Position numbers and translations under genes: made by a program
Notes under the pieces: generated by a model
Database searches by the model: none
What the model saw: the letters and a program-made list of their open reading frames with translations, nothing else
What the model was told of the DNA's origin: nothing
From: Pararhodobacter zhoushanensis
Lineage (GTDB): Bacteria > Pseudomonadota > Alphaproteobacteria > Rhodobacterales > Rhodobacteraceae
Assembly: GCF_003990445.1 (NCBI RefSeq)
Contig: NZ_REEZ01000007.1
Span: forward strand, 62,001-126,000
DNA length: 64,000 bases
Direction: 5' to 3'
Shown: positions 1-64,000 of the stretch, in pieces
Numbering within the stretch: the first letter of the stretch is position 1
Layout of the letters: every line of letters begins with the position of its first letter

Positions 1-507
1 CTCTTCCAATTCGCGATCGTCGGCCGAGTCGACCAATTCGCGTCCCGTGATTATGCGCAGCAATTTGACACTGACGGTCACGACACTTGCTGCGGCGCCA
101 AGCCAGATGACGCCCAGAAAGGGCCAGGCTGCGAGGCGCAGTTCAAACGTGCTTTCGTTGGTGCGCATCGCGCTCTGAACGCGGCCCAGCATCTTCCAGG
201 CGATCAGGGCGATGAACAGCAAGAGCAGGGCCCAGGCGAAGGTGTCGATCCAGCGGCGGGCGCGCGGGCCGACAAGATCGGCAATGATGTCGACCTGAAT
301 GTGCCCGCCTCGCAGGCCGATGACGGCAAAGCCCCACATCACGCAGGCACCCAGCAGGTAGCGCGAAATGTCAAAGCTGTCAGGGACAGGCATGGCAAGG
401 GCGTAGCGACCAAAGGTCGACACGACGACCAGAAGCATGACGATACCCAGAAGGATCGCTGCGATCGTTTCAACCGTTCGACAAAAGACTTCGATCAGGC
501 GGGACAT
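1..507 (-). CDS. TRAP transporter small permease subunit, DctQ family (partial, 3' end outside window)
   Basis: The frame opens at the ATG complementary to 505-507 and is still open at base 1, so 169 codons are visible and the C-terminus is missing. The translation shows four hydrophobic segments, near residues 13-34, 49-68, 88-106 and 127-152, with a GGHIQVDII motif after the second. This is the pattern of the small DctQ membrane subunit, which joins the periplasmic DctP receptor to the large DctM permease. It lies just downstream of a dctP gene on the same strand, and dctM is expected beyond the left edge. The family is clear from topology and context; the substrate cannot be read from this subunit. 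Confidence 0.85.
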   Translation of the reverse strand, partial: MSRLIEVFCRTVETIAAILLGIVMLLVVVSTFGRYALAMPVPDSFDISRYLLGACVMWGFAVIGLRGGHIQVDIIADLVGPRARRWIDTFAWALLLLFIALIAWKMLGRVQSAMRTNESTFELRLAAWPFLGVIWLGAAASVVTVSVKLLRIITGRELVDSADDRELEE

Positions 508-587
508 GGGTGCTCCGTCACTGCATTTGGCTGAAGAAAGGGGATGTCCCCGGCCTGCGCGCGGGCACGCCGGGGACAAGGATGGCC

Positions 588-1616
588 TCAGGGCTGATAG
601 GCGCCGTCAGCGGCGACAAGGCGCGCCTCAAGATCGGCCAGTGCTGCTGCCGGATCGGCCAGACCAGCTGCGGTGGCGTTGGTCGCCCATTCGGCGCGCA
701 GCTCTTGCGACAGCTCTTGCCACTGCGCCAGTTGCTCGGCGTTCGGCGTGTACATCGTGTGGCCTTCGGTCTCGACGAAGTAGGGCCGCGCCTCACGCTC
801 TTGCATCGCCCAGGGCGTGCTGACGCGCTCGGACCATTCGGGCGTGCAGTGATGGTCGATCACGGCGCGGTTCTCGTCCGAAAGGTTGTTGTAGACGTCA
901 AGGTTGATCGCCCAGACGAAGGCCACCGAATAGAGCGGCAGGTCCAGATGGTGCGTCACGATGTCTTCAACGCCGAACAGGCGAAGGCTGTTCCACGGTC
1001 CGCTGGTCACGTCGGCACCGCCGCTCGACAGGATCTCGCGCATTTCAGGCACCGGCACCTGTACCGGGCTGGCACCCATGTTGCTGATCAGGCGGGCGAT
1101 GGTGCCCTGCGGCGGGCGCACGTTCATGCCGGCGAAATCGTCAGGGCCGGCGATCGGGCCGCGGGTGGCGTGGAAGGTGCCCGGTTCGTGCAGGTGGACA
1201 AGGCAGACATGCACATCGCCCATTTCCTGCTCGGCGTATTGTGCATACCATTCGTGCAGCGCACGGCTTGCCGAGGTGCCGTTCGACACCAGGAACGGCA
1301 GCTCTGCCGCTGCGATGATCGGGAAGCGGCCCGCCTGATAGCCGGGGTTGATGAAGCTGATATCGACAACACCGTCGCGCGCCATGTCATAATGGTCCGG
1401 CGCTGCGCCCAATTGCTGGGCGGGATAGATGTCGACCTGAATGCGGCCGTTCGATTCCTCGGCGATGGATTGCGCCCAGGGCACCATCCCCAGCGTGTCG
1501 ACGGTGTGCACCGGCGGCACCCAATGCGACAGGGTGAGCGTCACTTCCTGCGCCTGCACGACCGGCGCGAACGCCAGGCCAAGCGCGGTCGATGCCGCGA
1601 ATACGGATTTTTTCAT
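588..1616 (-). CDS. TRAP transporter substrate-binding protein, DctP family
   Basis: A 342-residue periplasmic solute receptor. Residues 1-22 form a signal peptide (basic start, hydrophobic core, cleavage after VQA). The mature part has the DctP fold landmarks: an LSHW start strand, a PFLV segment, and an NVRPPQG stretch where DctP proteins carry the conserved carboxylate-binding arginine. The start codon is preceded by GGGAGGAAG. It lies between a MarR-type regulator and the DctQ gene on the same strand, so the three probably form one transcript. By family the ligand is a small organic acid; the divergent acyl-CoA ligase operon suggests one that is activated with CoA. Confidence 0.9.
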   Translation of the reverse strand: MKKSVFAASTALGLAFAPVVQAQEVTLTLSHWVPPVHTVDTLGMVPWAQSIAEESNGRIQVDIYPAQQLGAAPDHYDMARDGVVDISFINPGYQAGRFPIIAAAELPFLVSNGTSASRALHEWYAQYAEQEMGDVHVCLVHLHEPGTFHATRGPIAGPDDFAGMNVRPPQGTIARLISNMGASPVQVPVPEMREILSSGGADVTSGPWNSLRLFGVEDIVTHHLDLPLYSVAFVWAINLDVYNNLSDENRAVIDHHCTPEWSERVSTPWAMQEREARPYFVETEGHTMYTPNAEQLAQWQELSQELRAEWATNATAAGLADPAAALADLEARLVAADGAYQP

Positions 1617-1702
1617 GGTCTTCCTCCCTCAATGTGGCGCAGCCCCCCGCCGCGCCGGTACCCGTCGCCACCATGGCGGCGGGTCGGTCTGTTGTGGCGG
1701 GC

Positions 1703-2188
1703 TCAGCCGCGCCGCAAATTGGTGATGACCCGGTCCATAAGCCCGAGCAGTTGATCGGTTTCCTCGGCGCTCAGCCCGTCCAGCGTGCGCGTTTCCAGTT
1801 CAAGCGCCTGTGCCGTCAGGTCGGCGACTACCGCCTGGCCATGGTCCGTCGGCCAGACCGCGTTCGAGCGCCGGTCGCCATCGACCGCGCGGCGCTCGAG
1901 AATGCCGTTGGCTTCCATCTTGTCCAGAATCGGCACCAGGCTTGAGCGTTGCAGGCCCACGGCCTCGGCCAGCTTGATCTGCGACTGGCCGGGGTTCTGG
2001 CAGATGATCGACAGCAGGCCCAGATAACGCGCCGCGCCGCCGTGATCGGGCACTTTCGCCTCGAAGCTCTTGTAGGCGAGGATCTGCGCCATCCGCAGGC
2101 GGAAGTTGACACTGCGTTCCAGCGACGGCTGCAGTTCCAGCGGTGCTTCGGCGTCGATATCGGCCAGCAGTTGGACGGCGCTTTGCAT
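1703..2188 (-). CDS. MarR family transcriptional regulator
   Basis: A 161-residue protein with a winged helix-turn-helix around residues 50-115 (GQSQIKLAEAVGLQRSSLV, then the wing with D-G-D-R-R-S), typical of MarR repressors that release DNA on binding a small aromatic or acyl ligand. I start it at the ATG complementary to 2186-2188, which has a GGGAG box at correct spacing. The frame stays open further upstream but without a ribosome site. It is divergent from an acyl-CoA ligase operon, with a 20-base inverted repeat at 2216-2235 between them, and it precedes the TRAP genes on its own strand. By analogy with CouR-type regulators it may control both sides in response to an acyl-CoA; that is inference. 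Confidence 0.88.
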   Translation of the reverse strand: MQSAVQLLADIDAEAPLELQPSLERSVNFRLRMAQILAYKSFEAKVPDHGGAARYLGLLSIICQNPGQSQIKLAEAVGLQRSSLVPILDKMEANGILERRAVDGDRRSNAVWPTDHGQAVVADLTAQALELETRTLDGLSAEETDQLLGLMDRVITNLRRG

Positions 2189-2215
2189 GATTTCTCCCAG
2201 ATAGTCGGATACTGG

Positions 2216-2235
2216 ATTGATCGAAGTCGAACAAT
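2216..2235. promoter_or_regulatory. Candidate MarR operator (inverted repeat)
   Basis: ATTGATCGAA is followed directly by GTCGAACAAT; the arms match at 8 of 10 positions when one is reversed (ATTG-W-TCGA). The site lies between the divergent marR-like gene and the acyl-CoA ligase gene, 28 bases from the regulator start and 60 from the ligase start. Its length and symmetry fit a MarR dimer. No binding evidence is available. Confidence 0.55.
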
Positions 2236-2294
2236 TGGATATCACGACAGTCAGGAGCTGTCCAGATACTCTGTGGGCACGTGGGAGGAATGAC

Positions 2295-4019
2295 ATGACC
2301 GAGACAAACGACCGTACCGGGCTTGCCTGGTGGCACCCCAGCGCTCAGGGGCCTGCTCTGCTGGACATCACGCTGGGCGATTTTCTGGACCAGCAGGCCG
2401 ATGCACGCGGATCGCGTCTGGCGATTGTGGTCGACGACCGCAGCCGCGATGTGTTGACCGAGTGGACCTTCGCCGCGCTGCGGGCCGAGGCTGACCGGCT
2501 GGCGCGCGGAATGATCGACTGGGGCATCGGCGCTGGCGACCGGGTGGCGGTCATGGCCCCCAATTGCGCCGAGTGGGTGCTGTTGGAATTTGCGCTGGCC
2601 AAGATCGGCGCGGTGCTGGTGACGGTGAACCCGGCGCTGAAACGCAACGAGCTGGACTATCTGCTGGGGCAGGGTCAGGTCGCGGCGCTGTTCTTCTCGG
2701 CCAGCTTCCGCGGCAGCGACATCATCGGCGATCTGCGCGCGCTGTTGCCGGATCTCGCCACGGGTCCCGACGGTTTGCGCCAAGGCTCCGCCATGCCCGC
2801 CCTGCGCCGACTGGCACTGATCGGGCCGGGCGAGGCACCGTTTGCGATGCCCTTCGACAGCCTGCTCGCGCGCGGTGACGGCGTGGACGACAGCGCCCGT
2901 CAAGCGCGTCAGGCGCAGGTGCGCCCGCGCGATGTGGCGCAGATCCAGTACACCAGCGGCACTACGGGCAAGCCCAAGGGCGCGATGCTGACCCATCATT
3001 CCACCGTCAACAACGCGCGGCTGATGGCCGACCGGGGCAGCTATGTCGAAGGCGACGTGATGCTGTCGGCGATGCCGCTGTTCCATACGGCGGGCTGCGT
3101 GTGCAACGTGATGGCGATGCTCGCCTGTGGCGGGGCGCTGGTGACGATGGACGCGTTCGAGGCCGGGCGCATGCTCGATCTGTGGGACAAATATCAGCCG
3201 AGCCTGCTCAATGCTGTGCCGACGATGATGGTGCGCATGCTGGAACATCCGACCTATCCGCAGCGCAACACCCGCACCATGCGCCGCATCATCACCGGCG
3301 GCACCAGTGTCCCGCCCAGCCTGATCCGCCGGATGCGCGATGAAACGGGCGGCGAGCCGCTGGTTATCATGGGCATGACCGAGTGCAGCCCGATCATCAC
3401 CCAGACGCAGGACAGCGACGATCTGGAAACCCGCGTCAGTACGGCGGGCGTGCCGCTGCCGCATACCGAAATCCGCATCGTCGATCCCGAAACCGGAGCG
3501 GTGAAGGGTTGGGGCGAGGCAGGCGAGCTGTGCATTCGCGGCTATCTGACCATGGCGGGCTATTTCGACATGCCCGAGAAAACCGCCGAGACGATCGAGC
3601 CGGACGGCTGGCTGCATTCCGGCGACCTGGCCGTGCTGGCCGAGACCGGGCATCTGAGCATCGTGGGCCGGATCAAGGACATGATCATCCGGGGTGGCGA
3701 GAACGTCTATCCGGTCGAGATCGAGGATTGTCTGCTCGACCATCCCGCCGTGAGCGAGGCGCAGGTTGTCGGCGTGCCCGACCCGGAACTGGGCGAAGAG
3801 AACTTTGCCTATGTCGTGCTGGTGCCCGGCGGCGAGGTGACGCCGCGCGCCTTGCAGGATTTCTGCCGTGAACGCATGGCGCGTCACAAGATGCCGAAAT
3901 ACATCGCCGTCGTGACCTCGATGCCAATGACGGCCAACGGCAAGATTCAGAAATTTGCGCTGCGCAACGAGGCCGCCGAGGCGATCCAGAGCGGGCGGAT
4001 CAAGGCGGTACGCGGATGA
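2295..4019 (+). CDS. AMP-forming acyl-CoA synthetase (class I adenylate-forming)
   Basis: A 574-residue enzyme that activates a carboxylic acid through an acyl-adenylate to its CoA thioester. The P-loop motif YTSGTTGKPKG is near residues 219-229, the GMTE motif follows a conserved glycine-rich hinge, the GDL and GGENVYP motifs mark the C-terminal domain, and the catalytic lysine is in NGKIQK near the end. The start at 2295 follows GGGAGG by seven bases. It overlaps the next gene by four bases (ATGA). The context of MarR regulator, enoyl-CoA hydratase and SDR suggests a ligase for a fatty, aromatic or hydroxycinnamate-like acid; the sequence alone does not decide which. Confidence 0.93.
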   Translation: MTETNDRTGLAWWHPSAQGPALLDITLGDFLDQQADARGSRLAIVVDDRSRDVLTEWTFAALRAEADRLARGMIDWGIGAGDRVAVMAPNCAEWVLLEFALAKIGAVLVTVNPALKRNELDYLLGQGQVAALFFSASFRGSDIIGDLRALLPDLATGPDGLRQGSAMPALRRLALIGPGEAPFAMPFDSLLARGDGVDDSARQARQAQVRPRDVAQIQYTSGTTGKPKGAMLTHHSTVNNARLMADRGSYVEGDVMLSAMPLFHTAGCVCNVMAMLACGGALVTMDAFEAGRMLDLWDKYQPSLLNAVPTMMVRMLEHPTYPQRNTRTMRRIITGGTSVPPSLIRRMRDETGGEPLVIMGMTECSPIITQTQDSDDLETRVSTAGVPLPHTEIRIVDPETGAVKGWGEAGELCIRGYLTMAGYFDMPEKTAETIEPDGWLHSGDLAVLAETGHLSIVGRIKDMIIRGGENVYPVEIEDCLLDHPAVSEAQVVGVPDPELGEENFAYVVLVPGGEVTPRALQDFCRERMARHKMPKYIAVVTSMPMTANGKIQKFALRNEAAEAIQSGRIKAVRG

Positions 4020-4828
4020 CGGAACTCCCCCTGCTCTTTACCCGTGAGGGGTCCGTTGCGGTCCTGACAATGAACCGGGCCACGGCGCGCAATGCGCTCA
4101 GCCCTGAGCTGACCTGCCGTCTGGCCGATGCACTGGCCGAGATCGACGCCGATGACACCATCCGCGCTGTCATCCTGACCGGTGCGGGGGACAAGGCGTT
4201 TTGCTCGGGCGGTGATCTGGCGCTGTCGCTGCCGCTGCTGTCGGGCGCGCGTCAGCCGGAAACCGAGTGGGATCACCGCTTTCTGGCCGACGACAGCATC
4301 AACGACCGCATCGCTTATCGCAATGTCGAGCTGCACAAGCCGGTGATCGCGGCGGTGAATGGCGCCTGCATGGCGGCGGGGATGGAGATGCTGCTGGGCA
4401 CTGACATCCGCATCGCCGTGCCGCAGGCCCGCTTTGCGCTGCCCGAGGTGATGCGCGGCGTGATCCCCTTTGCCGGTGCGCTGGCGCGGCTGCCGCGTCA
4501 GATCCCCTATGCGATGGCGATGGAGATGCTGCTGACCGGCGAGCCGATTGACGCCGACACCGCGCTGCGCGCGGGTCTGATCAGCCGGATCGTCGCGCCT
4601 GACGCGCTGATGTCCACCGCCATGCAGATCGCGCAGCGCGTCGCCGCGAATGCGCCGGTCGCGGTGCAAGAGACCAAGCGCACGGTGATTGCCGCAACTG
4701 GCCGCACGCTGGCCGAAGGCTACGCGCTTGAGGAACTCTCGAAGGCGCGGGTGATGGCGACGGAGGACGCGCGCGAAGGGCCGCGCGCCTTCATGGAAAA
4801 ACGCGCGCCGGTCTATCGCGGGCGCTAA
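4016..4828 (+). CDS. Enoyl-CoA hydratase/isomerase family protein
   Basis: A 270-residue crotonase-fold protein. The two oxyanion-hole regions are visible as FCSGGDL (around residue 62) and NGACMAAGMEM (around residue 117), followed by LPEV and a trimerisation-type C-terminal helix. It probably hydrates, isomerises or cleaves an acyl-CoA made by the ligase just upstream, with which it shares an ATGA overlap, so translation is likely coupled. The SDR gene follows 15 bases downstream. The exact reaction cannot be assigned; hydratase, isomerase and hydroxycinnamoyl-CoA hydratase-lyase all use this fold. Confidence 0.9.
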   Translation: MTELPLLFTREGSVAVLTMNRATARNALSPELTCRLADALAEIDADDTIRAVILTGAGDKAFCSGGDLALSLPLLSGARQPETEWDHRFLADDSINDRIAYRNVELHKPVIAAVNGACMAAGMEMLLGTDIRIAVPQARFALPEVMRGVIPFAGALARLPRQIPYAMAMEMLLTGEPIDADTALRAGLISRIVAPDALMSTAMQIAQRVAANAPVAVQETKRTVIAATGRTLAEGYALEELSKARVMATEDAREGPRAFMEKRAPVYRGR

Positions 4829-4843
4829 GGCGGAGACGGGACG

Positions 4844-5740
4844 ATGCTGTCAGGAAAAGTTCTGCTGATCACCGGCGCGGGGCAAGGGATTGGCCGCGCC
4901 ACCGCGCTGGCGGCGGCGCAGGCCGGGGCGGCAGTGGTGGTCAACGACATCGACGCCGATGCCGCGCAGTCCGTGGTCGAAGAGATCGGCCAATCCGGGG
5001 GCCGCGCGGTGGCCGAGGTGGCGGCGATCGGCGTGAACGGCGCGGCCGAGGCCTGTGTCGGTCGTGCGGTTGAAGCGTTCGGGCGGCTGGATGCGCTGTT
5101 TTCCAACGCCGGTGTGCTGCGCGATTCCGTGCTGTGGAAGACCGAGGATGACGCGTTCGATCTGGTCCTTTCGACCCATCTGCGCGGCACCTTCCAATGC
5201 GGGCGCGCTGCGGCACGGCAGTTCAAGGCGCAAGGCGGCGGGGGCAGTCTGATCCTTGCGGCTTCGCCGGCCGGACAGCTGGGCAATTTCGGACAGGGCG
5301 CCTATGCGGCGGCCAAGGCGGGCATCGTCGGCATGATGCGGTCGTGGACGCTGGAACTGGCGCGCGACCGGGTGACGGTCAACGCCATCGTGCCGACGGC
5401 GCTGACACGGATGACGGCGACGATCCCTGCGCTGGCCCCGCATGTTGCGGCGATGGAGCGCGGCGAACCCCTGCCCGAGCAGCTGCGCGCCAGACACGGC
5501 ATCGGCACGGCGGCTGATATTGCGCCGCTGGTGGTGTTTCTGGCCTCGGATGCGGCGCGCGGGGTGAGCGGCCAGTGCATCGGCATCGGCGGCGACCGCC
5601 TCAGCCTGTGGTCGCACCCCGCCGAGATCCGCACCGAATTGCAGACGCAAGGCTGGACGCCCGAGGCACTGGCGGCGCAGTGGGAGAGCTTCTCAAACGG
5701 CGCGGTGCAACGCGTTGGCGTGCCGCTGGATTTCGACTGA
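4844..5740 (+). CDS. SDR family NAD(P)-dependent oxidoreductase
   Basis: A 298-residue short-chain dehydrogenase with the cofactor motif TGAGQGIGR at residues 10-18, SNAG in place of the usual NNAG, and the catalytic pair Y154 and K158 in YAAAK. The C-terminal extension beyond the usual 250 residues resembles SDRs of acyl-CoA metabolism (multifunctional enzyme type 2 N-terminal domain), which act as 3-hydroxyacyl-CoA dehydrogenases. The start follows GGAGACGGGACG. It ends a three-gene operon with ligase and hydratase, where a hydroxyacyl-CoA dehydrogenase step would be expected. That role is inferred. Confidence 0.9.
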   Translation: MLSGKVLLITGAGQGIGRATALAAAQAGAAVVVNDIDADAAQSVVEEIGQSGGRAVAEVAAIGVNGAAEACVGRAVEAFGRLDALFSNAGVLRDSVLWKTEDDAFDLVLSTHLRGTFQCGRAAARQFKAQGGGGSLILAASPAGQLGNFGQGAYAAAKAGIVGMMRSWTLELARDRVTVNAIVPTALTRMTATIPALAPHVAAMERGEPLPEQLRARHGIGTAADIAPLVVFLASDAARGVSGQCIGIGGDRLSLWSHPAEIRTELQTQGWTPEALAAQWESFSNGAVQRVGVPLDFD

Positions 5741-5764
5741 ACGAAGGGCGTTGGGCCGACGCAA

Positions 5765-5780
5765 AAATCACCGGTGATTT
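5765..5780. promoter_or_regulatory. Perfect 16-base palindrome
   Basis: AAATCACCGGTGATTT reads the same on both strands. It lies 25 bases after the SDR stop and 230 bases before the next small gene. It could be a protein-binding site or a short terminator stem with almost no loop. The lack of a loop and of a clear T-run makes the terminator reading weaker. Confidence 0.4.
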
Positions 5781-5840
5781 CACGCGGACACCAACATGGA
5801 TCAGTGTGGTCGAAAGACCGCTGACGGATAATGCGAAAAG

Positions 5841-5859
5841 CTCACCGCGTATTGGTGAG
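5841..5859. promoter_or_regulatory. Inverted repeat CTCACC-N7-GGTGAG upstream of micro-protein genes
   Basis: Two perfect 6-base arms separated by seven bases, in the 271-base gap between the SDR gene and the two membrane micro-proteins. The core CACC/GGTG is shared with the palindrome at 5765-5780, so the two may bind the same factor. Nothing else is clear in this gap. Confidence 0.35.
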
Positions 5860-6011
5860 TGTTACACTGTCCAGCTACGCCAACGTCACACGGGAAGGCT
5901 GTTGCCCTTCGTTTCGGTCGTCCCGTGTGTCTGGCGTGTGCGGACGTATCTGGAAAGTTCGCTGATGACCTCGACTGCCTTCGCCTGTTTTCCCTGCCTC
6001 AGGGCCCGATC

Positions 6012-6152
6012 ATGACGCGCACCGCCCTTCTTGTGGTGATCGCGGGGCTGGCCGTCGTGGCGATGGTCGCGGCCTATATGGTCTATCAGGACCGCCAGAG
6101 CGGCATCAGCATCCAGATCGACGGGCACGGCGTTTCCATCGACGGACATTAA
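6012..6152 (+). CDS. Single-pass membrane micro-protein (46 aa, unknown function)
   Basis: Starts at ATG 6012 and encodes 46 residues: a basic start, one hydrophobic helix (about residues 4-23, rich in V, A and L), then a short polar tail with a repeated GISIQIDGHG-VSIDGH pattern that looks like two beta strands. The predicted topology is an N-terminal anchor with the tail in the periplasm. I do not recognise a named family. It is followed 66 bases later by another membrane micro-protein of the DUF3309 type. Codon use and base composition match the neighbours. Confidence 0.55.
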   Translation: MTRTALLVVIAGLAVVAMVAAYMVYQDRQSGISIQIDGHGVSIDGH

Positions 6153-6218
6153 CCAACGCAGCCGGGTCGATCACCGCAACCCGGCAGGCCGATAGCACCC
6201 CAACAGAAAGCACCCGCC

Positions 6219-6383
6219 ATGTCTCTTGGCTTGATCCTTGTTATCCTTCTGGTCCTCGTTCTTTTCGGCGGCGTCAGTGGCCGATTTGGCGGCTATGGCT
6301 ATGGCTATGGCCACACCAGCGTCGGCGTTCTGGGCACGATTCTGATCGTTGTGGTGATCCTGATGCTGATGGGCCGCATCTGA
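6219..6383 (+). CDS. DUF3309-type membrane micro-protein (54 aa)
   Basis: Reads from ATG 6219 to TGA 6381-6383 and gives 54 residues: a hydrophobic helix (MSLGLILVILLVLVLFGG), a glycine-tyrosine linker (GGYGYGYGH) and a second hydrophobic helix ending MGRI. This two-helix hairpin with an aromatic-glycine loop is the pattern of DUF3309 proteins, small inner-membrane proteins of unknown role common in Alphaproteobacteria. The ribosome site is poor (AGAAAG). It ends seven bases before the stop of the convergent Crp/Fnr gene. Confidence 0.72.
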   Translation: MSLGLILVILLVLVLFGGVSGRFGGYGYGYGHTSVGVLGTILIVVVILMLMGRI

Positions 6384-6389
6384 GCCCGT

Positions 6390-7049
6390 TCAGCGCAGCA
6401 GCGGACCCGCGTGATCCAGATAGACCGGATCGAACCCGGCGAACTCCCGCAACCTATCGTAATCGTCAAACGTGACGTAGCCGTCGCGAAAGGTCAAAAG
6501 CCCCGTCTCGCGCAATTGCCGCAAGACGCGGTTGACGTGCACGGCGCTCAGCCCCAGCGCGTCGGCCAGCAGGTATTGCGTCAGCGGGCAGGTGTAGCCC
6601 GCCTTGGTCGCCAGCCCGACGAGCGACAGGCGCGCTCCCAGCTCAAGCAGGAAATGCGCCATGCGCTCGGCGGCGTGGCGGCGTCCGATATCCACCAGAT
6701 GCTCAACCACCATCGCTTCATCGCGCGACGCGGCCCATAGCACGGCCGTCGCCAGCCGTGGCGTGCGGGTGAAGGCGCCCAGCAGGTCGCTGGCCTGCAC
6801 CTCGCAGACCTCGATATCGGTGATCGGTTCGATGCTGTGATCGGCGGTGTGCAAAAGCACGCTGCGCAGGCCGAGAAAATCACCGGGGATCTGGAAGTCG
6901 ACGATCTGCCGCTCGCCATCGCGCAGGATCTTGTAGGAACAGGCCCAGCCCGACGCCAGAATATAGGCTGCTTGGTCGGACTGCCCCTGATGGACAAGAT
7001 CGCGCCCCGCGACAAAGGTGCGGCGCCGTTTGTGCATTGCGTCGAGCAC
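6390..7049 (-). CDS. Crp/Fnr family transcriptional regulator
   Basis: The cyclic-nucleotide-binding fold covers roughly residues 10-110 (QIVDFQIPGDFLGLRS) and an HTH_Crp domain lies near 145-205 (TQYLLADALGLSAVHVNRVLRQL). There are no FNR-type cysteine clusters, so this is not an oxygen-sensing iron-sulfur member. The listed start is a GTG. In-frame codons upstream of it still read like a family N-terminus (PLARKLGAFVALTHVEL) but contain no ATG, GTG or TTG before the next in-frame stop, so the true start may be a rare codon. The closest downstream relatives of this type answer stress or phosphate and heme signals, but its ligand is unknown. Confidence 0.88.
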   Translation of the reverse strand: MLDAMHKRRRTFVAGRDLVHQGQSDQAAYILASGWACSYKILRDGERQIVDFQIPGDFLGLRSVLLHTADHSIEPITDIEVCEVQASDLLGAFTRTPRLATAVLWAASRDEAMVVEHLVDIGRRHAAERMAHFLLELGARLSLVGLATKAGYTCPLTQYLLADALGLSAVHVNRVLRQLRETGLLTFRDGYVTFDDYDRLREFAGFDPVYLDHAGPLLR

Positions 7050-7267
7050 AGAGAGCTCGACATGGGTCAGAGCGACGAAAGCGCCCAGTTTGCGGGCCAG
7101 TGGCAGGGTGGCGATGATCTGTCCTTTATCGTTGGCACGTCGGGTACGGGTTAAAAACAGAGCGGCGACTGATGTTGATCAGCCAAAGGCGACACGTTCT
7201 GAACGATTCTCTTGGCGGCACGGCTCAGCCACTTTGCGCGGGGGCCGAATTCCTTGAAGGGCACAAG

Positions 7268-7504
7268 ATGACCGACGATACCACATACGCAGGCATGGCA
7301 GCGCTCTCAATTTGCGAGGCTTTGCTGCTGGCCCTGAATGACGCCAACATCTTGCCTGAGAGCGAAATTGTCGGCGTTCTCAAGGACGCCGCTGCCTCGC
7401 ACGCGAGCGCCGAGGGAACCGAGGCCGAGTTGCTGATACACGCCTCGGTCGCGGCGCTGATCAATCGCATCATTGCGGGCGGGAACTCGGTCCGCAGACC
7501 CTGA
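7268..7504 (+). CDS. Conserved small hypothetical protein (78 aa)
   Basis: Starts at ATG 7268 after a GAAGGG box and encodes 78 residues. It is predicted mostly alpha-helical (alanine- and leucine-rich, ALSICEALLLALND then VGVLKDAAASH), acidic in the first half with a short basic tail (NSVRRP). No signal peptide or membrane helix is seen. It is divergent from the Crp/Fnr gene across a 218-base gap, and convergent with the transglutaminase gene, whose stop is five bases away. I do not recognise a family. Confidence 0.6.
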   Translation: MTDDTTYAGMAALSICEALLLALNDANILPESEIVGVLKDAAASHASAEGTEAELLIHASVAALINRIIAGGNSVRRP

Positions 7505-7509
7505 GGGGC

Positions 7510-8385
7510 TCATGTCGCCCCGCTGGGTGACACCAGGACCGAGACAAGTAATTCTGCCGTCGTGTCTTTGCTGCCGACGAACTGCCCTGATACCGGCACC
7601 GCCTGCCGCACATCGCGCACCACAGCCACCGGGATCAGGTTGCCTGACCCCACGCTGCGGTTGGTTGGATCAAAGGCGATCCAGCCAGCGCCGGGCACGA
7701 AGATCTCGGCCCAGGCATGGGTCGAGCCGGAATCGGCTGAGCCGATCAGGCTGCCCGTCGGGTCATACAGATAGCCCGACACGATGCGCGCGCCAAAGCC
7801 CAGCGTGCGCGCAGCCTCGGCAAAGAGCACGGCGAAATCGCGGCACGAACCCCAACCCCGGTCCAGCGTGGCCAGGGGCGATTGCGTGCCCTCCATCTCG
7901 CGGCTCTGGTATGAAATCCGGTTCGACACGCCGTTGCTGATGTCCTTGAGCAGCGACAGCGTGTCGGTCGGTTGCTTGAAGATAAAACCCGCGACCCAGC
8001 GCGCAAAACGGCCGTTCTCGTCGCGGAATTGCGGTGTGGGCAGCGCGCCCAGATCGGTCCAGTCATCGGGTGAATACTGAAACGGATAGGTCGTGGCCGA
8101 CGCAGCGATCGAGAACACCGGCCAAGCCGGCGCGGTCAGTTCGAGCGTGGCGCGGCTTTCGATCACCAGCGTATCGGTGGGGGTGGTGAAACTGGCCGTG
8201 GCAACAGCGTTCCCGGCCACGTCATGCGCCCAGGTAACCGTCGCCTCGGGCGTGATCGTAACGCTATGCGACAACAGCTTGAGATCGCGCGACTCACGCG
8301 GGCGCAGCATCAGGCGGTGCGGCCCAAGCGAGACGGGGTTCTGGTAGCGGTAGGTGGTCGTATGGACCGTTTCGAGAGTTGTCAC
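7510..8385 (-). CDS. Transglutaminase-like family protein with bacterial transglutaminase N-terminal domain
   Basis: A 291-residue protein. Residues 1-80 form the beta-rich bacterial transglutaminase N-terminal domain ([21 protein letters not shown]). The papain-like core has a complete triad: C181 in GWGSCRDF, H223 in THAWAE and D239 in FDPTN. There is no signal peptide, so it is probably cytoplasmic. I choose the GTG complementary to 8383-8385 because AGGA precedes it at good spacing; an upstream ATG lacks one. Members may act as peptidases, amidases or cross-linkers; the substrate is unknown. It ends a run of minus-strand genes with a second transglutaminase and several small proteins. Confidence 0.88.
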
Positions 8386-8436
8386 AGCAAGTCCTGTTAA
8401 AGAGGGGCAGGGCGGGGCCTGCCATAGAGGGTACAT

Positions 8437-8628
8437 TCAGCGGCGCGAGCCCGAGGGAGCCGCGTTGCGCCAGGCTTTCTGGCCCTTGCAACGCTTGCAG
8501 ATACGCTCGCCAAAGCCTTCGCTGACAAAGGCGGTGTTGCAGCGCAGGCAGTTGCGGGTTTTCGTCACGTCGTTTTCGGCCGGTGTGACCACGGGCATTT
8601 CCAGCGTATGGAGCGGTTTTTGGGTCAT
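8437..8628 (-). CDS. Small zinc-ribbon protein (63 aa)
   Basis: Encodes 63 residues with a treble-clef-like pair CLRC at residues 27-30 and CKRC near 44-47, separated by an aromatic-glycine loop (FVSEGFGERI), consistent with one structural zinc ion. The C-terminus is basic (WRNAAPSGSRR), compatible with nucleic-acid or ribosome binding. It lies between the transglutaminase gene and an unrecognised 153-residue protein on the same strand. I know of no assigned function. Confidence 0.65.
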   Translation of the reverse strand: MTQKPLHTLEMPVVTPAENDVTKTRNCLRCNTAFVSEGFGERICKRCKGQKAWRNAAPSGSRR

Positions 8629-8709
8629 GGGACAGTGTCCTCGGTCAACCGGGCCTTGCGCTCGACACAGGTCGAACAGGGCGGCGGCATTCGGGCTTGG
8701 CAGGCCGGG

Positions 8710-9171
8710 CTAGCGTTTGACTGCCAGCACCGGCGTGCCCTCGTTCTCTGCGACCTGAGGGGCGCGAAGTGGGGGCTGCTGACGCAACGCGGCATCTGTA
8801 AGCGCCGCGCTGTTCGACGGATCCGGGCGCTCCCGCGTTTCCGACAGGCCCGTGGCCAGCAACCCCGCCGCAAACGCCAGATCAGGCGCGGGCCAAAGCG
8901 AAGAATCGGGCCAGAGCGAAGAATCCTGCGCCAGCGCTGCGTTGAGCGCTTCCAGCGAAAGCGTCAGATGCCGCACCATGCTTGGATGCGAGGCGCGCGG
9001 CTGCAGCAGGATGCGCACCATCGCCTTTCTGCTGTCAGGGTCGTCACCCCAAGGCGTCGCGGTGACCTCGGTTTCGATCGCATAGACCCCGGCAGGCAAG
9101 GTTTCGTGCAGGCCGCGCAGGGTGAAGGCGCGCTCGAAGATCGCCGTGCTCTTGTGGGTCAGGCGTTTCAT
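8710..9171 (-). CDS. Hypothetical protein with LPAG-x-Y N-terminal motif (153 aa)
   Basis: Not a named family to me. The N-terminal third reads as a small beta-rich module (F-E-R-A-F-T-L-R-G, then LPAGVYAIETE) shared with the 97-residue protein at 10669-10962, so the two are distant paralogues. The middle is helical and the C-terminal 50 residues look disordered. The DNA at 8890-8925 holds an 18-base tandem duplication with one mismatch, giving SSLWPDSSLWP in the protein. No signal peptide or membrane helix. It lies within the minus-strand transglutaminase cluster. Confidence 0.6.
   Translation of the reverse strand: MKRLTHKSTAIFERAFTLRGLHETLPAGVYAIETEVTATPWGDDPDSRKAMVRILLQPRASHPSMVRHLTLSLEALNAALAQDSSLWPDSSLWPAPDLAFAAGLLATGLSETRERPDPSNSAALTDAALRQQPPLRAPQVAENEGTPVLAVKR
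8890..8925. repeat. 18-base tandem duplication inside a coding region
   Basis: Two adjacent copies, 8890-8907 and 8908-8925, differ by one base (GGGCCA-A/G-AGCGAAGAATC). The repeat is in frame and duplicates six residues (SSLWPD) of the hypothetical protein at 8710-9171, consistent with a recent slippage event. Confidence 0.8.
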
Positions 9172-9231
9172 CGGCGCGCACTCCGGTTGCCGGGTGCCGC
9201 GGGCTCAGAGTTGAGCCCGCAGGGTGACGTC

Positions 9232-9366
9232 TCAGGACGGTTTCTTGTCCGGTGACACCTTGGGCGCGGCAGGCGCCGGGGTTTTGGTGGCATCGGGTGT
9301 CTTGGTGGATACAGCAGGGGTCGCCGCCGGGTTTGCCGCGCGGGTCGTCAGGTCCTTGAAGGACAT
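9232..9366 (-). CDS. Small Pro/Ala/Thr/Lys-rich protein (44 aa)
   Basis: Starts at the ATG complementary to 9364-9366, preceded by AAGGATC, and encodes 44 residues. After a short helical start (MSFKDLTTRAAN) the chain is almost entirely A, P, T, K and S, with five lysines in repeated TKTP and APK contexts, so it should be unfolded. It sits 88 bases downstream of the second transglutaminase-like gene. A lysine-rich unstructured peptide beside a transglutaminase could be a substrate, but that is a guess. The frame is short, so the call rests on start site and context. Confidence 0.5.
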   Translation of the reverse strand: MSFKDLTTRAANPAATPAVSTKTPDATKTPAPAAPKVSPDKKPS

Positions 9367-9454
9367 GGTGTTGATCCTTTGATCGCTGGCAGCAGTGCGC
9401 CAGCCCTTCATAGATGGGGATTGGCTCGCCCCATTACCATGGAACGCCGCCGGA

Positions 9455-10273
9455 TCAGGCCTTGCCGTCGGTGATTTCGTCGGTCCAGACCTCGAAACCA
9501 GACAAGGTGTTGGGGCCAAAGGTCTGCACCAAAGGCACATCGGCCGCGTCACGACCTTGCGCCATCAGCACCCGGCCCATGCGCGGCACGTTGTTGCGCG
9601 GGTCGAACATCCACCATTGCCCGCCCAGATAGACCTCCATCCACGCGGCAAAGTCGCCGGGGGGATGCGGCAGGGGCTCGCCGATGTCGCTGAGATAACC
9701 GGTGCAATAGCGTGCCGGGATGTTCATGCAGCGGCAAAGGGTGATTGCCAGATGGGTGTAGTCGCGGCACACGCCGTGACCCTCGGCCAGTGCCTGCGAC
9801 GCGGTGCGCGTGGCGCGGGCGTGTTCGTAGCCAAAGCGGATATGGTTGTGCACATAGTCGCAGATCGCCTGCACCCGCGCCGTGCCCGTCGGACCATTTC
9901 CGAACAGCTGCCAGGCTTGGTCCGACAAAAGGTCGGTGTCGCAGTAGCGACTGCCCAGCAGGTAGACCAGCGTTTCCGACGGCAGATCCTGCACCGCGTG
10001 CTGGTCCATCATCGGCGGCACCGGATCGCGCAGCCCCGCATCGCGGCAGATCCCGTCCGTGGTCAGCGTGAACTGACCCTCGGGCGCGACCAGCCGCACG
10101 CACCAGTTTTCAAACCGGTCGCGGTAGCTTTCCAGCGGAACGGCGGGGATGGTGGTCAGATAGTCTGGCCGTTCCAGATCGCCGAAGCGCGAATAATGCA
10201 TGTTGAGCATGACGATCATCGGCGTCGCCTGCGTCAGTTGATAGGTGAGCCGACAGCCCAGTGTTATGCGCAT
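9455..10273 (-). CDS. Transglutaminase-like family protein (272 aa) lacking the usual active-site histidine
   Basis: A 272-residue protein with a beta-rich N-terminal half and a transglutaminase-like core: C169 in GVCRDYTHLAI, then GYLSDIG, then DFAAWMEVYLGG and D224 in MFDPRNN. Where typical members read HAW, this one has A209-A210-W211, so the canonical histidine is replaced by alanine. A nearby histidine (LPHPPGD) precedes it by seven residues. No signal peptide. The gene is upstream of the small P/T/K-rich protein and downstream of a membrane protein gene on the same strand. Activity is uncertain; it may use another residue or be non-catalytic. Confidence 0.87.
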   Translation of the reverse strand: MRITLGCRLTYQLTQATPMIVMLNMHYSRFGDLERPDYLTTIPAVPLESYRDRFENWCVRLVAPEGQFTLTTDGICRDAGLRDPVPPMMDQHAVQDLPSETLVYLLGSRYCDTDLLSDQAWQLFGNGPTGTARVQAICDYVHNHIRFGYEHARATRTASQALAEGHGVCRDYTHLAITLCRCMNIPARYCTGYLSDIGEPLPHPPGDFAAWMEVYLGGQWWMFDPRNNVPRMGRVLMAQGRDAADVPLVQTFGPNTLSGFEVWTDEITDGKA

Positions 10274-10318
10274 GAAGAGGGTTCCAAAGTCAGGCTGAAA
10301 AAAGGGGACAGAGGCCTC

Positions 10319-10672
10319 TTACGAGGCCTCCAGATCCAGTTCGGCGATGCAGGCCTGGGCCAGATCGCGGCTCGGGGCATCGGCACCCGGCATGGTAGCC
10401 CAGCCGGTCGCCATCACCGCATCGCGCTGGCGATAGGCGGCAACGTCGCGGATGCTGGCCAGTTGAGCTTCGCGGGCCGGATCAGCGCGCGACAGGCCGA
10501 CACAGACCGGGATCATCGCCGTGATCACGTCGTTCCGCGCCATTTCGCTCGCCATCGTGTTTGCGCTGCTGCTGGTCATCCAGCCACCCCAGCTAAAGCC
10601 AACGATCGCAACAAGAACTGCGCCGCCAATGGCGCCATAGATACCGGGTTTCAGCCAATCGGGAGTGGTCAA
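10319..10672 (-). CDS. Single-pass membrane protein, unknown function (117 aa)
   Basis: Encodes 117 residues. A hydrophobic helix spans about residues 12-31 (YGAIGGAVLVAIVGFSWGGW), followed by a polar, probably periplasmic helical domain with two cysteines (PVCVGLS and AQACIAE) that could form a disulfide. The start ATG overlaps the stop of the upstream 97-residue gene by four bases, showing translational coupling. I do not recognise a named family. Its place between that gene and the second transglutaminase gene suggests a shared process. Confidence 0.65.
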   Translation of the reverse strand: MTTPDWLKPGIYGAIGGAVLVAIVGFSWGGWMTSSSANTMASEMARNDVITAMIPVCVGLSRADPAREAQLASIRDVAAYRQRDAVMATGWATMPGADAPSRDLAQACIAELDLEAS

Positions 10673-10962
10673 ATCAAGTCCTCCTGCGGAGAAAGCGCCG
10701 CATCGCTTAAGTCAGGGCCGTTGCGGCCCTCCTGAGCGCGGCAGAGGGCCGCCTCAAGATCGCGTCTGGTCGTCTGGCGCAATTCGGTCACGCCGTTGAG
10801 AAAGCCGGTTCCGGGTACGCTCAAATAGCGCGCCGAGTCTGGCCGGGACGCGTCGGTTTCGATGATGATCTCGTAATCGCCCGCCGGCAGCTTGTCGGGG
10901 TATCCCCTCAACCGGAACGGTCGGGCAAACGTCAGGGTCGAACGGGTTGACCGCGTGTTCAT
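10669..10962 (-). CDS. Small hypothetical protein with LPAG-x-Y motif (97 aa)
   Basis: A 97-residue protein whose first 40 residues match the N-terminus of the 153-residue protein at 8710-9171: F-A-R-P-F-R-L-R-G, then LPAGDYEIIIETD. The rest is helical (LEAALCRAQEG) with an acidic end. It is the first gene of the minus-strand transglutaminase cluster, and its stop overlaps the start of the membrane protein gene. No signal sequence is visible. Function unknown. Confidence 0.62.
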   Translation of the reverse strand: MNTRSTRSTLTFARPFRLRGYPDKLPAGDYEIIIETDASRPDSARYLSVPGTGFLNGVTELRQTTRRDLEAALCRAQEGRNGPDLSDAALSPQEDLI

Positions 10963-11298
10963 CCGGTTTCCTTGGCTGAGGTCGCTGTGTCGGGCGCGCT
11001 GCGCCCCTGCAAGGCGTCGCGTCAGGCGCTTGTGGCGTCATCACTACACACACGCACGATACCGCGCGCGTATCAAGGTCAGACTGATCGAGGTTAGTGC
11101 CGAGTCGGCGCATCGCGTGATCTATGGGCGGAACCGCAGGGCTTGGCCTGTATCCGTGCTGATCTGGATCAGCACGGGGTCACGCATGGCCGTTATTGTG
11201 CAGGGAGCCTGTCTGCGTGTTGTCAGCTTCTGCGGGCGGCACGGGACAGAAGACGCCGCTGCGCCACGCCCGGCGCCGTGCGAACGCAGGAGATCACC
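10963..11298. other. Divergent intergenic region (336 bases)
   Basis: This gap separates the first minus-strand gene of the transglutaminase cluster from the plus-strand pair at 11299-12089. It contains the perfect palindrome at 11154-11177 and no convincing coding frame. I see no clear sigma-70 promoter by eye. Confidence 0.5.
11154..11177. promoter_or_regulatory. Perfect 24-base palindrome between divergent genes
   Basis: Arms CCGTGCTGATC and GATCAGCACGG are separated by TG and pair at all eleven positions. The site is 192 bases before the plus-strand start codon and 122 bases before the minus-strand one. Its length and symmetry suggest a dimeric regulator binding site that could serve both directions. 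Confidence 0.55.
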
Positions 11299-11721
11299 AT
11301 GAGCGGACCCTCGATTGAACACCCGCACGGCACGCAATTCGATGCGTTTCTGTATGCACCGGTGGGCGATGACCAGAACGGCTTCGTGGTGACCGTGTTG
11401 TCTGCGCTGGCCCGTCTGGGTCTCGATCCGTGGAAAGAGGCGTCCGAGCTGGGCGCGCTGCCGCGTGAGGCGGCAAGCAGCCGGTTGGGCACGTTGCTGG
11501 CCAGCTTCCGCGACGTGCCTGCCATGGTGCGCGAGCATGCGGCAACCTCGGACCGGCTGACCCGCTTGCTGCCCGAGCGCATGCGCCAGACGCCCAAGCT
11601 GCCGGGCACGCTTGGCGCGGCGACGCAGTCGCTGCCGCTCGGCGCGATCATCGCGGTGTCGGTGGTGCTGCTGGTTCTGGCGCAGCTCTTCTTCTTTGCG
11701 CCCCTGGGGTCGGGCGGATGA
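11299..11721 (+). CDS. Membrane-anchored protein of unknown function (140 aa)
   Basis: Starts at ATG 11299 after AGGAG and encodes 140 residues. The N-terminal 100 residues are soluble and partly helical (a DAFLYAPVGDDQNGFVVTVLSALARLG stretch is split here only by loops), and the C-terminus is a single hydrophobic helix near residues 112-135 ending FFFAPLG. This looks like a tail-anchored protein facing the cytoplasm. The stop overlaps the start of the next gene (ATGATG). I do not recognise a family, though it is probably expressed together with the NTF2-like protein that follows. Confidence 0.62.
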   Translation: MSGPSIEHPHGTQFDAFLYAPVGDDQNGFVVTVLSALARLGLDPWKEASELGALPREAASSRLGTLLASFRDVPAMVREHAATSDRLTRLLPERMRQTPKLPGTLGAATQSLPLGAIIAVSVVLLVLAQLFFFAPLGSGG

Positions 11722-12089
11722 TGCGCGCCGTGACGCTGAGCCGCCACCACGAGCCCGATCTGTGGGAGATGGAAGAGCACTTCTGGACCGCCGGACTGGA
11801 TGCCGCGCGCGGCACCTCGGCCACCGGTGCGGTGATGATCCTGCCCTATGCGCCGGGCATTCTGCAGGGCCAGACCATCTGGCAGCACCTGAAAGACCAG
11901 CCGCTCTGGCGCACGATCACCATGACCGAGAAGACCTACAGCCGTCAGAAAGATGTGGCCGTGCTGGCGTACCACGCCTCGGCAGAACGGGAGGGTGCGC
12001 CGATCTACGAGGCGCTTTGCGTCTCGACCTATCTGCACGACGACGGCCGATGGGTGCGCCTGTCGCATCAGGAAACGCCGGTCGCCTGA
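11718..12089 (+). CDS. NTF2-like / DUF4440-type protein (123 aa)
   Basis: A 123-residue protein with the helix-then-sheet pattern of a cone-shaped NTF2-like fold: an N-terminal helix (DLWEMEEHFWTAG), a strand with PYAPG, and a C-terminal sheet ending DDGRWVRLSHQETP, as in SnoaL or DUF4440 members. These proteins are small enzymes or binding proteins with diverse roles. ATG 11718 and ATG 11721 are both possible starts and overlap the previous stop. It is convergent with the ROK regulator gene, whose stop is three bases away. Confidence 0.7.
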   Translation: MMRAVTLSRHHEPDLWEMEEHFWTAGLDAARGTSATGAVMILPYAPGILQGQTIWQHLKDQPLWRTITMTEKTYSRQKDVAVLAYHASAEREGAPIYEALCVSTYLHDDGRWVRLSHQETPVA

Positions 12090-12091
12090 GG

Positions 12092-13303
12092 TCAGTAGGC
12101 CGACAGGCCCGCGTTGGTATTGAGCAGGTATTGCGAAAAGATCGGGCTGCTGGCGGCACCGATGGCGCGGGCGTTCTCGCCCACGCTGCCCGCTTCGATG
12201 CGCGGCTCGATCAGCCCGCGCTTGTCCTGATTGATCAGGTAGCGGCGGACCCGCTCGACCAGTTCGGCGCGGACATCGGGCGGGAAGGCCCCGTCGATGA
12301 CGATGGCCTCGAAATCAATCACCGAGCAGATCGACAGCGAGGCCTTGGCCAGTTCCTGCGCCGTTTCGCCGATCCATGGATCGACATAGCGCGCCAGCCC
12401 CGTCCAGTCCTGCGGCGTTTGCCACAGGATCTGCGGGTTGATCCCGGCTTCGATCAGACGTGCCTCAAGCAGATGCAGCGACGCCACGTCGATCAGCTGC
12501 TGGCTTTCGCCCAGCGGCCCGGTGCTGCGCATCGACCCCAGCGCGCCCGCGTTGCCCTGATTGCCCTCGAACACCGTGCCATTGAGCGCCACGCCGCCGC
12601 CGATGAACGAGCCGATGAAGAAATACGCGTAATCGCGGAACTCTCGGCCACGGCCGTAGAGGTGTTCGGCGTGGCAGGCGGCGGTGCCGTCGTTGACCAC
12701 AAAGGCGGGCAGGTCGCTGAACTGCGCGACCTCATGGGCGAAATCCACATCCTTCCACGAGCGGAACTTGTCGGCGGCGAGGCCGACGATGTTGTGCCAT
12801 TTCCACAGCTCGAAAGGCGTGGCGATGCCGATGCCGCAGATACGCGGCAGCAGGGCAGGGGGCAGCTGCGTCAGCATCTCGCCCAGCCCGTCCTTGAGGA
12901 AGCGAAAGACGTTCTCGGGCAGCGGGTAGGGATAGGTGGTGTGGATCTGCGCGCGCACGGTGCCCGCGAAATCCAGCAGCAACAGATCCGCGCTGCGTCG
13001 ACCGATCTTGAGGCCAAAGGCCAGAACGCCGTCCGGGTTCAGTTCCATCGGGATCGAGGGCTTGCCGACCTTGCCGCGATTGGGCGCGCCGCGCCGCAGG
13101 ATGCCGTCGCCTTCCAGCTTGCGCGTGATGATCGAGGCGGTCTGCGTCGACAGGCCCGTGCGACGGGCCACGTCGATGCCGGGCATGGCACCATAGCGAT
13201 GGATAACAGACAGGATCAGGCGTTCGTTGTGATCACGAACCCCGCTTTGGCTGACGCCCCCTGACAGTTCTCTGACGTGATCGCCATCCATGCTGCGGAC
13301 CAT
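12092..13303 (-). CDS. ROK family transcriptional regulator (XylR/NagC type), likely controls frcBCA
   Basis: A 403-residue repressor: an N-terminal winged helix at about residues 20-85 (MPGIDVARRTGLSTQTASII), then a ROK sugar-kinase-like domain with an FGLKIG phosphate-loop strand, VNDGTAACHAEHL and the G-N-x-G-x-x-G loop (EGNQGNAGALGS). The classical ROK zinc-ligand cysteine motif (CxCGxxGC) is not seen. The start at 13303 follows GAGAGG. It is divergent from frcB with a near-perfect 21-base inverted repeat between them, which points to sugar-dependent control of the frcBCA operon. The true inducer is not known. Confidence 0.9.
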   Translation of the reverse strand: MVRSMDGDHVRELSGGVSQSGVRDHNERLILSVIHRYGAMPGIDVARRTGLSTQTASIITRKLEGDGILRRGAPNRGKVGKPSIPMELNPDGVLAFGLKIGRRSADLLLLDFAGTVRAQIHTTYPYPLPENVFRFLKDGLGEMLTQLPPALLPRICGIGIATPFELWKWHNIVGLAADKFRSWKDVDFAHEVAQFSDLPAFVVNDGTAACHAEHLYGRGREFRDYAYFFIGSFIGGGVALNGTVFEGNQGNAGALGSMRSTGPLGESQQLIDVASLHLLEARLIEAGINPQILWQTPQDWTGLARYVDPWIGETAQELAKASLSICSVIDFEAIVIDGAFPPDVRAELVERVRRYLINQDKRGLIEPRIEAGSVGENARAIGAASSPIFSQYLLNTNAGLSAY

Positions 13304-13344
13304 AGTCGCCTCTCTGACCCAAGGGAAGGTCGCATGGATGGATT

Positions 13345-13365
13345 AGTAAATCAACTTGATTTATT
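13345..13365. promoter_or_regulatory. Candidate ROK operator upstream of frcB
   Basis: Arms AGTAAATCAA and TTGATTTATT are separated by one base and match at 9 of 10 positions. This AT-rich site stands out in a GC-rich region and lies between the divergent ROK regulator and frcB, 42 bases from the regulator start and 114 from the frcB start. ROK repressors usually bind such 19-23 base palindromes. Confidence 0.65.
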
Positions 13366-13478
13366 AATTGACAGACTCAAGGGAATCAGGTCATTTGAGC
13401 GTCACCTGCCCTTGAGGATGCGGCAGGGGGGGGTCGGGGCAGCCGCACCGGACACCAAGGGATCCAAGGGAGGACACC

Positions 13479-14489
13479 ATGAAACTACTGCTCACCAGTT
13501 CGGCTCTGGCACTGGCCGCGATGACCACGGGTGCGATGGCGCAGGACGCCACCGCCTGCCTGATCACCAAGACCGACACCAACCCGTTCTTTGTGAAAAT
13601 GCGCGAGGGCGCGACCGAAGCCGCGAACGCCGCAGGCATCAACCTGCTGACCTATGCCGGTGCCATCGACGGTGACGTCGAAGCGCAGGTCGCCGCCGTC
13701 GAGACCTGCATCGCAGCAGGCGCGGCGGGCATCCTGATCACGCCGTCCGACTCCCGCGCTCTGGCGCCGGTCGTGACACAGGCCCGTGAAGCCGGCATTC
13801 TGGTCATCGCGCTGGATACCCCGTTCGAGCCCGCCGAGACCGCCGACGCGACCTTTGCCACCGACAACTTCGTCGCCGGTCAACTGATCGGCCAATGGGC
13901 TGCGGCGACGATGGGCGATACTTCGGGCGCGCGCATCGCGCTGCTGGATCTCAATGCCTCGGAAATCTCGGTCGACTATCTGCGCGACAACGGGTTCCTG
14001 CAGGGCTTTGGCGTCGACATCATGGACCCGACCGACATCGGCGACGAAACCGATGAGCGCATCGTCGGCAACGACGTGACCAACGGCAATGAAGAGGGTG
14101 GCCGCACGGCGATGGAGAACCTTCTCCAGCTCGATCCGGGCGTCAACGTCGTCTACACGATCAACGAGCCCGCCGCCGCCGGTGCCTATGAAGCCCTGCG
14201 CGCCTTCGGTCTGGAAGAGCAGGCGATCATCGTTTCGGTCGATGGCGGTTGCCCGGGCGTGCAGAACGTCGCCGAAGGCATCATTGGCGCGACCTCGATG
14301 CAGTTCCCGCTGCGCATGGCGGCTATGGGCATCGACGCGATCATCGCCTTTGCGGCGGATGGCACGCGGCCCGAGAACACCCCCGGACTGGATTTCTTCA
14401 ACACCGGGGTTACGCTGGTCACCGATCACCCGGTGGAAGGCATCGACTCGATCACCTCGCAGGAAGCGCTGTCGCTCTGCTGGGGCTGA
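13479..14489 (+). CDS. frcB: Fructose-type sugar ABC transporter substrate-binding protein (FrcB)
   Basis: A 336-residue periplasmic receptor of the ribose/xylose type (PBP1 fold). The signal peptide covers residues 1-21 (cleaved after AMA), followed by [19 protein letters not shown], a close match to FrcB of Rhizobiales and Rhodobacterales. Ligand-site features include the D-T-P-F segment and SVDGGC. GGGAGG precedes the start. It is the first gene of an frcB-frcC-frcA operon with a 111-base gap to frcC, which often allows higher expression of the binding protein. The ligand is expected to be fructose or a similar monosaccharide. Confidence 0.9.
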
Positions 14490-14600
14490 TCCCCTGAACG
14501 ACCGACGGCCGGGCGGTCAACGCCCGGCCGCAGGTGACGCGAGCCACGGCTCTTGGGGTGCGTGACACAACGGCCCGAAACTTCTCTGTTGGAGGAAAAG

Positions 14601-15677
14601 ATGGCAGAGCGATCCACCGCATCTGGGCAAGAGTTCGAACAGACTCTGAACCAAAGTGACACCTCTGTCGCTGACTTCGCCAACAAGCGTCGCGCGCCCT
14701 TGCAGCGGGTGCAGCACACATTGCATGCCAACCCGACGTTGGTGCCGATCATCGTGCTGGCCGTCGCGATTGTGGCCTTTGGCCTGATCGCGGGCGAGCG
14801 GTTCTTCACGCCCTTCAACCTGACCCTGATCATGCAGCAGGTGTCGATCATCGGCATTCTGGCCGCCGCGCAAAGCCTGGTGATCATCACCGCCGGTATC
14901 GACCTGTCCGTCGCCGCGATCATGGTGCTGATCAGCGTGATCATGGGCAATTTGGGCGTCAGTCTGGGCGTGCCCACCGTGCTGGCACTGCTGCTTGGCT
15001 TCGTTGCCGGGGCGGCAGCGGGGCTGCTGAACGGGCTGTTGGTCACCAAGATCAAATTGCCGCCCTTTATCGTCACGCTGGGCACCTGGAACATCTTCTT
15101 TGCGCTGAACCTGTGGCTATCAGGCGCGCAGTCGATCCGCAGTCAGGACATTGACGCCAACGCCAGCTTCCTGAAATTCTTCGGCACCAACATCATTCTG
15201 GGATCGGCGCGGCTGACCTATGGCTCGCTGCTGATGATCGCGATCTTTCTGGTGCTCTGGTATGTGCTGAACAAGACCGCCTGGGGCCGCCATGTCTATA
15301 TGATCGGCGACGACAAGGAGGCCGCCGAAATGGCCGGTATCCGCACCAACCGCACGCTGGTGCAGGTCTATATGGTCGCCGGGTTCATCTGCGCGATTGC
15401 CGCCTGGGCCTCGATCGGGCGGGTCGGTGCGATCTCGCCGCAGAGTTTCTACGAGGGCAACCTGTCGAGCATCACCGCTGTGGTGATCGGGGGCATCTCG
15501 TTGTTCGGCGGGCGCGGCTCGATCCTGGGCGCGCTGTTCGGGGCGCTGATCGTCGGCGTGTTTGAATCGGGGCTGCGTCTGGCCGGGGTCGACGTGCTCT
15601 GGCAGGTCTTCGCCACCGGCTGGCTTATCATCATCGCGGTCGCCATCGACCAGTGGATCAGAAAGGTATCGGCATAA
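14601..15677 (+). CDS. frcC: Sugar ABC transporter permease (FrcC)
   Basis: A 358-residue inner-membrane permease of the RbsC/FrcC family. About 40 polar N-terminal residues are followed by eight to ten hydrophobic segments, with the family signature ITAGIDLSVAAIMVLISV and the motif GGISLFGGRGSILGALFGAL near the C-terminus. I start it at ATG 14601, five bases after GGAGGAAAAG begins to give good spacing; an upstream in-frame start has no ribosome site. Its stop overlaps the frcA start (TAATG). It probably works as a homodimer with FrcA and the receptor FrcB. Confidence 0.92.
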   Translation: MAERSTASGQEFEQTLNQSDTSVADFANKRRAPLQRVQHTLHANPTLVPIIVLAVAIVAFGLIAGERFFTPFNLTLIMQQVSIIGILAAAQSLVIITAGIDLSVAAIMVLISVIMGNLGVSLGVPTVLALLLGFVAGAAAGLLNGLLVTKIKLPPFIVTLGTWNIFFALNLWLSGAQSIRSQDIDANASFLKFFGTNIILGSARLTYGSLLMIAIFLVLWYVLNKTAWGRHVYMIGDDKEAAEMAGIRTNRTLVQVYMVAGFICAIAAWASIGRVGAISPQSFYEGNLSSITAVVIGGISLFGGRGSILGALFGALIVGVFESGLRLAGVDVLWQVFATGWLIIIAVAIDQWIRKVSA

Positions 15678-16459
15678 TGTCTGGGATCACACCTGTCGTC
15701 AAAGCCACCGGGATCGTCAAACGCTACGGCCATGTCACGGCCATCGACAATGCCGATTTCGAGCTCATGCCCGGAGAGATCCTTGCCGTCATCGGCGACA
15801 ACGGGGCAGGGAAATCGTCGATCGTCAAGGCGATCTGTGGCGCGATCCAGCCCGATGCGGGCGAGATCCTGATCGAGGGCAAGCCGGTCAATTTCTCATC
15901 CCCCATCGACTCCCGCGCGATGGGGATCGAGATCGTCTACCAGACCCTCGCCCTGTCACCCGCGCTGTCGATTGCGGACAACATGTTCACCGGGCGTGAG
16001 ATCCGCCGTAACGACTTCTTCGGCAAATATCTGGGCCTGCTGGACAAGAAGGCGATGGAGAAATTCGCCCGCGAAAAGCTGACCGAGCTGGGGCTGATGA
16101 CCGTCCAGTCGATCAACCAGACCATCGAGACGCTTTCGGGCGGGCAGCGTCAGGGCGTCGCGGTGGCGCGCGCTGCGGCCTTCGCGACCAAGTTCATCAT
16201 CATGGACGAACCGACCGCCGCGCTGGGCGTCAAGGAAAGCCGCCGGGTGCTGGAGCTGATCAAGGACGTGCGCGACCGGGGCATCCCGATTGTGCTGATC
16301 AGCCACAACATGCCGCACGTGTTCGAGGTCGCCGACCGCATCCACATTCACCGGCTGGGCAAGCGGCTGTGCGTGATCGACCCCAAGGACTATACCATGT
16401 CCGACGCCGTCGCTTTCATGACCGGCGCGAAAGAGGCCCCGGCGCTGACCGCAGCCTGA
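15677..16459 (+). CDS. frcA: Sugar ABC transporter ATP-binding protein (FrcA)
   Basis: A 260-residue ATPase with a single nucleotide-binding domain: Walker A GDNGAGKSS near residues 44-52, the signature LSGGQRQ and Walker B FIIMDEPTA, then the H-loop ISHN. Single-domain length distinguishes FrcA from the double-domain ribose/xylose ATPases. The start codon overlaps the frcC stop (TAATG). A strong hairpin terminator follows at 16481-16514. No frcK kinase gene follows here, unlike in some Rhizobiales. Confidence 0.92.
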   Translation: MSGITPVVKATGIVKRYGHVTAIDNADFELMPGEILAVIGDNGAGKSSIVKAICGAIQPDAGEILIEGKPVNFSSPIDSRAMGIEIVYQTLALSPALSIADNMFTGREIRRNDFFGKYLGLLDKKAMEKFAREKLTELGLMTVQSINQTIETLSGGQRQGVAVARAAAFATKFIIMDEPTAALGVKESRRVLELIKDVRDRGIPIVLISHNMPHVFEVADRIHIHRLGKRLCVIDPKDYTMSDAVAFMTGAKEAPALTAA

Positions 16460-16480
16460 AGCGAACCGCACCGCAACCGG

Positions 16481-16514
16481 GCGCCATCGGACAAACCGTC
16501 CGGTGGCGCTTTTT
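16481..16514 (+). terminator. Intrinsic terminator of the frcBCA operon
   Basis: A 12-pair stem (GCGCCATCGGAC with GTCCGGTGGCGC, one G-T pair) with a five-base loop is followed directly by a T-run. It lies 22 bases after the frcA stop. Confidence 0.9.
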
Positions 16515-16545
16515 GCATTGCGTCCTGTCCCCGGCAGCCCGCCGT

Positions 16546-16561
16546 TTTCATACTTGTGAAA
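16546..16561. promoter_or_regulatory. Candidate IclR-type operator, site 1
   Basis: TTTCATACTTGTGAAA matches the consensus WTTCAYANNYGTGAAA also seen at 26701-26716 and 27522-27537. It lies 207 bases before the acyl-CoA dehydrogenase operon. The nearest IclR gene, at 26728-27507, carries one of the other sites in its own leader. Confidence 0.55.
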
Positions 16562-16767
16562 CTGTTTGCTCTCCATGCGATAGGTTTTGACAAGTTGGCC
16601 AAAAGCCCGGCTCCTAGAACGCGGAAGGGCGTGGATTTCGATCCGTCAGGGAGGCTCTCACAACACCACAAAACCGGCCGCACAGCCTGCGGCGACGGGG
16701 TGTTTCGGGCTGCTCCGCTGACAGATCGGGTGCGACGCGCGCCCCATGTGCAACAGCCGGAGGCGAC

Positions 16768-17871
16768 ATGCCCCTGATCCTACTCGATGACCCTGACTCG
16801 ACCCTGTCCATGCTGCGCGACAGTGTGGCCGGGCTGGCCGCCCGCGCCGATGGCCCGGCCACGATGCGCCGCCGCCGCGCCGATGGCGCCGATCTGGACG
16901 CCGCAGTCTGGAGCGCCATGGCCGAGGCCGGATTTCTGGGCCTGACCCTGCCCGAGGATCTGGGCGGCATGGGGCTGGGCACCGCCGAACTGGTCGTACT
17001 GGCCGAGGCGCTGGGCCGCGCGCTGCTGACCGAAGCCTACACGCCGCTGGCAGTGTTCCCCGGCGCGTTGCTGGCCGGGCTGACGCGCAGCGCCGCCCTG
17101 ATGCAGCTGGCCGAAGGGCTGATCGCGGGCGAACAGATCCTGCCGGTGCTGTGGCAGGACGCGCGCGGTCGCCGTGCCCCGCTGACGCTGAGTGCCGAGG
17201 GCACGCTGACCGGCGAGGCGCATCTGGTCCCGGGTGCCGCGTCGGCCACCGGCTTTCTGGTGCTGGCGCAGGATGCGGACGGGTTGGCGCTGGTCCATCT
17301 GGACGCCGGGGCCGACGGGCTGCGCCTCCACCAGCGCCCCGGCGTTGATGGCGCGACACTGGCGCGGGTGACGCTGCACGCGGTGCCGGTCAGCGCGGCG
17401 CAGGTTCTGGGCCGGGGTGCGACTGTCGAGGCCGCGCTCACCAACGCCATCGGACTCAGCCGTCTGGCACTGGCCGCCGAACTGGCAGGCCTTGCCTCGC
17501 GTGCGCTGGAGATCACCGTCGAGTACACCAGCAACCGCGTGCAGTTCGGCAAGACCATCGCCAGTTTTCAGGCTATCCAGCACCGTCTGGTCGATATGTG
17601 GTCCGAGGCCGAATTTTCCTGTGCCGCCGTCGCCCATGCCGCCACTACCACCGCCGAAGACCGCGCCCAGGCCGTTCTGGCCGCCAAGGCACGGGCCGGC
17701 GATGCCGCCACCTCGATCACCCGCAAAGCCATCCAGCTGCACGGCGCGATGGGCTTCACCGACCAATGCGACATCGGCCTCTATCTGAAACGCGCGATCA
17801 GCCTGAACGCGACGCTGGGCCAACCCGAGGCGCTGCGCCTTGCGTTTCTCGATGCCGACCTCGCTGCCTGA
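16768..17871 (+). CDS. Acyl-CoA dehydrogenase family protein (subunit-like, no obvious catalytic Glu)
   Basis: A 367-residue flavoprotein of the acyl-CoA dehydrogenase family: an N-terminal helical domain (GFLGLTLPEDLGGMGLG), a middle beta domain and a C-terminal helical domain with NRVQFGKTIASFQAIQHRL and QLHGAMGFTDQCDIGLYL. The middle domain is shortened, and the C-terminal catalytic glutamate found in homomeric enzymes is not apparent. A second dehydrogenase gene lies two genes on. Together they resemble heteromeric (alpha2beta2) enzymes such as FadE28/FadE29. GGAGGCGAC precedes the start. Confidence 0.88.
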   Translation: MPLILLDDPDSTLSMLRDSVAGLAARADGPATMRRRRADGADLDAAVWSAMAEAGFLGLTLPEDLGGMGLGTAELVVLAEALGRALLTEAYTPLAVFPGALLAGLTRSAALMQLAEGLIAGEQILPVLWQDARGRRAPLTLSAEGTLTGEAHLVPGAASATGFLVLAQDADGLALVHLDAGADGLRLHQRPGVDGATLARVTLHAVPVSAAQVLGRGATVEAALTNAIGLSRLALAAELAGLASRALEITVEYTSNRVQFGKTIASFQAIQHRLVDMWSEAEFSCAAVAHAATTTAEDRAQAVLAAKARAGDAATSITRKAIQLHGAMGFTDQCDIGLYLKRAISLNATLGQPEALRLAFLDADLAA

Positions 17872-17883
17872 AAGGACCACTCC

Positions 17884-18663
17884 ATGCGTAACGACCTGAT
17901 CAAGACCGAGATTGCCGACCACATCGCCGTGGTCACCATGGATGCCCCGCCGGTGAACGCGCAATCGCGCGAATTCATGGAAGAGCTGATCGAGGTGTTC
18001 GACGAACTCAATGAGACCCCCGGTGTGCGCTGTGTGGTGCTGACGGGCGCGGGCAAGTGCTTTTCCGCCGGGGCCGACATCAAGTCGCGCGCCAAGGTCG
18101 CCGACGGCGCGCCCGGTGACACCTACCGCCACCTGCGCCGCGCGCGTGAGGTGGGCTTTGTCATCACCGAGATGAACATCCCCGTCATTGCCGCCGTTAA
18201 CGGCCCGGCGCTGGGCGCAGGCATGGGGCTGGCGATCTGTTCGGACATGATTGTCGCCTCGACCAATGCGGTGTTTGGCCTGCCCGAGATCGACATCGGC
18301 CTGATGGGCGGCGTGCGCCACACGATGCGGGTGTTCCCGCTGTCGCTGACCCGCCGCATGGTGCTGACCGGCTGGCGCGTTCCGGCGGGCGAGCTGTATC
18401 GCCGCGGCCTGATCGAAGCCTGCGTCGAGCCTGAGGAGCTGATGGAAACCGCGATGGGTCTGGCGCGTCAGATCGCGTCGAAAAGCCCGGCGGGTATCCG
18501 TCTGGCCAAGCGCGCGCTCAACACGGTCGAGACGATGGGCCTGAAGGACGGCTACCGGTTCGAACAGAACCTGACGGTCGAGATGACGCGCCATGACGAC
18601 AGCAAGGAAGCCATGCGCGCCTTCATCGAAAAGCGCCCGGCCGTGTTCAAGGACGAACTGTGA
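17884..18663 (+). CDS. Enoyl-CoA hydratase/isomerase family protein
   Basis: A 259-residue crotonase-fold protein with the oxyanion motifs FSAGADIKSR (near residue 60) and NGPALGAGMGLAI (near residue 104), then LPEIDIGLMGG. It should hydrate or isomerise the enoyl-CoA made by the dehydrogenase pair that flanks it. It starts 12 bases after the first dehydrogenase and its stop overlaps the start of the second (TGATG). The substrate is unknown; the island context suggests a product of ring opening. Confidence 0.9.
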   Translation: MRNDLIKTEIADHIAVVTMDAPPVNAQSREFMEELIEVFDELNETPGVRCVVLTGAGKCFSAGADIKSRAKVADGAPGDTYRHLRRAREVGFVITEMNIPVIAAVNGPALGAGMGLAICSDMIVASTNAVFGLPEIDIGLMGGVRHTMRVFPLSLTRRMVLTGWRVPAGELYRRGLIEACVEPEELMETAMGLARQIASKSPAGIRLAKRALNTVETMGLKDGYRFEQNLTVEMTRHDDSKEAMRAFIEKRPAVFKDEL

Positions 18664-19832
18664 TGCTGCCCGCGCAACAAGACTGGAACGCGCTGAGCGA
18701 CGAGGATTTCCGCGCGATCTTCCGTGATTGGGTCGATGCCAATTGCGCGGCGCATCTGCGCTTCATGCGCAAACAGCGCCCGGTGTTCGACGAGGTCGCC
18801 GACTGGTATCTGGCGCTGTCTGCCAAGGGCTGGCTGTCGCCGATCTGGCCGCAGGAACACGGCGGCATGGGGCTGAACGCCGCCAAGCATATTGTGTATG
18901 TTGAGGAATGGGCGCGCCTTGGCTGTCCGCGCATCCCCGATCACGGCATCGGCCTGACCGGCCCCTTGCTGATCGAATTCGGCACCGAGGCGCAGAAAGA
19001 GTTCTTCCTGCCCAAGATCCTGACCGGTGAACACGTCTGGTGTCAGGGCTATTCCGAACCCAATGCCGGGTCCGATCTGGCGTCGTTGCGCACCTCGGCG
19101 GTGCGTGATGGCGATGAGTTCGTGATCAACGGCCAGAAGATCTGGACCACGCTGGCGCATTGCGCGAACTGGATCCTGCTGCTGGCGCGCACCGACAAGG
19201 ACACACCCAAACCGCAGGGCGGTATCACCGTGTTGCTGGTCGATCTGACCTCACCCGGCGTCGTCGTGCGACCGATCCCCAACTTGCGCGAAGAGGCCGA
19301 TTTCTGCGAGGTGTTCTTTGATGACGTGCGGGTGCCCGTCAAGAACGTGGTCGGCGAGATCAACGGCGGCTGGGCGCTGGCCAAGGCGGTTCTGGGGCAC
19401 GAGCGGATCTTTCTGGGCGCGCCTTCGCGGCCCGAATACGCGCTCAAGCGGCTGGAGCTGCTGGCGCGCGACCGCGGCGCGTTCGACGACGCGGCGTTCC
19501 GTTCGCGCTATGCCAAGCTGCGGCTGGATCTGTACGACCTTGGCTCGGCGTTCGAGCGCTTCGCCAAGGTGCTGCGCGAAGGCGGCACGCTGGGCGCGGA
19601 TGTGTCGGTGCTCAAGCTGTTCTGCACCGAGCTGTACCAACGCATCACCGAAGAAACCCTCGACGTCGCGGGCGAGGAGGCGCGGTTCTATGACGATCTG
19701 GACATCGCCGACGGCCATGTCGACGCGATGAACCTGTTCCTTGACGCTCGGGCCCCGGCGATTTTTGGCGGCTCGAACGAGATTCAGCGTAACATTCTGG
19801 CCAAGGCTGTCCTTGGCCTGCCGTCACGGTGA
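18663..19832 (+). CDS. Acyl-CoA dehydrogenase family protein (partner subunit)
   Basis: A 389-residue acyl-CoA dehydrogenase. It has the flavin-site motif WCQGYSEPNAGSDLASL and GQKIWTTLAH, and a C-terminal FGGSNEIQRNIL where homomeric enzymes usually read YEGT-x-E-I, so a glycine stands where glutamate is common. ATG 18663 overlaps the hydratase stop; a GTG at 18660 is also possible. Paired with the gene at 16768 it probably forms a heteromeric dehydrogenase for a bulky or branched acyl-CoA. The start of the LivG-type gene is eight bases beyond its stop. Confidence 0.9.
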   Translation: MLPAQQDWNALSDEDFRAIFRDWVDANCAAHLRFMRKQRPVFDEVADWYLALSAKGWLSPIWPQEHGGMGLNAAKHIVYVEEWARLGCPRIPDHGIGLTGPLLIEFGTEAQKEFFLPKILTGEHVWCQGYSEPNAGSDLASLRTSAVRDGDEFVINGQKIWTTLAHCANWILLLARTDKDTPKPQGGITVLLVDLTSPGVVVRPIPNLREEADFCEVFFDDVRVPVKNVVGEINGGWALAKAVLGHERIFLGAPSRPEYALKRLELLARDRGAFDDAAFRSRYAKLRLDLYDLGSAFERFAKVLREGGTLGADVSVLKLFCTELYQRITEETLDVAGEEARFYDDLDIADGHVDAMNLFLDARAPAIFGGSNEIQRNILAKAVLGLPSR

Positions 19833-19839
19833 GGGCCCC

Positions 19840-20604
19840 ATGAGCACTCCGACCGACTACGCCCTTGAAGCGCGCGGCCTGACCAAATCCTTTGGCGGGT
19901 TCCACGCGGTCAAGGATGTGAACCTTAAAGTCAGGCGTGGCGCGATCCACGCGCTGATCGGGCCGAACGGGGCGGGCAAGACGACCTGCTTCAACCTGTT
20001 GACCAAGACCCTGACGCCGACCAGCGGGCAGGTGCTGCTGGACGGGCAAGACATCACTGGCCTGCGCTCGGCGCAGGTGGCGCGGCTGGGGCTGGTGCGC
20101 TCGTTCCAGATTTCGGCGACGTTTCCGCATCTGACCTGTCTGGAAAACATCCGCGTTGCGTTGCAATCCAGTCAGGGCACGGCGTTCCGGTTCTGGCGCT
20201 CGCTGGGCTCGATCAAGGCGCTGAACGAGCCGGCGCGCGCGCTACTGGCGCAGGTAGGGCTGGCCGGGCAGGAGGACACGCTGGCAACCGAGCTGTCCTA
20301 CGGCAAGAAACGCGCGCTCGAAATTGCCACGACGCTGGCGCTGGACCCCAAGGTGATGCTGCTGGATGAGCCGACGGCGGGCATGGGTCACGAAGACATC
20401 GCGCCGATCACCGACCTGATCCGCGCGGTGTCGGCCGGGCGCACCATCCTGATCGTCGAGCATAACCTCTCGGTCGTTTCCAGCCTGTGCGAGCGCATCA
20501 CCGTGCTGCAACACGGCGAGGTGCTGACCGAGGGAACCTATGACGAGGTCTCCAACGACCCTGAGGTCATCACCGCCTATATGGGAGGCGTCGATGACGA
20601 GTGA
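19840..20604 (+). CDS. ABC transporter ATP-binding protein, LivG type
   Basis: A 254-residue ATPase: Walker A GPNGAGKTT near residues 42-50, the relaxed signature LSYGKKR that is typical of LivG, Walker B VMLLDEPTAGMG and the H-loop IVEHN. It is the first of four consecutive branched-chain amino-acid-type (HAAT) transporter genes. It overlaps the next ATPase gene by 11 bases. The receptor gene for this system is not here but probably the one at 28582-29796. In this catabolic island the substrate need not be an amino acid. Confidence 0.92.
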   Translation: MSTPTDYALEARGLTKSFGGFHAVKDVNLKVRRGAIHALIGPNGAGKTTCFNLLTKTLTPTSGQVLLDGQDITGLRSAQVARLGLVRSFQISATFPHLTCLENIRVALQSSQGTAFRFWRSLGSIKALNEPARALLAQVGLAGQEDTLATELSYGKKRALEIATTLALDPKVMLLDEPTAGMGHEDIAPITDLIRAVSAGRTILIVEHNLSVVSSLCERITVLQHGEVLTEGTYDEVSNDPEVITAYMGGVDDE

Positions 20605-21301
20605 CGCGCTGCTTTCGGTCGAAAACCTGCACGCCTGGTACGGCGAGTCCAAGGCGCTGCACGGGATGAATTTCACCGTCCGCCCCGGAGAGCTGGTCAC
20701 GCTGATCGGTCGCAACGGCGCGGGTAAATCCACCACGCTGCGCTCGATCATGGGCATCGTGGGCAAGCGCACGGGCTCGATCCGTTTCGACGGGCAAGAG
20801 CTGATCGGCAAGCGGACCTATCAGATCGCCCGCGCCGGGATCGCCTATTGCCCGGAAGAACGCGCGATCTTCTCGTCGCTGAACGTGTCGGAAAACCTGA
20901 CCCTGCCGCCGGTGCTGAAACCCGGCGGGATCGCGGACAGCGATTTGCTGGCGCAGTTTCCGAACCTGCAGCGGCGGCTGAAAAGCCCCGGCACCAAGCT
21001 GTCGGGCGGCGAGCAGCAGATGCTCGCCATCGCCCGCATCCTGCGCACCGGCGCGCGCTTCTTGTTGCTGGACGAACCCAGCGAGGGGCTGGCTCCGGTG
21101 GTGGTCAAGGAAATCGGCGAGCAGATCCTGCGGCTGAAGGCGCAGGGATTCACCATCCTGCTGGTCGAGCAAAACCTGCAATTCGCCCGCCGCGTCGCGG
21201 ATCGCCATGTCGTCGTTGAGAACGGCGTGGTGGTGGACACGCTGGATGCCGAAACCCTGCGGACCGACATGGACCGCGTCAAACATTACCTGGGGGTCTG
21301 A
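20594..21301 (+). CDS. ABC transporter ATP-binding protein, LivF type
   Basis: A 235-residue ATPase with Walker A GRNGAGKST, the signature LSGGEQQM, Walker B FLLLDEPSEGLAP and the H-loop LVEQN. The P-S-E-G-L-A-P motif is characteristic of LivF. GGGAGG precedes the start, which lies inside the end of the LivG-type gene. It should form a heterodimer with that ATPase to drive the LivH/LivM permeases encoded next. Confidence 0.92.
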   Translation: MTSDALLSVENLHAWYGESKALHGMNFTVRPGELVTLIGRNGAGKSTTLRSIMGIVGKRTGSIRFDGQELIGKRTYQIARAGIAYCPEERAIFSSLNVSENLTLPPVLKPGGIADSDLLAQFPNLQRRLKSPGTKLSGGEQQMLAIARILRTGARFLLLDEPSEGLAPVVVKEIGEQILRLKAQGFTILLVEQNLQFARRVADRHVVVENGVVVDTLDAETLRTDMDRVKHYLGV

Positions 21302-21305
21302 GCCG

Positions 21306-22190
21306 ATGTTCGACCATATCTCGATCCAGCTGCTGGCAGGCCAGTTGCTGATCGGCCTGATCAACGGGTCGTTCTATGCCATGCTCAGTCTGGGGCTGGC
21401 GATCATCTTTGGGCTGATCCACGTGGTGAACTTTGCCCATGGCGCGCAATACATGCTGGGGGCCTTTGTGGCGCTCTTGCTGCTCAACGTGCTGGGCATT
21501 CCCTATTGGGGAGCGCTGTTCATCGCGCCGGTGATTGTGGGGGCCTTCGGGCTGCTGATGGAGCGAACCATCCTGCGGCCCCTTCGCGGCCTCGATCCGC
21601 TCTACAGCCTGCTCGCCACCTTTGCCTCGGTGCTGATTATTGAGGGGCTGATGCGGCTCGAGTTCGGCTCAAGCGGGTTGCCCTACCGCTCTCCCATGCC
21701 CGGCGGCATCAATCTGGGGTTCATGTTCCTGCCGTGGTATCGCGGCTGGGTCGTGGTGTTCTCGCTGGCGGTCTGCCTTGGGACGTGGCTGTTGATCGAA
21801 AAGACCAAGCTGGGCGCTTATCTGCGTGCGGCGAATGAGCGGCCTGAGATCGTGGAGTCCTTCGGCATCAACGTGCCCCGGATGATGAGCCTGACCTATG
21901 CCTTCGGCGTCGGTCTGGCGGGTCTGGGCGGCGTGCTGGCCGCGCCGATCTATCAGGTGTCGCCGTCGATGGGCTCGAACCTGATGATCGTCATCTTTGC
22001 GGTGGTGGTGATCGGCGGCATGGGCTCGATTCTGGGCGCGATCCTGACCGGTTATCTGATCGGCATCGTCGAGGGGCTGACCAAGGTGTTCTACCCCGAA
22101 GGCTCGAACCTTGCGATCTTCGTCATCATGATCCTTGCCCTGATCCTGCGGCCCAACGGCCTGTTTTCCGCCCCGGAGAAATCCCGATGA
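21306..22190 (+). CDS. Branched-chain amino-acid-type ABC transporter permease, LivH type
   Basis: A 294-residue inner-membrane protein with about eight hydrophobic segments, the LivH start GLINGSFYAMLSLGLAIIFG, and the cytoplasmic coupling region RAANERPEIVESFGIN followed by VVVIGGMGSILGA. It starts four bases after the LivF-type gene and overlaps the LivM-type gene by four bases. With LivM it forms the transmembrane pore of a Liv/HAAT system. Confidence 0.92.
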   Translation: MFDHISIQLLAGQLLIGLINGSFYAMLSLGLAIIFGLIHVVNFAHGAQYMLGAFVALLLLNVLGIPYWGALFIAPVIVGAFGLLMERTILRPLRGLDPLYSLLATFASVLIIEGLMRLEFGSSGLPYRSPMPGGINLGFMFLPWYRGWVVVFSLAVCLGTWLLIEKTKLGAYLRAANERPEIVESFGINVPRMMSLTYAFGVGLAGLGGVLAAPIYQVSPSMGSNLMIVIFAVVVIGGMGSILGAILTGYLIGIVEGLTKVFYPEGSNLAIFVIMILALILRPNGLFSAPEKSR

Positions 22191-23110
22191 CCCGCTACGC
22201 CCTTTTCGCGCTGTTCGCTGTTCTGGCCGTGCTCGCGCCGTTCCAGATCTATCCGATCCTCTTGATGACCATCCTGTGCTTTGTGGTCTTCGCCTCGTCG
22301 TTCAACCTTCTCCTGGGCTACGCTGGCCTCTTGTGCTTTGGCCACGCGATGTTCTTTGGCACGGCGGCCTATCTGTCGGGCTGGATGCTCAAGCACACCG
22401 CGCTGTCGATCGAGCTGTGCTTCATCCTTGCCGCGCTGGCGATGGCGGCGCTGGGCTGGCTGGTCGGGCTGATCTCGGCCCGGCGGGGCGGCATCCAGTT
22501 TGCCATGATCACGCTGGCGATCTCGCAGTTCGTCTACTTCCTGCTGCTGCGCGCGCCCTTTACCGGCGGCGAGGACGGCTTGCAGCGCATCCCGCGGTCG
22601 GCGTTGTTCGGGGTGTTCGATGTCAGCAGCAATGTGGCGCTGTATTTCGTCGTGCTGGTGTTCTCGGTGCTGGCCATCGCGCTGTTCTACCGCATCGTCC
22701 ATTCGCCCTTTGGCGAGGTGCTGCGCGCGATCCGCGACAACGAGGACCGCGTGGAATCGCTGGGGTTCCAGCCCGAGCGGTTCAAGATCCTCGCCCTGAC
22801 CCTGTCGGCGGGGCTGGCCGGTCTGGCGGGCGCGATGAAAGCCGCCGTGTTCCAGATCGCCACGCTGCATGATTTGTCGTTCCATGTGTCCGGCACGATC
22901 ATCTTCATGACGCTGCTGGGCGGACTTGGCACGATGACCGGGCCGATGGTCGGGGCCGCGCTGATCGTGCTGCTGAACGACGAACTGGCGCAGTTCGGCG
23001 AATGGGCGCTGATCATTCAGGGGACGGTCTTCCTGGCGGTGATCCTGTTCTTCCGCAAGGGCGTGGTTGGCGAGATCAAGGCGCGGTTCTGGAAACCGGC
23101 GAAAAGCTGA
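22187..23110 (+). CDS. Branched-chain amino-acid-type ABC transporter permease, LivM type
   Basis: A 307-residue inner-membrane protein with about nine hydrophobic segments. LivM landmarks are NLLLGYAGLLCFGHAMFFG, the GGEDGLQRIPR loop and LGGLGTMTGPMVGAAL. It ends the plus-strand operon that starts at 16768; a perfect 14-pair hairpin at 23133-23166 follows. By place it completes uptake for the acyl-CoA dehydrogenase module. Confidence 0.92.
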   Translation: MTRYALFALFAVLAVLAPFQIYPILLMTILCFVVFASSFNLLLGYAGLLCFGHAMFFGTAAYLSGWMLKHTALSIELCFILAALAMAALGWLVGLISARRGGIQFAMITLAISQFVYFLLLRAPFTGGEDGLQRIPRSALFGVFDVSSNVALYFVVLVFSVLAIALFYRIVHSPFGEVLRAIRDNEDRVESLGFQPERFKILALTLSAGLAGLAGAMKAAVFQIATLHDLSFHVSGTIIFMTLLGGLGTMTGPMVGAALIVLLNDELAQFGEWALIIQGTVFLAVILFFRKGVVGEIKARFWKPAKS

Positions 23111-23132
23111 AGACTGCCCGCAAGGCACGAAA

Positions 23133-23166
23133 AAAGGGGCGCGCCGGATCATCGGCGCGCCCCTTT
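23133..23166. terminator. Bidirectional intrinsic terminator between convergent operons
   Basis: A perfect 14-pair stem (AAAGGGGCGCGCCG and its complement) with loop GATCAT separates the LivM-type gene from the convergent acyl-CoA ligase. A run of six A before the stem gives a good U-run for the minus strand; the plus strand has only TTT, so it is stronger for the minus-strand ligase. Confidence 0.8.
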
Positions 23167-23182
23167 CCTGTTGCAGCCGGGG

Positions 23183-24808
23183 TTAAGCCCCGACCAGATG
23201 ATCCTTCCACGCCGCGCGCAGCACCTTCTTGTCCAGCTTGCCGGTCGCCGTCAGCGGCAGCGTGTCGACAAAGACCAGCGCGTCCGGCAGCCACCAGCGG
23301 GCGACCTTGTCGGTGAGGAAATCGAGGATCTCTTGCGGTTCTGCCGTGCTGCCCGGTTTGCGGATCACCAGCATCAGCGGGCGCTCCTGCCAGCGTTCAT
23401 GCGTGACGCCGACGACCGCCGCCGCTTCGACCGCCGGGTGGTCGAGGGCGGCGTTTTCCAGCTCGATCGAGCTGATCCACTCGCCGCCCGACTTGATCAC
23501 ATCCTTGGAACGGTCGGTGAGCGTGACGAAGCCCTCAACGTCGATCTTGGCCACATCGCCCGTGGCGAACCAGCCCTCGGCATCGACCACCTGCCCGCCA
23601 ACCCCGCCGTAATAGCCCGAGGTCACCCACGGCCCGCGCACCATCAGTTCGCCCGAGACCGAACCATCCTGCGGCAACTCGCTGCCATCCTCGGCGACGA
23701 TCTTCAACTCGACCCCGAACATCGCACGGCCCTGCCGGGCAAGCACGTCGATCTGGTCGGATTTCGGCAGGTCGCGGTGATGCGGCAGCAGGGCGGCGAC
23801 GGTGGCGACGGGGCTTGTCTCGCTCATCCCCCAGGCCTGAAACGCGTGGACGCCCGCGTCATGGAAGCGTTGCAACAGCGCACGCGGGGCCGCCGAGCCG
23901 CCGATCAGCACGCGCTGGAAGGGCAGGCGTTGCACGTCGATCCCGGCCTCATCAAGGTATTTGAACAGACCCAGCCAGACCGTCGGCACACCCAGCGAGA
24001 AGGTGCAGTCCTCGGCCACAGCCAGTGAAAACAGGCTCTCGCCATCCAGTTTCGGCCCCGGCAGCACCAGCTTGGCGCCGCACATGGCGCTGGCATAGGG
24101 GATGCCCCAGGCGTTGACGTGGAACAGCGGCACGGCCAGCAGGGTGCTGTCATCGCGCGACAGGTGCAGCCCGTCGACCTGACAGCACAGGAAGGCGTGC
24201 AGCACGGTCGAGCGGTGGGAATATAGCACGCCCTTGGGGTTGCCCGTGGTGCCCGAGGTATAGCACAGCCCCGAGGCGCTGCGCTCGTCAAAGCGCGGCC
24301 AGACCAGCGTGCCATCCTCGGCACTGATCAGGGTCTCATAGCTGGTCAGCTCGGCTCGCCCCTCGGGCAGATGCGCCGCGTCGGTCAGCACGACCTGATG
24401 GCGAACAGCGGGGATCTTGCCCGCCAGCCCATCGACCAGCCCCAGGAACGGCAGATCGAACAGCAGCACCTCGGCCCCGCCGTGGTTTAGGATGTATTCG
24501 ATCTGCTCGGGGAACAGCCGGGGATTGACCGTGTGCAGCACCGCACCGATCCCGGCAGCGGCATAGTACAGCTCCAGATGCCGGTGCGTGTTCCACGCCA
24601 ACGTCGCCACCCGGTCGCCCGGCTTGACGCCCATCCGCAACAGCGCCTGCGCAGTTTGCCGTGCCCGCCGGGCCAGTTGACCCCAGTCCGAGCGCACGGT
24701 CTCACCTTCGCAGGTGACCGAGACGATCTCGCTGCGCGGGTGGTAGCGTTCAGCATGGGTGAGAAGGGATGAGATCAGCAGCGGCTGATCCTGCATGAGA
24801 CCGAGCAT
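23183..24808 (-). CDS. AMP-forming acyl-CoA synthetase (long/medium-chain fatty-acid ligase type)
   Basis: A 541-residue adenylate-forming enzyme: [16 protein letters not shown] near residues 180-195, [12 protein letters not shown], the GMSETSP motif, TGDVAKID, and the C-terminal lysine in ATGKLDKK. The PxFHVNAWG segment is common in the 3-methylmercaptopropionyl/medium-chain ligase group (DmdB-like), so DmdB is one possibility, but the context is a Baeyer-Villiger-type pathway. It is downstream of the monooxygenase gene on the same strand (82-base gap) and could activate the acid released from a lactone. Confidence 0.92.
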
Positions 24809-24889
24809 GGGGCAAACTCCGGGATGAAAGGGGGCAGCCCGGCCGCGCGAGGCGGCGGCCGGGTGGGGAAGCGGGTACGGCAGGGGCGC

Positions 24890-26530
24890 TCAGCGCGCGG
24901 CGGTTTCCAGCGCGGGGGCCGGTTCAAACACCAGATCACGGTAGCCGTTGGCGGTGACCGCCTCGCAGGCCTCGCGGTATTTGTGGAAGCCGCCGGTGAA
25001 CATCGACATGCCCTGCGGCTTGCCCTTCACGTTCGACCCCGTCCACCACGTCTTTGCCTTCAGCATCAGCGACCGGCTGGCCAGCGTCTGGATCTGCGCC
25101 ATCCAGGCATCCTCGGCCGCAAGAGACGGCTCAACCGCCCCCTGTCCCCTGGCCTGCATCTGCGCGATCACCCCGGCGATGAAATCCACATCGTTTTCCG
25201 AGATGGTGAAGATATTCGCCAGCGCCGCCGGGCCGTTCGGTCCCGTGGTCATGAACATGTTCGGGAAACCCGCCATCATGATCCCGAAGAGCGAACGCGG
25301 CCCGCCTTCCCATTTGTCCTTGAGCGCGACGCCCTCTTTGCCGGTGATCTCGAAGGCCAAGAGCGCGCCGGTCAGCGCGTCATAGCCGGTGGCAAGGATC
25401 AGCACGTCAAGCTCATGCTCGCCCGATTGCGTGCGGATGCCCGTTTCGGTGATCTCGACGATCGGGTCAGCAAGGCAATCGACCAGATGCACATTCGGCC
25501 GGTTGTAGGTCTCGTAATAGTCGGTATCGAGGCAAGGCCGCCGCGCAAAGATCGGATAGCCGCGCGGCTTCAGCTTCTCGGCCACGGTCTTGTCGGTCAC
25601 GGTGTCATGGATGCGGTCGCGGACGAAATCGGCCACCTGATCGTTGGCCGCCTGATTGACCATCAGGTCGGAAAAGATGCCAAGGAACGTGTGTCCGCCG
25701 TGCTGCCAGGCCTGTTCCATCAACTCTTGCCGGTGGTCGGCCGGGATCGAGAAGAAAGGCCGGGTCGAGACGGGGCGCGCGCCGCCCGTGGGGTTCATCT
25801 TGCAGGCCGCGCGGATCGAGGCGTAGTTGGCCTTGAGCTCGGCCACGTCGCGGTCCGAGACTTTGCGGTTGCGCATCGGCAGGGTGAAACTGGGCGTCCG
25901 CTGGAACACGAACAGCTCGCACTCGGTGCGGCCCAGCGTCTGGATGATCTGCATCCCCGACGAGCCGGTGCCCAGCACCCCGATCCGCTTGCCTTTGAGA
26001 TCCGGCTCCTCGTGCGGCCAGCGCGCGGCCCGCAGGGTCAGGCCCTTGAAGCGGTTCAGGCCGGGGATGTCGGGGTCGGTCGGCTTGGACAGCGGGCCGG
26101 TGGACATGACGCACCACGTCGCTTCAAGCACCTTGCCGTCATTGGTGCGCACGACCCAAAGCTGGCGTTTGTCGTCCCATTTGGCGCTCTCGACGCGGGT
26201 TTCAAAACGGTAGTGCTTGCGCAGATCCAGCCGGTCGGCGACGAAATTGGCATAGGCCAGGATCTCGGGCTGGGCGGCGAATTGCTCGGACCATGTCCAT
26301 TCTTGCTGCACCTCTTCCGAGAATCCATAGCTGTAATCGACCGACAGCAGGTCGCAGCGCGCGCCCGGATAGCGGTTCCAGTACCAGACGCCGCCGACGT
26401 CTTTGCCCTCTTCGATGCTGACGATCGACAGGCCCATCTCGCGGAATTTCCAGGTGGCATACATGCCCCCGAAACCTGCGCCGACGATGACCATGTCGAC
26501 CCGCTCGGCCTTAGCTGAATTGCGATCCAT
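24890..26530 (-). CDS. Flavin-containing Baeyer-Villiger-type monooxygenase with altered fingerprint
   Basis: A 546-residue FAD/NADPH enzyme. The FAD Rossmann motif GAGFGG is near residue 16-21, the NADPH motif GTGSSG near residues 180-190, and aromatic WYWNRYPGARCD matches cyclohexanone- and phenylacetone-monooxygenase types. The family fingerprint F-x-G-x-x-x-H-x-x-x-W-P is present as FKGLTLRAARWP, with arginine replacing the histidine. The start at 26530 follows GGAGGAAGGG. A candidate IclR site lies 171 bases upstream. By family it inserts oxygen beside a ketone to give an ester or lactone. Confidence 0.9.
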   Translation of the reverse strand: MDRNSAKAERVDMVIVGAGFGGMYATWKFREMGLSIVSIEEGKDVGGVWYWNRYPGARCDLLSVDYSYGFSEEVQQEWTWSEQFAAQPEILAYANFVADRLDLRKHYRFETRVESAKWDDKRQLWVVRTNDGKVLEATWCVMSTGPLSKPTDPDIPGLNRFKGLTLRAARWPHEEPDLKGKRIGVLGTGSSGMQIIQTLGRTECELFVFQRTPSFTLPMRNRKVSDRDVAELKANYASIRAACKMNPTGGARPVSTRPFFSIPADHRQELMEQAWQHGGHTFLGIFSDLMVNQAANDQVADFVRDRIHDTVTDKTVAEKLKPRGYPIFARRPCLDTDYYETYNRPNVHLVDCLADPIVEITETGIRTQSGEHELDVLILATGYDALTGALLAFEITGKEGVALKDKWEGGPRSLFGIMMAGFPNMFMTTGPNGPAALANIFTISENDVDFIAGVIAQMQARGQGAVEPSLAAEDAWMAQIQTLASRSLMLKAKTWWTGSNVKGKPQGMSMFTGGFHKYREACEAVTANGYRDLVFEPAPALETAAR

Positions 26531-26700
26531 GTGTGCCCTTCCTCCGATTGGACTGCTGCGGGCATCGGGTGCCGGGGGCCTGCGCAATCGCCGGACCGGG
26601 GCGCCAGAGCGCGGCCTCCTCCTGAGGGTCGCGCGCCGCTTGGGCGCATGAAACGCGCTCAGGCGGCGACGAGCAACACTTCAGCAGAATTGGGCGAAAC

Positions 26701-26716
26701 ATTCACATCCGTGAAA
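26701..26716. promoter_or_regulatory. Candidate IclR-type operator, site 2
   Basis: ATTCACATCCGTGAAA, an inverted repeat (TTCAC-atcc-GTGAA), lies 171 bases upstream of the monooxygenase start and just after the IclR stop. It fits the consensus WTTCAYANNYGTGAAA of sites 1 and 3. Confidence 0.6.
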
Positions 26717-26727
26717 TGTGAGGGGGT

Positions 26728-27507
26728 TCACAGCTCGATATGGATGGGGGTGTCAAAGCCCGGATCGCGTTTGACCGACCGCGCGGCGGCCATCAGCGCG
26801 CCGAGGTATTTGTCGAAGTTCTTCTTCAGCCGCTCGGTGACGCCACCCACCGCCAGCGTCACCGGGCTGCCCAGAATGGTGCCCGGCATCAGCACGGCGA
26901 TGGTTGCGCCGCCGGCAAAGGGCACGCCCTCGGCCCAGCCATAGCCCCGGCGGCGGACCTCGGCGACGGATTTCAGGATCTCGGGCATCAGCACGCGCTC
27001 GGCCGGATTCTGCGTGGCGATATTGGCGCGGCGGACCATGTTCTCGATCTTGTCGTCGGGCATGGTGGCCAGCAAAACCCAGCCCGCCGCCGACTGCGTG
27101 ATCGGGCGCACCGTGCCCTCATCGATGTAGAAACGCAGCGCGTGCAGGGATTGCTTGGTCTTGAGGTATTGCAGGTAGACATCGTTGCGGGTGCCGACAA
27201 AGACGCCTTCGCTGGTGATCGCGTGCACGTCGTTCATCGCGTCGATGATCTGGCCCGAGCCGAACAGTGCGCGCGGCACCCAGTCACCAAGGCCGGTGAC
27301 CTTGGTGGTGGGGAAGTAGACGCGCTTGCTGCGGTCGTAGTTCAGATAGCCAAGATTAACCAATGTTTTCAGCAAGACCGTGGTGCTGGACAAAGGGTAG
27401 CCAAGGTCCGTCGACAGCTCGGACATGGTGCGGGGCTGTTGGGACAGGCGGAAGTGTTCGAGGATCTCGAACGCCCGCATCGCGGATTTGACCTGAGCGT
27501 TCGACAC
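26728..27507 (-). CDS. IclR family transcriptional regulator
   Basis: A 259-residue regulator: an N-terminal winged helix at about residues 8-70 (MSELSTDLGYPLSSTTVLLK) and a C-terminal GAF-like effector domain (VFVGTRNDVYLQYLKT, then GYGWAEGVPFAGGATIAV). I start it at the GTG complementary to 27505-27507, which has a strong GGGGGG box; an in-frame upstream ATG lacks one and would place site 3 inside the gene. It sits between the monooxygenase and a divergent SDR gene. Three matching palindromes (16546, 26701, 27522) make it the likely regulator of this island. Confidence 0.9.
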   Translation of the reverse strand: MSNAQVKSAMRAFEILEHFRLSQQPRTMSELSTDLGYPLSSTTVLLKTLVNLGYLNYDRSKRVYFPTTKVTGLGDWVPRALFGSGQIIDAMNDVHAITSEGVFVGTRNDVYLQYLKTKQSLHALRFYIDEGTVRPITQSAAGWVLLATMPDDKIENMVRRANIATQNPAERVLMPEILKSVAEVRRRGYGWAEGVPFAGGATIAVLMPGTILGSPVTLAVGGVTERLKKNFDKYLGALMAAARSVKRDPGFDTPIHIEL

Positions 27508-27521
27508 GGCATCCCCCCGGA

Positions 27522-27537
27522 ATTCACAAGTGTGAAA
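27522..27537. promoter_or_regulatory. Candidate IclR-type operator, site 3 (autoregulatory)
   Basis: ATTCACAAGTGTGAAA contains the perfect inverted repeat TTCACA-ag-TGTGAA. It starts 15 bases before the IclR start codon and is 226 bases before the divergent SDR gene. A degenerate second copy (ATTCACTTACGGAATT) follows nearby at about 27543. Position over the leader suggests autorepression. Confidence 0.65.
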
Positions 27538-27762
27538 CTCAAATTCACTTACGGAATTTTCTGGCTGCATGCAAACGCTCGTGCAATCTTCACGTCACGC
27601 CTTACTGCCCAAGGGTCGCGTCGTGTGGTCCGCCCTGTTTGCTCTGCCCGCCGCTGAATGGCGCGGGCAGTGTGCGCAACCGGCATGCCCTTTGGAAGCG
27701 CGTAAGGCCACGGAATTATCGGCGGTTTTGCACATCGCCGGCCCAGGGAGGGGACAAGACGC

Positions 27763-28521
27763 ATGCAAGGCAGACTGACAGGTCGGGTGGCAATGGTAAC
27801 CGGCGGAGGCGGCGGCATCGGGCGTGCAATCAGCCTAGCCTATGCCCGCGAAGGGGCCGCTGTCGGCGTTGTCGATCTGAAGCTTGAGGTGGCCGAGGCG
27901 ACCGTCCAAGAGATCGTCGCCGCAGGCGGAAAGGCGATTGCCCTGCGCGCCAATGTCGCCGACCGCGAAGAAGTGTTCACCGCCGCCGCGCGCATCAAGC
28001 ATGCGCTGGGGCCGATCACCATTCTGGTCAACAACGCGATGTATAACCGCTACGGCCCGCTGGAAGACCAGACCGAGACGATGATCGGACGGATGATCGA
28101 CGTGGGCTTCAAGGGTGTGATCTGGGGCTATCAGGCCGCCGTTCCGCAGATGCGTCTGGCGGGCGGGGGCGTGATCGTCAACATCGCCTCTCCCTCGGCT
28201 GTTTTGGCGATGAAGAACGGCATCATGTACAGCGCGATCAAGGCGGCGGTGGCTGCTGCCACGCGCTCGGGTGCGGCTGAGTTCGGCCCTGACAATATCC
28301 GCGTCACGGCGATTGCGCCGGGGCCGACCCAGACCGACGGCGCCAATCTGGTGGTGTCGGAAGAGGCCTGGGAACGCCGCCGCCAGCGCATGCCGATTGG
28401 CCGCCTGGGACAGCCCGAAGATATGGCGAATGCCGCCGTGTTTCTGGCCTCGGACGAGGCATCTTTTGTGACCGGGGACATGCTGTTTGTCGACGGAGGG
28501 GTCACCTACGCGTTTTCGTGA
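27763..28521 (+). CDS. SDR family NAD(P)-dependent oxidoreductase
   Basis: A 252-residue short-chain dehydrogenase of classical length with TGGGGGIGR at residues 13-21, NNAMYN, an active-site serine in ASPSAV, and YSAIK near residues 154-158. The C-terminal DGGVT motif is typical. It is the first plus-strand gene beyond the IclR regulator and precedes a periplasmic binding protein gene. A likely role is oxidation of an alcohol to the ketone used by the nearby monooxygenase; that is inferred. Confidence 0.9.
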   Translation: MQGRLTGRVAMVTGGGGGIGRAISLAYAREGAAVGVVDLKLEVAEATVQEIVAAGGKAIALRANVADREEVFTAAARIKHALGPITILVNNAMYNRYGPLEDQTETMIGRMIDVGFKGVIWGYQAAVPQMRLAGGGVIVNIASPSAVLAMKNGIMYSAIKAAVAAATRSGAAEFGPDNIRVTAIAPGPTQTDGANLVVSEEAWERRRQRMPIGRLGQPEDMANAAVFLASDEASFVTGDMLFVDGGVTYAFS

Positions 28522-28581
28522 CCGCTGAGAAATGAACCGGCAAGGCTGGAGGAGCCGAGCCAATCCAATGGGAGGAAGACC

Positions 28582-29796
28582 ATGAAAACCACGAAAGCCT
28601 TCGGGCTCATGATGACCTGCACCGCGCTGACCGCTTCGCCGGCCTTTGCAGATTTTTCCGACGGTGTGATCCGTATTGGCGTGATGAACGACCAGTCGGG
28701 CCCCTATGCCGATAACTGCGGCGCGGGCTCGGTCGCGATGGCGCGGCTGGCGGTCGAGGATAACGGCGGCGCGATCAACGGCACGCCCATCGAGATCGTC
28801 ATCGCCGATGACCAGAACCAGCCCGACATCGGTGTGTCGACCGCACGGCGCTGGGTCGAAGAAGAGGGCGTCGATGCGATCATCGGCTGCTCGGCCTCGT
28901 CCATCGCGCTGGCGGTTCAGGACGTGATGCGCGAAAACAACCGCCCCTATCTGATCGCGGGAACGGCCACGACCGAAACCACCAATGGCCAGTGTTCGCC
29001 GATGACGACGAACTGGGCCTATGACACCTATACGCTGGCGCGCGGCTCGGTGAATGCCCAGCTCGAACAGGGCAACCTGACCTGGTACTTCATCACGGTT
29101 GACTACACCTTCGGCCAGCAATGGCAGGCTGATGCCACCCGCTTCGTTGAAGCGGCAGGCGGGACGGTGCTGGGCTCGACCCTGCATCCGCTGGGCGCGA
29201 ACGACTTTTCATCGCAGCTGCTGCAAGCACAGGCCAGCGGCGCGCAGGTGATCGGGATCGCCAACGCCGGGGCCGATCTGGCCAACGTGATCAAGCAAGC
29301 GGAAGAGTTCGGCATCGTCGCCGCCGGTCAGCATCTGGCGCCGCTGGGGATTCAGGTTAACAACGTCTACAGCATCGGGTTGGAAGCGACGCAGGGGTTG
29401 GTGTTCTCGGCTGCGGCCTACTGGAATTCGGACGATGAGACCCGCGCCCTGACCGAGCGCTACAACGCGGCCTATGACGGGCGGTATCCCAACGAGTCGC
29501 AGCTGGTCACCTATTCGGCGATGAACCATCTGCTGCAATCCATGGCAGCAGGCGGCAGCGACGATGGCGTCACGGTCATGGAACAGATGCGGGCGCTGCC
29601 GGTGAACGATCCGGTCATGCACGATGTGTCGATCCGTGCCGATGGCGTGGTGATGCACCCGATGCAACTGGTGCGCGTGCAGACGCCTGAGGCCTCGACC
29701 GGGCCGTGGGATCTGTACGAAGTGCTCGGCCAGATCCCGGCTGAACAATCCTGGCGGTCGCAGGCTGAAAGCGCCTGCCCGCTGTTCACCAACTAA
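28582..29796 (+). CDS. Liv-type ABC transporter substrate-binding protein
   Basis: A 404-residue periplasmic receptor of the LivJ/LivK (HAAT) class. A signal peptide of about 23 residues (cleaved after AFA) is followed by IRIGVMNDQSGPYAD and the typical AVEDNGGAINGTPIEIVIADDQ segment. It lacks its own permease genes; the LivGFHM-type set at 19840-23110 lacks a receptor, so they probably form one transporter. GGGAGGAAG precedes the start. A hairpin with T-run follows at 29810-29844, keeping its expression separate from the enzymes beyond. Confidence 0.92.
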   Translation: MKTTKAFGLMMTCTALTASPAFADFSDGVIRIGVMNDQSGPYADNCGAGSVAMARLAVEDNGGAINGTPIEIVIADDQNQPDIGVSTARRWVEEEGVDAIIGCSASSIALAVQDVMRENNRPYLIAGTATTETTNGQCSPMTTNWAYDTYTLARGSVNAQLEQGNLTWYFITVDYTFGQQWQADATRFVEAAGGTVLGSTLHPLGANDFSSQLLQAQASGAQVIGIANAGADLANVIKQAEEFGIVAAGQHLAPLGIQVNNVYSIGLEATQGLVFSAAAYWNSDDETRALTERYNAAYDGRYPNESQLVTYSAMNHLLQSMAAGGSDDGVTVMEQMRALPVNDPVMHDVSIRADGVVMHPMQLVRVQTPEASTGPWDLYEVLGQIPAEQSWRSQAESACPLFTN

Positions 29797-29809
29797 GTTC
29801 CTCCCCACC

Positions 29810-29844
29810 TGGCGACCGGTCTTCGGGCTGGTCGCCAATTTTTT
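29810..29844 (+). terminator. Intrinsic terminator just upstream of the lactonase operon
   Basis: Stem TGGCGACC / GGTCGCCA with a 12-base loop is followed by ATTTTTT. It lies 13 bases after the binding-protein stop and ends about 11 bases before the start codon of the SMP-30 gene, so that gene may depend on partial read-through. Confidence 0.8.
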
Positions 29845-29855
29845 CGGGACACGCG

Positions 29856-30761
29856 ATGACCGCCCCTATCGACACAAAGATCAAAGCCCAACGCGTCGGG
29901 CCAAGCCCGGACATGCTGGGCGAAAGCCCGTTGTGGGACGACCGGCGCCAGCGTTTGTACTGGGTGGACGGCGTGTCGCGCATGATCCGCTTTCTGGACC
30001 CGTCCAGCGGTGCGTCGGGGCAAATGCTCATGCCGTCGATGATTGGCTCGATCGGGCTGTGCGAGGATGGGCGGCTGGTCGCAGGCCTGTTCGACGGGAT
30101 CTATCTTGTCGATCTGGATGCAGACAGCCTTTCGCCGCTCTACCGCCCGGCGATCCCCAGCGACCGCGTGCGCTTCAACGATGGCAAGGTTGACCGTCAG
30201 GGTCGCTTCGTCTGCGGCGGCATGGGCGTGTTTGCCGAGCCGGTGGGCGAGCTGATCCGCGTCACCGGTGACGGGCAGGCCGAGGTGCTGGCCAACGGCA
30301 TCCGCATCTCGAACTCGCTGTGTTTCAGCCCGGACGGGCGCACGATGTATTTCTCGGACAGTCTGGACCGCTTCATCCGCGCCTATGACTATGACGACGG
30401 CGAACTTTCGCATCCGCGCGTGTTTGCCGATACGCAGCAATTCAATTCCGGCCCTGACGGCGCAACCGTCGATGCCGAAGGCCATGTCTGGGTGGCGCTG
30501 GTCAATGTCGGCAAGATCGCCCGCTTCGCTCCCTCGGGCAAGCTGGAGCGTCTGGTCGAGGCCCCCACGGATATGCCCAGCTGTCTGGCGTTTGGCGGTC
30601 CGAATCTGGACCAGCTTTATGTCACCTCGATCAAGGACAGCGGCTCGGGCCGCGCGATCTCGCGCCATCCGCAGGGCGGGTATCTGTTCGCGCTCGACGG
30701 GCTGGGCGTCACCGGGCTGGCCGAACCGCGCATGAAACTGGGAGGGGCCGCGCATGTCTGA
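29856..30761 (+). CDS. SMP-30/gluconolactonase family lactonase
   Basis: A 301-residue six-bladed beta-propeller hydrolase. Metal-site landmarks are GESPLWD (glutamate near residue 23), RFNDGKVD, NGIRISNSL (asparagine) and GPDGATVD (aspartate), so the divalent-metal site seems intact. No signal peptide, so it acts in the cytoplasm. GGGACACG precedes the start. In this island it may open the lactone made by the Baeyer-Villiger-type enzyme. Its end overlaps the next gene by eight bases. Sugar lactonase activity remains an alternative. Confidence 0.9.
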   Translation: MTAPIDTKIKAQRVGPSPDMLGESPLWDDRRQRLYWVDGVSRMIRFLDPSSGASGQMLMPSMIGSIGLCEDGRLVAGLFDGIYLVDLDADSLSPLYRPAIPSDRVRFNDGKVDRQGRFVCGGMGVFAEPVGELIRVTGDGQAEVLANGIRISNSLCFSPDGRTMYFSDSLDRFIRAYDYDDGELSHPRVFADTQQFNSGPDGATVDAEGHVWVALVNVGKIARFAPSGKLERLVEAPTDMPSCLAFGGPNLDQLYVTSIKDSGSGRAISRHPQGGYLFALDGLGVTGLAEPRMKLGGAAHV

Positions 30762-32847
30762 CGCCTTCGCCGCCCTCATGGCCCCGCGCAGTGTGGCGCT
30801 GGTCGGCGCCTCGGATGATGTATCGCGCATCGGGGGCCGCCCGCTGCGCTATCTGCGCGAGGCGGGCTTTGCCGGGCGCGTCCTGCCGGTCAACCCGCGC
30901 CGCGAAAGCGTGCAGGGTCTGCCCGCCTTTCCCTCGATCGCCGCTTTGCCCGAAACACCCGACACCGCCATTCTGGCGCTGCCCGCCGCCGCGACCTTGC
31001 AAACGGTTGAGGAATGCGCGGAGCGCGGCGTGCGTTCGGCGGTGATCTTTTCGGCCGGGTTTGCTGAAACGGGGCTCGAGGGCGAATACCTGCAATCGCG
31101 TATCGTCGCCACCGCGCGCGAGGCGGGCATGCGGCTGCTCGGCCCGAACTGTCTGGGCGTCTTCAACCCGGCGATCGGCTATTACGGCACGTTCAGCGTC
31201 ATTCTGGACACCGCACTGATCACCCCCGGCCCGGTTGGCATCGTCTCGCAAAGCGGGGCGTATGGCGCGCATATCGCCCATCTGGCGCGGCAGCGCGGGC
31301 TGGGCATCAGCCAGTGGATCACCACCGGGAACGAGGCCGATATCGACGTGGCCGAGGCGCTGGACTGGGTCGTCCGCCAGCCCGAGACGCGCGTGGTCAT
31401 GGCCTATGCCGAAGGCGTGCGCGACCGCGATCTGTTCCTGAACGCGCTGGAGACTGCGCGCGATCTGGGCAAGCCGATTGTGTTCATGAAAACCGGGCGC
31501 TCGTCGGTCGGGGCCGCCGCTGCCGCCTCGCATACCGCCGCGCTGGCCGGGTCGGACGCCGTGTTCGACGCCGTGCTGCGTCAGTACGGTGTGCACCGCG
31601 CGGCCACGACGGCCGAGCAGATCGACGTCGCCTATGCCTCCGCCTCGGGCCGCTTTCCGGCGGGCAACCGGATCGGGATTTTCACCATGTCCGGCGGCTT
31701 TGGCATCCAGCTCGCCGATGATGCCGAGGCGGCGGGCCTCGACGTCTCGCCCATGCCCGAGGATGCGCAGGCCGAGTTGCTCGAGATGCTGCCCTTCGCC
31801 GCGCCGCGCAATCCGGTCGACGCCACCGCGCAGGCGGTCAGCGATCTGAACCTGTTGCAGCGCTGCGTGCAACTGATGATGACGCGCGGCGAGTATGATC
31901 TTTTCACCGCCATCCTGGGCACCGGCCCGGCCAGCCGCACCTATGCCGACCCACTGCGCAAGGCGCTGATGGAAGCGCTGGGCGAGGCTGGCGACAGTAT
32001 CCGCGCGCTGACCATGTCCGCCCCCCCTGAGGTGGTGCGCCGCTACGAGGCCGACGGGTTTCTGGTGTTCGAGGATGGCTCGGCGCTGGCCCACGCGCTG
32101 GGCGCGCTGACCCGGTTCCGCGATGCCTTTGCCCGCCGTGACGAAGCCCCCGCGCCGATGGAACCGATGGAGTTGCCGCAAGGCCCGCTGAGTGAAGCGC
32201 GCGCCAAGGCGCTGCTGACGCGCGCGGGGATCCGCTTTGCGCGCGAACACCTTGCGGCGGATGCTGCCTGCGCCGCGCGCCTTGCGCCGACGCTGGGTTT
32301 CCCCGTGGTGGTCAAGATCTGCTCGCCCGACATCGCCCACAAGACCGAGATCGGCGGCGTCGCCGTCAATCTGCAAGATGAAGAGGCCGTGCGGCAGGCC
32401 GCCGCCGATATCCTCGCCCGCGCCGCCACGGCGATGCCCGACGCGCGGATCGAGGGCGTGCTGGTCGCGCCGATGGTGCAGGGCGGCGTGGAGACCATCG
32501 TCGGCGTCACCCGTGATCCGGTGCTGGGGCCGGTGGTGATGTTCGGTCTGGGCGGTATCTTTGTCGAGGTGCTCAAGGACGTCACCTTCCGCGCCGCGCC
32601 CTTCGGTGTCGCCGAGGCGCATCGCATGATCCGCGAAATCCGCGGCTTTGCGTTGCTTGAGGGTGTGCGCGGCGCGCCGCCCAGCGACATCGACGCGCTG
32701 GCGCAACTGCTCAGCGACCTGTCGCGCTTTGCTGCCGCCCATGCCGAGCAGGTGGTAAGCGTCGACCTGAACCCGGTGCGCGTGATGCCCAAAGGGCAGG
32801 GCGTCATCGCGCTGGATGCCTTGATCGAACTGGAGGGCCAGCCATGA
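30754..32847 (+). CDS. NDP-forming acyl-CoA synthetase (acetate-CoA ligase family)
   Basis: A 697-residue fused enzyme: an N-terminal CoA-binding domain ([10 protein letters not shown]), two succinyl-CoA-ligase-like domains with the putative phosphohistidine H260 in [11 protein letters not shown], and a C-terminal ATP-grasp domain (from about residue 480; [18 protein letters not shown]). It makes or uses an acyl-CoA with ADP or GDP rather than AMP. Similar proteins act as feruloyl- or other aromatic-acid CoA ligases. GGGAGG precedes the start, and it overlaps both neighbours, so translation is coupled. Confidence 0.92.
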
Positions 32848-33377
32848 CACCCGATCTAGCCGCGCAGATCACCGAATTGCGCGATCGCGAGGCGATCAAG
32901 GATTGTCTGCACCGCTATTGTCGCGGCGTGGACCGCGCCGACGAGGTCGCGCTTCGCTCGGCCTATTGGCCCGATGCCACCGACCGGCACGGCCCCTATC
33001 AGGGCAGCGCCGAGGGTTTCATCAACTGGGCGCGCAGCGTCTTCGCCACCGGGCCGCGCAATGTGCATGTGCTGACCAACATCCTGATCGACTTCGCCAG
33101 CCCCACCGAAGCCGCCGTCGAAAGCTATTTCACCGCCCACCAACGCGGCAAGGGTGCGGATGGCGTGGTCCGGCAAGTCATGCTGATCGGCCGTTATTGC
33201 GACCGGTTCGAGAAGCGCGGCGACGACTGGCGCGTCGCGGCGCGCACCGTGGTCTATGACTGGGCCGAGGATCAGACCGTGCCCGAGGGCAGCGAGGCCG
33301 AGCGTTTTGGCGTGCGACAGCCGGTCGGCAGCAGCTGGCCCGATGATCCCGTCTACCAGATCCTCAAACCCGTCTGA
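32844..33377 (+). CDS. SnoaL-like (NTF2 fold) protein (177 aa)
   Basis: A 177-residue protein with the SnoaL_4 pattern: an N-terminal helix ([17 protein letters not shown]), FWPDATD-like AYWPDATD, and a sheet ending with [13 protein letters not shown]. Members include dehydratases, isomerases, hydrolases and small subunits of aromatic degradation systems. The start overlaps the stop of the acyl-CoA synthetase (ATGA). It is followed by a flavin reductase. A catalytic role in the island is likely, but the reaction is unknown. Confidence 0.85.
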
Positions 33378-33405
33378 CCAGCCCCTGCCAATGGAAAGCG
33401 CTCCC

Positions 33406-33906
33406 ATGAAAGATCGGCCCAACGCCGTCGCGGTCGACGACTACAAGACGGCGATGCGCCATGTCGTCTCGCCCGTCGCCGTCGTCACCTATCGCCACGC
33501 TGATGCGTGGGAGGGGATGACCGTCACCGCGATCTGCTCGGCCACGACCGAGCCGCCGACGCTGGTGGTCTGCATTCGCAACGACCGTCCCGCTGCCGAA
33601 CGTATTCGCACGGCCGGGGCTTTCGTGGTGAACTTCCTGTCTGATGAGCAGGCCGATATTGCCCGGCGGTTTTCCTCGACCCCGCTCGATGATCGTGGCG
33701 CGTTTGATCTGGGAACCTGGGAAGAGGGGCAGGCGGGTGCGCCGATGCTTGATGGCGCGGTCAGCCGCTTTGACTGCGTGGTGGCGCAAGCCTTTACGCA
33801 AGGCAGCCACACGGTGTTTCTGGGGTCGGTCGTCGGCCTGCGCATCGCGCCCGGCGCGAACCTGCTTTACCGCGACGGATTCTTTCGTCGCCTGACTGCG
33901 GAGTGA
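33406..33906 (+). CDS. Flavin reductase family protein (FMN-binding split barrel)
   Basis: A 166-residue protein of the HpaC-like NAD(P)H:flavin reductase family: VVSPVAVVTY and GMTVTAICSATTEPPTLVVCI at the N-terminus, FVVNFLSDEQ in the middle and the H-x-V-F-L-G motif (SHTVFLGSV) near the C-terminus. It usually supplies reduced FMN or FAD to a two-component monooxygenase. No oxygenase subunit of that kind is adjacent, and the island monooxygenase appears self-contained, so its partner is unclear. ATG 33406 has GGAAAG upstream; ATG 33391 is an alternative. Confidence 0.88.
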   Translation: MKDRPNAVAVDDYKTAMRHVVSPVAVVTYRHADAWEGMTVTAICSATTEPPTLVVCIRNDRPAAERIRTAGAFVVNFLSDEQADIARRFSSTPLDDRGAFDLGTWEEGQAGAPMLDGAVSRFDCVVAQAFTQGSHTVFLGSVVGLRIAPGANLLYRDGFFRRLTAE

Positions 33907-33911
33907 TCCCC

Positions 33912-35483
33912 ATGACCCCCACCAGAACCTGTATCGTCACGGGTGCCGCCGGTGGCATCGGCCGCGCTTTGCTGGCCGAATTCGCCGCCCCCGATGTGCG
34001 GCTGATCGCCGTGGACCTGCCCGGCAGCGGCGTGGCCGAGGCGGTGGCGGAACACGGGGCCCAGCATGTCGGGCTTGAGTGTGATCTCTCGGACGAGGCG
34101 CAGATCGTCGCCCTGTTCGCGCAGATCGACACGCTGTGCGACGGCGTGGATATCCTGCTCAACAACGCCGCGATGGGGCCGACCATGGCGCCCACCGTGC
34201 AGACCGACATCGCCCATTTCCGCCTGACCCTGCGCACCAATCTGGCCGGGCCATTTGTCATGGCGCGTGAGGCGGCGGCGCGGATGCCCTCGGGCGGGGT
34301 GATCGTCAACACCGCCTCGCTCGCCGGGGTCTTGGGCAACCCGACGCGCAACGCCTATGCCGCATCGAAAGCGGCGCTGATCTCGCTGACCCGCTCGCTG
34401 GCCTGCGAATGGGCGGCGCGAGGGATCCGGGTGAATGCCATCGCGCCGGGCTATGTGCGCACACCGATGGTCGCGGCGCTGGAGGCGGCGGGCAAGGCCG
34501 ACCTCAGCGCAGTGCGCCGCCGTATCCCGATGGGCCGGCTGGCGCGGGCGGATGAGATGGCCTCGGCGATCGGGTTTCTGGCCTCGGACAAGGCGCGCTA
34601 TGTGACGGGGTCCGTGCTGGGCGTCGATGGCGGCTGGATGTCGTTTAACCAGCCCGGCGACGCGCACCCGCCTGCGGATCGTGTCCCCGCTGCCGAGCAG
34701 ACCCGCCCCGCCGCCGATCCTGCGCCGCGCGTCGTGGTGGTGACGGGCGCTGCAGACGGCATTGGCGCGGCAATTGCGGCGCGGTTTGTGGCCTCGGGCG
34801 ACAGGGTGGCGATTGTGGACCGCAACGGTGAGGGCGCGCGGGCGCAAGCCGCCACATTGGGCACGGCGGCGCAGGCCTTTGTCTGCGACGTGACGGATGA
34901 ACAAGCCGTCACCGACTGCTTCGCGCAGATCGTGCAGGCCATGGGGCCGGTGGATATTCTGGTCAACAACGCCGCCATCGCCGACGCCTTCCAGCCAGCG
35001 ACCGAGCAGACCACAGCCGATCTGGAGCGCGTGCTCGACGTCAACCTCACCGGCGCATTCCTGTGTGCCCGTGCGGCGATCCCCGGCATGCAGGCCGGGC
35101 GCGGCGTGATCATCAACATCGGCTCGATTGCCGGGCTGGTGCCGATGGCCCCACGGCATGCGTATGGCGCGTCCAAGGCGGGGGTCGACATCCTGACCCG
35201 CTGTTTCGCCGCCGAACTCGGCCCGCAAGGCATCCGCACCGCCACCGTCGCGCCGGGCTATATCCGCACCCCGGGCGTGGCGGCGCTGGAAGAGGCCGGG
35301 CGTATCGACAGCGAATCGATCCGCGCGCGGATTCCGATGGGCGATCTGGGGCAGCCGCAGGATATAGCCGAGGCGGTGTGGTTCCTCGCCTCGCCCGGTG
35401 CCAGCTATATCAACGGCACGTTGCTCAGCGTCGATGGCGGCTGGAACGCCTTTGGCAGCGCCGGCGACGCTAGCGACGCCTGA
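33912..35483 (+). CDS. Tandem short-chain dehydrogenase (two fused SDR domains)
   Basis: A 523-residue protein made of two complete SDR domains. Domain one (residues 1-245) has TGAAGGIGR, NNAAMG and YAASK. A proline-alanine linker of about 25 residues follows, then domain two (from about 272) with TGAADGIGA, NNAAIAD and YGASK. Both keep the tyrosine-lysine pair, so both may be active. The fusion could channel two successive oxidations or form an internal dimer. It ends the operon that starts at 29856. Confidence 0.9.
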   Translation: MTPTRTCIVTGAAGGIGRALLAEFAAPDVRLIAVDLPGSGVAEAVAEHGAQHVGLECDLSDEAQIVALFAQIDTLCDGVDILLNNAAMGPTMAPTVQTDIAHFRLTLRTNLAGPFVMAREAAARMPSGGVIVNTASLAGVLGNPTRNAYAASKAALISLTRSLACEWAARGIRVNAIAPGYVRTPMVAALEAAGKADLSAVRRRIPMGRLARADEMASAIGFLASDKARYVTGSVLGVDGGWMSFNQPGDAHPPADRVPAAEQTRPAADPAPRVVVVTGAADGIGAAIAARFVASGDRVAIVDRNGEGARAQAATLGTAAQAFVCDVTDEQAVTDCFAQIVQAMGPVDILVNNAAIADAFQPATEQTTADLERVLDVNLTGAFLCARAAIPGMQAGRGVIINIGSIAGLVPMAPRHAYGASKAGVDILTRCFAAELGPQGIRTATVAPGYIRTPGVAALEEAGRIDSESIRARIPMGDLGQPQDIAEAVWFLASPGASYINGTLLSVDGGWNAFGSAGDASDA

Positions 35484-35502
35484 ACCGCGCCACCCCGGCC
35501 GA

Positions 35503-35653
35503 CCGGGAGGATTTTCCATCCTCCCGGACCCACCTGGAGGATATTTTCAGACAGAAAATGGGCATGGTTAACAAAAAGTTAACGCCATTTTCTGTCCTTA
35601 AATATCCTCAGGGGGTGAGGCCCGGAACGGGCCGAGGGGGGCCGAGGCCCCCC
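35503..35653. repeat. Composite palindromic intergenic repeat, copy A
   Basis: Three modules fill this gap between convergent genes. M1 (35503-35527): arms CCGGGAGGA / TCCTCCCGG. M2 (35537-35609): outer arms GAGGATATTT / AAATATCCTC, middle arms ACAGAAAATGG / CCATTTTCTGT, inner arms GTTAAC / GTTAAC around AAAAA. M3 (35614-35653): GGTGA, a small hairpin (GGCCCG / CGGGCC), then GGGGGGCC / GGCCCCCC. Copy B at 62128-62279 has the same order in the opposite orientation. It may also end transcription in both directions. Confidence 0.8.
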
Positions 35654-35685
35654 TGCTCTGACCCGCAAAGCTGCGCTTCGGAAAT

Positions 35686-35716
35686 GAAAAATCCAGCCCG
35701 AGCGGTCGGGCTGGAT
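35686..35716 (-). terminator. Intrinsic terminator of purU
   Basis: A perfect 11-pair stem (ATCCAGCCCGA and its complement) with loop GCGG. On the minus strand it is followed by a T-run (TTTT). It lies 27 bases after the purU stop. Confidence 0.85.
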
Positions 35717-35742
35717 CAAAGGGACGGTCTGAATGCAGGGGG

Positions 35743-36627
35743 TCAGCCCATGCGTTCGGACGAATAGGAACCGGGCGAGGCCGGGAAGACCACGGTCTTG
35801 TTGCCGTTCAGGAACGCCCGGCGGTGGGCATGCGCGTGGATGGCGCGGGCCAGCACCTGGCTTTCCACGTCGCGGCCAAGGCTCACGTAATCCTCGGGGC
35901 TTTGGGCATGGGTGACGCGCACGGTGTCCTGTTCGATGATCGGACCCTCGTCCAGATCGGCGGTGACGTAGTGAGAGGTCGCTCCGATCAGCTTCACGCC
36001 ACGCTCGAACGCCTGCTTGTAAGGGTTGGCCCCTTTGAAGCTGGGCAGGAACGAGTGGTGGATGTTGATGATCTTGCCCGACATCTTGGTGCACATGTCA
36101 TCCGACAGGATCTGCATGTAGCGCGCCAGCACGATCAGTTCGGCGCCGGTTTCGACAACCACCTGCATGATCGCGGCTTCGGCCTGCGGCTTGTTGGCCT
36201 TGGTCACCTTGATGCAATGGAAGGGGATGTCGTTGTTCACGACGACCTTCTGGTAGTCCATGTGGTTCGAGATCACCGCGACAATCTCGACCGGCAGCGC
36301 GCCGATGCGCACGCGGTAAAGCAGGTCGTTCAGGCAATGGCCGAAACGCGAGACCATGATCACGACCTTCATCTTGGTCGCCTCGTCATGGAAGGCGTAG
36401 TTCATGTCGAATTTCGTGGCGACGGGCGTGAACGCTTCGGTCAGAGCCGCCGGGTCGGCGCCGGTTTCCGAGGTGAAGCTGATCCGCATGAAGAAGTTGC
36501 CGGTCTCCATGTCGTCGAATTGCGAGCTGTCGGTGATGTTGCAGCCGTTCTCGGCCAGAAAGGCCGAGATCGCGGCGACGATGCCACGGGTCGAGGTGCA
36601 GGTCACGGTCAGGCAGTATTTGGTCAT
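35743..36627 (-). CDS. purU: Formyltetrahydrofolate deformylase (PurU)
   Basis: A 294-residue enzyme that hydrolyses 10-formyl-tetrahydrofolate to formate and tetrahydrofolate. An N-terminal ACT domain (residues 1-80, GIVAAISAFLAENGCNI) is followed by a formyltransferase-like domain with IHHSFLPSFKGANPYKQA and HYVTADLDEGPIIEQD, which hold the N-H-D active residues. It is 66 bases downstream of the folD gene region on the same strand; together they oxidise one-carbon units from methylene-THF to formate, a pathway used by roseobacters that demethylate betaine-like or sulfur compounds. Confidence 0.96.
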   Translation of the reverse strand: MTKYCLTVTCTSTRGIVAAISAFLAENGCNITDSSQFDDMETGNFFMRISFTSETGADPAALTEAFTPVATKFDMNYAFHDEATKMKVVIMVSRFGHCLNDLLYRVRIGALPVEIVAVISNHMDYQKVVVNNDIPFHCIKVTKANKPQAEAAIMQVVVETGAELIVLARYMQILSDDMCTKMSGKIINIHHSFLPSFKGANPYKQAFERGVKLIGATSHYVTADLDEGPIIEQDTVRVTHAQSPEDYVSLGRDVESQVLARAIHAHAHRRAFLNGNKTVVFPASPGSYSSERMG

Positions 36628-36693
36628 AAGTGCTCCTGGTGCGAAGGATCGAGGCCCGGTCGGCCATGGGCCGGGGGCGGAAGGGGGCAGGGC

Positions 36694-37596
36694 TCAGGCA
36701 GTCAGCCCCGTGGGTTCAGGCAGCCCGTGCGCGCGGCAGCAGGCGGTGACGGTGTTGGCCAGCAGGCAGGCGATGGTCATCGGACCCACACCACCGGGCA
36801 CCGGCGTGATGGCACCGGCGACCTGAGCTGCGCTGTCAAAATGGACATCCCCCACCAGCCGGGTCTTGCCCTCACCCTTTTCAGGCGCGGGGATCCGGTT
36901 GATGCCGACGTCGATAACCGTGGCACCGGGTTTGATCCAGTCGCCCGGAATCATTTCCGGCCGTCCGACAGCAGCGACGAGGATATCGGCACCCCGGCAC
37001 ACAGCCGCCAGATCTTTGGTGCGCGAATGCGCGATGGTCACCGTGCAGCTGTCACCCAGCAACAGCTGGGCCATCGGCTTGCCAACGATGTTCGACCGGC
37101 CTACCACGACGGCATTCAGGCCCGACAGCGAGCCCAGTTGATCGCGCAGCATCATCAGGCAGCCCAGCGGCGTGCAGGGCACCATCGACTTCTGCCCGGT
37201 GCCCAGCAGCCCGACGTTCGAGATATGGAACCCGTCCACATCCTTGGCCGGGTCAATCGCGTTGATGACCAGATCGCTGTCCAGATGACCCGGCAGCGGG
37301 AGCTGCACCAGAATGCCATGCACCGAGGCATCGCTGTTCAGCTGGGCAATCAGCGCCAGCAGATCAGCCTGCGTCGTATCGGCGGGCAGTTTATGCTCGA
37401 ACGAGGCCATGCCGGCCTCAAGCGTCTGCTTGCCCTTGGACCGGACATAAACTTCGGACGCCGGGTCTTCACCGACCAGCACCACGGCCAGACCGGGGGT
37501 CAGCCCGTGCCCGGATTTCAGGCGGGCGACATGCTCGGCCACTTGCGCGCGGATCTTGCCCGCAAAGGCTTTGCCGTCGATCAGTTCTGCTCCCAT
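36694..37596 (-). CDS. folD: Bifunctional methylene-THF dehydrogenase / methenyl-THF cyclohydrolase (FolD)
   Basis: A 300-residue cytoplasmic enzyme. Motifs: YVRSKGKQ with the catalytic lysine near residue 55, [19 protein letters not shown], the NADP site [16 protein letters not shown] and [10 protein letters not shown] near the C-terminus. I start it at the ATG complementary to 37594-37596, behind GGGAAGAG; upstream in-frame codons are not family-like. It pairs with purU, so flux probably runs from methylene-THF to formate. The long upstream gap (37597-38006) should hold its promoter. Confidence 0.96.
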
Positions 37597-38006
37597 CCTC
37601 ACTCTTCCCTTTCGTGCATCGCTCATGCCAGCGGCCTTACGGTCGTGGTGATCTCGATGCGTTCCCCCGCCCGTTGTCTGGTCCGTTTCCGAACAGCCCG
37701 GTGCGATCTGCGCCAAAGCGGCATCAAAAACGCGCGCCGCGCAGTATAGCGCCTCTCTTGTTGCAAACGCGCCGCGCTGTTCCGGCCCGCCCGGTCAGGG
37801 GCAAGCGGAGCAGAGCGGCGATACGGGATAATTCCGGCTCAACTGTGCAGAGTATTGTCAGGCGGCCTGAGGGTGAAGGGCAACGGGCGATAATTCCGCG
37901 TTAACCGCTGTTTTCAACGGAATGAATCAGAGAAATCGTTGCCCATCATGAACTTGAGTTCACCATTGGCGTCACCGGCGCGAATCGCCTCCACTTGCCT
38001 GATCTC
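37597..38006. other. Intergenic region upstream of folD (410 bases)
   Basis: No coding frame is convincing. On the minus strand a TATACT hexamer (complement of 37743-37748) could be a -10 box for folD, but no matching -35 at normal spacing is visible. A direct repeat GATAATTCCG occurs at 37827-37836 and 37889-37898, 62 bases apart. I see no terminator or RNA gene. Confidence 0.4.
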
Positions 38007-39047
38007 TCATGGCTGATCCAGCGCCGCCGTCCATTCTGCCAGAAACCGCCTGCGGGTCATTGAATCCAGCGAGGACAGCAGGCCGGGGTCCAGACGAATC
38101 GGCCTGAGCCACGGCTGTGTGGCAAAGGTCTCGGGGCGCATGACGGCGAAGCCGGTGGCGCGGGACTGGATCAACTGGCCCTCGTCCGACAACAGAAAGC
38201 GCAGCAGCGCCGCGCCGGCCTCAGGCAGGGGGGCATTGACCGGGATCAGCGCGGTGCGTTGCAGGGTGACGGTGAAATCCTCCAGCGCAATGGCCTGCAC
38301 GCCCGATCCTTCGGGCAGGTTCGCGGCGGCATAGCTGCCCAGCACGTTATAGCCGACCAGCAGATCGCCGGACAAAAGCCCGGCGATCATGTCGCCCGAG
38401 CAGCAATAGAGCCGGGCATCGAGCCGCCCCATCACCTCGGCCAGCCGCCAGATGGAATCGGACATGCGGGCGTCCTGGGTCAGGAACAGATACCCGGCGC
38501 CCGAGATGCGCGGGTCATAGGTGCCGATGCGCCCGGCAAACAGCTGCGGATGGTCGCGTAGAAGCGCAATCAGGTCGCGGCGCGAGCGGGGCGGGGCCAT
38601 TCCGTCGGGCAGGGCGGCATCGGCCAGTAGCAGCACCACGGGCTCTTGCGCGATCGACACCAGCCGGTCGCGCCAGCGCGCCCAGACCGGCAGTTCAGCG
38701 ACCAGATCGGCAGGCAGGGCGCGGGCGTAGCCGTCGTTGGCCAGTTTCATCTGCAGGTCCATCGCGGATGAGATCACCAGATCAAACGCCGCTCCCTCAC
38801 CATCAATGGCGCGGTACAGATCCTGACTGCCCGCCTGCACATAACGTAGCGCCAGATTGGGCTGGCGGGCCAGAAACGCCTCGGCCAGCGGGGCGAAAAA
38901 GCTGATGTCGGTGGTGGACAGCACGGCCAGTTCATTGGTCGCGCCTTCGGGGCCGAAGCGGTGCTCGGCCTCGATCTCGAAGGCCAGCGCGGGCTGGCCC
39001 AGCAGCGCGGCGATCAGGACGAGAAGGGGAACCAGAGCGTAGCGCAT
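38007..39047 (-). CDS. Periplasmic extracellular solute-binding protein linked to a two-component system
   Basis: A 346-residue protein with a signal peptide (cleavage after ALA near residue 22) and a type II periplasmic-binding fold as in iron(III)- or molybdate-like receptors (LAVLSTTDISFFAPLAEAF, then DLVISSAMDLQMKL and GYNVLGSYA). It has no permease genes. Its start overlaps the end of the TctE-like kinase gene by 34 bases, so it is made with the two-component system and may present a ligand to the kinase sensor domain instead of a transporter. Confidence 0.85.
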   Translation of the reverse strand: MRYALVPLLVLIAALLGQPALAFEIEAEHRFGPEGATNELAVLSTTDISFFAPLAEAFLARQPNLALRYVQAGSQDLYRAIDGEGAAFDLVISSAMDLQMKLANDGYARALPADLVAELPVWARWRDRLVSIAQEPVVLLLADAALPDGMAPPRSRRDLIALLRDHPQLFAGRIGTYDPRISGAGYLFLTQDARMSDSIWRLAEVMGRLDARLYCCSGDMIAGLLSGDLLVGYNVLGSYAAANLPEGSGVQAIALEDFTVTLQRTALIPVNAPLPEAGAALLRFLLSDEGQLIQSRATGFAVMRPETFATQPWLRPIRLDPGLLSSLDSMTRRRFLAEWTAALDQP

Positions 39048-40396
39048 GTGCCGCCGTCCTTTCTGTCTTTCAGGGCAAAGCGCCCGCCCATCGCCGCCGC
39101 CGTCTCGCTGACAATCGTCAGGCCCAGCCCCGAGCCGACCACACCACCGACATTCCCGCCGCGCCGGAAGCGTTTGGACAGCGCCGCCTGCGTCTCGCCG
39201 CCCAGACCACGGCCCCGGTCGTTCACGTCGAGCCGGGCGAAACCCTCATCCTCGCGCAGGGTGATCAGGATGCGCGATTCGGCGGGCGAGTATTTCAGCG
39301 CGTTGTCGATCAGGTTGCGCAGGGCGGATTCGATCAGCACCGCGTCGCCGGTGGTTTCCATCGGCGCAGCAGGCAGGTCCAGCGTGATCTCCATCTCTTT
39401 CAGATCGGCGGTGGGGCGGAACCTGTCAGCCAGCGCCGAGACCATCGCGCCCAGTTCGACCCGGTCCTGCGCGCGCTGATCGGCGCGAAACAGCACCGTT
39501 GCGTGGTCGAGCAACTGGTTAGCCGAGCGCGCGCTTTCCTCGGTCGCGCGGATCATGCCGCGCAGGCGGGCGCGGGTCGGCTCGTCCCCGGCTTGGCGCA
39601 GGGCCAGCTCGGCTTCGGACCGCAGGGTGGCCAGCGGCGTGCGGATGTGATGCGCGGCCTCGGCGATGAAGGTTTCGGTCTGTGCAAGGGTCTGGCGCAG
39701 CCGGGCGATGAAGGCGTTGAGTTGCTCGACCAGCGGCATCAGCTCGGCGGGCGCAGGGTGGCGCACCGGGCGCAGATCGTGACCGCCGCGCCGCCCGACC
39801 GCCTCGGCCAGCCGCCCGATGGGACGCAGCAGCGTGCCCGTCGCGAACAGACTGAGGGGCACGGCGACCAGAAACACCACCAGCCCCAGCGCCGCCGCGC
39901 GGTTGCCCAGATCGCGGGCGATGGCGCGCTGACCCTCGCGCGTCTGACCGACGATGACCAGCACCGGGGCGGCGCGGTTCTCGATCATCAGGCTGCGCGC
40001 CACGGCGGCCAGCCGCAGATCGGCGTCGCGGTAGGTGGCGTCGTAAAACGCGGGTTCCAGCGCGGTGGGGGTGGTCGGTGGCAGGGGCAGATCGTCATAG
40101 CCGGTGACGGGCAGGCCCCGGATGTCGATGCGGTGAAAGATCCGTTCTTCGCCCATTGCCGCCAGCATCGAGAAGGTGCCAGGCGACAGGTCCAGCTCGG
40201 CCCCGCCCTCGACGCTGCGCAATTCCTCGGCGATGGTCGTCGTGGCCGCGCCTAGGATACCGTCGAGCGTCGCTTCGGAGGCGCGTTCGGCCCCCAGCCG
40301 TACCGCAACATAGAGCGCGACCGCCAGCACTGCCGACAGCACAAGCAGCTGCACCATCAGGCGACGGCGCAGGCTGGGGGCGGCGCGGGGGCTCAT
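39014..40396 (-). CDS. tctE: Sensor histidine kinase, TctE-like
   Basis: A 460-residue membrane kinase. TM1 is at about residues 13-32, a periplasmic sensor region of about 135 residues follows, TM2 is near 170-192, then a HAMP-like linker. The phosphoacceptor is probably H249 in AAHHIRTPLATL, followed by DNALKYSP (N box), DRGRGLGG and GSGLGLTIV (G boxes). It overlaps the response regulator gene by four bases. By position it governs the divergent tctCBA operon, as in tricarboxylate systems. Confidence 0.88.
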   Translation of the reverse strand: MSPRAAPSLRRRLMVQLLVLSAVLAVALYVAVRLGAERASEATLDGILGAATTTIAEELRSVEGGAELDLSPGTFSMLAAMGEERIFHRIDIRGLPVTGYDDLPLPPTTPTALEPAFYDATYRDADLRLAAVARSLMIENRAAPVLVIVGQTREGQRAIARDLGNRAAALGLVVFLVAVPLSLFATGTLLRPIGRLAEAVGRRGGHDLRPVRHPAPAELMPLVEQLNAFIARLRQTLAQTETFIAEAAHHIRTPLATLRSEAELALRQAGDEPTRARLRGMIRATEESARSANQLLDHATVLFRADQRAQDRVELGAMVSALADRFRPTADLKEMEITLDLPAAPMETTGDAVLIESALRNLIDNALKYSPAESRILITLREDEGFARLDVNDRGRGLGGETQAALSKRFRRGGNVGGVVGSGLGLTIVSETAAAMGGRFALKDRKDGGTCATLWFPFSS

Positions 40397-41058
40397 CCTG
40401 AGGTCAGCCGGTAACCCAACCCGCGCACGGTTTCGATCCGCGCGGCGCTGCCGTCGATCTTGCGGCGCAGGCGGGCGATATAGACCTCGATGGCGTTGTC
40501 GCTGACCGGTTCGGCATAGGAAAACAGCCGGTCGCAGAGCTGGTCTTTGGACAGGATGCGGCCCGGCGCGGACAAAAGAACCTCCAGCAGCCGCAGCTCG
40601 CGGTTGCGCAGATCGCGGACCTCGCCCGCGACGGTGACGCAGGCCCCCATTGGGTCAAAGGTCAGATCGGCATAGGTCTGCAACGTGGTCGCCGCGCCGC
40701 CCCGGCGGCGCAGAACAGCGCGGCAGCGGGCCTCAAGTTCCGCGAAATCAAAGGGTTTGGTCAGATAGTCATCGGCGCCCAGATCCAGCGTATCCACCCG
40801 GTCCGACACCGCCGAGCGCGCGGTCAGCACGATCACCGGCGTATCGGCCTGCGCGGCGCGGTGGCGCTGCAAGAAGCTGCGACCGTCGCCGTCGGGCAGG
40901 GTGATGTCCAGCAAGATCAGGTCATAGCGCGCGACGGCCAGATGATCGTCAGCATCGGCCAGATCGACGGCGTGGTCGACGGCGTGCCCCTCAAGTTCAA
41001 GCCTCTCGCGGACCGAGCGGGCGAGGTCGGCGTTATCTTCGATCAAAAGAAATCGCAT
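40393..41058 (-). CDS. tctD: Response regulator, TctD-like (OmpR family)
   Basis: A 221-residue regulator: receiver domain with phosphoacceptor D51 in LLDITLPDGDG, T-A-R-S switch and K-P-F-D lysine, then an OmpR-type winged helix (LLEVLLSAPGRILSKDQL, IEVYIARLRRKID). It is the first gene of the minus-strand set and divergent from tctC across about 150 bases, which should carry its target promoter. Co-transcribed with the kinase and the binding protein. Confidence 0.9.
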   Translation of the reverse strand: MRFLLIEDNADLARSVRERLELEGHAVDHAVDLADADDHLAVARYDLILLDITLPDGDGRSFLQRHRAAQADTPVIVLTARSAVSDRVDTLDLGADDYLTKPFDFAELEARCRAVLRRRGGAATTLQTYADLTFDPMGACVTVAGEVRDLRNRELRLLEVLLSAPGRILSKDQLCDRLFSYAEPVSDNAIEVYIARLRRKIDGSAARIETVRGLGYRLTSG

Positions 41059-41207
41059 TCCGCCTCATTTTCTGGCGCGATGACGCGTCCGTGACAGGTC
41101 TGTGCAAGGTTTTCAGCGAATGGTGCACGACGCAAGGGGGGAACATGCGCTGGCCAAGCAGCCGGGCGCAGCCGCCTTTGCGGAATGTTTCAGGGAGGAA
41201 GTTCCAC

Positions 41208-42170
41208 ATGACCCGTTTGACTCTGTCCGCGCTTTCACTGGGCGCGCTGGCGGCACTGGCCGTTCCGGCCGCTGCCACCGAATGCATCGCCCCGGCCAAC
41301 CCCGGCGGCGGCTGGGATTTCACCTGCCGTCAGATCGGCCGCATCCTGTACGAAATCGGTGAAGTCCCCGCGCCTGTCGTGGTGACCAACATGGCCGGTG
41401 CCGGTGGCGGCGTGGCCTATGCCAACGTGGTGAATGAGCGCAACACCGACGAAGATCTGATCGTTGCCGCCTCGTCGGCCACGACCACCCGTCTGGCGCA
41501 GAACGCCTTTGGCGGTGCGACCGCGGATCAGGTGCGCTTTGTCGGCTCGATCGGGGGCGATCCCGGCGTGATCGTGGTGGCCAATGACAGCCCCTACCAG
41601 TCGCTCAACGATCTGGTTGATGCGGTTCTGGCCGACCCGGGTTCGGTCGCTTTTGCCGGTGGCTCGGCTGTGGGTGGCTTTGACCATATGAAGCCCTTGC
41701 AGATCCTGCGCGCCGCTGGGCTCGAGGATATCCGTCAGGTTCGCTACATCGGCGTTGATGGCGGCGCGGATGCGATCACGCAGACCGTCGGCGGCTTCAC
41801 GCAGGCGATGACCGGCGACATGTCGGAAATCGTGGGCTTCGTGCGCTCGGGTGAAGTGCGCGTTCTGGCCGTGTTGACCGAAGAGCGCGTTCCGGGCTTC
41901 GAGGACATCCCCACCGCGCGCGAGCAGGGTTATGACGTCGTTGCCGTGAACTGGCGCGGCATCTATGTTCCCGGCGGCATCTCGGATGACGCGTTCCACG
42001 CCTGGGCTGACCGTCTGACCGCCGTTGCGAACAGCGAGCAGTGGCAAGAGGCGATGGTCGCCAATGGTCTGGCGCCCTTTACCCGCGTCGGCGATGAGTT
42101 TCAGACCTGGATCGACGGCGTAATCGCCCAGACCCAGGAGCTGAGCCGCGAGATCGGCGTGATTCAGTGA
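41208..42170 (+). CDS. tctC: Tripartite tricarboxylate transporter substrate-binding protein (TctC)
   Basis: A 320-residue periplasmic receptor of the TTT family. The signal peptide ends near residue 21 (PAAA-TE), followed by CIAPANPGGGWDFTCRQIGR, the loop that binds carboxylates through water, and GGSAVGGFDH. GGGAGGAA precedes the start. The gene opens a TctC-TctB-TctA transporter operon and its stop overlaps the tctB start. Ligand is a di- or tricarboxylate or similar acid; the AtuA-like gene downstream suggests an unusual acid. Confidence 0.93.
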   Translation: MTRLTLSALSLGALAALAVPAAATECIAPANPGGGWDFTCRQIGRILYEIGEVPAPVVVTNMAGAGGGVAYANVVNERNTDEDLIVAASSATTTRLAQNAFGGATADQVRFVGSIGGDPGVIVVANDSPYQSLNDLVDAVLADPGSVAFAGGSAVGGFDHMKPLQILRAAGLEDIRQVRYIGVDGGADAITQTVGGFTQAMTGDMSEIVGFVRSGEVRVLAVLTEERVPGFEDIPTAREQGYDVVAVNWRGIYVPGGISDDAFHAWADRLTAVANSEQWQEAMVANGLAPFTRVGDEFQTWIDGVIAQTQELSREIGVIQ

Positions 42171-42607
42171 TGAAAGCGGACCGGATCTTTGGTCTGGTCC
42201 TGATGGCGGTGGCGCTGGGGTATCTCTACAGCGCCACCTCTATTCAGACCAGTTTTCTGTCGGACCCGGTGGGTCCGCGAGTGTTTCCCTACCTGATCGG
42301 CGGCTTTGTCGTGATCGGGTCGGCCTTTCTGATCATCAAGCCCGACGCCAACGCCGACTGGCCGGGCATCGGCACGCTGGTGCAGCTGGCGATCGCGCTG
42401 GCCGTGCTGCTGGGCTACGCCAGCGCCGTGCGCCCGTTTGGTTTCGTGATCCCGACGGCGATCGCCGCCGGTGTGCTCAGCTATCAGATCAATCCCAAAC
42501 CCGTCACCGCTGTGTTGACCGGGGTGGGCCTGTCGGTCGGTCTTTTCGTGCTGTTCAACATGGTGCTGGGGCTGAGCCTGGTGGGTTTTCCGCGCAGCTG
42601 GTTCTGA
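42170..42607 (+). CDS. tctB: Tripartite tricarboxylate transporter small membrane subunit (TctB)
   Basis: A 145-residue protein with four hydrophobic helices (near residues 4-23, 36-54, 70-100 and 115-140), SDPVGPRVFPYLIGG after the first and an R-P-F-G-F motif, as in TctB. The ATG at 42170 overlaps the tctC stop (TGATG); a GTG three bases earlier is possible. It pairs with TctA to form the membrane part of the secondary transporter. Confidence 0.9.
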   Translation: MKADRIFGLVLMAVALGYLYSATSIQTSFLSDPVGPRVFPYLIGGFVVIGSAFLIIKPDANADWPGIGTLVQLAIALAVLLGYASAVRPFGFVIPTAIAAGVLSYQINPKPVTAVLTGVGLSVGLFVLFNMVLGLSLVGFPRSWF

Positions 42608-42664
42608 CGCGGTGACGTAAATTCGGGGCGCGCACGCAAAACGGGCCGCCCCCGGGGGAGAGAC

Positions 42665-44182
42665 ATGGACATTCTGTCAAACCTGGCAATGGGCTTTTCC
42701 ATCGCCTTGTCGCCATGGTCGCTGATGTTGGCCGTGATCGGCTGCTTTATCGGCACCATCGTCGGCGCACTTCCGGGGCTTGGCCCGGCCAATGGCGTGG
42801 CGCTGCTGATCCCGATCACCTTCTCGATGGGTCTGGACGCGATGTCGGCGCTGGTGCTGCTGACCTCGGTCTATTACGGCGCGATGTATGGCGGGCGGAT
42901 CTCGTCGATCCTGCTGAACATTCCGGGTGACGAACCCGCGATGATGACCACGCTCGACGGCTACCCAATGGCAAGGCAAGGTCGAGCGGGCGAGGCCCTA
43001 GTCGTCTCGGGCGTTGCGTCCTTCGTCGGCGCGTTTCTGGCCACCATCGGCCTGATGCTGCTGGCCCCGGTGCTGTCGCGCGTTGCCTATCAGTTCGGCC
43101 CGGCCGAATATTTCGCGCTTTACCTGCTGGCGTTCTGCACGCTGGGTGGATTGGGGTCGAACAATCAGGCGAAATCGGCGCTGGCCGCGCTGATTGGTCT
43201 GGGCATCGCGATGATCGGTCTGGACAAGACCACCGGCATGCCGCGCTTTACCTTCGGTGAGCTGCATCTGATGGATGGTATCGACTTTCTGGTCGCCATC
43301 GTCGGTCTGTTCGCCGTGTCCGAAGTATTCTTCTTCATCGAGAGCCACGGCAAGAATTCGGCCATCGGCGTCGTGCTCGACAAGGTGACGATCCCGTGGA
43401 AGGCCCTGCGCCACACGACCGGCGCGATGCTGCGCGGTACGGGCATCGGCTTTGTGGCCGGAATTCTGCCCGGTGCCGGGGCCTCACTGGGCTCGTTCTT
43501 GGCCTATGTCGCCGAAAAAGCCGTGGCCAAGGACAAGGACAGCTTCGGCAAGGGCAACGTCCGGGGTGTGGCTGCACCTGAGGCGGGCAACAACGCCGCC
43601 GCGGGTGGCGCGCTGATCCCGATGCTGACGCTGGGCGTGCCGGGATCGGGCACCACCGCCGTGCTGCTGGCCTTGCTGCTGACGCTCAACATCACCCCCG
43701 GCCCGCTTCTGTTCACCGAACGGCCCGAGGTTGTCTGGGGCCTGATCGCTGCGCTCCTGATCGCCAACATCGTGCTCTTGATCATGAACGTGCCGATGGT
43801 GAAGATCTTCGTGAAGATCCTCTCGGTGCCCTCGCACATCCTGCTGCCGGGCGTGACGATGGTCGCCTTTGTCGGCATCTACTCGCTGACCGGCTCGACG
43901 TTCGACATGCAGCTCATGGTCGCCTTCGGCATCCTGGGCTATGTCTGCCGCAAGCTGGATATCCCGACGGTGCCGATCATTCTGGGCATCCTGCTGGGCA
44001 ACGCGATGGAAGACAACCTGCGCCGCGCCATGGTGTTGTCGAACGGCGACTGGACGTATCTCTTCTCGTCGTCGGTCTCGACCGGCCTGTGGATCGCGGC
44101 AATCGTCGGCTTCCTGGCGCCGATCTTTTTGCGGCGCTTTCTGAAACGGCCTGAGGTTCAGCCTGAGGCAATCGGAGACTGA
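42665..44182 (+). CDS. tctA: Tripartite tricarboxylate transporter large permease (TctA)
   Basis: A 505-residue inner-membrane permease with about twelve hydrophobic segments. TctA landmarks: GALPGLGPANGVALLIPITF near the start, YYGAMYGGRISSILLNIPGDEPA, and GAGASLGSFLAYVAEK plus GVPGSGTTAVLLALLL in the second half-repeat. GGGGGAGAG precedes the start. It is separated from tctB by 57 bases and from the AtuA-like gene by one base. Confidence 0.95.
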   Translation: MDILSNLAMGFSIALSPWSLMLAVIGCFIGTIVGALPGLGPANGVALLIPITFSMGLDAMSALVLLTSVYYGAMYGGRISSILLNIPGDEPAMMTTLDGYPMARQGRAGEALVVSGVASFVGAFLATIGLMLLAPVLSRVAYQFGPAEYFALYLLAFCTLGGLGSNNQAKSALAALIGLGIAMIGLDKTTGMPRFTFGELHLMDGIDFLVAIVGLFAVSEVFFFIESHGKNSAIGVVLDKVTIPWKALRHTTGAMLRGTGIGFVAGILPGAGASLGSFLAYVAEKAVAKDKDSFGKGNVRGVAAPEAGNNAAAGGALIPMLTLGVPGSGTTAVLLALLLTLNITPGPLLFTERPEVVWGLIAALLIANIVLLIMNVPMVKIFVKILSVPSHILLPGVTMVAFVGIYSLTGSTFDMQLMVAFGILGYVCRKLDIPTVPIILGILLGNAMEDNLRRAMVLSNGDWTYLFSSSVSTGLWIAAIVGFLAPIFLRRFLKRPEVQPEAIGD

Positions 44183-44183
44183 A

Positions 44184-45539
44184 ATGAGCACACGCGTTCT
44201 GGTGCCTTCGGGCGTTCTGGGACTGGGCTTTGACCGCGCGGCACTGTCGCGCGGTCTTGGGCTTAAGCCGGACATCATCGCCATCGACGGTGGCTCGACC
44301 GACTCAGGCCCCTGGTCGCTGGGCGCGGGCGAATCCAAATATTCGCGCGCCGCGACAAAATCCGAGTGGCGCACGCTGATGCAGGCGCGGGCCGAGGCGG
44401 GCGTGCCGCTGATCATCGGCACGGCGGGCACCTGCGGTGCCGACGCGACGGTCGACTGGATGTACGCGCTGACTGCCGAGATTGCGGCAGAACTGGGCAT
44501 GACCCTGAAAGTGGCGCGGCTCTATTGCCAGCAACCCGCCGAACGTCTGGTGCAGGCACTTGAGGCCGGGCAGATCACCCCCTTGACCCCCGCGCCAGCG
44601 GTCGACGCTGACGCCCTGCGCGCGATGACCAACATCGTGGCGCTGGGCGGCGTCGAGCAGGTGCAGGCGGCGCTGGCCACCGGCGCGGACATCATCATTT
44701 GCGGCCGCGTCACCGACACCGCCACCATCGCCGCCCTGCCGTTGGCGCGCGGCGATCACGCTGGGGCCGCGTGGCACGGGGCCAAGATCGCCGAATGCGG
44801 CGCGCTGTGCTCGACCAACCCGACCTCGGGCGTGATCATGGTCGATTTCGACGCCACCGGCTTCACGGTCGAGGCCATGGCCGAGACGGCGCTTTGCACG
44901 CCGCACTCCGTCTCGGCGCATATGCTTTATGAGAACTCCGACCCGTTCCAGCTGTATGAACCCGGCGGCTATCTGGACGTCCGCGGCGCGCACTACACGG
45001 CGCTCGACAAGCGCCGCGTCCGGGTCGAAGGCTCGCAGTGGGTGCCCGGTGCCTATACCGTCAAGCTTGAGGGCGCGCGCGCCGCGGGCTACCAGACCAC
45101 CATTCTGGCCGTCCTGCGCCAACAGCACTATGTCACCAACGCGCAGGTCTGGGCCGACAAGCTGCACGCGTATCTCACCGGCCAGATCACCGAACGCATG
45201 GGCCTGACCCCGCCCGACTACACGCTCGAATTCCGCATGATCGGTAGCAATGGCGCGCTGGGCACGCTGGAGAACCGCACGGGTCAGCCGGTCGAGGTTG
45301 GCGTCCTGGGTATCGTCACCGCCGCGACGCAGGCCATCGCCAGCGAGATCGGCAAGCTGATCAACCCCTTCGTGCTGCACTACCCGCTGACCGAGGATGA
45401 GGAACTGCCAACCTTCGCCTTCCCCTATTCCCCGGCCACCACCGACCGCGGCCCGCTCTACGAGTTCGCGCTCAACCACATTCTGGCGCTGGACGACCCT
45501 ATGTCGGCCTTCCGCCTCACCGTATCGAGGGTTGGCTGA
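44184..45539 (+). CDS. Acyclic terpene utilisation AtuA-like protein (DUF1446)
   Basis: A 451-residue protein of the AtuA/DUF1446 family: an N-terminal VPSGVLGLGFD strand, ITAIDGGSTDSGPW-like DGGSTDSGPWSLG, GTAGTCGADATVDW, and ICGRVTDTATIAALP followed by CGALCSTNPTSG. AtuA is part of citronellol degradation in Pseudomonas, but DUF1446 proteins also occur in other acid pathways and the reaction is not established. Here it follows tctCBA with a one-base gap and overlaps the small DUF4387-like gene (TGATG), a common pair. Confidence 0.88.
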   Translation: MSTRVLVPSGVLGLGFDRAALSRGLGLKPDIIAIDGGSTDSGPWSLGAGESKYSRAATKSEWRTLMQARAEAGVPLIIGTAGTCGADATVDWMYALTAEIAAELGMTLKVARLYCQQPAERLVQALEAGQITPLTPAPAVDADALRAMTNIVALGGVEQVQAALATGADIIICGRVTDTATIAALPLARGDHAGAAWHGAKIAECGALCSTNPTSGVIMVDFDATGFTVEAMAETALCTPHSVSAHMLYENSDPFQLYEPGGYLDVRGAHYTALDKRRVRVEGSQWVPGAYTVKLEGARAAGYQTTILAVLRQQHYVTNAQVWADKLHAYLTGQITERMGLTPPDYTLEFRMIGSNGALGTLENRTGQPVEVGVLGIVTAATQAIASEIGKLINPFVLHYPLTEDEELPTFAFPYSPATTDRGPLYEFALNHILALDDPMSAFRLTVSRVG

Positions 45540-45838
45540 TGGCACGTCTGGGCGATTTGGTTTTGAAAGTGCGGTCCAAGAATGCCGGGCCGTTCTGGAT
45601 CACGATTGACATCTTCTGCGGCAGCGAGGCGGCCTATGCCGAAGTTTCGGAGAAACTCGAAACTCAGCGCGTCGCCGATCTGACCGGCACGCCGCTGCAA
45701 CTGGTCAAACGCTTCGACATTGCCGATCTGCGGGTGGTCAAACTGTCGATCCCGCGTCCCGTGGTGCAAGGCAGCCGCGACGACCGCGACATGCACGGCG
45801 CGGCGATGGCGGTGCTGCTCGACGAGATGGAACTCTAA
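45539..45838 (+). CDS. DUF4387-like AtuA-associated protein (99 aa)
   Basis: A 99-residue protein with the family segment KNAGPFWITIDIFCG near residues 13-27 and a C-terminal HGAAMAVLLDEMEL. DUF4387 proteins nearly always accompany DUF1446 proteins and are sometimes fused to them, so the two probably form one enzyme. The start overlaps the AtuA-like stop. Its end overlaps the convergent thioesterase gene by four bases. Confidence 0.85.
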   Translation: MARLGDLVLKVRSKNAGPFWITIDIFCGSEAAYAEVSEKLETQRVADLTGTPLQLVKRFDIADLRVVKLSIPRPVVQGSRDDRDMHGAAMAVLLDEMEL

Positions 45839-46239
45839 CGCTCCAGCAGGGCTTTCAGCTCGGCCATCTCGCCGGCGCTAAGGCCCTGCGCGCCGCGTTT
45901 GAACATCCCGCGCACCTCTTCGCCGGTGGCCATGAGCGTCTCGCCCATGGTCACCTCATAGCCCAGCACCAGCGCCTTGCGGCCCCAGTCGCGCACGCTC
46001 ATCGTGATGGTGACGGTGTCATTAGGCTGCATCGGGCGGCGGAATTTCGCATCCGCCTGCATCAGCCCCAGCCCGATCGCGCCCAGCGCGGCACAGATCG
46101 CCTGATGCCCGCCGAACCCGGCCAGCCAGTCGTGGAAGGTGCGGTCGAACCAGCCATAGATATTGGGATAATAAACAATCCCCGCCGGATCGCAGTCCCC
46201 GAACGTGACGGTATAGGTCAGGCTATGCGTGGTGGTCAC
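45835..46239 (-). CDS. Acyl-CoA thioesterase (4-hydroxybenzoyl-CoA thioesterase / YbgC type)
   Basis: A 134-residue hotdog-fold thioesterase. The motif FGDCDPAGIVYYPNIYGWFDR near residues 13-33 (shown in parts by D17 of D-P-A-G-I-V-Y) carries the catalytic aspartate of the Pseudomonas 4-hydroxybenzoyl-CoA thioesterase class. A GTG start complementary to 46237-46239 follows GGGAG. It is convergent with the AtuA-associated gene. The physiological acyl-CoA is unknown. Confidence 0.88.
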   Translation of the reverse strand: MTTTHSLTYTVTFGDCDPAGIVYYPNIYGWFDRTFHDWLAGFGGHQAICAALGAIGLGLMQADAKFRRPMQPNDTVTITMSVRDWGRKALVLGYEVTMGETLMATGEEVRGMFKRGAQGLSAGEMAELKALLER

Positions 46240-46315
46240 CCGTCTGCTCCCAATCTGTCTTTGCAGGTGCAGAAACTATCCCGCCCCACGCTGGGTGTCG
46301 AGGCTACCCCGCCGC

Positions 46316-46340
46316 CCCATCATCTTGTTCAAAATACTCA
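46316..46340 (-). repeat. Short dispersed repeat fragment (GAGTATTTT-n-CAAGATGA)
   Basis: On the minus strand the sequence reads GAGTATTTTGAACAAGATGA, very similar to the fragment at 52556-52578 (GTATTTTTAGCAAGATGA). Both lie between genes. A small hairpin (GGTGCGC-ttca-GCGCACC, 46397-46414) sits beside it, after the cobC stop. Confidence 0.5.
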
Positions 46341-46420
46341 AACAGTTGGGACACATTGCGCCATCACCGCCTGCGCTCAGCCCCCAACCCGGGTAGGGTG
46401 CGCTTCAGCGCACCGCTCCT

Positions 46421-47401
46421 TCACACCGGTCGCCACTCGCTCAACGCCTTTTCGACGCGGCCCCACTCCGCCCCGTCCGGCAGCCCCAGTCTGAGCCAGG
46501 TGCCCGAGTACGGAAACCGCCGTGTCCAGATCGCCCGGCGGGCCAGATGGTCCTGCGCGCGCGCGGCGTCTGGTGTCGCATAGGTGCGAAACAGCGCCGT
46601 GCCGCCGACCAGCACCCAGCCCGCCCGTGCTGCCATCCGATCCAGCCGCGCGGCGTCATCCGCCAGCCGTTCGGTCGTCACGCTCTGCCACGCCGTGTCG
46701 CGCAGCGCCTTGGCGCCGATGCTCAGCGCAGGGCCGCTGACCGACCACGGCCCGGCCAGCTCGCGCAGCCGCGCGACCATCGCGGGGGCACCCAGCAGAA
46801 AGCCCAGCCGCACGCCCGCCAGCCCGTAGAATTTGCCAAACGAGCGCAAGACCACCAGCCGTTCGCTCACCTGATCGGCAACCGACAGGTCGGGATGCGG
46901 ATCGGCGAAACTCTCGTCGACCACCAGCAGGCCCACCTTCCTGGACAGCGCCACCAGCGCCTCGGGCGTCCAGCTGCGGCCATCGGGATTGTTGGGATTG
47001 ACCACCACCGCCAGATCCGCCCCGGCCAGCCCGCGCAGCCCTTCGACCGGCGAGACGGTCCAGCCCTGCGCGGCGAGCGAGGCGGCGTGTTCGTTATACG
47101 TCGGCGTCAGCACCCGCGCGTCGCCCGGCGCGGCACAGCGCGGATAGAGCTGGATCGCGGCCTGTGCGCCAGCCAGCGGCAGAACCGTCTCGGGCGCGGC
47201 GCCGAAAGCCTCGGCTGCGGCCTCGATGAGCGCCCCTAGCGCGGTCGCGGTGGGCAGTGCCGTCCACGCGTCAAGCGGCAGCGCGGGCACCGGATAGGGT
47301 CGCCGGTTGATCCCCGTCGACAGATCAATCCAGCCGCTGCCGCCGTACTCGGCCCGCGCGGCATCCAGATTGCCGCCATGATCGCGCGTCACCATCCCCA
47401 C
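46421..47401 (-). CDS. cobC: Threonine-phosphate decarboxylase for cobalamin synthesis (CobC/CobD)
   Basis: A 326-residue fold-type I PLP enzyme that decarboxylates L-threonine phosphate to the (R)-1-amino-2-propanol phosphate linker of cobalamin. HGGNLDAA at the N-terminus is a family hallmark; VVNPNNPDGR holds the PLP-contact asparagine, and the Schiff-base lysine is in SFGKFYGLAGVRLGF. It overlaps cbiB by 13 bases. With bluE and cbiB it supplies and attaches the aminopropanol arm. Called CobC in Pseudomonas and CobD in Salmonella nomenclature. Confidence 0.93.
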   Translation of the reverse strand: MGMVTRDHGGNLDAARAEYGGSGWIDLSTGINRRPYPVPALPLDAWTALPTATALGALIEAAAEAFGAAPETVLPLAGAQAAIQLYPRCAAPGDARVLTPTYNEHAASLAAQGWTVSPVEGLRGLAGADLAVVVNPNNPDGRSWTPEALVALSRKVGLLVVDESFADPHPDLSVADQVSERLVVLRSFGKFYGLAGVRLGFLLGAPAMVARLRELAGPWSVSGPALSIGAKALRDTAWQSVTTERLADDAARLDRMAARAGWVLVGGTALFRTYATPDAARAQDHLARRAIWTRRFPYSGTWLRLGLPDGAEWGRVEKALSEWRPV

Positions 47402-48324
47402 ACTCCCCCTGCGGCGATCATCACCGCCAAGACCCCCATCGCCCGGACATAAAGCGCAAGACCCCGCGTCACGTCGCGCGCCGACGGATCGGGCGCGCCC
47501 TCGTTGACCCAGGGCTCATGCGCCACCCGGTCCCCGTAAACGCGCGGACCCGACAAACGGATCCCCAGCGCGCCCGCCATGGCGGATTCCGGCCAACCGG
47601 CGTTGGGCGAGCGGTGGTGGCGCGCATCCCGCGCCATGGTTTTCAGCGCCTTACCGGGGCGCGCGGAAACCAGCGCGAAGACCACGCCCGTCAGCCGCGC
47701 GGGGATCAGGTTGACCAGATCGTCGATCCGGGCCGAGGCCCAGCCGAACTGCTCATAGCGCGCATTGCGGTGGCCGATCATCGAATCCAGCGTGTTGATC
47801 GCCTTGTACGCGGCGATCCCCGGCAACCCGGCGACGACGCCCCAGAACAGCGGCGCGACGATCCCGTCCGAGGTGTTCTCGGCCAGACTTTCCACCGCCG
47901 CGCGGGCGATACCGGCGCTGTCCAGCTGCGCCGGATCACGCCCGACGATCATCGACACGGCATAGCGCGCGCCCGCCAGATCGCCCCGGCCCAGCGGCGC
48001 GGCGACGGCGGCGACGTGTTGGTGCATCGAACGGATGGCAACCAGCGGCCATGCCAGAACGCCGGTCATCACGGTGCCGACCCAGCCCCCCGGCAGCAGC
48101 GCAAGGATGCCCCATGCCAGCCCACCAGCCAGCCCGATCACGATCAGCGCCGTCAGCACGCCCTTGGCGCGGCGCGCGTCCCCCCGGTTCAACCGCCCCT
48201 CAAGCGTGGAGATGAGCCAACCCGCCCACGTCACCGGGTGCCCGATGCGGCGATAGAGCGCGTCGGGCCAGCCGATCGCAGCGTCGATGCCCATGGCGAT
48301 GAGCATGGCAAGACAAAAGCTCAT
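47389..48324 (-). CDS. cbiB: Adenosylcobinamide-phosphate synthase (CbiB)
   Basis: A 311-residue inner-membrane enzyme that joins the aminopropanol arm to adenosylcobyric acid. Landmarks are GHPVTWAGWLIS, the ESLAENTSDGIVAPLFW motif near residue 143 and NTLDSMIGHRNARYEQFGWASAR near 180-200, with four to five hydrophobic segments. It overlaps bluE by four bases and cobC by 13. Called CobD in the aerobic pathway. Confidence 0.95.
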   Translation of the reverse strand: MSFCLAMLIAMGIDAAIGWPDALYRRIGHPVTWAGWLISTLEGRLNRGDARRAKGVLTALIVIGLAGGLAWGILALLPGGWVGTVMTGVLAWPLVAIRSMHQHVAAVAAPLGRGDLAGARYAVSMIVGRDPAQLDSAGIARAAVESLAENTSDGIVAPLFWGVVAGLPGIAAYKAINTLDSMIGHRNARYEQFGWASARIDDLVNLIPARLTGVVFALVSARPGKALKTMARDARHHRSPNAGWPESAMAGALGIRLSGPRVYGDRVAHEPWVNEGAPDPSARDVTRGLALYVRAMGVLAVMIAAGGVWGW

Positions 48325-49139
48325 GCGCCGCCCCCTTGGAAGCGGATCACGCCGGTCAGTCCTGCTGCGGTCAGGGCGGCCTGCGCCCCCACGGGCACGG
48401 TGCCGGGCGCAAAGATCAGCCCGCGCGCGCTACCGGTGTGGGCGATCATCCAGCCCAAAGCGCCAAGGTCGCGGGCCAGATGGGCGGTGGGATCATCGGA
48501 CGGACCGCGCAGGACCAGGGTCCGGCGGGCGGATTGCGTGGTCAGCGCGGCCATCGCGGGCAGATCCGCCAGCGCCGCCCACTGTCCGACCAGATCGGTG
48601 ATGTCGGGGAAGGCCTGATCCTCGGCCCGTGTGCGCTGGCCGGGGCCGAAGAAACCGCCGATCACCTCGAACGCGGGCAAGGCGGGCAAATCCGCCACCA
48701 CGCGCCCGTCGCGCGGGGCAAAAAGCAGACGCTCGGCGCGGGGCAGCATCAGCGGATCGCTGGCGCCTTCAGCGGCGACACAGGCGCGGGCCAGATCCTC
48801 AACGGCACCCGAGAACCCCAACCACCGCGCCAACGCCACCAGCGCAGCGGTGGATGACCCCGCCCCGCCCCCCTGTGGCATCAGGGCGCGGATCGGCGGC
48901 AGCGCTTCGGGCACCGCCAGCCCCAACGCTGCGCAGAGCGCGCGTACCCGGCGCGGGCCGAGAAGGGTGTCATCGCCGGTGCTGCCAATCTCGACCCACA
49001 GCGCCGGGCAGGGCAGCGAAATCAGCACGACCGGCCCGTCGCTGCCCAGACGGCCCTGCATCAGTTCGCCAAAATGCCCGGCCACACGCAGCGGCGCGGT
49101 CTGAGCGCTGGGCAGAGGGTTGGTCATCACGTCTCGCAT
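48321..49139 (-). CDS. bluE: GHMP kinase, probable L-threonine kinase for cobalamin (BluE/PduX)
   Basis: A 272-residue GHMP-family kinase. It shows GHFGELMQGRLG near the N-terminus, as in PduX/BluE, and the ATP loop PQGGGAGSSTAALVAL near residues 88-103. It should phosphorylate L-threonine to feed CobC. ATG 49139 and ATG 49127 (MTNPLPS) are both possible starts. It is first in a tight bluE-cbiB-cobC operon. I looked for a cobalamin riboswitch upstream and did not find the conserved boxes. Confidence 0.88.
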   Translation of the reverse strand: MRDVMTNPLPSAQTAPLRVAGHFGELMQGRLGSDGPVVLISLPCPALWVEIGSTGDDTLLGPRRVRALCAALGLAVPEALPPIRALMPQGGGAGSSTAALVALARWLGFSGAVEDLARACVAAEGASDPLMLPRAERLLFAPRDGRVVADLPALPAFEVIGGFFGPGQRTRAEDQAFPDITDLVGQWAALADLPAMAALTTQSARRTLVLRGPSDDPTAHLARDLGALGWMIAHTGSARGLIFAPGTVPVGAQAALTAAGLTGVIRFQGGGA

Positions 49140-49346
49140 CGCGCTGCCTGAGGTTCGGATGCCTTACTGCGGTCTTTCCGACCATACGGCAAGGGCTGGC
49201 AGGGTGTGCCGGACGCGCACCATGGTTCCGCTCTGCTTGAACCGCCTGCGCTTAGGCGGCATGCCCGAAAGCGACCTCTCCCTGACCATCGCCGCCTTTG
49301 GTCGGGCTGGCGTCGGGTGACCGGTTCGGACGGCGGCGTGTCGTAC

Positions 49347-49380
49347 CAAAAGCAAAGACCCGCCGGTTCCCCGGCGGGTC
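49347..49380 (-). terminator. Intrinsic terminator of the polysaccharide-export gene
   Basis: A perfect 10-pair stem (GACCCGCCGG / CCGGCGGGTC) with a four-base loop. On the minus strand it is followed by TTTGCTTTT. It lies 28 bases after the stop of the gene at 49408-50574. Confidence 0.82.
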
Positions 49381-49407
49381 TGTCTGAGCGATCAGGCGTT
49401 GACGCCG

Positions 49408-50574
49408 TCAGTTCAGGTTGTTCACGGTGGCCGCAGCGGCACGCAGGACAGACATCGACTGCGTGATCAGCGGCAGCGAGGATTCTGTCGCCAGCACCAC
49501 GTCGCCGGGCTGGATCTCGAATTGCTCGGCGGCAAAGAGGCCATCAGCCGAGGTCAGGTCGAGCGTGAAGATCACCTCTTGCTGACGCGGGAAAGGCCCC
49601 GTCGGGCGCACGGCCTCGGGCGGGTACTGACGCATGACCATGACGCCCTCGAGGTTGGCCCGTGACGTGGACAGGCCGCCAATCGTGGACAAAGCATCCA
49701 GAGCGCTGATCGTCTCGCGCTCGAAATAAACGACACGCTGGGTGCCCGCCGCGCCAAGCGCGATGTAGCTGCGATGATCCTCTTCGACCAGAATGCGGTC
49801 GCCGCCACGTAGCTGGATGTCATGGGCAGGGTCCGAGAACAGCTCACGGGCCGGGATCGCATAGGCGGTTCCGGCGCGGTTCAGCCGCACCAGCGGATTG
49901 CGCAGGGAAGACGCGATGCCGCCCGATTCAGCCAGCGCGCTCAAGATGGTCGGGCTGATTTCGGGCAGGGCCAGACGACCGGGGCGGGCAACGCCGGTCA
50001 CCATGTCGATGGTGTTGCCTGCGCCGGGGGTGACGGTCAGTTGCACCTGACCGTCGGGGACGATCGGTGCCATCTGCTCCTGAATGTCGCGGCGCGCCAT
50101 TTCGGCGGATTGCCCGGCAACGCGCACTTCGCCGACATAGGGCACAAAGACACGGCCTGCGGCGGATACGGGCACGTTTTCCATCCGCACGACCCGTTGC
50201 TCTGTCGTGGTCAGCAACGAATCCGGCTGGCTGTCCCAGACCGCGATGCTCAGCAAATCGCCAGCGCGGATGATGCGCGCGGTCGCTGACGCGCCCGTCG
50301 TGGTCCAGTTGTGGCGCAGTTCGGGATGGGCCAGCGGCCAGCTGTTGAGTTCATCCAGCGCGGCACGGCTGACGGCAAAGACCTGAACCTCGTTCGCAGG
50401 GTCATCGGTTCCGCGCAGAATCTCGCTTTGCAGCGCAGCGCCGCGCGGCATCGAGCAGCCCGCAACCAGTGCCGGGATCATCAGCGCGGCGATGGCGATG
50501 CGCGCAAAATGCAGCCCGTGTCGCCCATTCCCCGGCTCAAATCGAAGGGTGGTGTTGGTCATTGTCATCGCCAC
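49408..50574 (-). CDS. Polysaccharide biosynthesis/export lipoprotein (Wza/KpsD family)
   Basis: A 388-residue outer-membrane auxiliary protein. A long N-terminal signal ends in the lipobox LVAGC near residue 40. Then comes the polysaccharide-export domain (IIRAGDLLSIAVWDSQ, FVPYVGEVRVAG, MAPIVPDGQVQLTV) and SLBB-like repeats (RGGDRILVEED and IQPGDVVLATES). Such proteins form the export channel for capsule or exopolysaccharide. No glycosyltransferase, Wzc or flippase gene is near, so it is isolated. The start is uncertain among a GTG at 50574 and ATGs just after it. Confidence 0.87.
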   Translation of the reverse strand: MAMTMTNTTLRFEPGNGRHGLHFARIAIAALMIPALVAGCSMPRGAALQSEILRGTDDPANEVQVFAVSRAALDELNSWPLAHPELRHNWTTTGASATARIIRAGDLLSIAVWDSQPDSLLTTTEQRVVRMENVPVSAAGRVFVPYVGEVRVAGQSAEMARRDIQEQMAPIVPDGQVQLTVTPGAGNTIDMVTGVARPGRLALPEISPTILSALAESGGIASSLRNPLVRLNRAGTAYAIPARELFSDPAHDIQLRGGDRILVEEDHRSYIALGAAGTQRVVYFERETISALDALSTIGGLSTSRANLEGVMVMRQYPPEAVRPTGPFPRQQEVIFTLDLTSADGLFAAEQFEIQPGDVVLATESSLPLITQSMSVLRAAAATVNNLN

Positions 50575-50842
50575 TGTCGCCTGCCTATTCCCTCAAGCAG
50601 CCCCGACCCTTTCCGGGTCTCTTTCCCTTCGGGTGAACGAAGGACGGGCGTGCGTAGGCGAGACGCTACTGCGGTTCGACGTCTGCGACAAGCGCTCTGG
50701 CGGCAAACACCCCGCAGCGGGGAGTTGGTGCAACAGTTTGCCGCCGACGGCCACGGGCGCGCAGGGCGGGCGTTGCATGGGCTAGGCAGAGGCGTTTGGG
50801 CGCATTAGCGTTGCATCAACGCATCGCCAGGGGGGGCGTCGC

Positions 50843-52516
50843 ATGGGGGATCAACGCTATCAGGCGGATGTAGCCGTCGTCGGGGGAGGTCTGGCCGGCT
50901 TGACGGCAGCCTGCGAGTTGGCCGCGCGTGGCAAGCGGGTGCTGGTGCTGGATCAGGAGGGGCCGCAAAATCTGGGCGGGCAGGCGTTCTGGTCGCTGGG
51001 CGGGCTGTTCATGGTCGATACGCCCGAGCAACGACGGCTCAGGATCCGCGATTCTCACGCGTTGGCGCTGAATGACTGGCTGGGATCGGCACAGTTCGAC
51101 GGCCCGCAGGACTACTGGCCGCGCAGGGTTGCCGAGGCCTATGTCGAGTTCGCCGCCGGTGGCATGCGCGACTGGCTGGCGGGGATCGGTATGCGCTGGT
51201 TCCCGGTCGTCGGCTGGGCCGAGCGTGGCGGCGCGCAGGCCGGGGGGCACGGCAATTCGGTGCCGCGTTTCCACATCACCTGGGGCACGGGACCGGGGGT
51301 GCTGGCACCCTTCGTGCGGATGGCGCGCGCGTATGAGGCGGCGGGCACGCTGGTCTTTGCCTTTCGCCACCGCGTCACCGCGATCACCCGCAAGGCCGGG
51401 TTGATCGCCGGGGTTGGTGGTGAGGTGCTGGAGGACACGCAGGTCGAACGCGGTCAGAAATCGAGCCGCGTGGTCACCGCGTCGTTCGAGGTCGAGGCCG
51501 ATGCCGTCATCGTCACGTCGGGCGGGATCGGTGGCGATTTCGAAAAGGTGCGGCGGGCATGGCCGGTTGATCGCCTCGGCCCGGCACCTGCGCGCATGGT
51601 TGCCGGGGTGCCCGCGCATGTCGATGGCGCGATGATCGATGTCACCGCACAGGCGGGCGCGGGGCTGATCAATACCGACCGGATGTGGCATTATTGCGAA
51701 GGCATCCGCAACTGGGCGCCGATCTGGCCCGAGCACGGCATCCGCATCCTGCCTGGCCCCTCGTCGCTGTGGTTTGACGCGCTGGGCACGCGGATGGAAG
51801 CGCCGTTCCTGCCGGGGTTCGACACGCTGGGAACGCTGAAGCGCATCCTGTCGACGGGGCATGCGCATTCGTGGTTCGTGCTGACGCAGGGCATCATCAA
51901 GAAAGAATTCGCGCTGTCGGGGAGCGAGCAGAACCCCGATCTGAGCTCGGGCAAATGGCGCGAGGTGCTGAAGGCGCGGCTGGGGTCCGGCGGCAAGGCG
52001 GCAGCGCCGGTCGAGGCGTTCAAGGAACACGGGGCGGATTTCGTCGTGGCGCAGACGTTTGACGAGCTGGTCGCGGGCATGAACCGGCTGGCAGGCGAAA
52101 TGGGCGATCCCTTGCTCGACGGCGCCACGGTGCGCGCGCAGATCGAAGCCCGCGACGCGCAGGTCGCCAACCCGTTCTCGAAGGACGCGCAGATCACCGC
52201 GATCAACGGCGCGCGGCGCTATCTGGGCGACAAGCTGATCCGCACCGCCAAACCACATCGCGTCCTTGACCCTGCCCACGGCCCGTTGATCGCCGTGCGC
52301 CTGTCGGTGCTGACCCGCAAGACGCTGGGGGGCATCCACACCGATCTGGACGGCGCGGTGCTGGACGACGCGGGCGACCGGATCGAGGGGCTGTTCGCCG
52401 CGGGGGAATGCGCCGGGTTCGGCGGCGGCGGGTATCACGGGTTCAACGCGTTGGAGGGGACGTTTCTGGGCGGCTGCCTGTTTTCAGGCCGCAGCGCGGG
52501 GCGGGCGGCGGGGTAG
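50843..52516 (+). CDS. FAD-binding dehydrogenase (fumarate reductase / 3-ketosteroid dehydrogenase-like)
   Basis: A 557-residue flavoprotein. The dinucleotide motif GGGLAGLTAACELAARG is at residues 13-29, followed by GGQAFWSLGG; the middle has TSGGIGGDF, and the C-terminal end has GECAGFGGGGYHGFNALEGTF, which closes the FAD site. It belongs to the FAD_binding_2 family with fumarate reductase and 3-ketosteroid-1-dehydrogenase. The Arg/Tyr active residues cannot be assigned by eye, so the substrate is unknown. No signal peptide. Start preceded by a G-run. Confidence 0.88.
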   Translation: MGDQRYQADVAVVGGGLAGLTAACELAARGKRVLVLDQEGPQNLGGQAFWSLGGLFMVDTPEQRRLRIRDSHALALNDWLGSAQFDGPQDYWPRRVAEAYVEFAAGGMRDWLAGIGMRWFPVVGWAERGGAQAGGHGNSVPRFHITWGTGPGVLAPFVRMARAYEAAGTLVFAFRHRVTAITRKAGLIAGVGGEVLEDTQVERGQKSSRVVTASFEVEADAVIVTSGGIGGDFEKVRRAWPVDRLGPAPARMVAGVPAHVDGAMIDVTAQAGAGLINTDRMWHYCEGIRNWAPIWPEHGIRILPGPSSLWFDALGTRMEAPFLPGFDTLGTLKRILSTGHAHSWFVLTQGIIKKEFALSGSEQNPDLSSGKWREVLKARLGSGGKAAAPVEAFKEHGADFVVAQTFDELVAGMNRLAGEMGDPLLDGATVRAQIEARDAQVANPFSKDAQITAINGARRYLGDKLIRTAKPHRVLDPAHGPLIAVRLSVLTRKTLGGIHTDLDGAVLDDAGDRIEGLFAAGECAGFGGGGYHGFNALEGTFLGGCLFSGRSAGRAAG

Positions 52517-52578
52517 GGGGGCTAGCCCCCCTCGGCCCGTGCCGGGCCTCACCTCCCAGCGTATTTTTAGCAAGATGA
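52514..52578 (-). repeat. Partial copy of the composite intergenic repeat (module M3 plus tail)
   Basis: Read on the minus strand it has a degenerate AAATACGCT edge, then GGTGAGGCCCGGCACGGGCC and a perfect 16-base palindrome (GGGGGGCTAGCCCCCC, 52514-52529). This matches module M3 of copy A (35614-35653) nearly base for base but lacks modules M1 and M2. It lies between two plus-strand genes. Confidence 0.7.
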
Positions 52579-52588
52579 AAGGGCGACG

Positions 52589-53272
52589 ATGATCAAGGCC
52601 TGTGTGTTTGATGCCTATGGCACGCTGTTTGATGTGGGCGCGGCGGCGCGGATCGCAGCGGGCGAGCCGGGGGCTGAGGGGTGGGCCGGGAAGTGGCCGC
52701 AGATCGCGGCTGACTGGCGGCGCAAGCAATTGGAGTACACCTGGCTGCGCGCGGTGGCCGGGGCGCATGCGGATTTCTGGCGCGTGACGCAGGACGGGCT
52801 GGACTGGGCGCTGGAGAATGCCGGGCTCAGCGATACAGGCCTGCGCTCGCGGCTGTTGCAGCTGTACTGGGATCTGGCCGCGTTTCCCGAGGTTCCGGCG
52901 ATGCTGGCCGCGCTGGCGGCGCAGGGGCAGCGGCTGGCGATCCTGTCGAATGGCTCGCCGGGGATGCTGGACGGGGCGGTGCGCTCGGCCGGGTTGGGCG
53001 GGGTGTTCGAGGCGCTGTTCTCGGTCGAGAGCGTGGGGGTCTTCAAGCCGGACCGCCGGGTTTATGAACTGGTTGGTGCGGGGCTGAAACTGGCACCCCA
53101 AGAGGTGCTCTTTGTGTCATCGAACGGCTGGGATGCCTGCGCGGGTGCGGCGTACGGCTTTGCGACGGTGTGGGTAAACCGCGATGGCGCGCCTCGCGAC
53201 CGGCTGTTCGGCAGCCCGCAGCATTTGCTGTCGGATCTGGCCGCGCTGCCGGGGTTGGTGGAAACCCTTTAA
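52589..53272 (+). CDS. Haloacid dehalogenase type II (HAD superfamily)
   Basis: A 227-residue HAD hydrolase with the four motifs in order: FDAYGTLFDV (nucleophile D8), SNGSPGML (motif II serine near residue 128), KPDRRVYEL (lysine) and SSNGWDACAG. The S-N-G-W-D motif and length match L-2-haloacid dehalogenases, which hydrolyse 2-halo acids with inversion, although some relatives act on other small substrates. AAAGGG precedes the start. Neighbours are an FAD dehydrogenase and an MFS transporter. Confidence 0.88.
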   Translation: MIKACVFDAYGTLFDVGAAARIAAGEPGAEGWAGKWPQIAADWRRKQLEYTWLRAVAGAHADFWRVTQDGLDWALENAGLSDTGLRSRLLQLYWDLAAFPEVPAMLAALAAQGQRLAILSNGSPGMLDGAVRSAGLGGVFEALFSVESVGVFKPDRRVYELVGAGLKLAPQEVLFVSSNGWDACAGAAYGFATVWVNRDGAPRDRLFGSPQHLLSDLAALPGLVETL

Positions 53273-53323
53273 CCTGTAAAGTTTGCGCTGGCAGCATCGG
53301 TTTGCGCTGCCTAAGGTGCGGGC

Positions 53324-54544
53324 ATGAGCCAGATTTTCGACACCCGCTATTCATGGTCCCGCCTCGCCCTGTCGCTGGGGATTGCCACCGTCGGCAACGT
53401 CGGCATGTGGTCGATCATCGCCTTGTTGCCCGCCGTTCAGGCCGAATTCGGCGGCGGTCGCGGCGATGCCTCGGTGCCCTATACGCTGACGATGGCGGGG
53501 TTTGCGTTGGGCAATCTGGTGCTGGGCCGGGTGGTGGACCGCTTCGGTGTCAGCGTAGCGCTGTCGCTGGCGGCGCTGCTGTCGAGCTTTGGTTACGTGC
53601 TGGCCGCGCTCAGCCCGACGATATGGTTGCTGTCGGGCGCGCAGTTCCTGATCGGGCTGGGGACGGCGTGTTTCTTTGGGCCCTTGCTGGCTGATATTTC
53701 CCTGTGGTTCCGCAAGCGACGCGGCATCGCTGTCGCCATCGCGGCCAGCGGCAACTATCTGGCCGGGGCGATCTGGCCGCTGGCGCTGTCCGGTGTGCTT
53801 GCGGCGAGCGGCTGGCGTGCCGTCTGTTGGGTGCTGGCCGCCCTGGTCCCCGTCGTGGTCATCCCCGCCGCGCAGTTCCTGCGCCGCCGGGTGCCTGCCG
53901 AAAGCATGACCGCCACCGCGCAGGCGACCAGCCTGATCCCGCGCCGCGCCCCCTACTCGCCGCGCACGCTGGCGTGGATGCTGGCACTGGCCGGGATCGG
54001 CTGTTGCGTGGCGATGTCGATGCCGCAGGTGCATCTGGTCGCCTTCTGCGTGGACCTTGGCTATGGCCCTGCCGTCGGGGCCGAGATGCTCAGCGTGATG
54101 CTGATGGGCGGCGTGGTGTCGCGGCTGATCTCGGGATTCATCACCGACCGGCTGGGCGGCATCCCGACGTTGCTGATCGGCTCGGTCGGGCAGATGATCG
54201 GGCTGTTCTTGTACCTGCCGTTCGACGGGCTGGTCTCGCTTTACGTCGTCAGCCTGATCTTTGGCCTCAGCCAGGGCGGCATCGTGCCCGCCTATGCGAT
54301 CATCGTGCGCGAGTACATGCCGGCGCGCGAAGCCGGTGCGCGGGTGGGCTTTGTCATCATGGCAACCATCGTCGGCATGGCGCTGGGCGGCTGGATGTCG
54401 GGCTGGATCTATGACGTCAGCGGGTCGTACACGATGGCCTTCGTGAACGGCATCGCATGGAACCTGCTGAACATCGTGGTGATCCTCACCATCCTGCTGC
54501 GCAGCAGGCCGGGACGGGCCACGGGGGCGCTGGCCACAGCGTGA
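53324..54544 (+). CDS. MFS transporter (oxalate/formate antiporter or monocarboxylate-type)
   Basis: A 406-residue inner-membrane transporter with twelve hydrophobic segments. The loop between TM2 and TM3 reads GRVVDRFGV, and the symmetric loop in the second half reads ITDRLGG, both MFS motif A variants. The closest pattern is the OFA or monocarboxylate porter group. It starts 51 bases after the dehalogenase gene, so import of the acid used by that enzyme is plausible but unproven. Confidence 0.88.
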   Translation: MSQIFDTRYSWSRLALSLGIATVGNVGMWSIIALLPAVQAEFGGGRGDASVPYTLTMAGFALGNLVLGRVVDRFGVSVALSLAALLSSFGYVLAALSPTIWLLSGAQFLIGLGTACFFGPLLADISLWFRKRRGIAVAIAASGNYLAGAIWPLALSGVLAASGWRAVCWVLAALVPVVVIPAAQFLRRRVPAESMTATAQATSLIPRRAPYSPRTLAWMLALAGIGCCVAMSMPQVHLVAFCVDLGYGPAVGAEMLSVMLMGGVVSRLISGFITDRLGGIPTLLIGSVGQMIGLFLYLPFDGLVSLYVVSLIFGLSQGGIVPAYAIIVREYMPAREAGARVGFVIMATIVGMALGGWMSGWIYDVSGSYTMAFVNGIAWNLLNIVVILTILLRSRPGRATGALATA

Positions 54545-54549
54545 ACGAC

Positions 54550-54579
54550 AAAAAAAGGGACGGTCCAAAGGACCGCCCC
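54550..54579. terminator. Intrinsic terminator between convergent MFS and LuxR genes
   Basis: Stem GGGACGGTCC / GGACCGCCCC (one mismatch) with loop AAA, preceded by a run of seven A. This gives a strong U-run on the minus strand, so it best serves the LuxR-type gene that ends at 54656; on the plus strand the T-run is weak. Confidence 0.72.
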
Positions 54580-54655
54580 GACTTTGAAAAAAACTATATC
54601 AATGTGTCAAAGCTTAACTCTGCCGCCGCCGCACGCAACTGTGACTTCTGACAGG

Positions 54656-55393
54656 TCAGGTCGGTAAAAGGTGCTGTGCGACCGCAATGGCGATCGCCTC
54701 CGCGCGCGAGCGGGCAGCAAGCTTGCGCCGCGCATTGTCGAAGTGAAACCGCACGGTGCGCACGCTGATCGCGGCCGATTGGGCAATTCCCGCGTCGCTC
54801 AGACCCTGTCGCGCCAGAACCAGAATCTGGGTTTCGCGCGGGCTGAGCGTCTCGGTCACCTCGCCGACGCTCTGCGCGGCACTGAGCGCGCGCAGGCGGT
54901 CATGGGTATGCTCGGCGATAAACTGTAGCCGGGCGCGGATCTCGGGCGTGGGTTCGGGGGCGTTGCCGACAAGACAGCAGACCCCGGTATAGCCCCGCGC
55001 GCGAAACACCGGCACGATCAGGCCGCTGGGCAACCCGAGTCCGGCGGCGAAATCGAGCACCTCCAGCTCTTCTTCCGTGGGCGCGAAACCCATGCGGCCC
55101 TGTCGCAGCTCTGTCACCGTAAAGGTCTGGCTGGTCTGCGCCAGCGCGCGCAGCGTCGGGTCGCGGCGGCCGAACTGCCGGTCGAAATAGGCGGCGCGCC
55201 ATTCCTCGGGCCAATTGGTGACCATGAAGCTTGACGGATAGGGATCCTGCGGATGCGGCACCGCGCCAATGGCATAGACCGAGTAGCCCAGCGGCGTGAT
55301 CAGCGCGAGCATCTCGGCACAGACCGCGCCGATGCTGTGCATTGCGCAGATCCGTGCGGGATACTGGAAGATATCGGTCACGCCCTGTGGCAT
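54656..55393 (-). CDS. LuxR family regulator with autoinducer-binding domain
   Basis: A 245-residue regulator. The N-terminal domain has the acyl-homoserine-lactone-site pattern NWPEEWRAAYFDRQF...RRDP (tryptophan, tyrosine and aspartate at usual spacing) and GLPSGLIVPV. The C-terminal LuxR HTH covers about residues 180-240 (LSPRETQILVLARQGLSDAGIAQ split by a turn). I start at the ATG complementary to 55391-55393; earlier codons do not look like protein. No luxI gene is in the window, so it may be a solo receptor. It is divergent from the nitrile hydratase operon by about 130 bases. Confidence 0.87.
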   Translation of the reverse strand: MPQGVTDIFQYPARICAMHSIGAVCAEMLALITPLGYSVYAIGAVPHPQDPYPSSFMVTNWPEEWRAAYFDRQFGRRDPTLRALAQTSQTFTVTELRQGRMGFAPTEEELEVLDFAAGLGLPSGLIVPVFRARGYTGVCCLVGNAPEPTPEIRARLQFIAEHTHDRLRALSAAQSVGEVTETLSPRETQILVLARQGLSDAGIAQSAAISVRTVRFHFDNARRKLAARSRAEAIAIAVAQHLLPT

Positions 55394-55524
55394 CCTAATG
55401 CTGTCCTTTGCCTGCGAGCCTGCCACAGCAAGGCCTGAACGCCTAGCACCCAGAGGTCGCATATCCCGGCTTTTCCGGGCTGGCACGATGGCCTAGCATG
55501 AAGGTTCACAACCGGGTGCCCGCC

Positions 55525-56133
55525 ATGCCGCATGACCACCACGACCATGACAATCACCTTGATCCGATGGACGCCCGCGTTCGCGCGCTAGAGACGATCC
55601 TTGTGCAAAAGGGCCTCGTTGATCCCGCCGCCGTGGACGCGATCATCGAAACTTACGCGCACAAAGTCGGCCCGCAGAACGGGGCGGCGGTGGTTGCGCG
55701 GGCGTGGAGCGAACCTGCGTTCGCCGACTGGCTGGCGCGCGATGCGACGGCGGCAGTGGGCGCGATGGGGTTCACCGGACGGCAGGGCGAGCATGTGAAG
55801 GCGGTGTTCAACGCGCCCGGTCTGCATCACGTCATCGTCTGCACCCTGTGCTCGTGCTATCCGTGGAGCCTGCTGGGCCTGCCGCCCGTGTGGTACAAAT
55901 CGCCCGCCTATCGCTCACGCGTGGTGATCGAGCCGCGCGCGGTGCTGGCCGAGTTCGGGCTGGTTCTGCCCGAGGCCACGCAGCTGCGCGTCTGGGATTC
56001 CACCGCCGAGCTGCGCTATCTGGTGGTGCCGATGCGCCCTGAAGGAACCGAGGGCTGGACGCCCGAGCAACTGGCCGAGCTGGTCACGCGCGAGAGCATG
56101 ATCGGCACCGGGCTGGCACGGGTGCCGGCATGA
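55525..56133 (+). CDS. nthA: Nitrile hydratase alpha subunit, cobalt type
   Basis: A 202-residue subunit that binds the catalytic metal. The motif V-C-T-L-C-S-C-Y has C106, C109 and C111 as ligands, and the threonine in C-T-L-C-S-C marks the cobalt (not iron) class. The histidine-rich start [11 protein letters not shown] is common in this family; an in-frame ATG at 55498 would add nine residues. It converts nitriles to amides together with the beta subunit, whose start overlaps its stop. No amidase gene is near. Confidence 0.93.
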
Positions 56134-56786
56134 ACGGGCCGCATGATCTGGGCGGCAAGATGGGCTTCGGTGCGGTCGCGCCCGAGGCAAACGAGCTGCT
56201 GTTTCACGCCGATTGGGAAGCCCGCGCACTGGGCGTGGTGCTGGCCTGTGGCGCGCTGGGGAAGTGGACGCTGGATGAAAGCCGACATGCGCGCGAGAGT
56301 CTGCCGCCGGTGGTTTATTATGCTTCGAGTTATTACGAAATTTGGACCCGTGCGTTGGAAGTCCTGTTGCAGCGTCACGATCTGCTGACGGCTGAGGAAC
56401 TGGCCGACGGTCAGGCGCAAACGCAAGATCCCCACCCCAAGCGCCTCTCGCCGCAGGCGGTGCCCGGCGCTCTGGCGCGCGGTGGCCCCTGTGACCGGCC
56501 GGTCGCAACCGCGCCGCTCTTTGCGCCCGGCGACCGGGTGCGCTGCCGCAACGCGCATCCGCGCGGCCACACGCGGGTGCCGACCTATCTGGCCGGGCAT
56601 ACGGGCGTGGTGGAGTCCGAGCACGGCGGTTTCGTGCTGCCCGACACCAACGCGCATGGGCAAGGCGAGCAGCCGCAACGCCTGTACACCGTCGTGTTTG
56701 ATGGGGCCGAGGTGTGGGGACCGGACAGCGAGCCCGGCCTGACGATCAGCGCCGATCTGTGGGAGGGGTATCTTGAGCGCGCCTGA
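56130..56786 (+). CDS. nthB: Nitrile hydratase beta subunit
   Basis: A 218-residue beta subunit. [14 protein letters not shown] at the N-terminus is the family hallmark, [11 protein letters not shown] lies in the helical N-domain, and the C-terminal SH3-like barrel has [27 protein letters not shown] and DLWEGYLE. It overlaps nthA by four bases and the accessory gene by 14. It completes the heterotetramer and shapes the substrate pocket. Confidence 0.95.
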
Positions 56787-57069
56787 CCAGCCCTTTCTGG
56801 CGCCGTGGCAGGCGCAGGTCTTTGGCCTGACCGTCGCGCTTAGCGAGGCGGGACTGTTCAACTGGCCCGACTGGACGCAGGCGCTGGGCGCGCAGCTTGC
56901 GACGGGGGCCGAGTATTGGGACGCCTGGCTGCAGGCGCTTGAGGTCATCCTGACGCAAAAGGGCGTCGCCGTGCCCGATGAGATCGCCGCTTTGGCGCAC
57001 CGCTGGCAGGACGCCGCGCATGCCACGCCGCATGGCCAGCCGATCCTGCTTGAAAACGCATCCGGCTAG
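56773..57069 (+). CDS. Nitrile hydratase accessory (activator) protein
   Basis: A 98-residue protein homologous to the N-terminal domain of the beta subunit: FLAPWQAQVFGLTVALSEAG and EYWDAWLQALEVILTQKG. Such proteins carry cobalt into the alpha subunit by subunit swapping (P14K/NhlE type). It begins with TTG 56773, five bases after a strong GGGAGGGG, inside the end of nthB. It is shorter than many activators and has no obvious basic C-terminal metal-delivery tail. Confidence 0.85.
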   Translation: MSAPDQPFLAPWQAQVFGLTVALSEAGLFNWPDWTQALGAQLATGAEYWDAWLQALEVILTQKGVAVPDEIAALAHRWQDAAHATPHGQPILLENASG

Positions 57070-57115
57070 TCTGTACAGGACTGTTCATAATGCGGATCGC
57101 GTGGTAGCGAGGGCT

Positions 57116-58018
57116 ATGCAGAACCGTAATCTTCCCACGCCCGGCCTGGGCCTTGCCACCCTCGGCGTCGTCTTCGCGTCGGTGTGTTTCGGCCTTGTGC
57201 CGCTGTTCGCCCGCTCGCTGACCGACGCCGGGATGCCGCCCCACGCCGTCGCCTTTGCGCGCTACCTGCTGGCCAGCGCGCTTCTGGCACCGCTGGCGTG
57301 GCGGGTGCGCGATCAGGGGCGCACGCTGTTCTGGGCGCTGGGGGTCGGTGTGCTGATGGGGCTGGGGTGGACCTCGTATGTCAGCGCGGTGCAGGTGGTG
57401 CCAGTGTCGACGGCGGGCGTGCTCTACATGACCTATCCCGCCTTTGCGCTGCTGTTCGCGTGGCTGCTGTTCGGCGAGCGTCCCGGCGGTCGCGCGATCT
57501 TTGGCGCGGCGATGATCGTTGCCGCTGCTGCGCTGGTCACCACCCCCGGCGCGGTTGCGCCCGAGTTGCTGCCCGCCTTGCTGCTCTCGCTCGCCGCGCC
57601 CGCCGGGTTCGGGCTGGGCATCGCCGTGCTGGTGCACCGGCTGAACGCGATCCCGGTGCTGGTGCGCATCGGTGTTATCTCGCTGGGGTCGGTGCTGGGC
57701 CTGCTGCCGCTGGTGCTGGCGACGCCCATCGCGCAATTGCTGCCGGTCGATGGCTATGGCTGGCTGATGGTGCTGGGAATCGGGCTGGGAACGGCGCTGG
57801 TGCCGCAGCTTGTCTATACCGTCTGCTCGCCCATCGTCGGCACCGCACGCACCGCCATGGCGGGCAGTATCGAGCTGCCGGTGATGTTCGCTGTCGGCTG
57901 GCTGGGCTTTGGCGAAGCGCTGCACCCGGCGCAGGCAGTGGCCTGCGTGCTGGTGCTGGCGGCGATCCTGCTGACCCCGGCGCGCCAGCCGCGCAGCATC
58001 GCCGCCGAACACGATTAG
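57116..58018 (+). CDS. EamA-family (DMT superfamily) transporter
   Basis: A 300-residue inner-membrane protein with ten hydrophobic helices in two EamA repeats (FGLVPLFARSLTDAG in the first; LGTALVPQLVYTVC and SIELPVMFAVGWLGFGEAL in the second). GAGGG precedes ATG 57116. It is 46 bases after the nitrile hydratase accessory gene and may belong to that transcript as an exporter or importer of metabolites, though DMT proteins have many substrates. Its stop overlaps the convergent Asp-box gene. Confidence 0.88.
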   Translation: MQNRNLPTPGLGLATLGVVFASVCFGLVPLFARSLTDAGMPPHAVAFARYLLASALLAPLAWRVRDQGRTLFWALGVGVLMGLGWTSYVSAVQVVPVSTAGVLYMTYPAFALLFAWLLFGERPGGRAIFGAAMIVAAAALVTTPGAVAPELLPALLLSLAAPAGFGLGIAVLVHRLNAIPVLVRIGVISLGSVLGLLPLVLATPIAQLLPVDGYGWLMVLGIGLGTALVPQLVYTVCSPIVGTARTAMAGSIELPVMFAVGWLGFGEALHPAQAVACVLVLAAILLTPARQPRSIAAEHD

Positions 58019-59151
58019 GCGCGGTGCATCACCTCGACGCCCAGCACGGTCGGCAGGTGGCGCGCGATCTCGCTCCAGCTGTCGCCATCGTCGGTTGACG
58101 CGAACACGCTGCCCGAGTTGGTGCCGAAATAGATCCCGGCCTTGTCCGCCTTGTCCGTCGCCATGGCCTGCCGCAGCACGGTGAAATAGGCGTCGTCGGG
58201 CAGGCCGTCTCGCATCGGCTCCCAGCTGTCGCCCGCGTTGCGAGAGCGCCAGATGGTCGCCTTGCCCTCTGGCGGCGTGCGCCCGCCCCATTCGCTGAGC
58301 GGCAGCACATAGAGCGTGTCAGGATCGCTTGGGTGGGCCGCAACGGGGAAGCCGAATTTTGACGGCAACCCGTCGCTGATCTCATCCCAGCTGCGCCCCT
58401 CATCCCTGCTGCGGAACACGCCGGTGTGGTTTTGCATATAGAGCGTCTGGGCGTCCGCGCTGCGCGTGATGTTATGCACGCACAGGCCAATATCGGACTC
58501 GCATTGGCCGGTGACCGGGTGCGGCGTGGCGGACAGGTTGGTGCGCCGGTTGCGCCGTTCCCATGTCGCGCCGCCATCCTCGCTGGCAAAGACCCCGGCG
58601 GACGAGATGCCAACCAGCAGCTTCTCGCCCTCGCCCAGAATGGTGTGCAGCACCAGCCCGGCGCCGCCCGGCTCCCAGCTGTCGGCCGAGGGATGATCGG
58701 ACAACCCCTGCACCCGCTGCCAGCTGTCGCCATTGTCATGGCTGGCGTACAGCGCCGCCGGCTTTGCCCCCGCATAAAGCGTGTCGCCCACCCGGCCCAA
58801 GGCCCAGAGCGCGGTGATCTCACCCTTGAACGGCGCGTCCGGTCCCGGACCGCGTCCCAGCATTTTGCGGAAGTCTTCGTTCTGCGCCAGCATCACGTCC
58901 ATATGGCCATTCGCCAGCATCATATGCGTCCAGCTGGCCCCGTGATCATGGGATCGGAAAACCGCCGAGCCTTGCCATTCTCCGCCCGCTGCGGCCCAGA
59001 TCGTGCCGGTCTGGGGATCGCCAAGCGCATGGGCGACCGGCCAGCCGTCGCAGAACGGCCCGGACAGCGTCCAGTCCTTGCGGGCTTCGTCCGAGTCGAC
59101 CAGAAACAATCCCTTGCTGGTGGCTACAAGCACCGTCACCTGTCCGCCCAT
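58015..59151 (-). CDS. Asp-box (BNR) repeat beta-propeller protein
   Basis: A 378-residue protein with six Asp-box repeats of the form S-x-D-x-G-x-x-W: SHDHGASW, SHDNGDSW, SEDGGATW, SRDEGRSW, SRNAGDSW (Asp replaced by Asn) and STDDGDSW. This predicts a six- or seven-bladed propeller as in sialidases and photosystem assembly factors. There is no signal peptide and no clear sialidase active-site arginine triad, so an enzymatic role is unproven. It is convergent with the EamA gene and divergent from the TetR gene. Confidence 0.85.
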   Translation of the reverse strand: MGGQVTVLVATSKGLFLVDSDEARKDWTLSGPFCDGWPVAHALGDPQTGTIWAAAGGEWQGSAVFRSHDHGASWTHMMLANGHMDVMLAQNEDFRKMLGRGPGPDAPFKGEITALWALGRVGDTLYAGAKPAALYASHDNGDSWQRVQGLSDHPSADSWEPGGAGLVLHTILGEGEKLLVGISSAGVFASEDGGATWERRNRRTNLSATPHPVTGQCESDIGLCVHNITRSADAQTLYMQNHTGVFRSRDEGRSWDEISDGLPSKFGFPVAAHPSDPDTLYVLPLSEWGGRTPPEGKATIWRSRNAGDSWEPMRDGLPDDAYFTVLRQAMATDKADKAGIYFGTNSGSVFASTDDGDSWSEIARHLPTVLGVEVMHRA

Positions 59152-59221
59152 TACCCTCTCCCGTGCAGAATCGGCGAGAGGAAGCGTAACATGGGTTTTG
59201 GCGCGGGCAGGGGGAAATTTC

Positions 59222-59263
59222 TTGACAGTTTCCCGGCCGCCTTCAATATGACGAATGATTCAT
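59222..59263 (+). promoter_or_regulatory. Sigma-70-type promoter with overlapping operator for the tetR operon
   Basis: TTGACA (59222-59227) is followed after 17 bases by AATATG (59245-59250), then the palindrome ATGATTCAT (59255-59263) near the expected start of transcription. The spacing is ideal, the -10 box moderate. The palindrome position suits repression by the TetR product encoded at 59279. Confidence 0.65.
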
Positions 59264-59278
59264 GTTTCAGGAGCGCCC

Positions 59279-59905
59279 ATGCCCGAGGCCAGCCCCAACC
59301 GCCCGGCACCTGCCCGCCCGCGTACCCCCAAACCCCGCACGCGGCGCGGACAGGACACGCGCGACTCGCTGATCAAGGCGGCCGAGGCGGTGATCGGCGA
59401 GGTCGGCTTCGCTGCCGCCTCGATCGCGGACATCACCCGCCGTGCCGGGATCGCACAGGGGACGTTCTATATCTACTTTCAGTCCAAGGACGAGGTATTT
59501 CGCGAACTGGTGCTGGAAATGGGCAAGCTGACCCGTGGCTTTCTGGCCGATGCCGTCGCCGATGCTCCCGACCGTCTGACCGCCGAACGCCGGGGTTTGC
59601 GCGCGTTTCTCAGCTTCGTGGCCGAGCGCCCGGCGCTTTACAACATCGTTATGGAGGCGCGCTTTGTCGCCCCCGATGCCTACCGCGCCTATTACACCAC
59701 CTTCGCGCGCGGCTATGCCCAGAACCTCGCCGCCGCCGCGCGCGAGGGAGAAATCCGCGACGGCGATGCCGAGGTCCGCGCCTGGGCGCTGATGGGCATG
59801 GCCGTGACGCTGGGCGAACGCTTCGCGATCTGGGAGAGTGAGGTTGATCCCGATGCGCTGGTGACCGAGGTGTTCGATATGTTGGAACGTGGGTTGAAAC
59901 CATGA
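59279..59905 (+). CDS. TetR/AcrR family transcriptional regulator
   Basis: A 208-residue regulator. A proline-rich N-terminal tail precedes the HTH (about residues 28-75: FAAASIADITRRAGIAQGTFYIYF). The C-terminal helical ligand domain includes RPALYNIVMEARF. I start at ATG 59279, directly behind AGGAG; an earlier in-frame ATG lacks one. It opens an operon with an acyl-CoA ligase and two hotdog proteins, so its ligand may be an acyl-CoA. Confidence 0.9.
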   Translation: MPEASPNRPAPARPRTPKPRTRRGQDTRDSLIKAAEAVIGEVGFAAASIADITRRAGIAQGTFYIYFQSKDEVFRELVLEMGKLTRGFLADAVADAPDRLTAERRGLRAFLSFVAERPALYNIVMEARFVAPDAYRAYYTTFARGYAQNLAAAAREGEIRDGDAEVRAWALMGMAVTLGERFAIWESEVDPDALVTEVFDMLERGLKP

Positions 59906-59924
59906 AACGGAGCGGGTTGCCGCC

Positions 59925-61373
59925 ATGGGCCTGATCCCCGACCTTGCCGCCCGCCGCGCCCAGCTGACGCCGGAGGCGCTGGCATTCCGGGACCATGAGA
60001 CGGGCGAGGTGTGGTCCTTTGCCCGCGTTGATGCCGCCGCCGCCCGGCTGGGTGCGGCGCTGCTTTTGCGCGTGCCTCGTGGTGCGCGGGTGGCGATCCT
60101 GTGCCACAACCGGCCCGAATTCTTCGTGGCCCTCTTCGCCTGTCAGAAGGCCGGACTGATCCTTGCCCCGCTTAACTGGCGTCAGCCGGTGGCCGAGCTG
60201 AAGCCGGTGCTCGAAAGCGTCAGTTGCACGCTTGTGCTGCACGACGAAACCTTCGCCGAACCCGCCGCCGCTCTGGGCGTGCCGGTCATGGCGTTGGAAA
60301 TCCCGGATGGCCCGGCCCTGCCCCCGGTGCAGGTCGATGACGCGGAGCCGTGGTACGTGCTCTTTACCTCGGGCACCACGGGGACGCCAAAGGCGGTGAT
60401 CCAGACGCCGCGCATGGTGGTCGCGAATGCGATGAATATCGCGCAGGCGATGGGGCTGGTGGCCGAAGACCGCACGCTCAACTTCCTGCCGCTGTTCCAC
60501 ACCGGCGGGATCAACCTGTTCACCATGCCGATCTTCCTGTGGGGCGGCTCGTCGCTGGTGCTGCGCAAGTTTGACGCGCAGGCGCTGGTGGCGCTGATCG
60601 CCCAAGGTGCCGTCACGCAGTTCTTCGGCGTCCCGGCGATCTATCAGGCGCTGATGCAGATGGACCTGTCGGGCGTGGATCTGTCGCGCCTGCGCGGCTG
60701 GGCCTGCGGCGGCGCGGCGCTGCCCGAGGCCACGATCCGCTTTTTTGCCGACAGGGGCGCGGTGATCTGCAACGGGTTTGGCATGACCGAAACCGGGCCG
60801 ACCGGCTTCCTGATCGACCGCGCCGCGGCGATCACCAAGATCGGCTCGGTCGGCAAACCGCAGATGATGACCGAAGCACGCCTCGACGGCGTGGCGGATG
60901 GCCAGCCGGGCGCAGGCGAGCTTCTGCTGCGCGGGCCCACGGTGACACCGGGCTATCTGGACAACCCAGGCGCGACGGCGGCGAGCTTTACAGCAGACGG
61001 CTGGCTGAAATCCGGCGACGTGGCTGAGCGCGACAGCGACGGTTATTACCGCATCATCGACCGGATCAAGGATATGTATATTTCGGGCGGCGAGAACGTC
61101 TATCCGGCCGAGGTGGAGAAGGTGCTGATCACCCACCCGTCGGTACTGGACGCCGCCGTGATCGGGGTCAGCGATGCCAAATGGGGCGAGAGCGGCGTTG
61201 CCTTCCTCATCGCCCGGCCCGGGCAGCCGGTGGATCCTTACGCGCTGACCGGCTGGCTGCGCGAAAGGCTGGCGGGGTACAAACTGCCCAAGGCATTTCA
61301 CATCGTCACCGAGTTTCCCCGCACCGCCGCTGGCAAGGTGCGCAAGCCCGAGCTGCGAAAGCTGGTGCCATGA
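59925..61373 (+). CDS. AMP-forming acyl-CoA synthetase
   Basis: A 482-residue adenylate-forming ligase: LFTSGTTGTPKAVIQT near residues 145-160, PLFHTGGINLF, GFGMTETGP, SGDVAERD, SGGENVYPAEVE and the catalytic lysine in AAGKVRKP. It is short compared with the 540-570 residues of the other ligases in this window because the N-terminal domain is trimmed. It overlaps the MaoC gene by four bases. Substrate unknown. Confidence 0.92.
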   Translation: MGLIPDLAARRAQLTPEALAFRDHETGEVWSFARVDAAAARLGAALLLRVPRGARVAILCHNRPEFFVALFACQKAGLILAPLNWRQPVAELKPVLESVSCTLVLHDETFAEPAAALGVPVMALEIPDGPALPPVQVDDAEPWYVLFTSGTTGTPKAVIQTPRMVVANAMNIAQAMGLVAEDRTLNFLPLFHTGGINLFTMPIFLWGGSSLVLRKFDAQALVALIAQGAVTQFFGVPAIYQALMQMDLSGVDLSRLRGWACGGAALPEATIRFFADRGAVICNGFGMTETGPTGFLIDRAAAITKIGSVGKPQMMTEARLDGVADGQPGAGELLLRGPTVTPGYLDNPGATAASFTADGWLKSGDVAERDSDGYYRIIDRIKDMYISGGENVYPAEVEKVLITHPSVLDAAVIGVSDAKWGESGVAFLIARPGQPVDPYALTGWLRERLAGYKLPKAFHIVTEFPRTAAGKVRKPELRKLVP

Positions 61374-61714
61374 TCGAAGCACAGTGGACACCAACACAAG
61401 CCGAGTTCGACGCCTTCGCGCGGATCTCGGGCGATGATAACCCGATCCACGTCGATCCTGCCTTCAGCGCCCGGACCCGGTTCGGGCGCACGGTCAGCCA
61501 CGGGATGCTGATCTACGCCAAGCTCTGGGCGATGGTGCGCGAGACCCGCCCGGGCGTAACGCCTGTGTCGCAGGCGATGATGTTTCCGAACCCGGCCTAT
61601 GCAGGAGAGCCGCTGGTGTTGCGGCTGGAGGAGGGCGAGGACGGCCTGACCCTGACCGCGACCCGCAAGGCTGACGGCGCGGTCTGCTTTCAGGGCCGTG
61701 CGGTGCTGGTATGA
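61370..61714 (+). CDS. MaoC-like hydratase (hotdog fold, active-site motif intact)
   Basis: A 114-residue hotdog protein. The R-hydratase motif is present as ISGDDNPIHVDPAFS (catalytic aspartate and histidine in D-x-N-P-x-H), followed by FGRTVSHGMLIYA. It should add water to a trans-2-enoyl-CoA. The next gene encodes a similar-sized hotdog protein without this motif, so the two probably form a heterodimer, as in ChsH1/ChsH2-type hydratases. It overlaps both neighbours by four bases. Confidence 0.9.
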   Translation: MIEAQWTPTQAEFDAFARISGDDNPIHVDPAFSARTRFGRTVSHGMLIYAKLWAMVRETRPGVTPVSQAMMFPNPAYAGEPLVLRLEEGEDGLTLTATRKADGAVCFQGRAVLV

Positions 61715-62067
61715 AAGTTGGTGAAGTTGCCGAAACCACCCGCCGCTACAGCGCGCAGGACATGGCCGATTTCGCGACCCTCACCGCCAGTGCGCCGCCG
61801 GACCATGTCCCCGAACCGCTGATCGCTGCGCTGTTCTCGTATCTGCTGGGGGTCAGGCTGCCGGGGGCTGGCACCAATTATCTCAAACAAAGCCTCGCCT
61901 TCACTGGTCGTGCCGCAATCGACACCACGCTGACCGCGCGCGTTGAAATCACTCGTGTGCGGCCCGAAAAACACCTCGTCGATTTGCGGACCACCTGTCA
62001 TAGCGCTGATGGGACGCTGATCTGTGACGGCCGAGCGCTGGTGCTGGCGCGCGACGTCACTACCTGA
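61711..62067 (+). CDS. MaoC-like hotdog protein without the catalytic motif (probable partner subunit)
   Basis: A 118-residue protein. The strand-helix pattern (YSAQDMADFATLTAS, then LIAALFSYLLG and FTGRAAIDTTLTARVEIT) is that of a MaoC domain, but the D-x-N-P-x-H site reads SAPPDHV, so catalytic residues appear lost. It follows the intact MaoC gene with an ATGA overlap. A structural or acyl-tail-binding half of a split hydratase is the best reading. Confidence 0.75.
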   Translation: MKVGEVAETTRRYSAQDMADFATLTASAPPDHVPEPLIAALFSYLLGVRLPGAGTNYLKQSLAFTGRAAIDTTLTARVEITRVRPEKHLVDLRTTCHSADGTLICDGRALVLARDVTT

Positions 62068-62127
62068 GGGATCTTGCGGAGCGGCTGCGCCGCACGCCTC
62101 TTGAGCGCCGCATGCGCGGCGCGCGTC

Positions 62128-62279
62128 AGGGGGCTTTCAGCCCCCTCTTCGGCCAAGGCCGAATTCACCCCCGAGGATATTTAAAGAGCAAAGAAGCGCG
62201 CTTAACTCTTCGTTAAGGCTTCTCTTTGCTCTGGAAATATCCTCCAGGGGGGGGCCGGGGGGATGGAAAATCCCCCCGG
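62128..62279. repeat. Composite palindromic intergenic repeat, copy B (inverted relative to copy A)
   Basis: From right to left: M1 (62255-62279) with arms CCGGGGGGA / TCCCCCCGG; M2 (62173-62244) with outer arms GAGGATATTT / AAATATCCTC, middle arms AGAGCAAAGAAGC and its near-complement, inner TTAAC / GTTAA; M3 (62128-62172) with a TTCGGCC / GGCCGAA hairpin and an AGGGGGCT / AGCCCCCT hairpin. Order and outer arms equal copy A; the middle stems differ but still pair. It lies between convergent genes and may end both transcripts. Confidence 0.8.
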
Positions 62280-62288
62280 GGTCGCGGC

Positions 62289-63068
62289 TTAAGCCGTGCT
62301 TTGGAAATGGGAGATGACCTCGGCTGTGGTGGTCGGGTCTTCGAGATTGGGCGCGTGGCCGCAGCTGTAAAGAGTCAAGGCGCGGCCGAGCCGGCTGTGT
62401 TGCGCGATCCAATGGCCGGTTGCCGTTGGGTAAACCCGGCTTTGCGCGCCGTGGAGGGCGAGCAGGGGTTGGCGGATGACGGACAGCTGCTCGCGCAGGT
62501 CCACAGCCGTCAGCGAGTCCCAGAAGCGTGTCATTTGTTCCGGATCCTGCGCGCGGATGCGGGTCTCGGCCTTGGCGAGGGACATCAGGGGACAGCCTTC
62601 GGGGCGGGCGAACATGCCTTGGGCGATGGCGTGGGCCGAGGCGGGCCAGTCCTGACGGAAACGCCGGGCGCTGCGGTTGGCCTTGTCGCGGGTCTGCCCG
62701 CGCATAGCGAAGTCCCAGCCGGGGGCGGGGAGCGGGCAGGGAGACATGTCGAGCGAAATCATGCGGGCGATGCCCTTTCCGCCCTGCGCGAGATAGGACC
62801 AGCCGATGAGCGCGCCGAGGGACCAGCCGACCAGCGTGGCACCATGCAGCCCGTGGTCGTCGATCAGGTCGCGCAGTTGCGCCACGCCACCCTCGACCGA
62901 CGGCTCGTACCCCGTGGTTCCGCCGTGGCCGGGCAGATCGGGGGCATAGCAAGCCCCCTCAAGCCGCTGTGCCACCGGCCCCCAGATGTCGCCCGTCATC
63001 GTCCAGCCGTGCAGCAGGATCACCGGCGCGCCCGCGCCCCAGCGGTGCAGCGCCGTGGCCGGTGTCAC
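62289..63068 (-). CDS. Alpha/beta hydrolase
   Basis: A 259-residue hydrolase: oxyanion strand VILLHGWTMTG, nucleophile S in GWSLGALIG near residue 99, and a histidine in CGHAPNLEDP near the C-terminus. Where family members usually carry the acid (H-G-x-x-D), this reads HGAQSRVYP, so the aspartate is not at the usual place. The GTG start complementary to 63066-63068 overlaps the LivM-type stop (GTGA). The C-terminal HAP motif recalls BioH-like esterases, but no biotin genes are near. Confidence 0.86.
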   Translation of the reverse strand: MTPATALHRWGAGAPVILLHGWTMTGDIWGPVAQRLEGACYAPDLPGHGGTTGYEPSVEGGVAQLRDLIDDHGLHGATLVGWSLGALIGWSYLAQGGKGIARMISLDMSPCPLPAPGWDFAMRGQTRDKANRSARRFRQDWPASAHAIAQGMFARPEGCPLMSLAKAETRIRAQDPEQMTRFWDSLTAVDLREQLSVIRQPLLALHGAQSRVYPTATGHWIAQHSRLGRALTLYSCGHAPNLEDPTTTAEVISHFQSTA

Positions 63069-64000
63069 CGCGTGCCCCTGAGCCGTCCGACGATGCCGGT
63101 GGGGAAGAAATAGACCGAAAGGATGAACAGCACACCCAGCCACAAGAGCCAGCGGTCGGGGCTGAGCAGGTCGGGGATCAGGGGCAGCGAGGCCGTCGCC
63201 TCGGACAGCCCGCCCATCAGCGATTTGAGGTAGTTCTGCGCCAGCACGAAGATCGCCGTGCCGACCACCGCGCCATACATCGTGCCCATGCCGCCGATCA
63301 CCACGATGAGCAGGATGTCCATCATGATCTCCATCCCCAGTGTCGTCGCCGGGCCGACATAGCGCAGCCAGAGCGCGAACAGCGACCCGGCCAGTGCGGC
63401 GATCATCGCCGACAGGCAGGTGGCCATAGCGCGATAGAGCACGACGCGGTAGCCGATGGCCTCGGCGCGGAAGGCGTTCTCGCGGATGGCTTGCAACACG
63501 CGGCCAAAGGGCGAGTTCACGATCCTGAGCATCAGGAGGAACAGCGCCAGACAGGCGGCAAAGACCACGTAGTAATTGAGGATCTTGCCGGTGATCCGGG
63601 TGCCGAACACCTCACCCAGCCGGAAAGCCGGGGTCAGTTCGCGCGGGATGCGGATGTTCATGCCATCCTCGCCGCCGGTAAAGCCCGACAGCTGGCTGAC
63701 CAGCACCGCCACGGCCGAGGCTATTGCCAGCGTGATCATCGCAAAGAAGATCGCCCGCACGCGCAGCGACAAGAGCGCCACCAGCAGCGCCACAACGCCC
63801 GCCACCGCCATGCCGACCAGCGCGCCGATGAGCAGCGCGCCATAGCTGGTGCCCATCCGGTCGGTGGCGATAGCCACACCATACGCGCCCATACCAAAGA
63901 ACATCGTATGCGCAAAGCTGACGATGCCGCCATAGCCGAGCAGCAGGTCATAGCTGGCGACCAGCACGATGAAGATGCAGATCCGTGCGGCGGTCTCCAA
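63065..64000 (-). CDS. Branched-chain amino-acid-type ABC transporter permease, LivM type (partial, 5' end outside window)
   Basis: At least 311 residues; the frame is open at base 64000, so the N-terminus lies beyond the window. LivM landmarks: DLLLGYGGIVSFAHTMFFG, the GGEDGMNIRIPRE loop, RVLQAIRENAFRAEAIGY and VIGGMGTMYGAVVG, with at least seven hydrophobic segments. It is a second Liv-type permease distinct from the one at 22187, and more transporter genes are expected to the right. It overlaps the hydrolase gene by four bases. Confidence 0.9.
   Translation of the reverse strand: METAARICIFIVLVASYDLLLGYGGIVSFAHTMFFGMGAYGVAIATDRMGTSYGALLIGALVGMAVAGVVALLVALLSLRVRAIFFAMITLAIASAVAVLVSQLSGFTGGEDGMNIRIPRELTPAFRLGEVFGTRITGKILNYYVVFAACLALFLLMLRIVNSPFGRVLQAIRENAFRAEAIGYRVVLYRAMATCLSAMIAALAGSLFALWLRYVGPATTLGMEIMMDILLIVVIGGMGTMYGAVVGTAIFVLAQNYLKSLMGGLSEATASLPLIPDLLSPDRWLLWLGVLFILSVYFFPTGIVGRLRGTR

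What the first reader, a model, noticed from the sequence alone, without database searches (positions are those of the whole stretch)
16546..35483. A probable ketone/lactone degradation island with a split Liv-type transporter
Seen: in one 19-kb block lie a Baeyer-Villiger-type monooxygenase, SDRs, an SMP-30 lactonase, two acyl-CoA ligases of different chemistry, a paired acyl-CoA dehydrogenase, a hydratase and a Liv-type transporter whose receptor gene is 5.5 kb from its permease genes. Known: monooxygenase, lactonase and CoA ligase act in sequence in cyclohexanone and monoterpene pathways. Inferred: the island degrades a cyclic or branched alcohol or ketone. I do not recognise this exact gene set.
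Basis: partly seen in the sequence, partly recalled or inferred. Interest (0 to 1): 0.7.

Follow-up and report, generated by a model that had tools for sequence, protein, structure and literature searches.

The report
Conserved ketone-to-lactone degradation regulon
The block is a real set of 17 genes, found whole or in part in many distantly related marine, soil and plant-associated bacteria and apparently under one regulator here, that most likely takes up and breaks down a ring-shaped ketone or alcohol whose identity is still unknown.

Summary
In this Pararhodobacter-like genome, 17 genes (16768-35483) form three transcription units around an IclR regulator. A palindrome, TTCACAnnTGTGAA, lies upstream of each unit (16547, 26702, 27523). 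As TTCAYNNNTGTGAA it occurs at 6 places in 4.83 Mb; 3 are here. It recurs in relatives' loci (50 sites against 1.0 expected in 25 alphaproteobacterial loci), although some carriers lack it. Orthologues of the monooxygenase, large acyl-CoA dehydrogenase and transport receptor occur in the same 4 of 295 family genomes. In 6 of 6 alphaproteobacterial genomes tested where the monooxygenase stands apart, the rest of the set is a block elsewhere; of 5 Burkholderiales so tested, one shows this. The 'split' transporter is operon reshuffling.

Likely mechanism: Liv-type uptake, alcohol to ketone (SDR), Baeyer-Villiger oxygenation, lactone hydrolysis (SMP-30), CoA activation, heteromeric dehydrogenation, then a one-glutamate crotonase, without a thiolase. 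The substrate is unknown; cyclohexanone and monoterpene pathways are analogies. The monooxygenase belongs to a 79-sequence clade in which 69 lack the fingerprint histidine (Arg here), with catalytic Asp and Arg invariant. The genome carries a second, paralogous module. Nine paper searches found no description of the set.

The parts
16479..16511 (+). Terminator-like hairpin that separates the upstream sugar ABC transporter genes from the island
   Evidence: consensus scan; 19 found in the region against 12.3 in shuffles, so weak by itself
16547..16560 (.). Operator-like palindrome TTCATACTTGTGAA, upstream of the unit small ACAD to LivM
16768..17871 (+). Acyl-CoA dehydrogenase, small subunit (middle domain not recognised by Pfam)
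17884..18663 (+). Crotonase-fold protein; Gly at the first catalytic Glu position, second Glu (E135) kept
18660..19832 (+). Acyl-CoA dehydrogenase, large subunit; nearest solved chain 4x28_A, then Tcur3483 (6wy8/6wy9)
19840..20604 (+). Liv-type ABC transporter ATPase (LivG-like)
   Evidence: start read
20594..21301 (+). Liv-type ABC transporter ATPase (LivF-like)
   Evidence: start read
21306..22190 (+). Liv-type permease (LivH-like)
   Evidence: start read
22187..23110 (+). Liv-type permease (LivM-like)
23136..23163 (.). GC-rich hairpin with A run and T run between the convergent LivM and AMP-ligase genes; read as a two-way terminator
   Evidence: read by eye from sequence printed; not among the hits
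23183..24808 (-). AMP-forming acyl-CoA ligase; nearest solved sequence 6ihk; NCBIfam 3-(methylthio)propionyl-CoA ligase model below its cut-off
24890..26530 (-). Type I-like Baeyer-Villiger monooxygenase of a clade that mostly lacks the fingerprint His (FKGLTLRAARWP)
   Evidence: start inferred
26702..26715 (.). Operator-like palindrome TTCACGGATGTGAA (- strand reading), 171 bp upstream of the BVMO coding start
26728..27570 (-). IclR-family regulator (true start probably GTG near 27507)
   Evidence: start inferred
27523..27536 (.). Perfect palindrome TTCACAAGTGTGAA between the divergent IclR and SDR units
27763..28521 (+). SDR dehydrogenase (S143, Y156, K160 conserved)
28582..29796 (+). Periplasmic binding protein of the Liv-type transporter
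29856..30761 (+). SMP-30/gluconolactonase-type lactonase; putative metal ligands E23, N108, N153, D201 conserved
30754..32847 (+). ADP-forming (ATP-grasp) acyl-CoA ligase, H260 conserved; its start overlaps the SMP-30 stop
32844..33377 (+). SnoaL_4 protein with D30/H75 conserved; weak match to LinA
33391..33906 (+). Flavin reductase (start approximate)
33903..35483 (+). Double SDR; both halves carry an SDR tetrad-like set by inspection

Best explanation
The island is an IclR-controlled catabolic regulon. A polar alicyclic alcohol or ketone, possibly with a carboxylate side chain, enters through the Liv-type transporter (inferred from gene types). An SDR oxidises the alcohol to a ketone; in some relatives an Old-Yellow-Enzyme may first reduce an enone. 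The BVMO inserts oxygen to give a lactone, and the SMP-30 enzyme opens it to a hydroxy acid. The AMP-forming ligase makes the CoA ester, and a heteromeric acyl-CoA dehydrogenase of the bulky-substrate kind desaturates it. A one-glutamate crotonase and the double SDR process the product; because the set has no thiolase, the carbon skeleton is probably cut by a retro-aldol or similar step. The SnoaL protein probably removes water or shifts a double bond, and the ADP-forming ligase recovers a second acid as its CoA ester. IclR sits on TTCACAnnTGTGAA at each promoter. Shown by sequence: gene set, conservation, shared palindrome, intact catalytic residues. Inferred: each reaction, their order, direct IclR binding and the substrate class.
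For: Co-location: 64 of 70 orthologous BVMO loci have at least one of 12 specific partners, 46 of 70 have three or more; paralogous BVMO loci 0 of 18. Joint occurrence: BVMO, large ACAD and receptor orthologues (65% identity or more) are in the same 4 of 295 family genomes. BVMO apart: of seven Rhodobacterales or Rhizobiales loci of at least 12 kb whose BVMO had at most one specific partner, six genomes were tested (L070, same species as L017, was not). All six carry the rest as one block: on another contig in three (L014, L015, L018) and about 10-30 kb away, on what is by its length the same contig, in three (L017, L011, L013). For L014 and L015 the palindrome search itself pointed to the block. 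Palindrome: 3 places in the window at up to 1 mismatch (6 strand matches) against 0.34 matches expected, 0 of 100 shuffles as many; 6 places in the whole genome, 3 here, reversed control 0; 50 sites against 1.03 expected in 25 alphaproteobacterial loci, against 2 and 0.98 in 19 paralogue loci. Catalytic residues: for SMP-30, SnoaL, SDR and ligase; for the BVMO. Large ACAD nearest to 4x28_A and Tcur3483, small subunit to Tcur3481.
Against: No enzyme was assayed, and no relative with a tested substrate was found. BVMO and SMP-30 need not act in sequence: in 26 of 70 clade loci no SMP-30 lies within 12 kb (flanks were mostly 10 kb). In 4 of 5 Burkholderiales genomes tested with an isolated BVMO, the best ACAD (44-55%) and receptor (45-49%) matches lie on different contigs, so linkage of the whole set is not general there. 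The BVMO lacks a defining fingerprint residue. The palindrome is absent from the Sulfitobacter-type loci L009, L010, L102, L104 and L105 and from the main blocks L182 and L183, and is not enriched in Burkholderiales or sphingomonad loci, so other regulators or operators serve there. Volatile terpene ketones would hardly need an ABC transporter (recalled reasoning).
Confidence: 0.65

Rival explanations
1. The ketone is open-chain or aryl-alkyl, as for phenylacetone monooxygenase. The BVMO makes a linear ester, and SMP-30 acts as an esterase or on another intermediate. The ligases, ACAD pair and crotonase shorten a phenylpropanoid-like side chain.
For: Nearest solved enzyme is phenylacetone monooxygenase (560 bits), ahead of steroid (504-506) and cyclohexanone (447) monooxygenases. 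The crotonase keeps one Glu and the set has no thiolase, as in hydratase-lyases (recalled). In Comamonas testosteroni KF-1 a BVMO makes such an ester, hydrolysed by an esterase (passage of PMC3746432).
Against: No esterase of the alpha/beta-hydrolase kind in the set, while an SMP-30 with all four metal-ligand positions is kept. The ACAD pair is of the kind known for bulky ring substrates (meaning recalled).
Confidence: 0.2
2. The monooxygenase no longer does Baeyer-Villiger chemistry. With Arg in place of the fingerprint His it oxygenates a heteroatom or serves another step, and SMP-30 opens a lactone made otherwise.
For: 69 of 79 clade members lack the His (Arg 55, Leu 10, Tyr 4), against 18 His among 23 sequences outside the clade.
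Against: PAMO-equivalent D66, R337 and R217 and the GxW tryptophan are invariant in 102 of 102 sequences. Ten members inside the clade carry His. Earlier authors also accepted BVMOs with minor fingerprint differences when catalytic residues were kept (passage of PMC5408260).
Confidence: 0.07
3. The set is biosynthetic, or three neighbouring but unrelated operons.
For: Three separate transcription units; double SDR and flavin reductase also occur in natural-product clusters (recalled).
Against: An uptake-type transporter with receptor and two CoA ligases, no synthase or export gene among the 17. Shared palindrome and joint occurrence.
Confidence: 0.04

Closest known systems
p-Menthane ketone pathway (carveol to carvone, dihydrocarvone, epsilon-lactone, hydroxy acid, CoA ester; Rhodococcus erythropolis DCL14, recalled)
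   Same: Order of chemistry: SDR, in some relatives an ene reductase (one gene cluster in 13 loci, its representative scanned), BVMO, lactone hydrolase, acyl-CoA ligase, acyl-CoA dehydrogenase
   Different: Lactone hydrolase there is an alpha/beta-hydrolase (recalled), here SMP-30; here a Liv transporter, paired ACAD, second (ADP-forming) ligase, SnoaL and IclR control
Camphor pathway of Pseudomonas putida (diketocamphane monooxygenases plus flavin reductase, CoA ligase, OTEMO; recalled, OTEMO chain)
   Same: BVMO, CoA ligase and flavin reductase in one pathway
   Different: No P450 or luciferase-like monooxygenase among the 17 genes; OTEMO matches more weakly (429 bits) than PAMO (561)
Cyclohexanol/cyclopentanol (chn/cpn) pathways (recalled)
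   Same: Alcohol dehydrogenase, BVMO, lactonase logic
   Different: Those end in a dicarboxylic acid without CoA ligases in the cluster (recalled); here two ligases and an ACAD pair
9,10-Anthraquinone degradation in Sphingobium sp. AntQ-1 (PMC9836352, passages read)
   Same: BVMO beside a lactone hydrolase; ring cleavage through a lactone
   Different: Hydrolase annotated as monoterpene epsilon-lactone hydrolase; the type I BVMO there has the canonical fingerprints; no Liv transporter or ACAD in the passages read
4-Sulfoacetophenone BVMO and esterase of Comamonas testosteroni KF-1 (PMC3746432, passage read)
   Same: BVMO followed by hydrolysis in a comamonad
   Different: Linear ester and carboxylester hydrolase; no lactone and no gluconolactonase found in that text

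Membership tests
Type I Baeyer-Villiger monooxygenase | First fingerprint [A/G]GxWxxxx[F/Y]P[G/M]xxxD | tested here: met
   GGVWYWNRYPGARCD; motif definition from passages in PMC9836352 and PMC5408260
Type I Baeyer-Villiger monooxygenase | Second fingerprint FxGxxxHxxxW[P/D] | tested here: not met
   FKGLTLRAARWP: Arg in place of His. It is therefore described as an atypical branch that works like one, not as a canonical member
Type I Baeyer-Villiger monooxygenase | Catalytic Asp66 and Arg337 and cofactor Arg217 (PAMO numbering, recalled) | tested here: met
   102 of 102 sequences
Type I Baeyer-Villiger monooxygenase | NADPH-dependent oxygen insertion next to a ketone | not testable with these tools
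   needs enzyme assay
SMP-30/gluconolactonase family | SGL domain and metal-binding Glu, Asn, Asn, Asp | tested here: met
   PF08450 5.3e-79; E23, N108, N153, D201 conserved in at least 93% of 37 sequences; ligand identities recalled
Liv (HAAT) ABC transporter | Binding protein, two BPD_transp_2 permeases, two ATPases | tested here: met
Liv transporter for branched-chain amino acids or urea | Curated cut-offs of LivG, LivF, LivH, LivM or Urt models | tested here: not met
   the listed Liv and Urt scores are below cut-off
IclR regulator | HTH_IclR and IclR_C domains | tested here: met
p-Menthane ketone pathway | Epsilon-lactone hydrolase of the alpha/beta-hydrolase kind in the cluster | tested here: not met
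   no such gene among the 17
Classical enoyl-CoA hydratase | Two catalytic glutamates | tested here: not met
   first position Gly in 33 of 35, second Glu in 35 of 35; rule recalled
Heteromeric (alpha2beta2) acyl-CoA dehydrogenase | Two unequal neighbouring subunits related to FadE26/FadE27 or Tcur3481/3483 | tested here: inconclusive
   subunits neighbouring (crotonase gene between them) and related; assembly not tested; FadE26/27 label for 4x28 recalled

The most novel reading that the evidence does not exclude
The module is an undescribed, widely shared pathway for a plant or algal cyclic keto acid of the signalling type (jasmonate/oxo-phytodienoate or abscisate/ionone-like). Its BVMO subfamily works with Arg in place of the fingerprint His, so strict fingerprint-based mining would miss it. 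Some bacteria, including this one, keep two paralogous modules for two related compounds.
Probability: 0.12. Interest if true: 0.75.

Novelty: new variant of a known kind. Interest (0 to 1): 0.47.

Why it matters
A 17-gene catabolic set with one shared palindrome, and with whole or partial relatives in Rhodobacterales, Rhizobiales, Burkholderiales, sphingomonads and Caulobacterales, points to a common natural substrate that was not found named in the papers searched. The palindrome gives a direct handle: a compound that releases IclR from it would probably be the substrate or an early intermediate. The BVMO clade also offers a natural test of how essential the fingerprint His is, since genome mining uses it.

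Tried and rejected
Considered and rejected: (1) chance neighbourhood, by the paralogue control and the joint occurrence. (2) A meaningful physical split of the transporter: gene order varies among relatives. (3) An ene reductase step in this genome: the best match to the relatives' Old-Yellow-Enzyme is 44% identical and lies on another contig, so that step is not claimed here. (4) Steroid degradation was considered because of the FadE26/27-like subunit and was not pursued with marker genes. (5) Jasmonate, abscisate, geosmin and lignin-ketone substrates were considered from chemistry alone; no tool result chooses among them. The three palindromes elsewhere in the genome (C1, C4, C53) have no homologue of an island protein within the 6-kb stretches fetched. 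Paper searches that found no description of the set: (search listings only). Passages were read of PMC9836352, PMC10682829, PMC6307125, PMC5408260 and PMC3746432; no paper was read whole. PMC5408260 notes minor fingerprint differences in some metagenome BVMOs, so deviation as such is not new.

Limits: the pattern was learned from the window, and homologous loci are not independent. Without the six Pararhodobacter-type loci L001-L006 (18 sites), 32 sites remain in 17 of 19 loci (arithmetic). The 50 sites were counted anywhere in the loci, not only before module genes, and two pairs (L026, L032) overlap. Of its 99 rows, L106 (53% BVMO) fell between the two classes and 10 loci under 12 kb were left out; L068, with a partial BVMO, never entered. 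Fingerprint counts include the window and near-copies. Cluster names for relatives' genes (c16, c29, c31, c34) rest on one scanned representative each.
Full report
What is there. The window lies in a Pararhodobacter-like genome: the nearest loci are Pararhodobacter species and one related MAG at 87-90% BVMO identity, and the genome has 4.83 Mb. Between a terminator-like hairpin (16479-16511) and 35483 lie 17 genes in three units. Unit 1 (+): small ACAD, crotonase, large ACAD, two Liv ATPases, two Liv permeases. Unit 2 (-): IclR regulator, BVMO, AMP-forming ligase. Unit 3 (+): SDR, Liv receptor, SMP-30, ADP-forming ligase, SnoaL_4 protein, flavin reductase, double SDR. Several neighbours overlap start-to-stop, so units 1 and 3 look like operons. 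The BVMO matches solved BVMOs over residues 16-553 of 565, best phenylacetone monooxygenase.

Is the grouping more than chance? The BVMO protein brought in 75 loci from genome contigs and 23 matches in 295 family genomes: 4 at 67% or more, one at 54% (a second copy in this genome) and 18 at 45% or less; also plasmid records. Among the 70 loci of at least 12 kb with a BVMO at 54% identity or more, 64 have at least one and 46 have at least three of 12 specific partner genes (at least 40% identity and 50% coverage, within 12 kb). Among 18 such loci with paralogous BVMOs (under 50%) none has any of the 12; one has a LivG-like ATPase. Most frequent partners in those 70: SDR 45, SMP-30 44, crotonase 39, AMP-ligase 38, LivF and SnoaL 32 each, LivH and LivM 31 each. 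Carriers span Rhodobacterales, Rhizobiales, Burkholderiales, sphingomonads and Caulobacterales, and plasmids of Pseudosulfitobacter, Comamonas and Variovorax. All 16 partners lie within the fetched locus in L001-L004, and the whole set is also present in Flavimaribacter when L020 and L148 are taken together.

Occurrence in genomes. In 295 genomes of the family, BVMO matches of 67% or more occur in G000, G222, G092 and G192; the next best genome has 45% (E at most 1e-100). The large ACAD at 81% or more and the receptor at 65% or more occur in the same four (E at most 1e-120). Nine more genomes have an ACAD at 53-54%, a clear step down, without a receptor at that threshold.

BVMO standing apart. 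In seven Rhodobacterales or Rhizobiales loci of at least 12 kb the BVMO had none (L013, L014, L015, L018, L070) or one (L011, L017) of the 12 partners. Six genomes were tested (not L070, same species as L017). All six have the rest as one block: another contig for L014, L015 and L018; for L017 about 10 kb, for L011 about 18 kb and for L013 about 28 kb away on what is, by its length, the same contig. Each block has AMP-ligase, both ACADs, crotonase, LivGFHM, receptor, SDR and SMP-30. IclR was seen in 5 of 6, SnoaL, double SDR and ADP-ligase in 4 of 6 each, flavin reductase in 3 of 6; the stretches fetched for L014 and L015 end inside the block. For L014 and L015 the block was found by the palindrome alone. 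Five Burkholderiales genomes (L022, L037, L046, L048, L061) were tested in the same two searches: L037's genome has the set as a block (L186), in the other four the best ACAD and receptor matches lie on different contigs.

Shared palindrome. TTCATACTTGTGAA (16547), TTCACGGATGTGAA (26702, - strand reading) and TTCACAAGTGTGAA (27523) precede the units. The pattern TTCAYRNNTGTGAA with up to one mismatch gives only these three places in the window (6 strand matches; expected 0.34; 0 of 100 shuffles as many). TTCAYNNNTGTGAA occurs at 6 places in the genome, three of them here; the reversed control gives 0. In 25 loci of Rhodobacterales, Rhizobiales and an unclassified alphaproteobacterium, TTCA[CT]N4[AG]TGAA occurs 50 times in 23 loci against 1.03 expected. 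Other groups: 30 Burkholderiales loci 3 against 1.18; 16 sphingomonad and Caulobacterales loci 2 against 0.45; 19 paralogue loci 2 against 0.98; the second module of this genome 0. A site lies within 450 bp upstream of the BVMO in 18 loci besides the window (20 rows less the duplicates L076 and L077). In 11 relatives' genomes TTCACNNNNGTGAA gives 1-14 places each, reversed control 0-2; many of these have GC-rich cores and lie away from the module. Against: no site in L009, L010, L102, L104 or L105, nor in the main blocks L182 and L183. The link to IclR is inference from position beside its gene and the palindromic form.

How it probably works. The steps are listed under Best explanation. Sequence supports the competence of each enzyme: SMP-30 metal positions E23, N108, N153, D201; SnoaL D30 and H75; SDR S143, Y156, K160; ligase H260 (residue roles recalled). 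The large ACAD is nearest to 4x28_A and Tcur3483, the small one to Tcur3481, known as heteromeric enzymes for steroid side chains (recalled), which suggests a bulky acyl group. The crotonase has Gly where classical hydratases have their first Glu (33 of 35) and keeps the second Glu (35 of 35). With no thiolase among the 17, a lyase-type cleavage is the likelier way to shorten the chain. In 13 relatives' loci one gene cluster, whose representative is an Old-Yellow-Enzyme, is a neighbour, which fits an enone substrate there; this genome has only a 44% relative elsewhere. Some sphingomonad-group loci carry a TonB receptor (6 loci) or an MFS transporter (6 loci) and no complete Liv set in view, which fits a polar or large compound.

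An unexpected feature. The published second fingerprint of type I BVMOs is FxGxxxHxxxW[P/D] (passages in PMC9836352, PMC10682829 and PMC5408260). Of 102 aligned sequences the His position holds R 56, H 28, L 10, Y 4, F 2, Q 1, V 1, while the PAMO-equivalent D66, R217 and R337 and the GxW tryptophan are invariant. In the tree, 79 sequences form one group on a long stem (SH-aLRT 100): R 55, L 10, H 10, Y 4; of the 23 outside, 18 have His. The ten His sequences lie in one branch of mostly Burkholderiales (quick method, rooted at midpoint, that branch's support 87). Rhizobium sp. C4 (L026) and L032 have alphaproteobacterial partners but a BVMO in that branch, with a palindrome 162 bp upstream, which looks like replacement of one gene within a working set. 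PMC5408260 reports minor fingerprint differences in some metagenome sequences, so such deviation has been seen; a clade that mostly lacks the His was not described in the passages read.

A second module. At G000:C53 (about 89.7-105.7 kb) the same genome has a paralogous set: BVMO (54%, Leu at the fingerprint), Liv transporter with receptor, SMP-30, both ACADs, crotonase (76-82% to sphingomonads), AMP-ligase, IclR and SDR. It has no site of the palindrome pattern. The same functions gathered twice argue that they belong together.

Known or new. No paper describing the set was found in nine searches, of an open-licence library only. The chemistry is of a known kind; the gene set, the regulon and the atypical BVMO clade were not found described. 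The substrate remains the main unknown.

Noticed in passing
G000:C53:89699-105700 (L106, L122): Second, paralogous BVMO/SMP-30/ACAD/Liv/IclR module in the same genome, closest to sphingomonad and Caulobacter genes, without the palindrome.
   Followed up: partly
window 41091-45539: TctC and TctA transporter genes beside an AtuA-family gene (AtuA is named for acyclic terpene use), with a two-component system and a solute-binding protein at 38007-41058.
   Followed up: no
window 35743-37716: Formyl-transferase (PurU-like) and FolD-type genes directly after the island.
   Followed up: no
L026, L032: Rhizobiales module whose BVMO groups with Burkholderiales and carries the fingerprint His, yet has the palindrome upstream: apparent replacement of one gene.
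   Followed up: partly
L009, L010, L011, L013, L019, L102: A luciferase-like monooxygenase gene and a second flavin reductase next to the BVMO; in L102 also a Tct transporter and a second ADP-ligase/ACAD set.
   Followed up: no
L047, L062: Contigs labelled Singulisphaera and Pantoea carry Comamonadaceae-like BVMO sequences (end branches about 0.03); probably misassigned contigs.
   Followed up: no
window 13479-16459: Sugar-type ABC transporter (binding protein, permease, ATPase) just upstream of the island, separated by a terminator-like hairpin.
   Followed up: no
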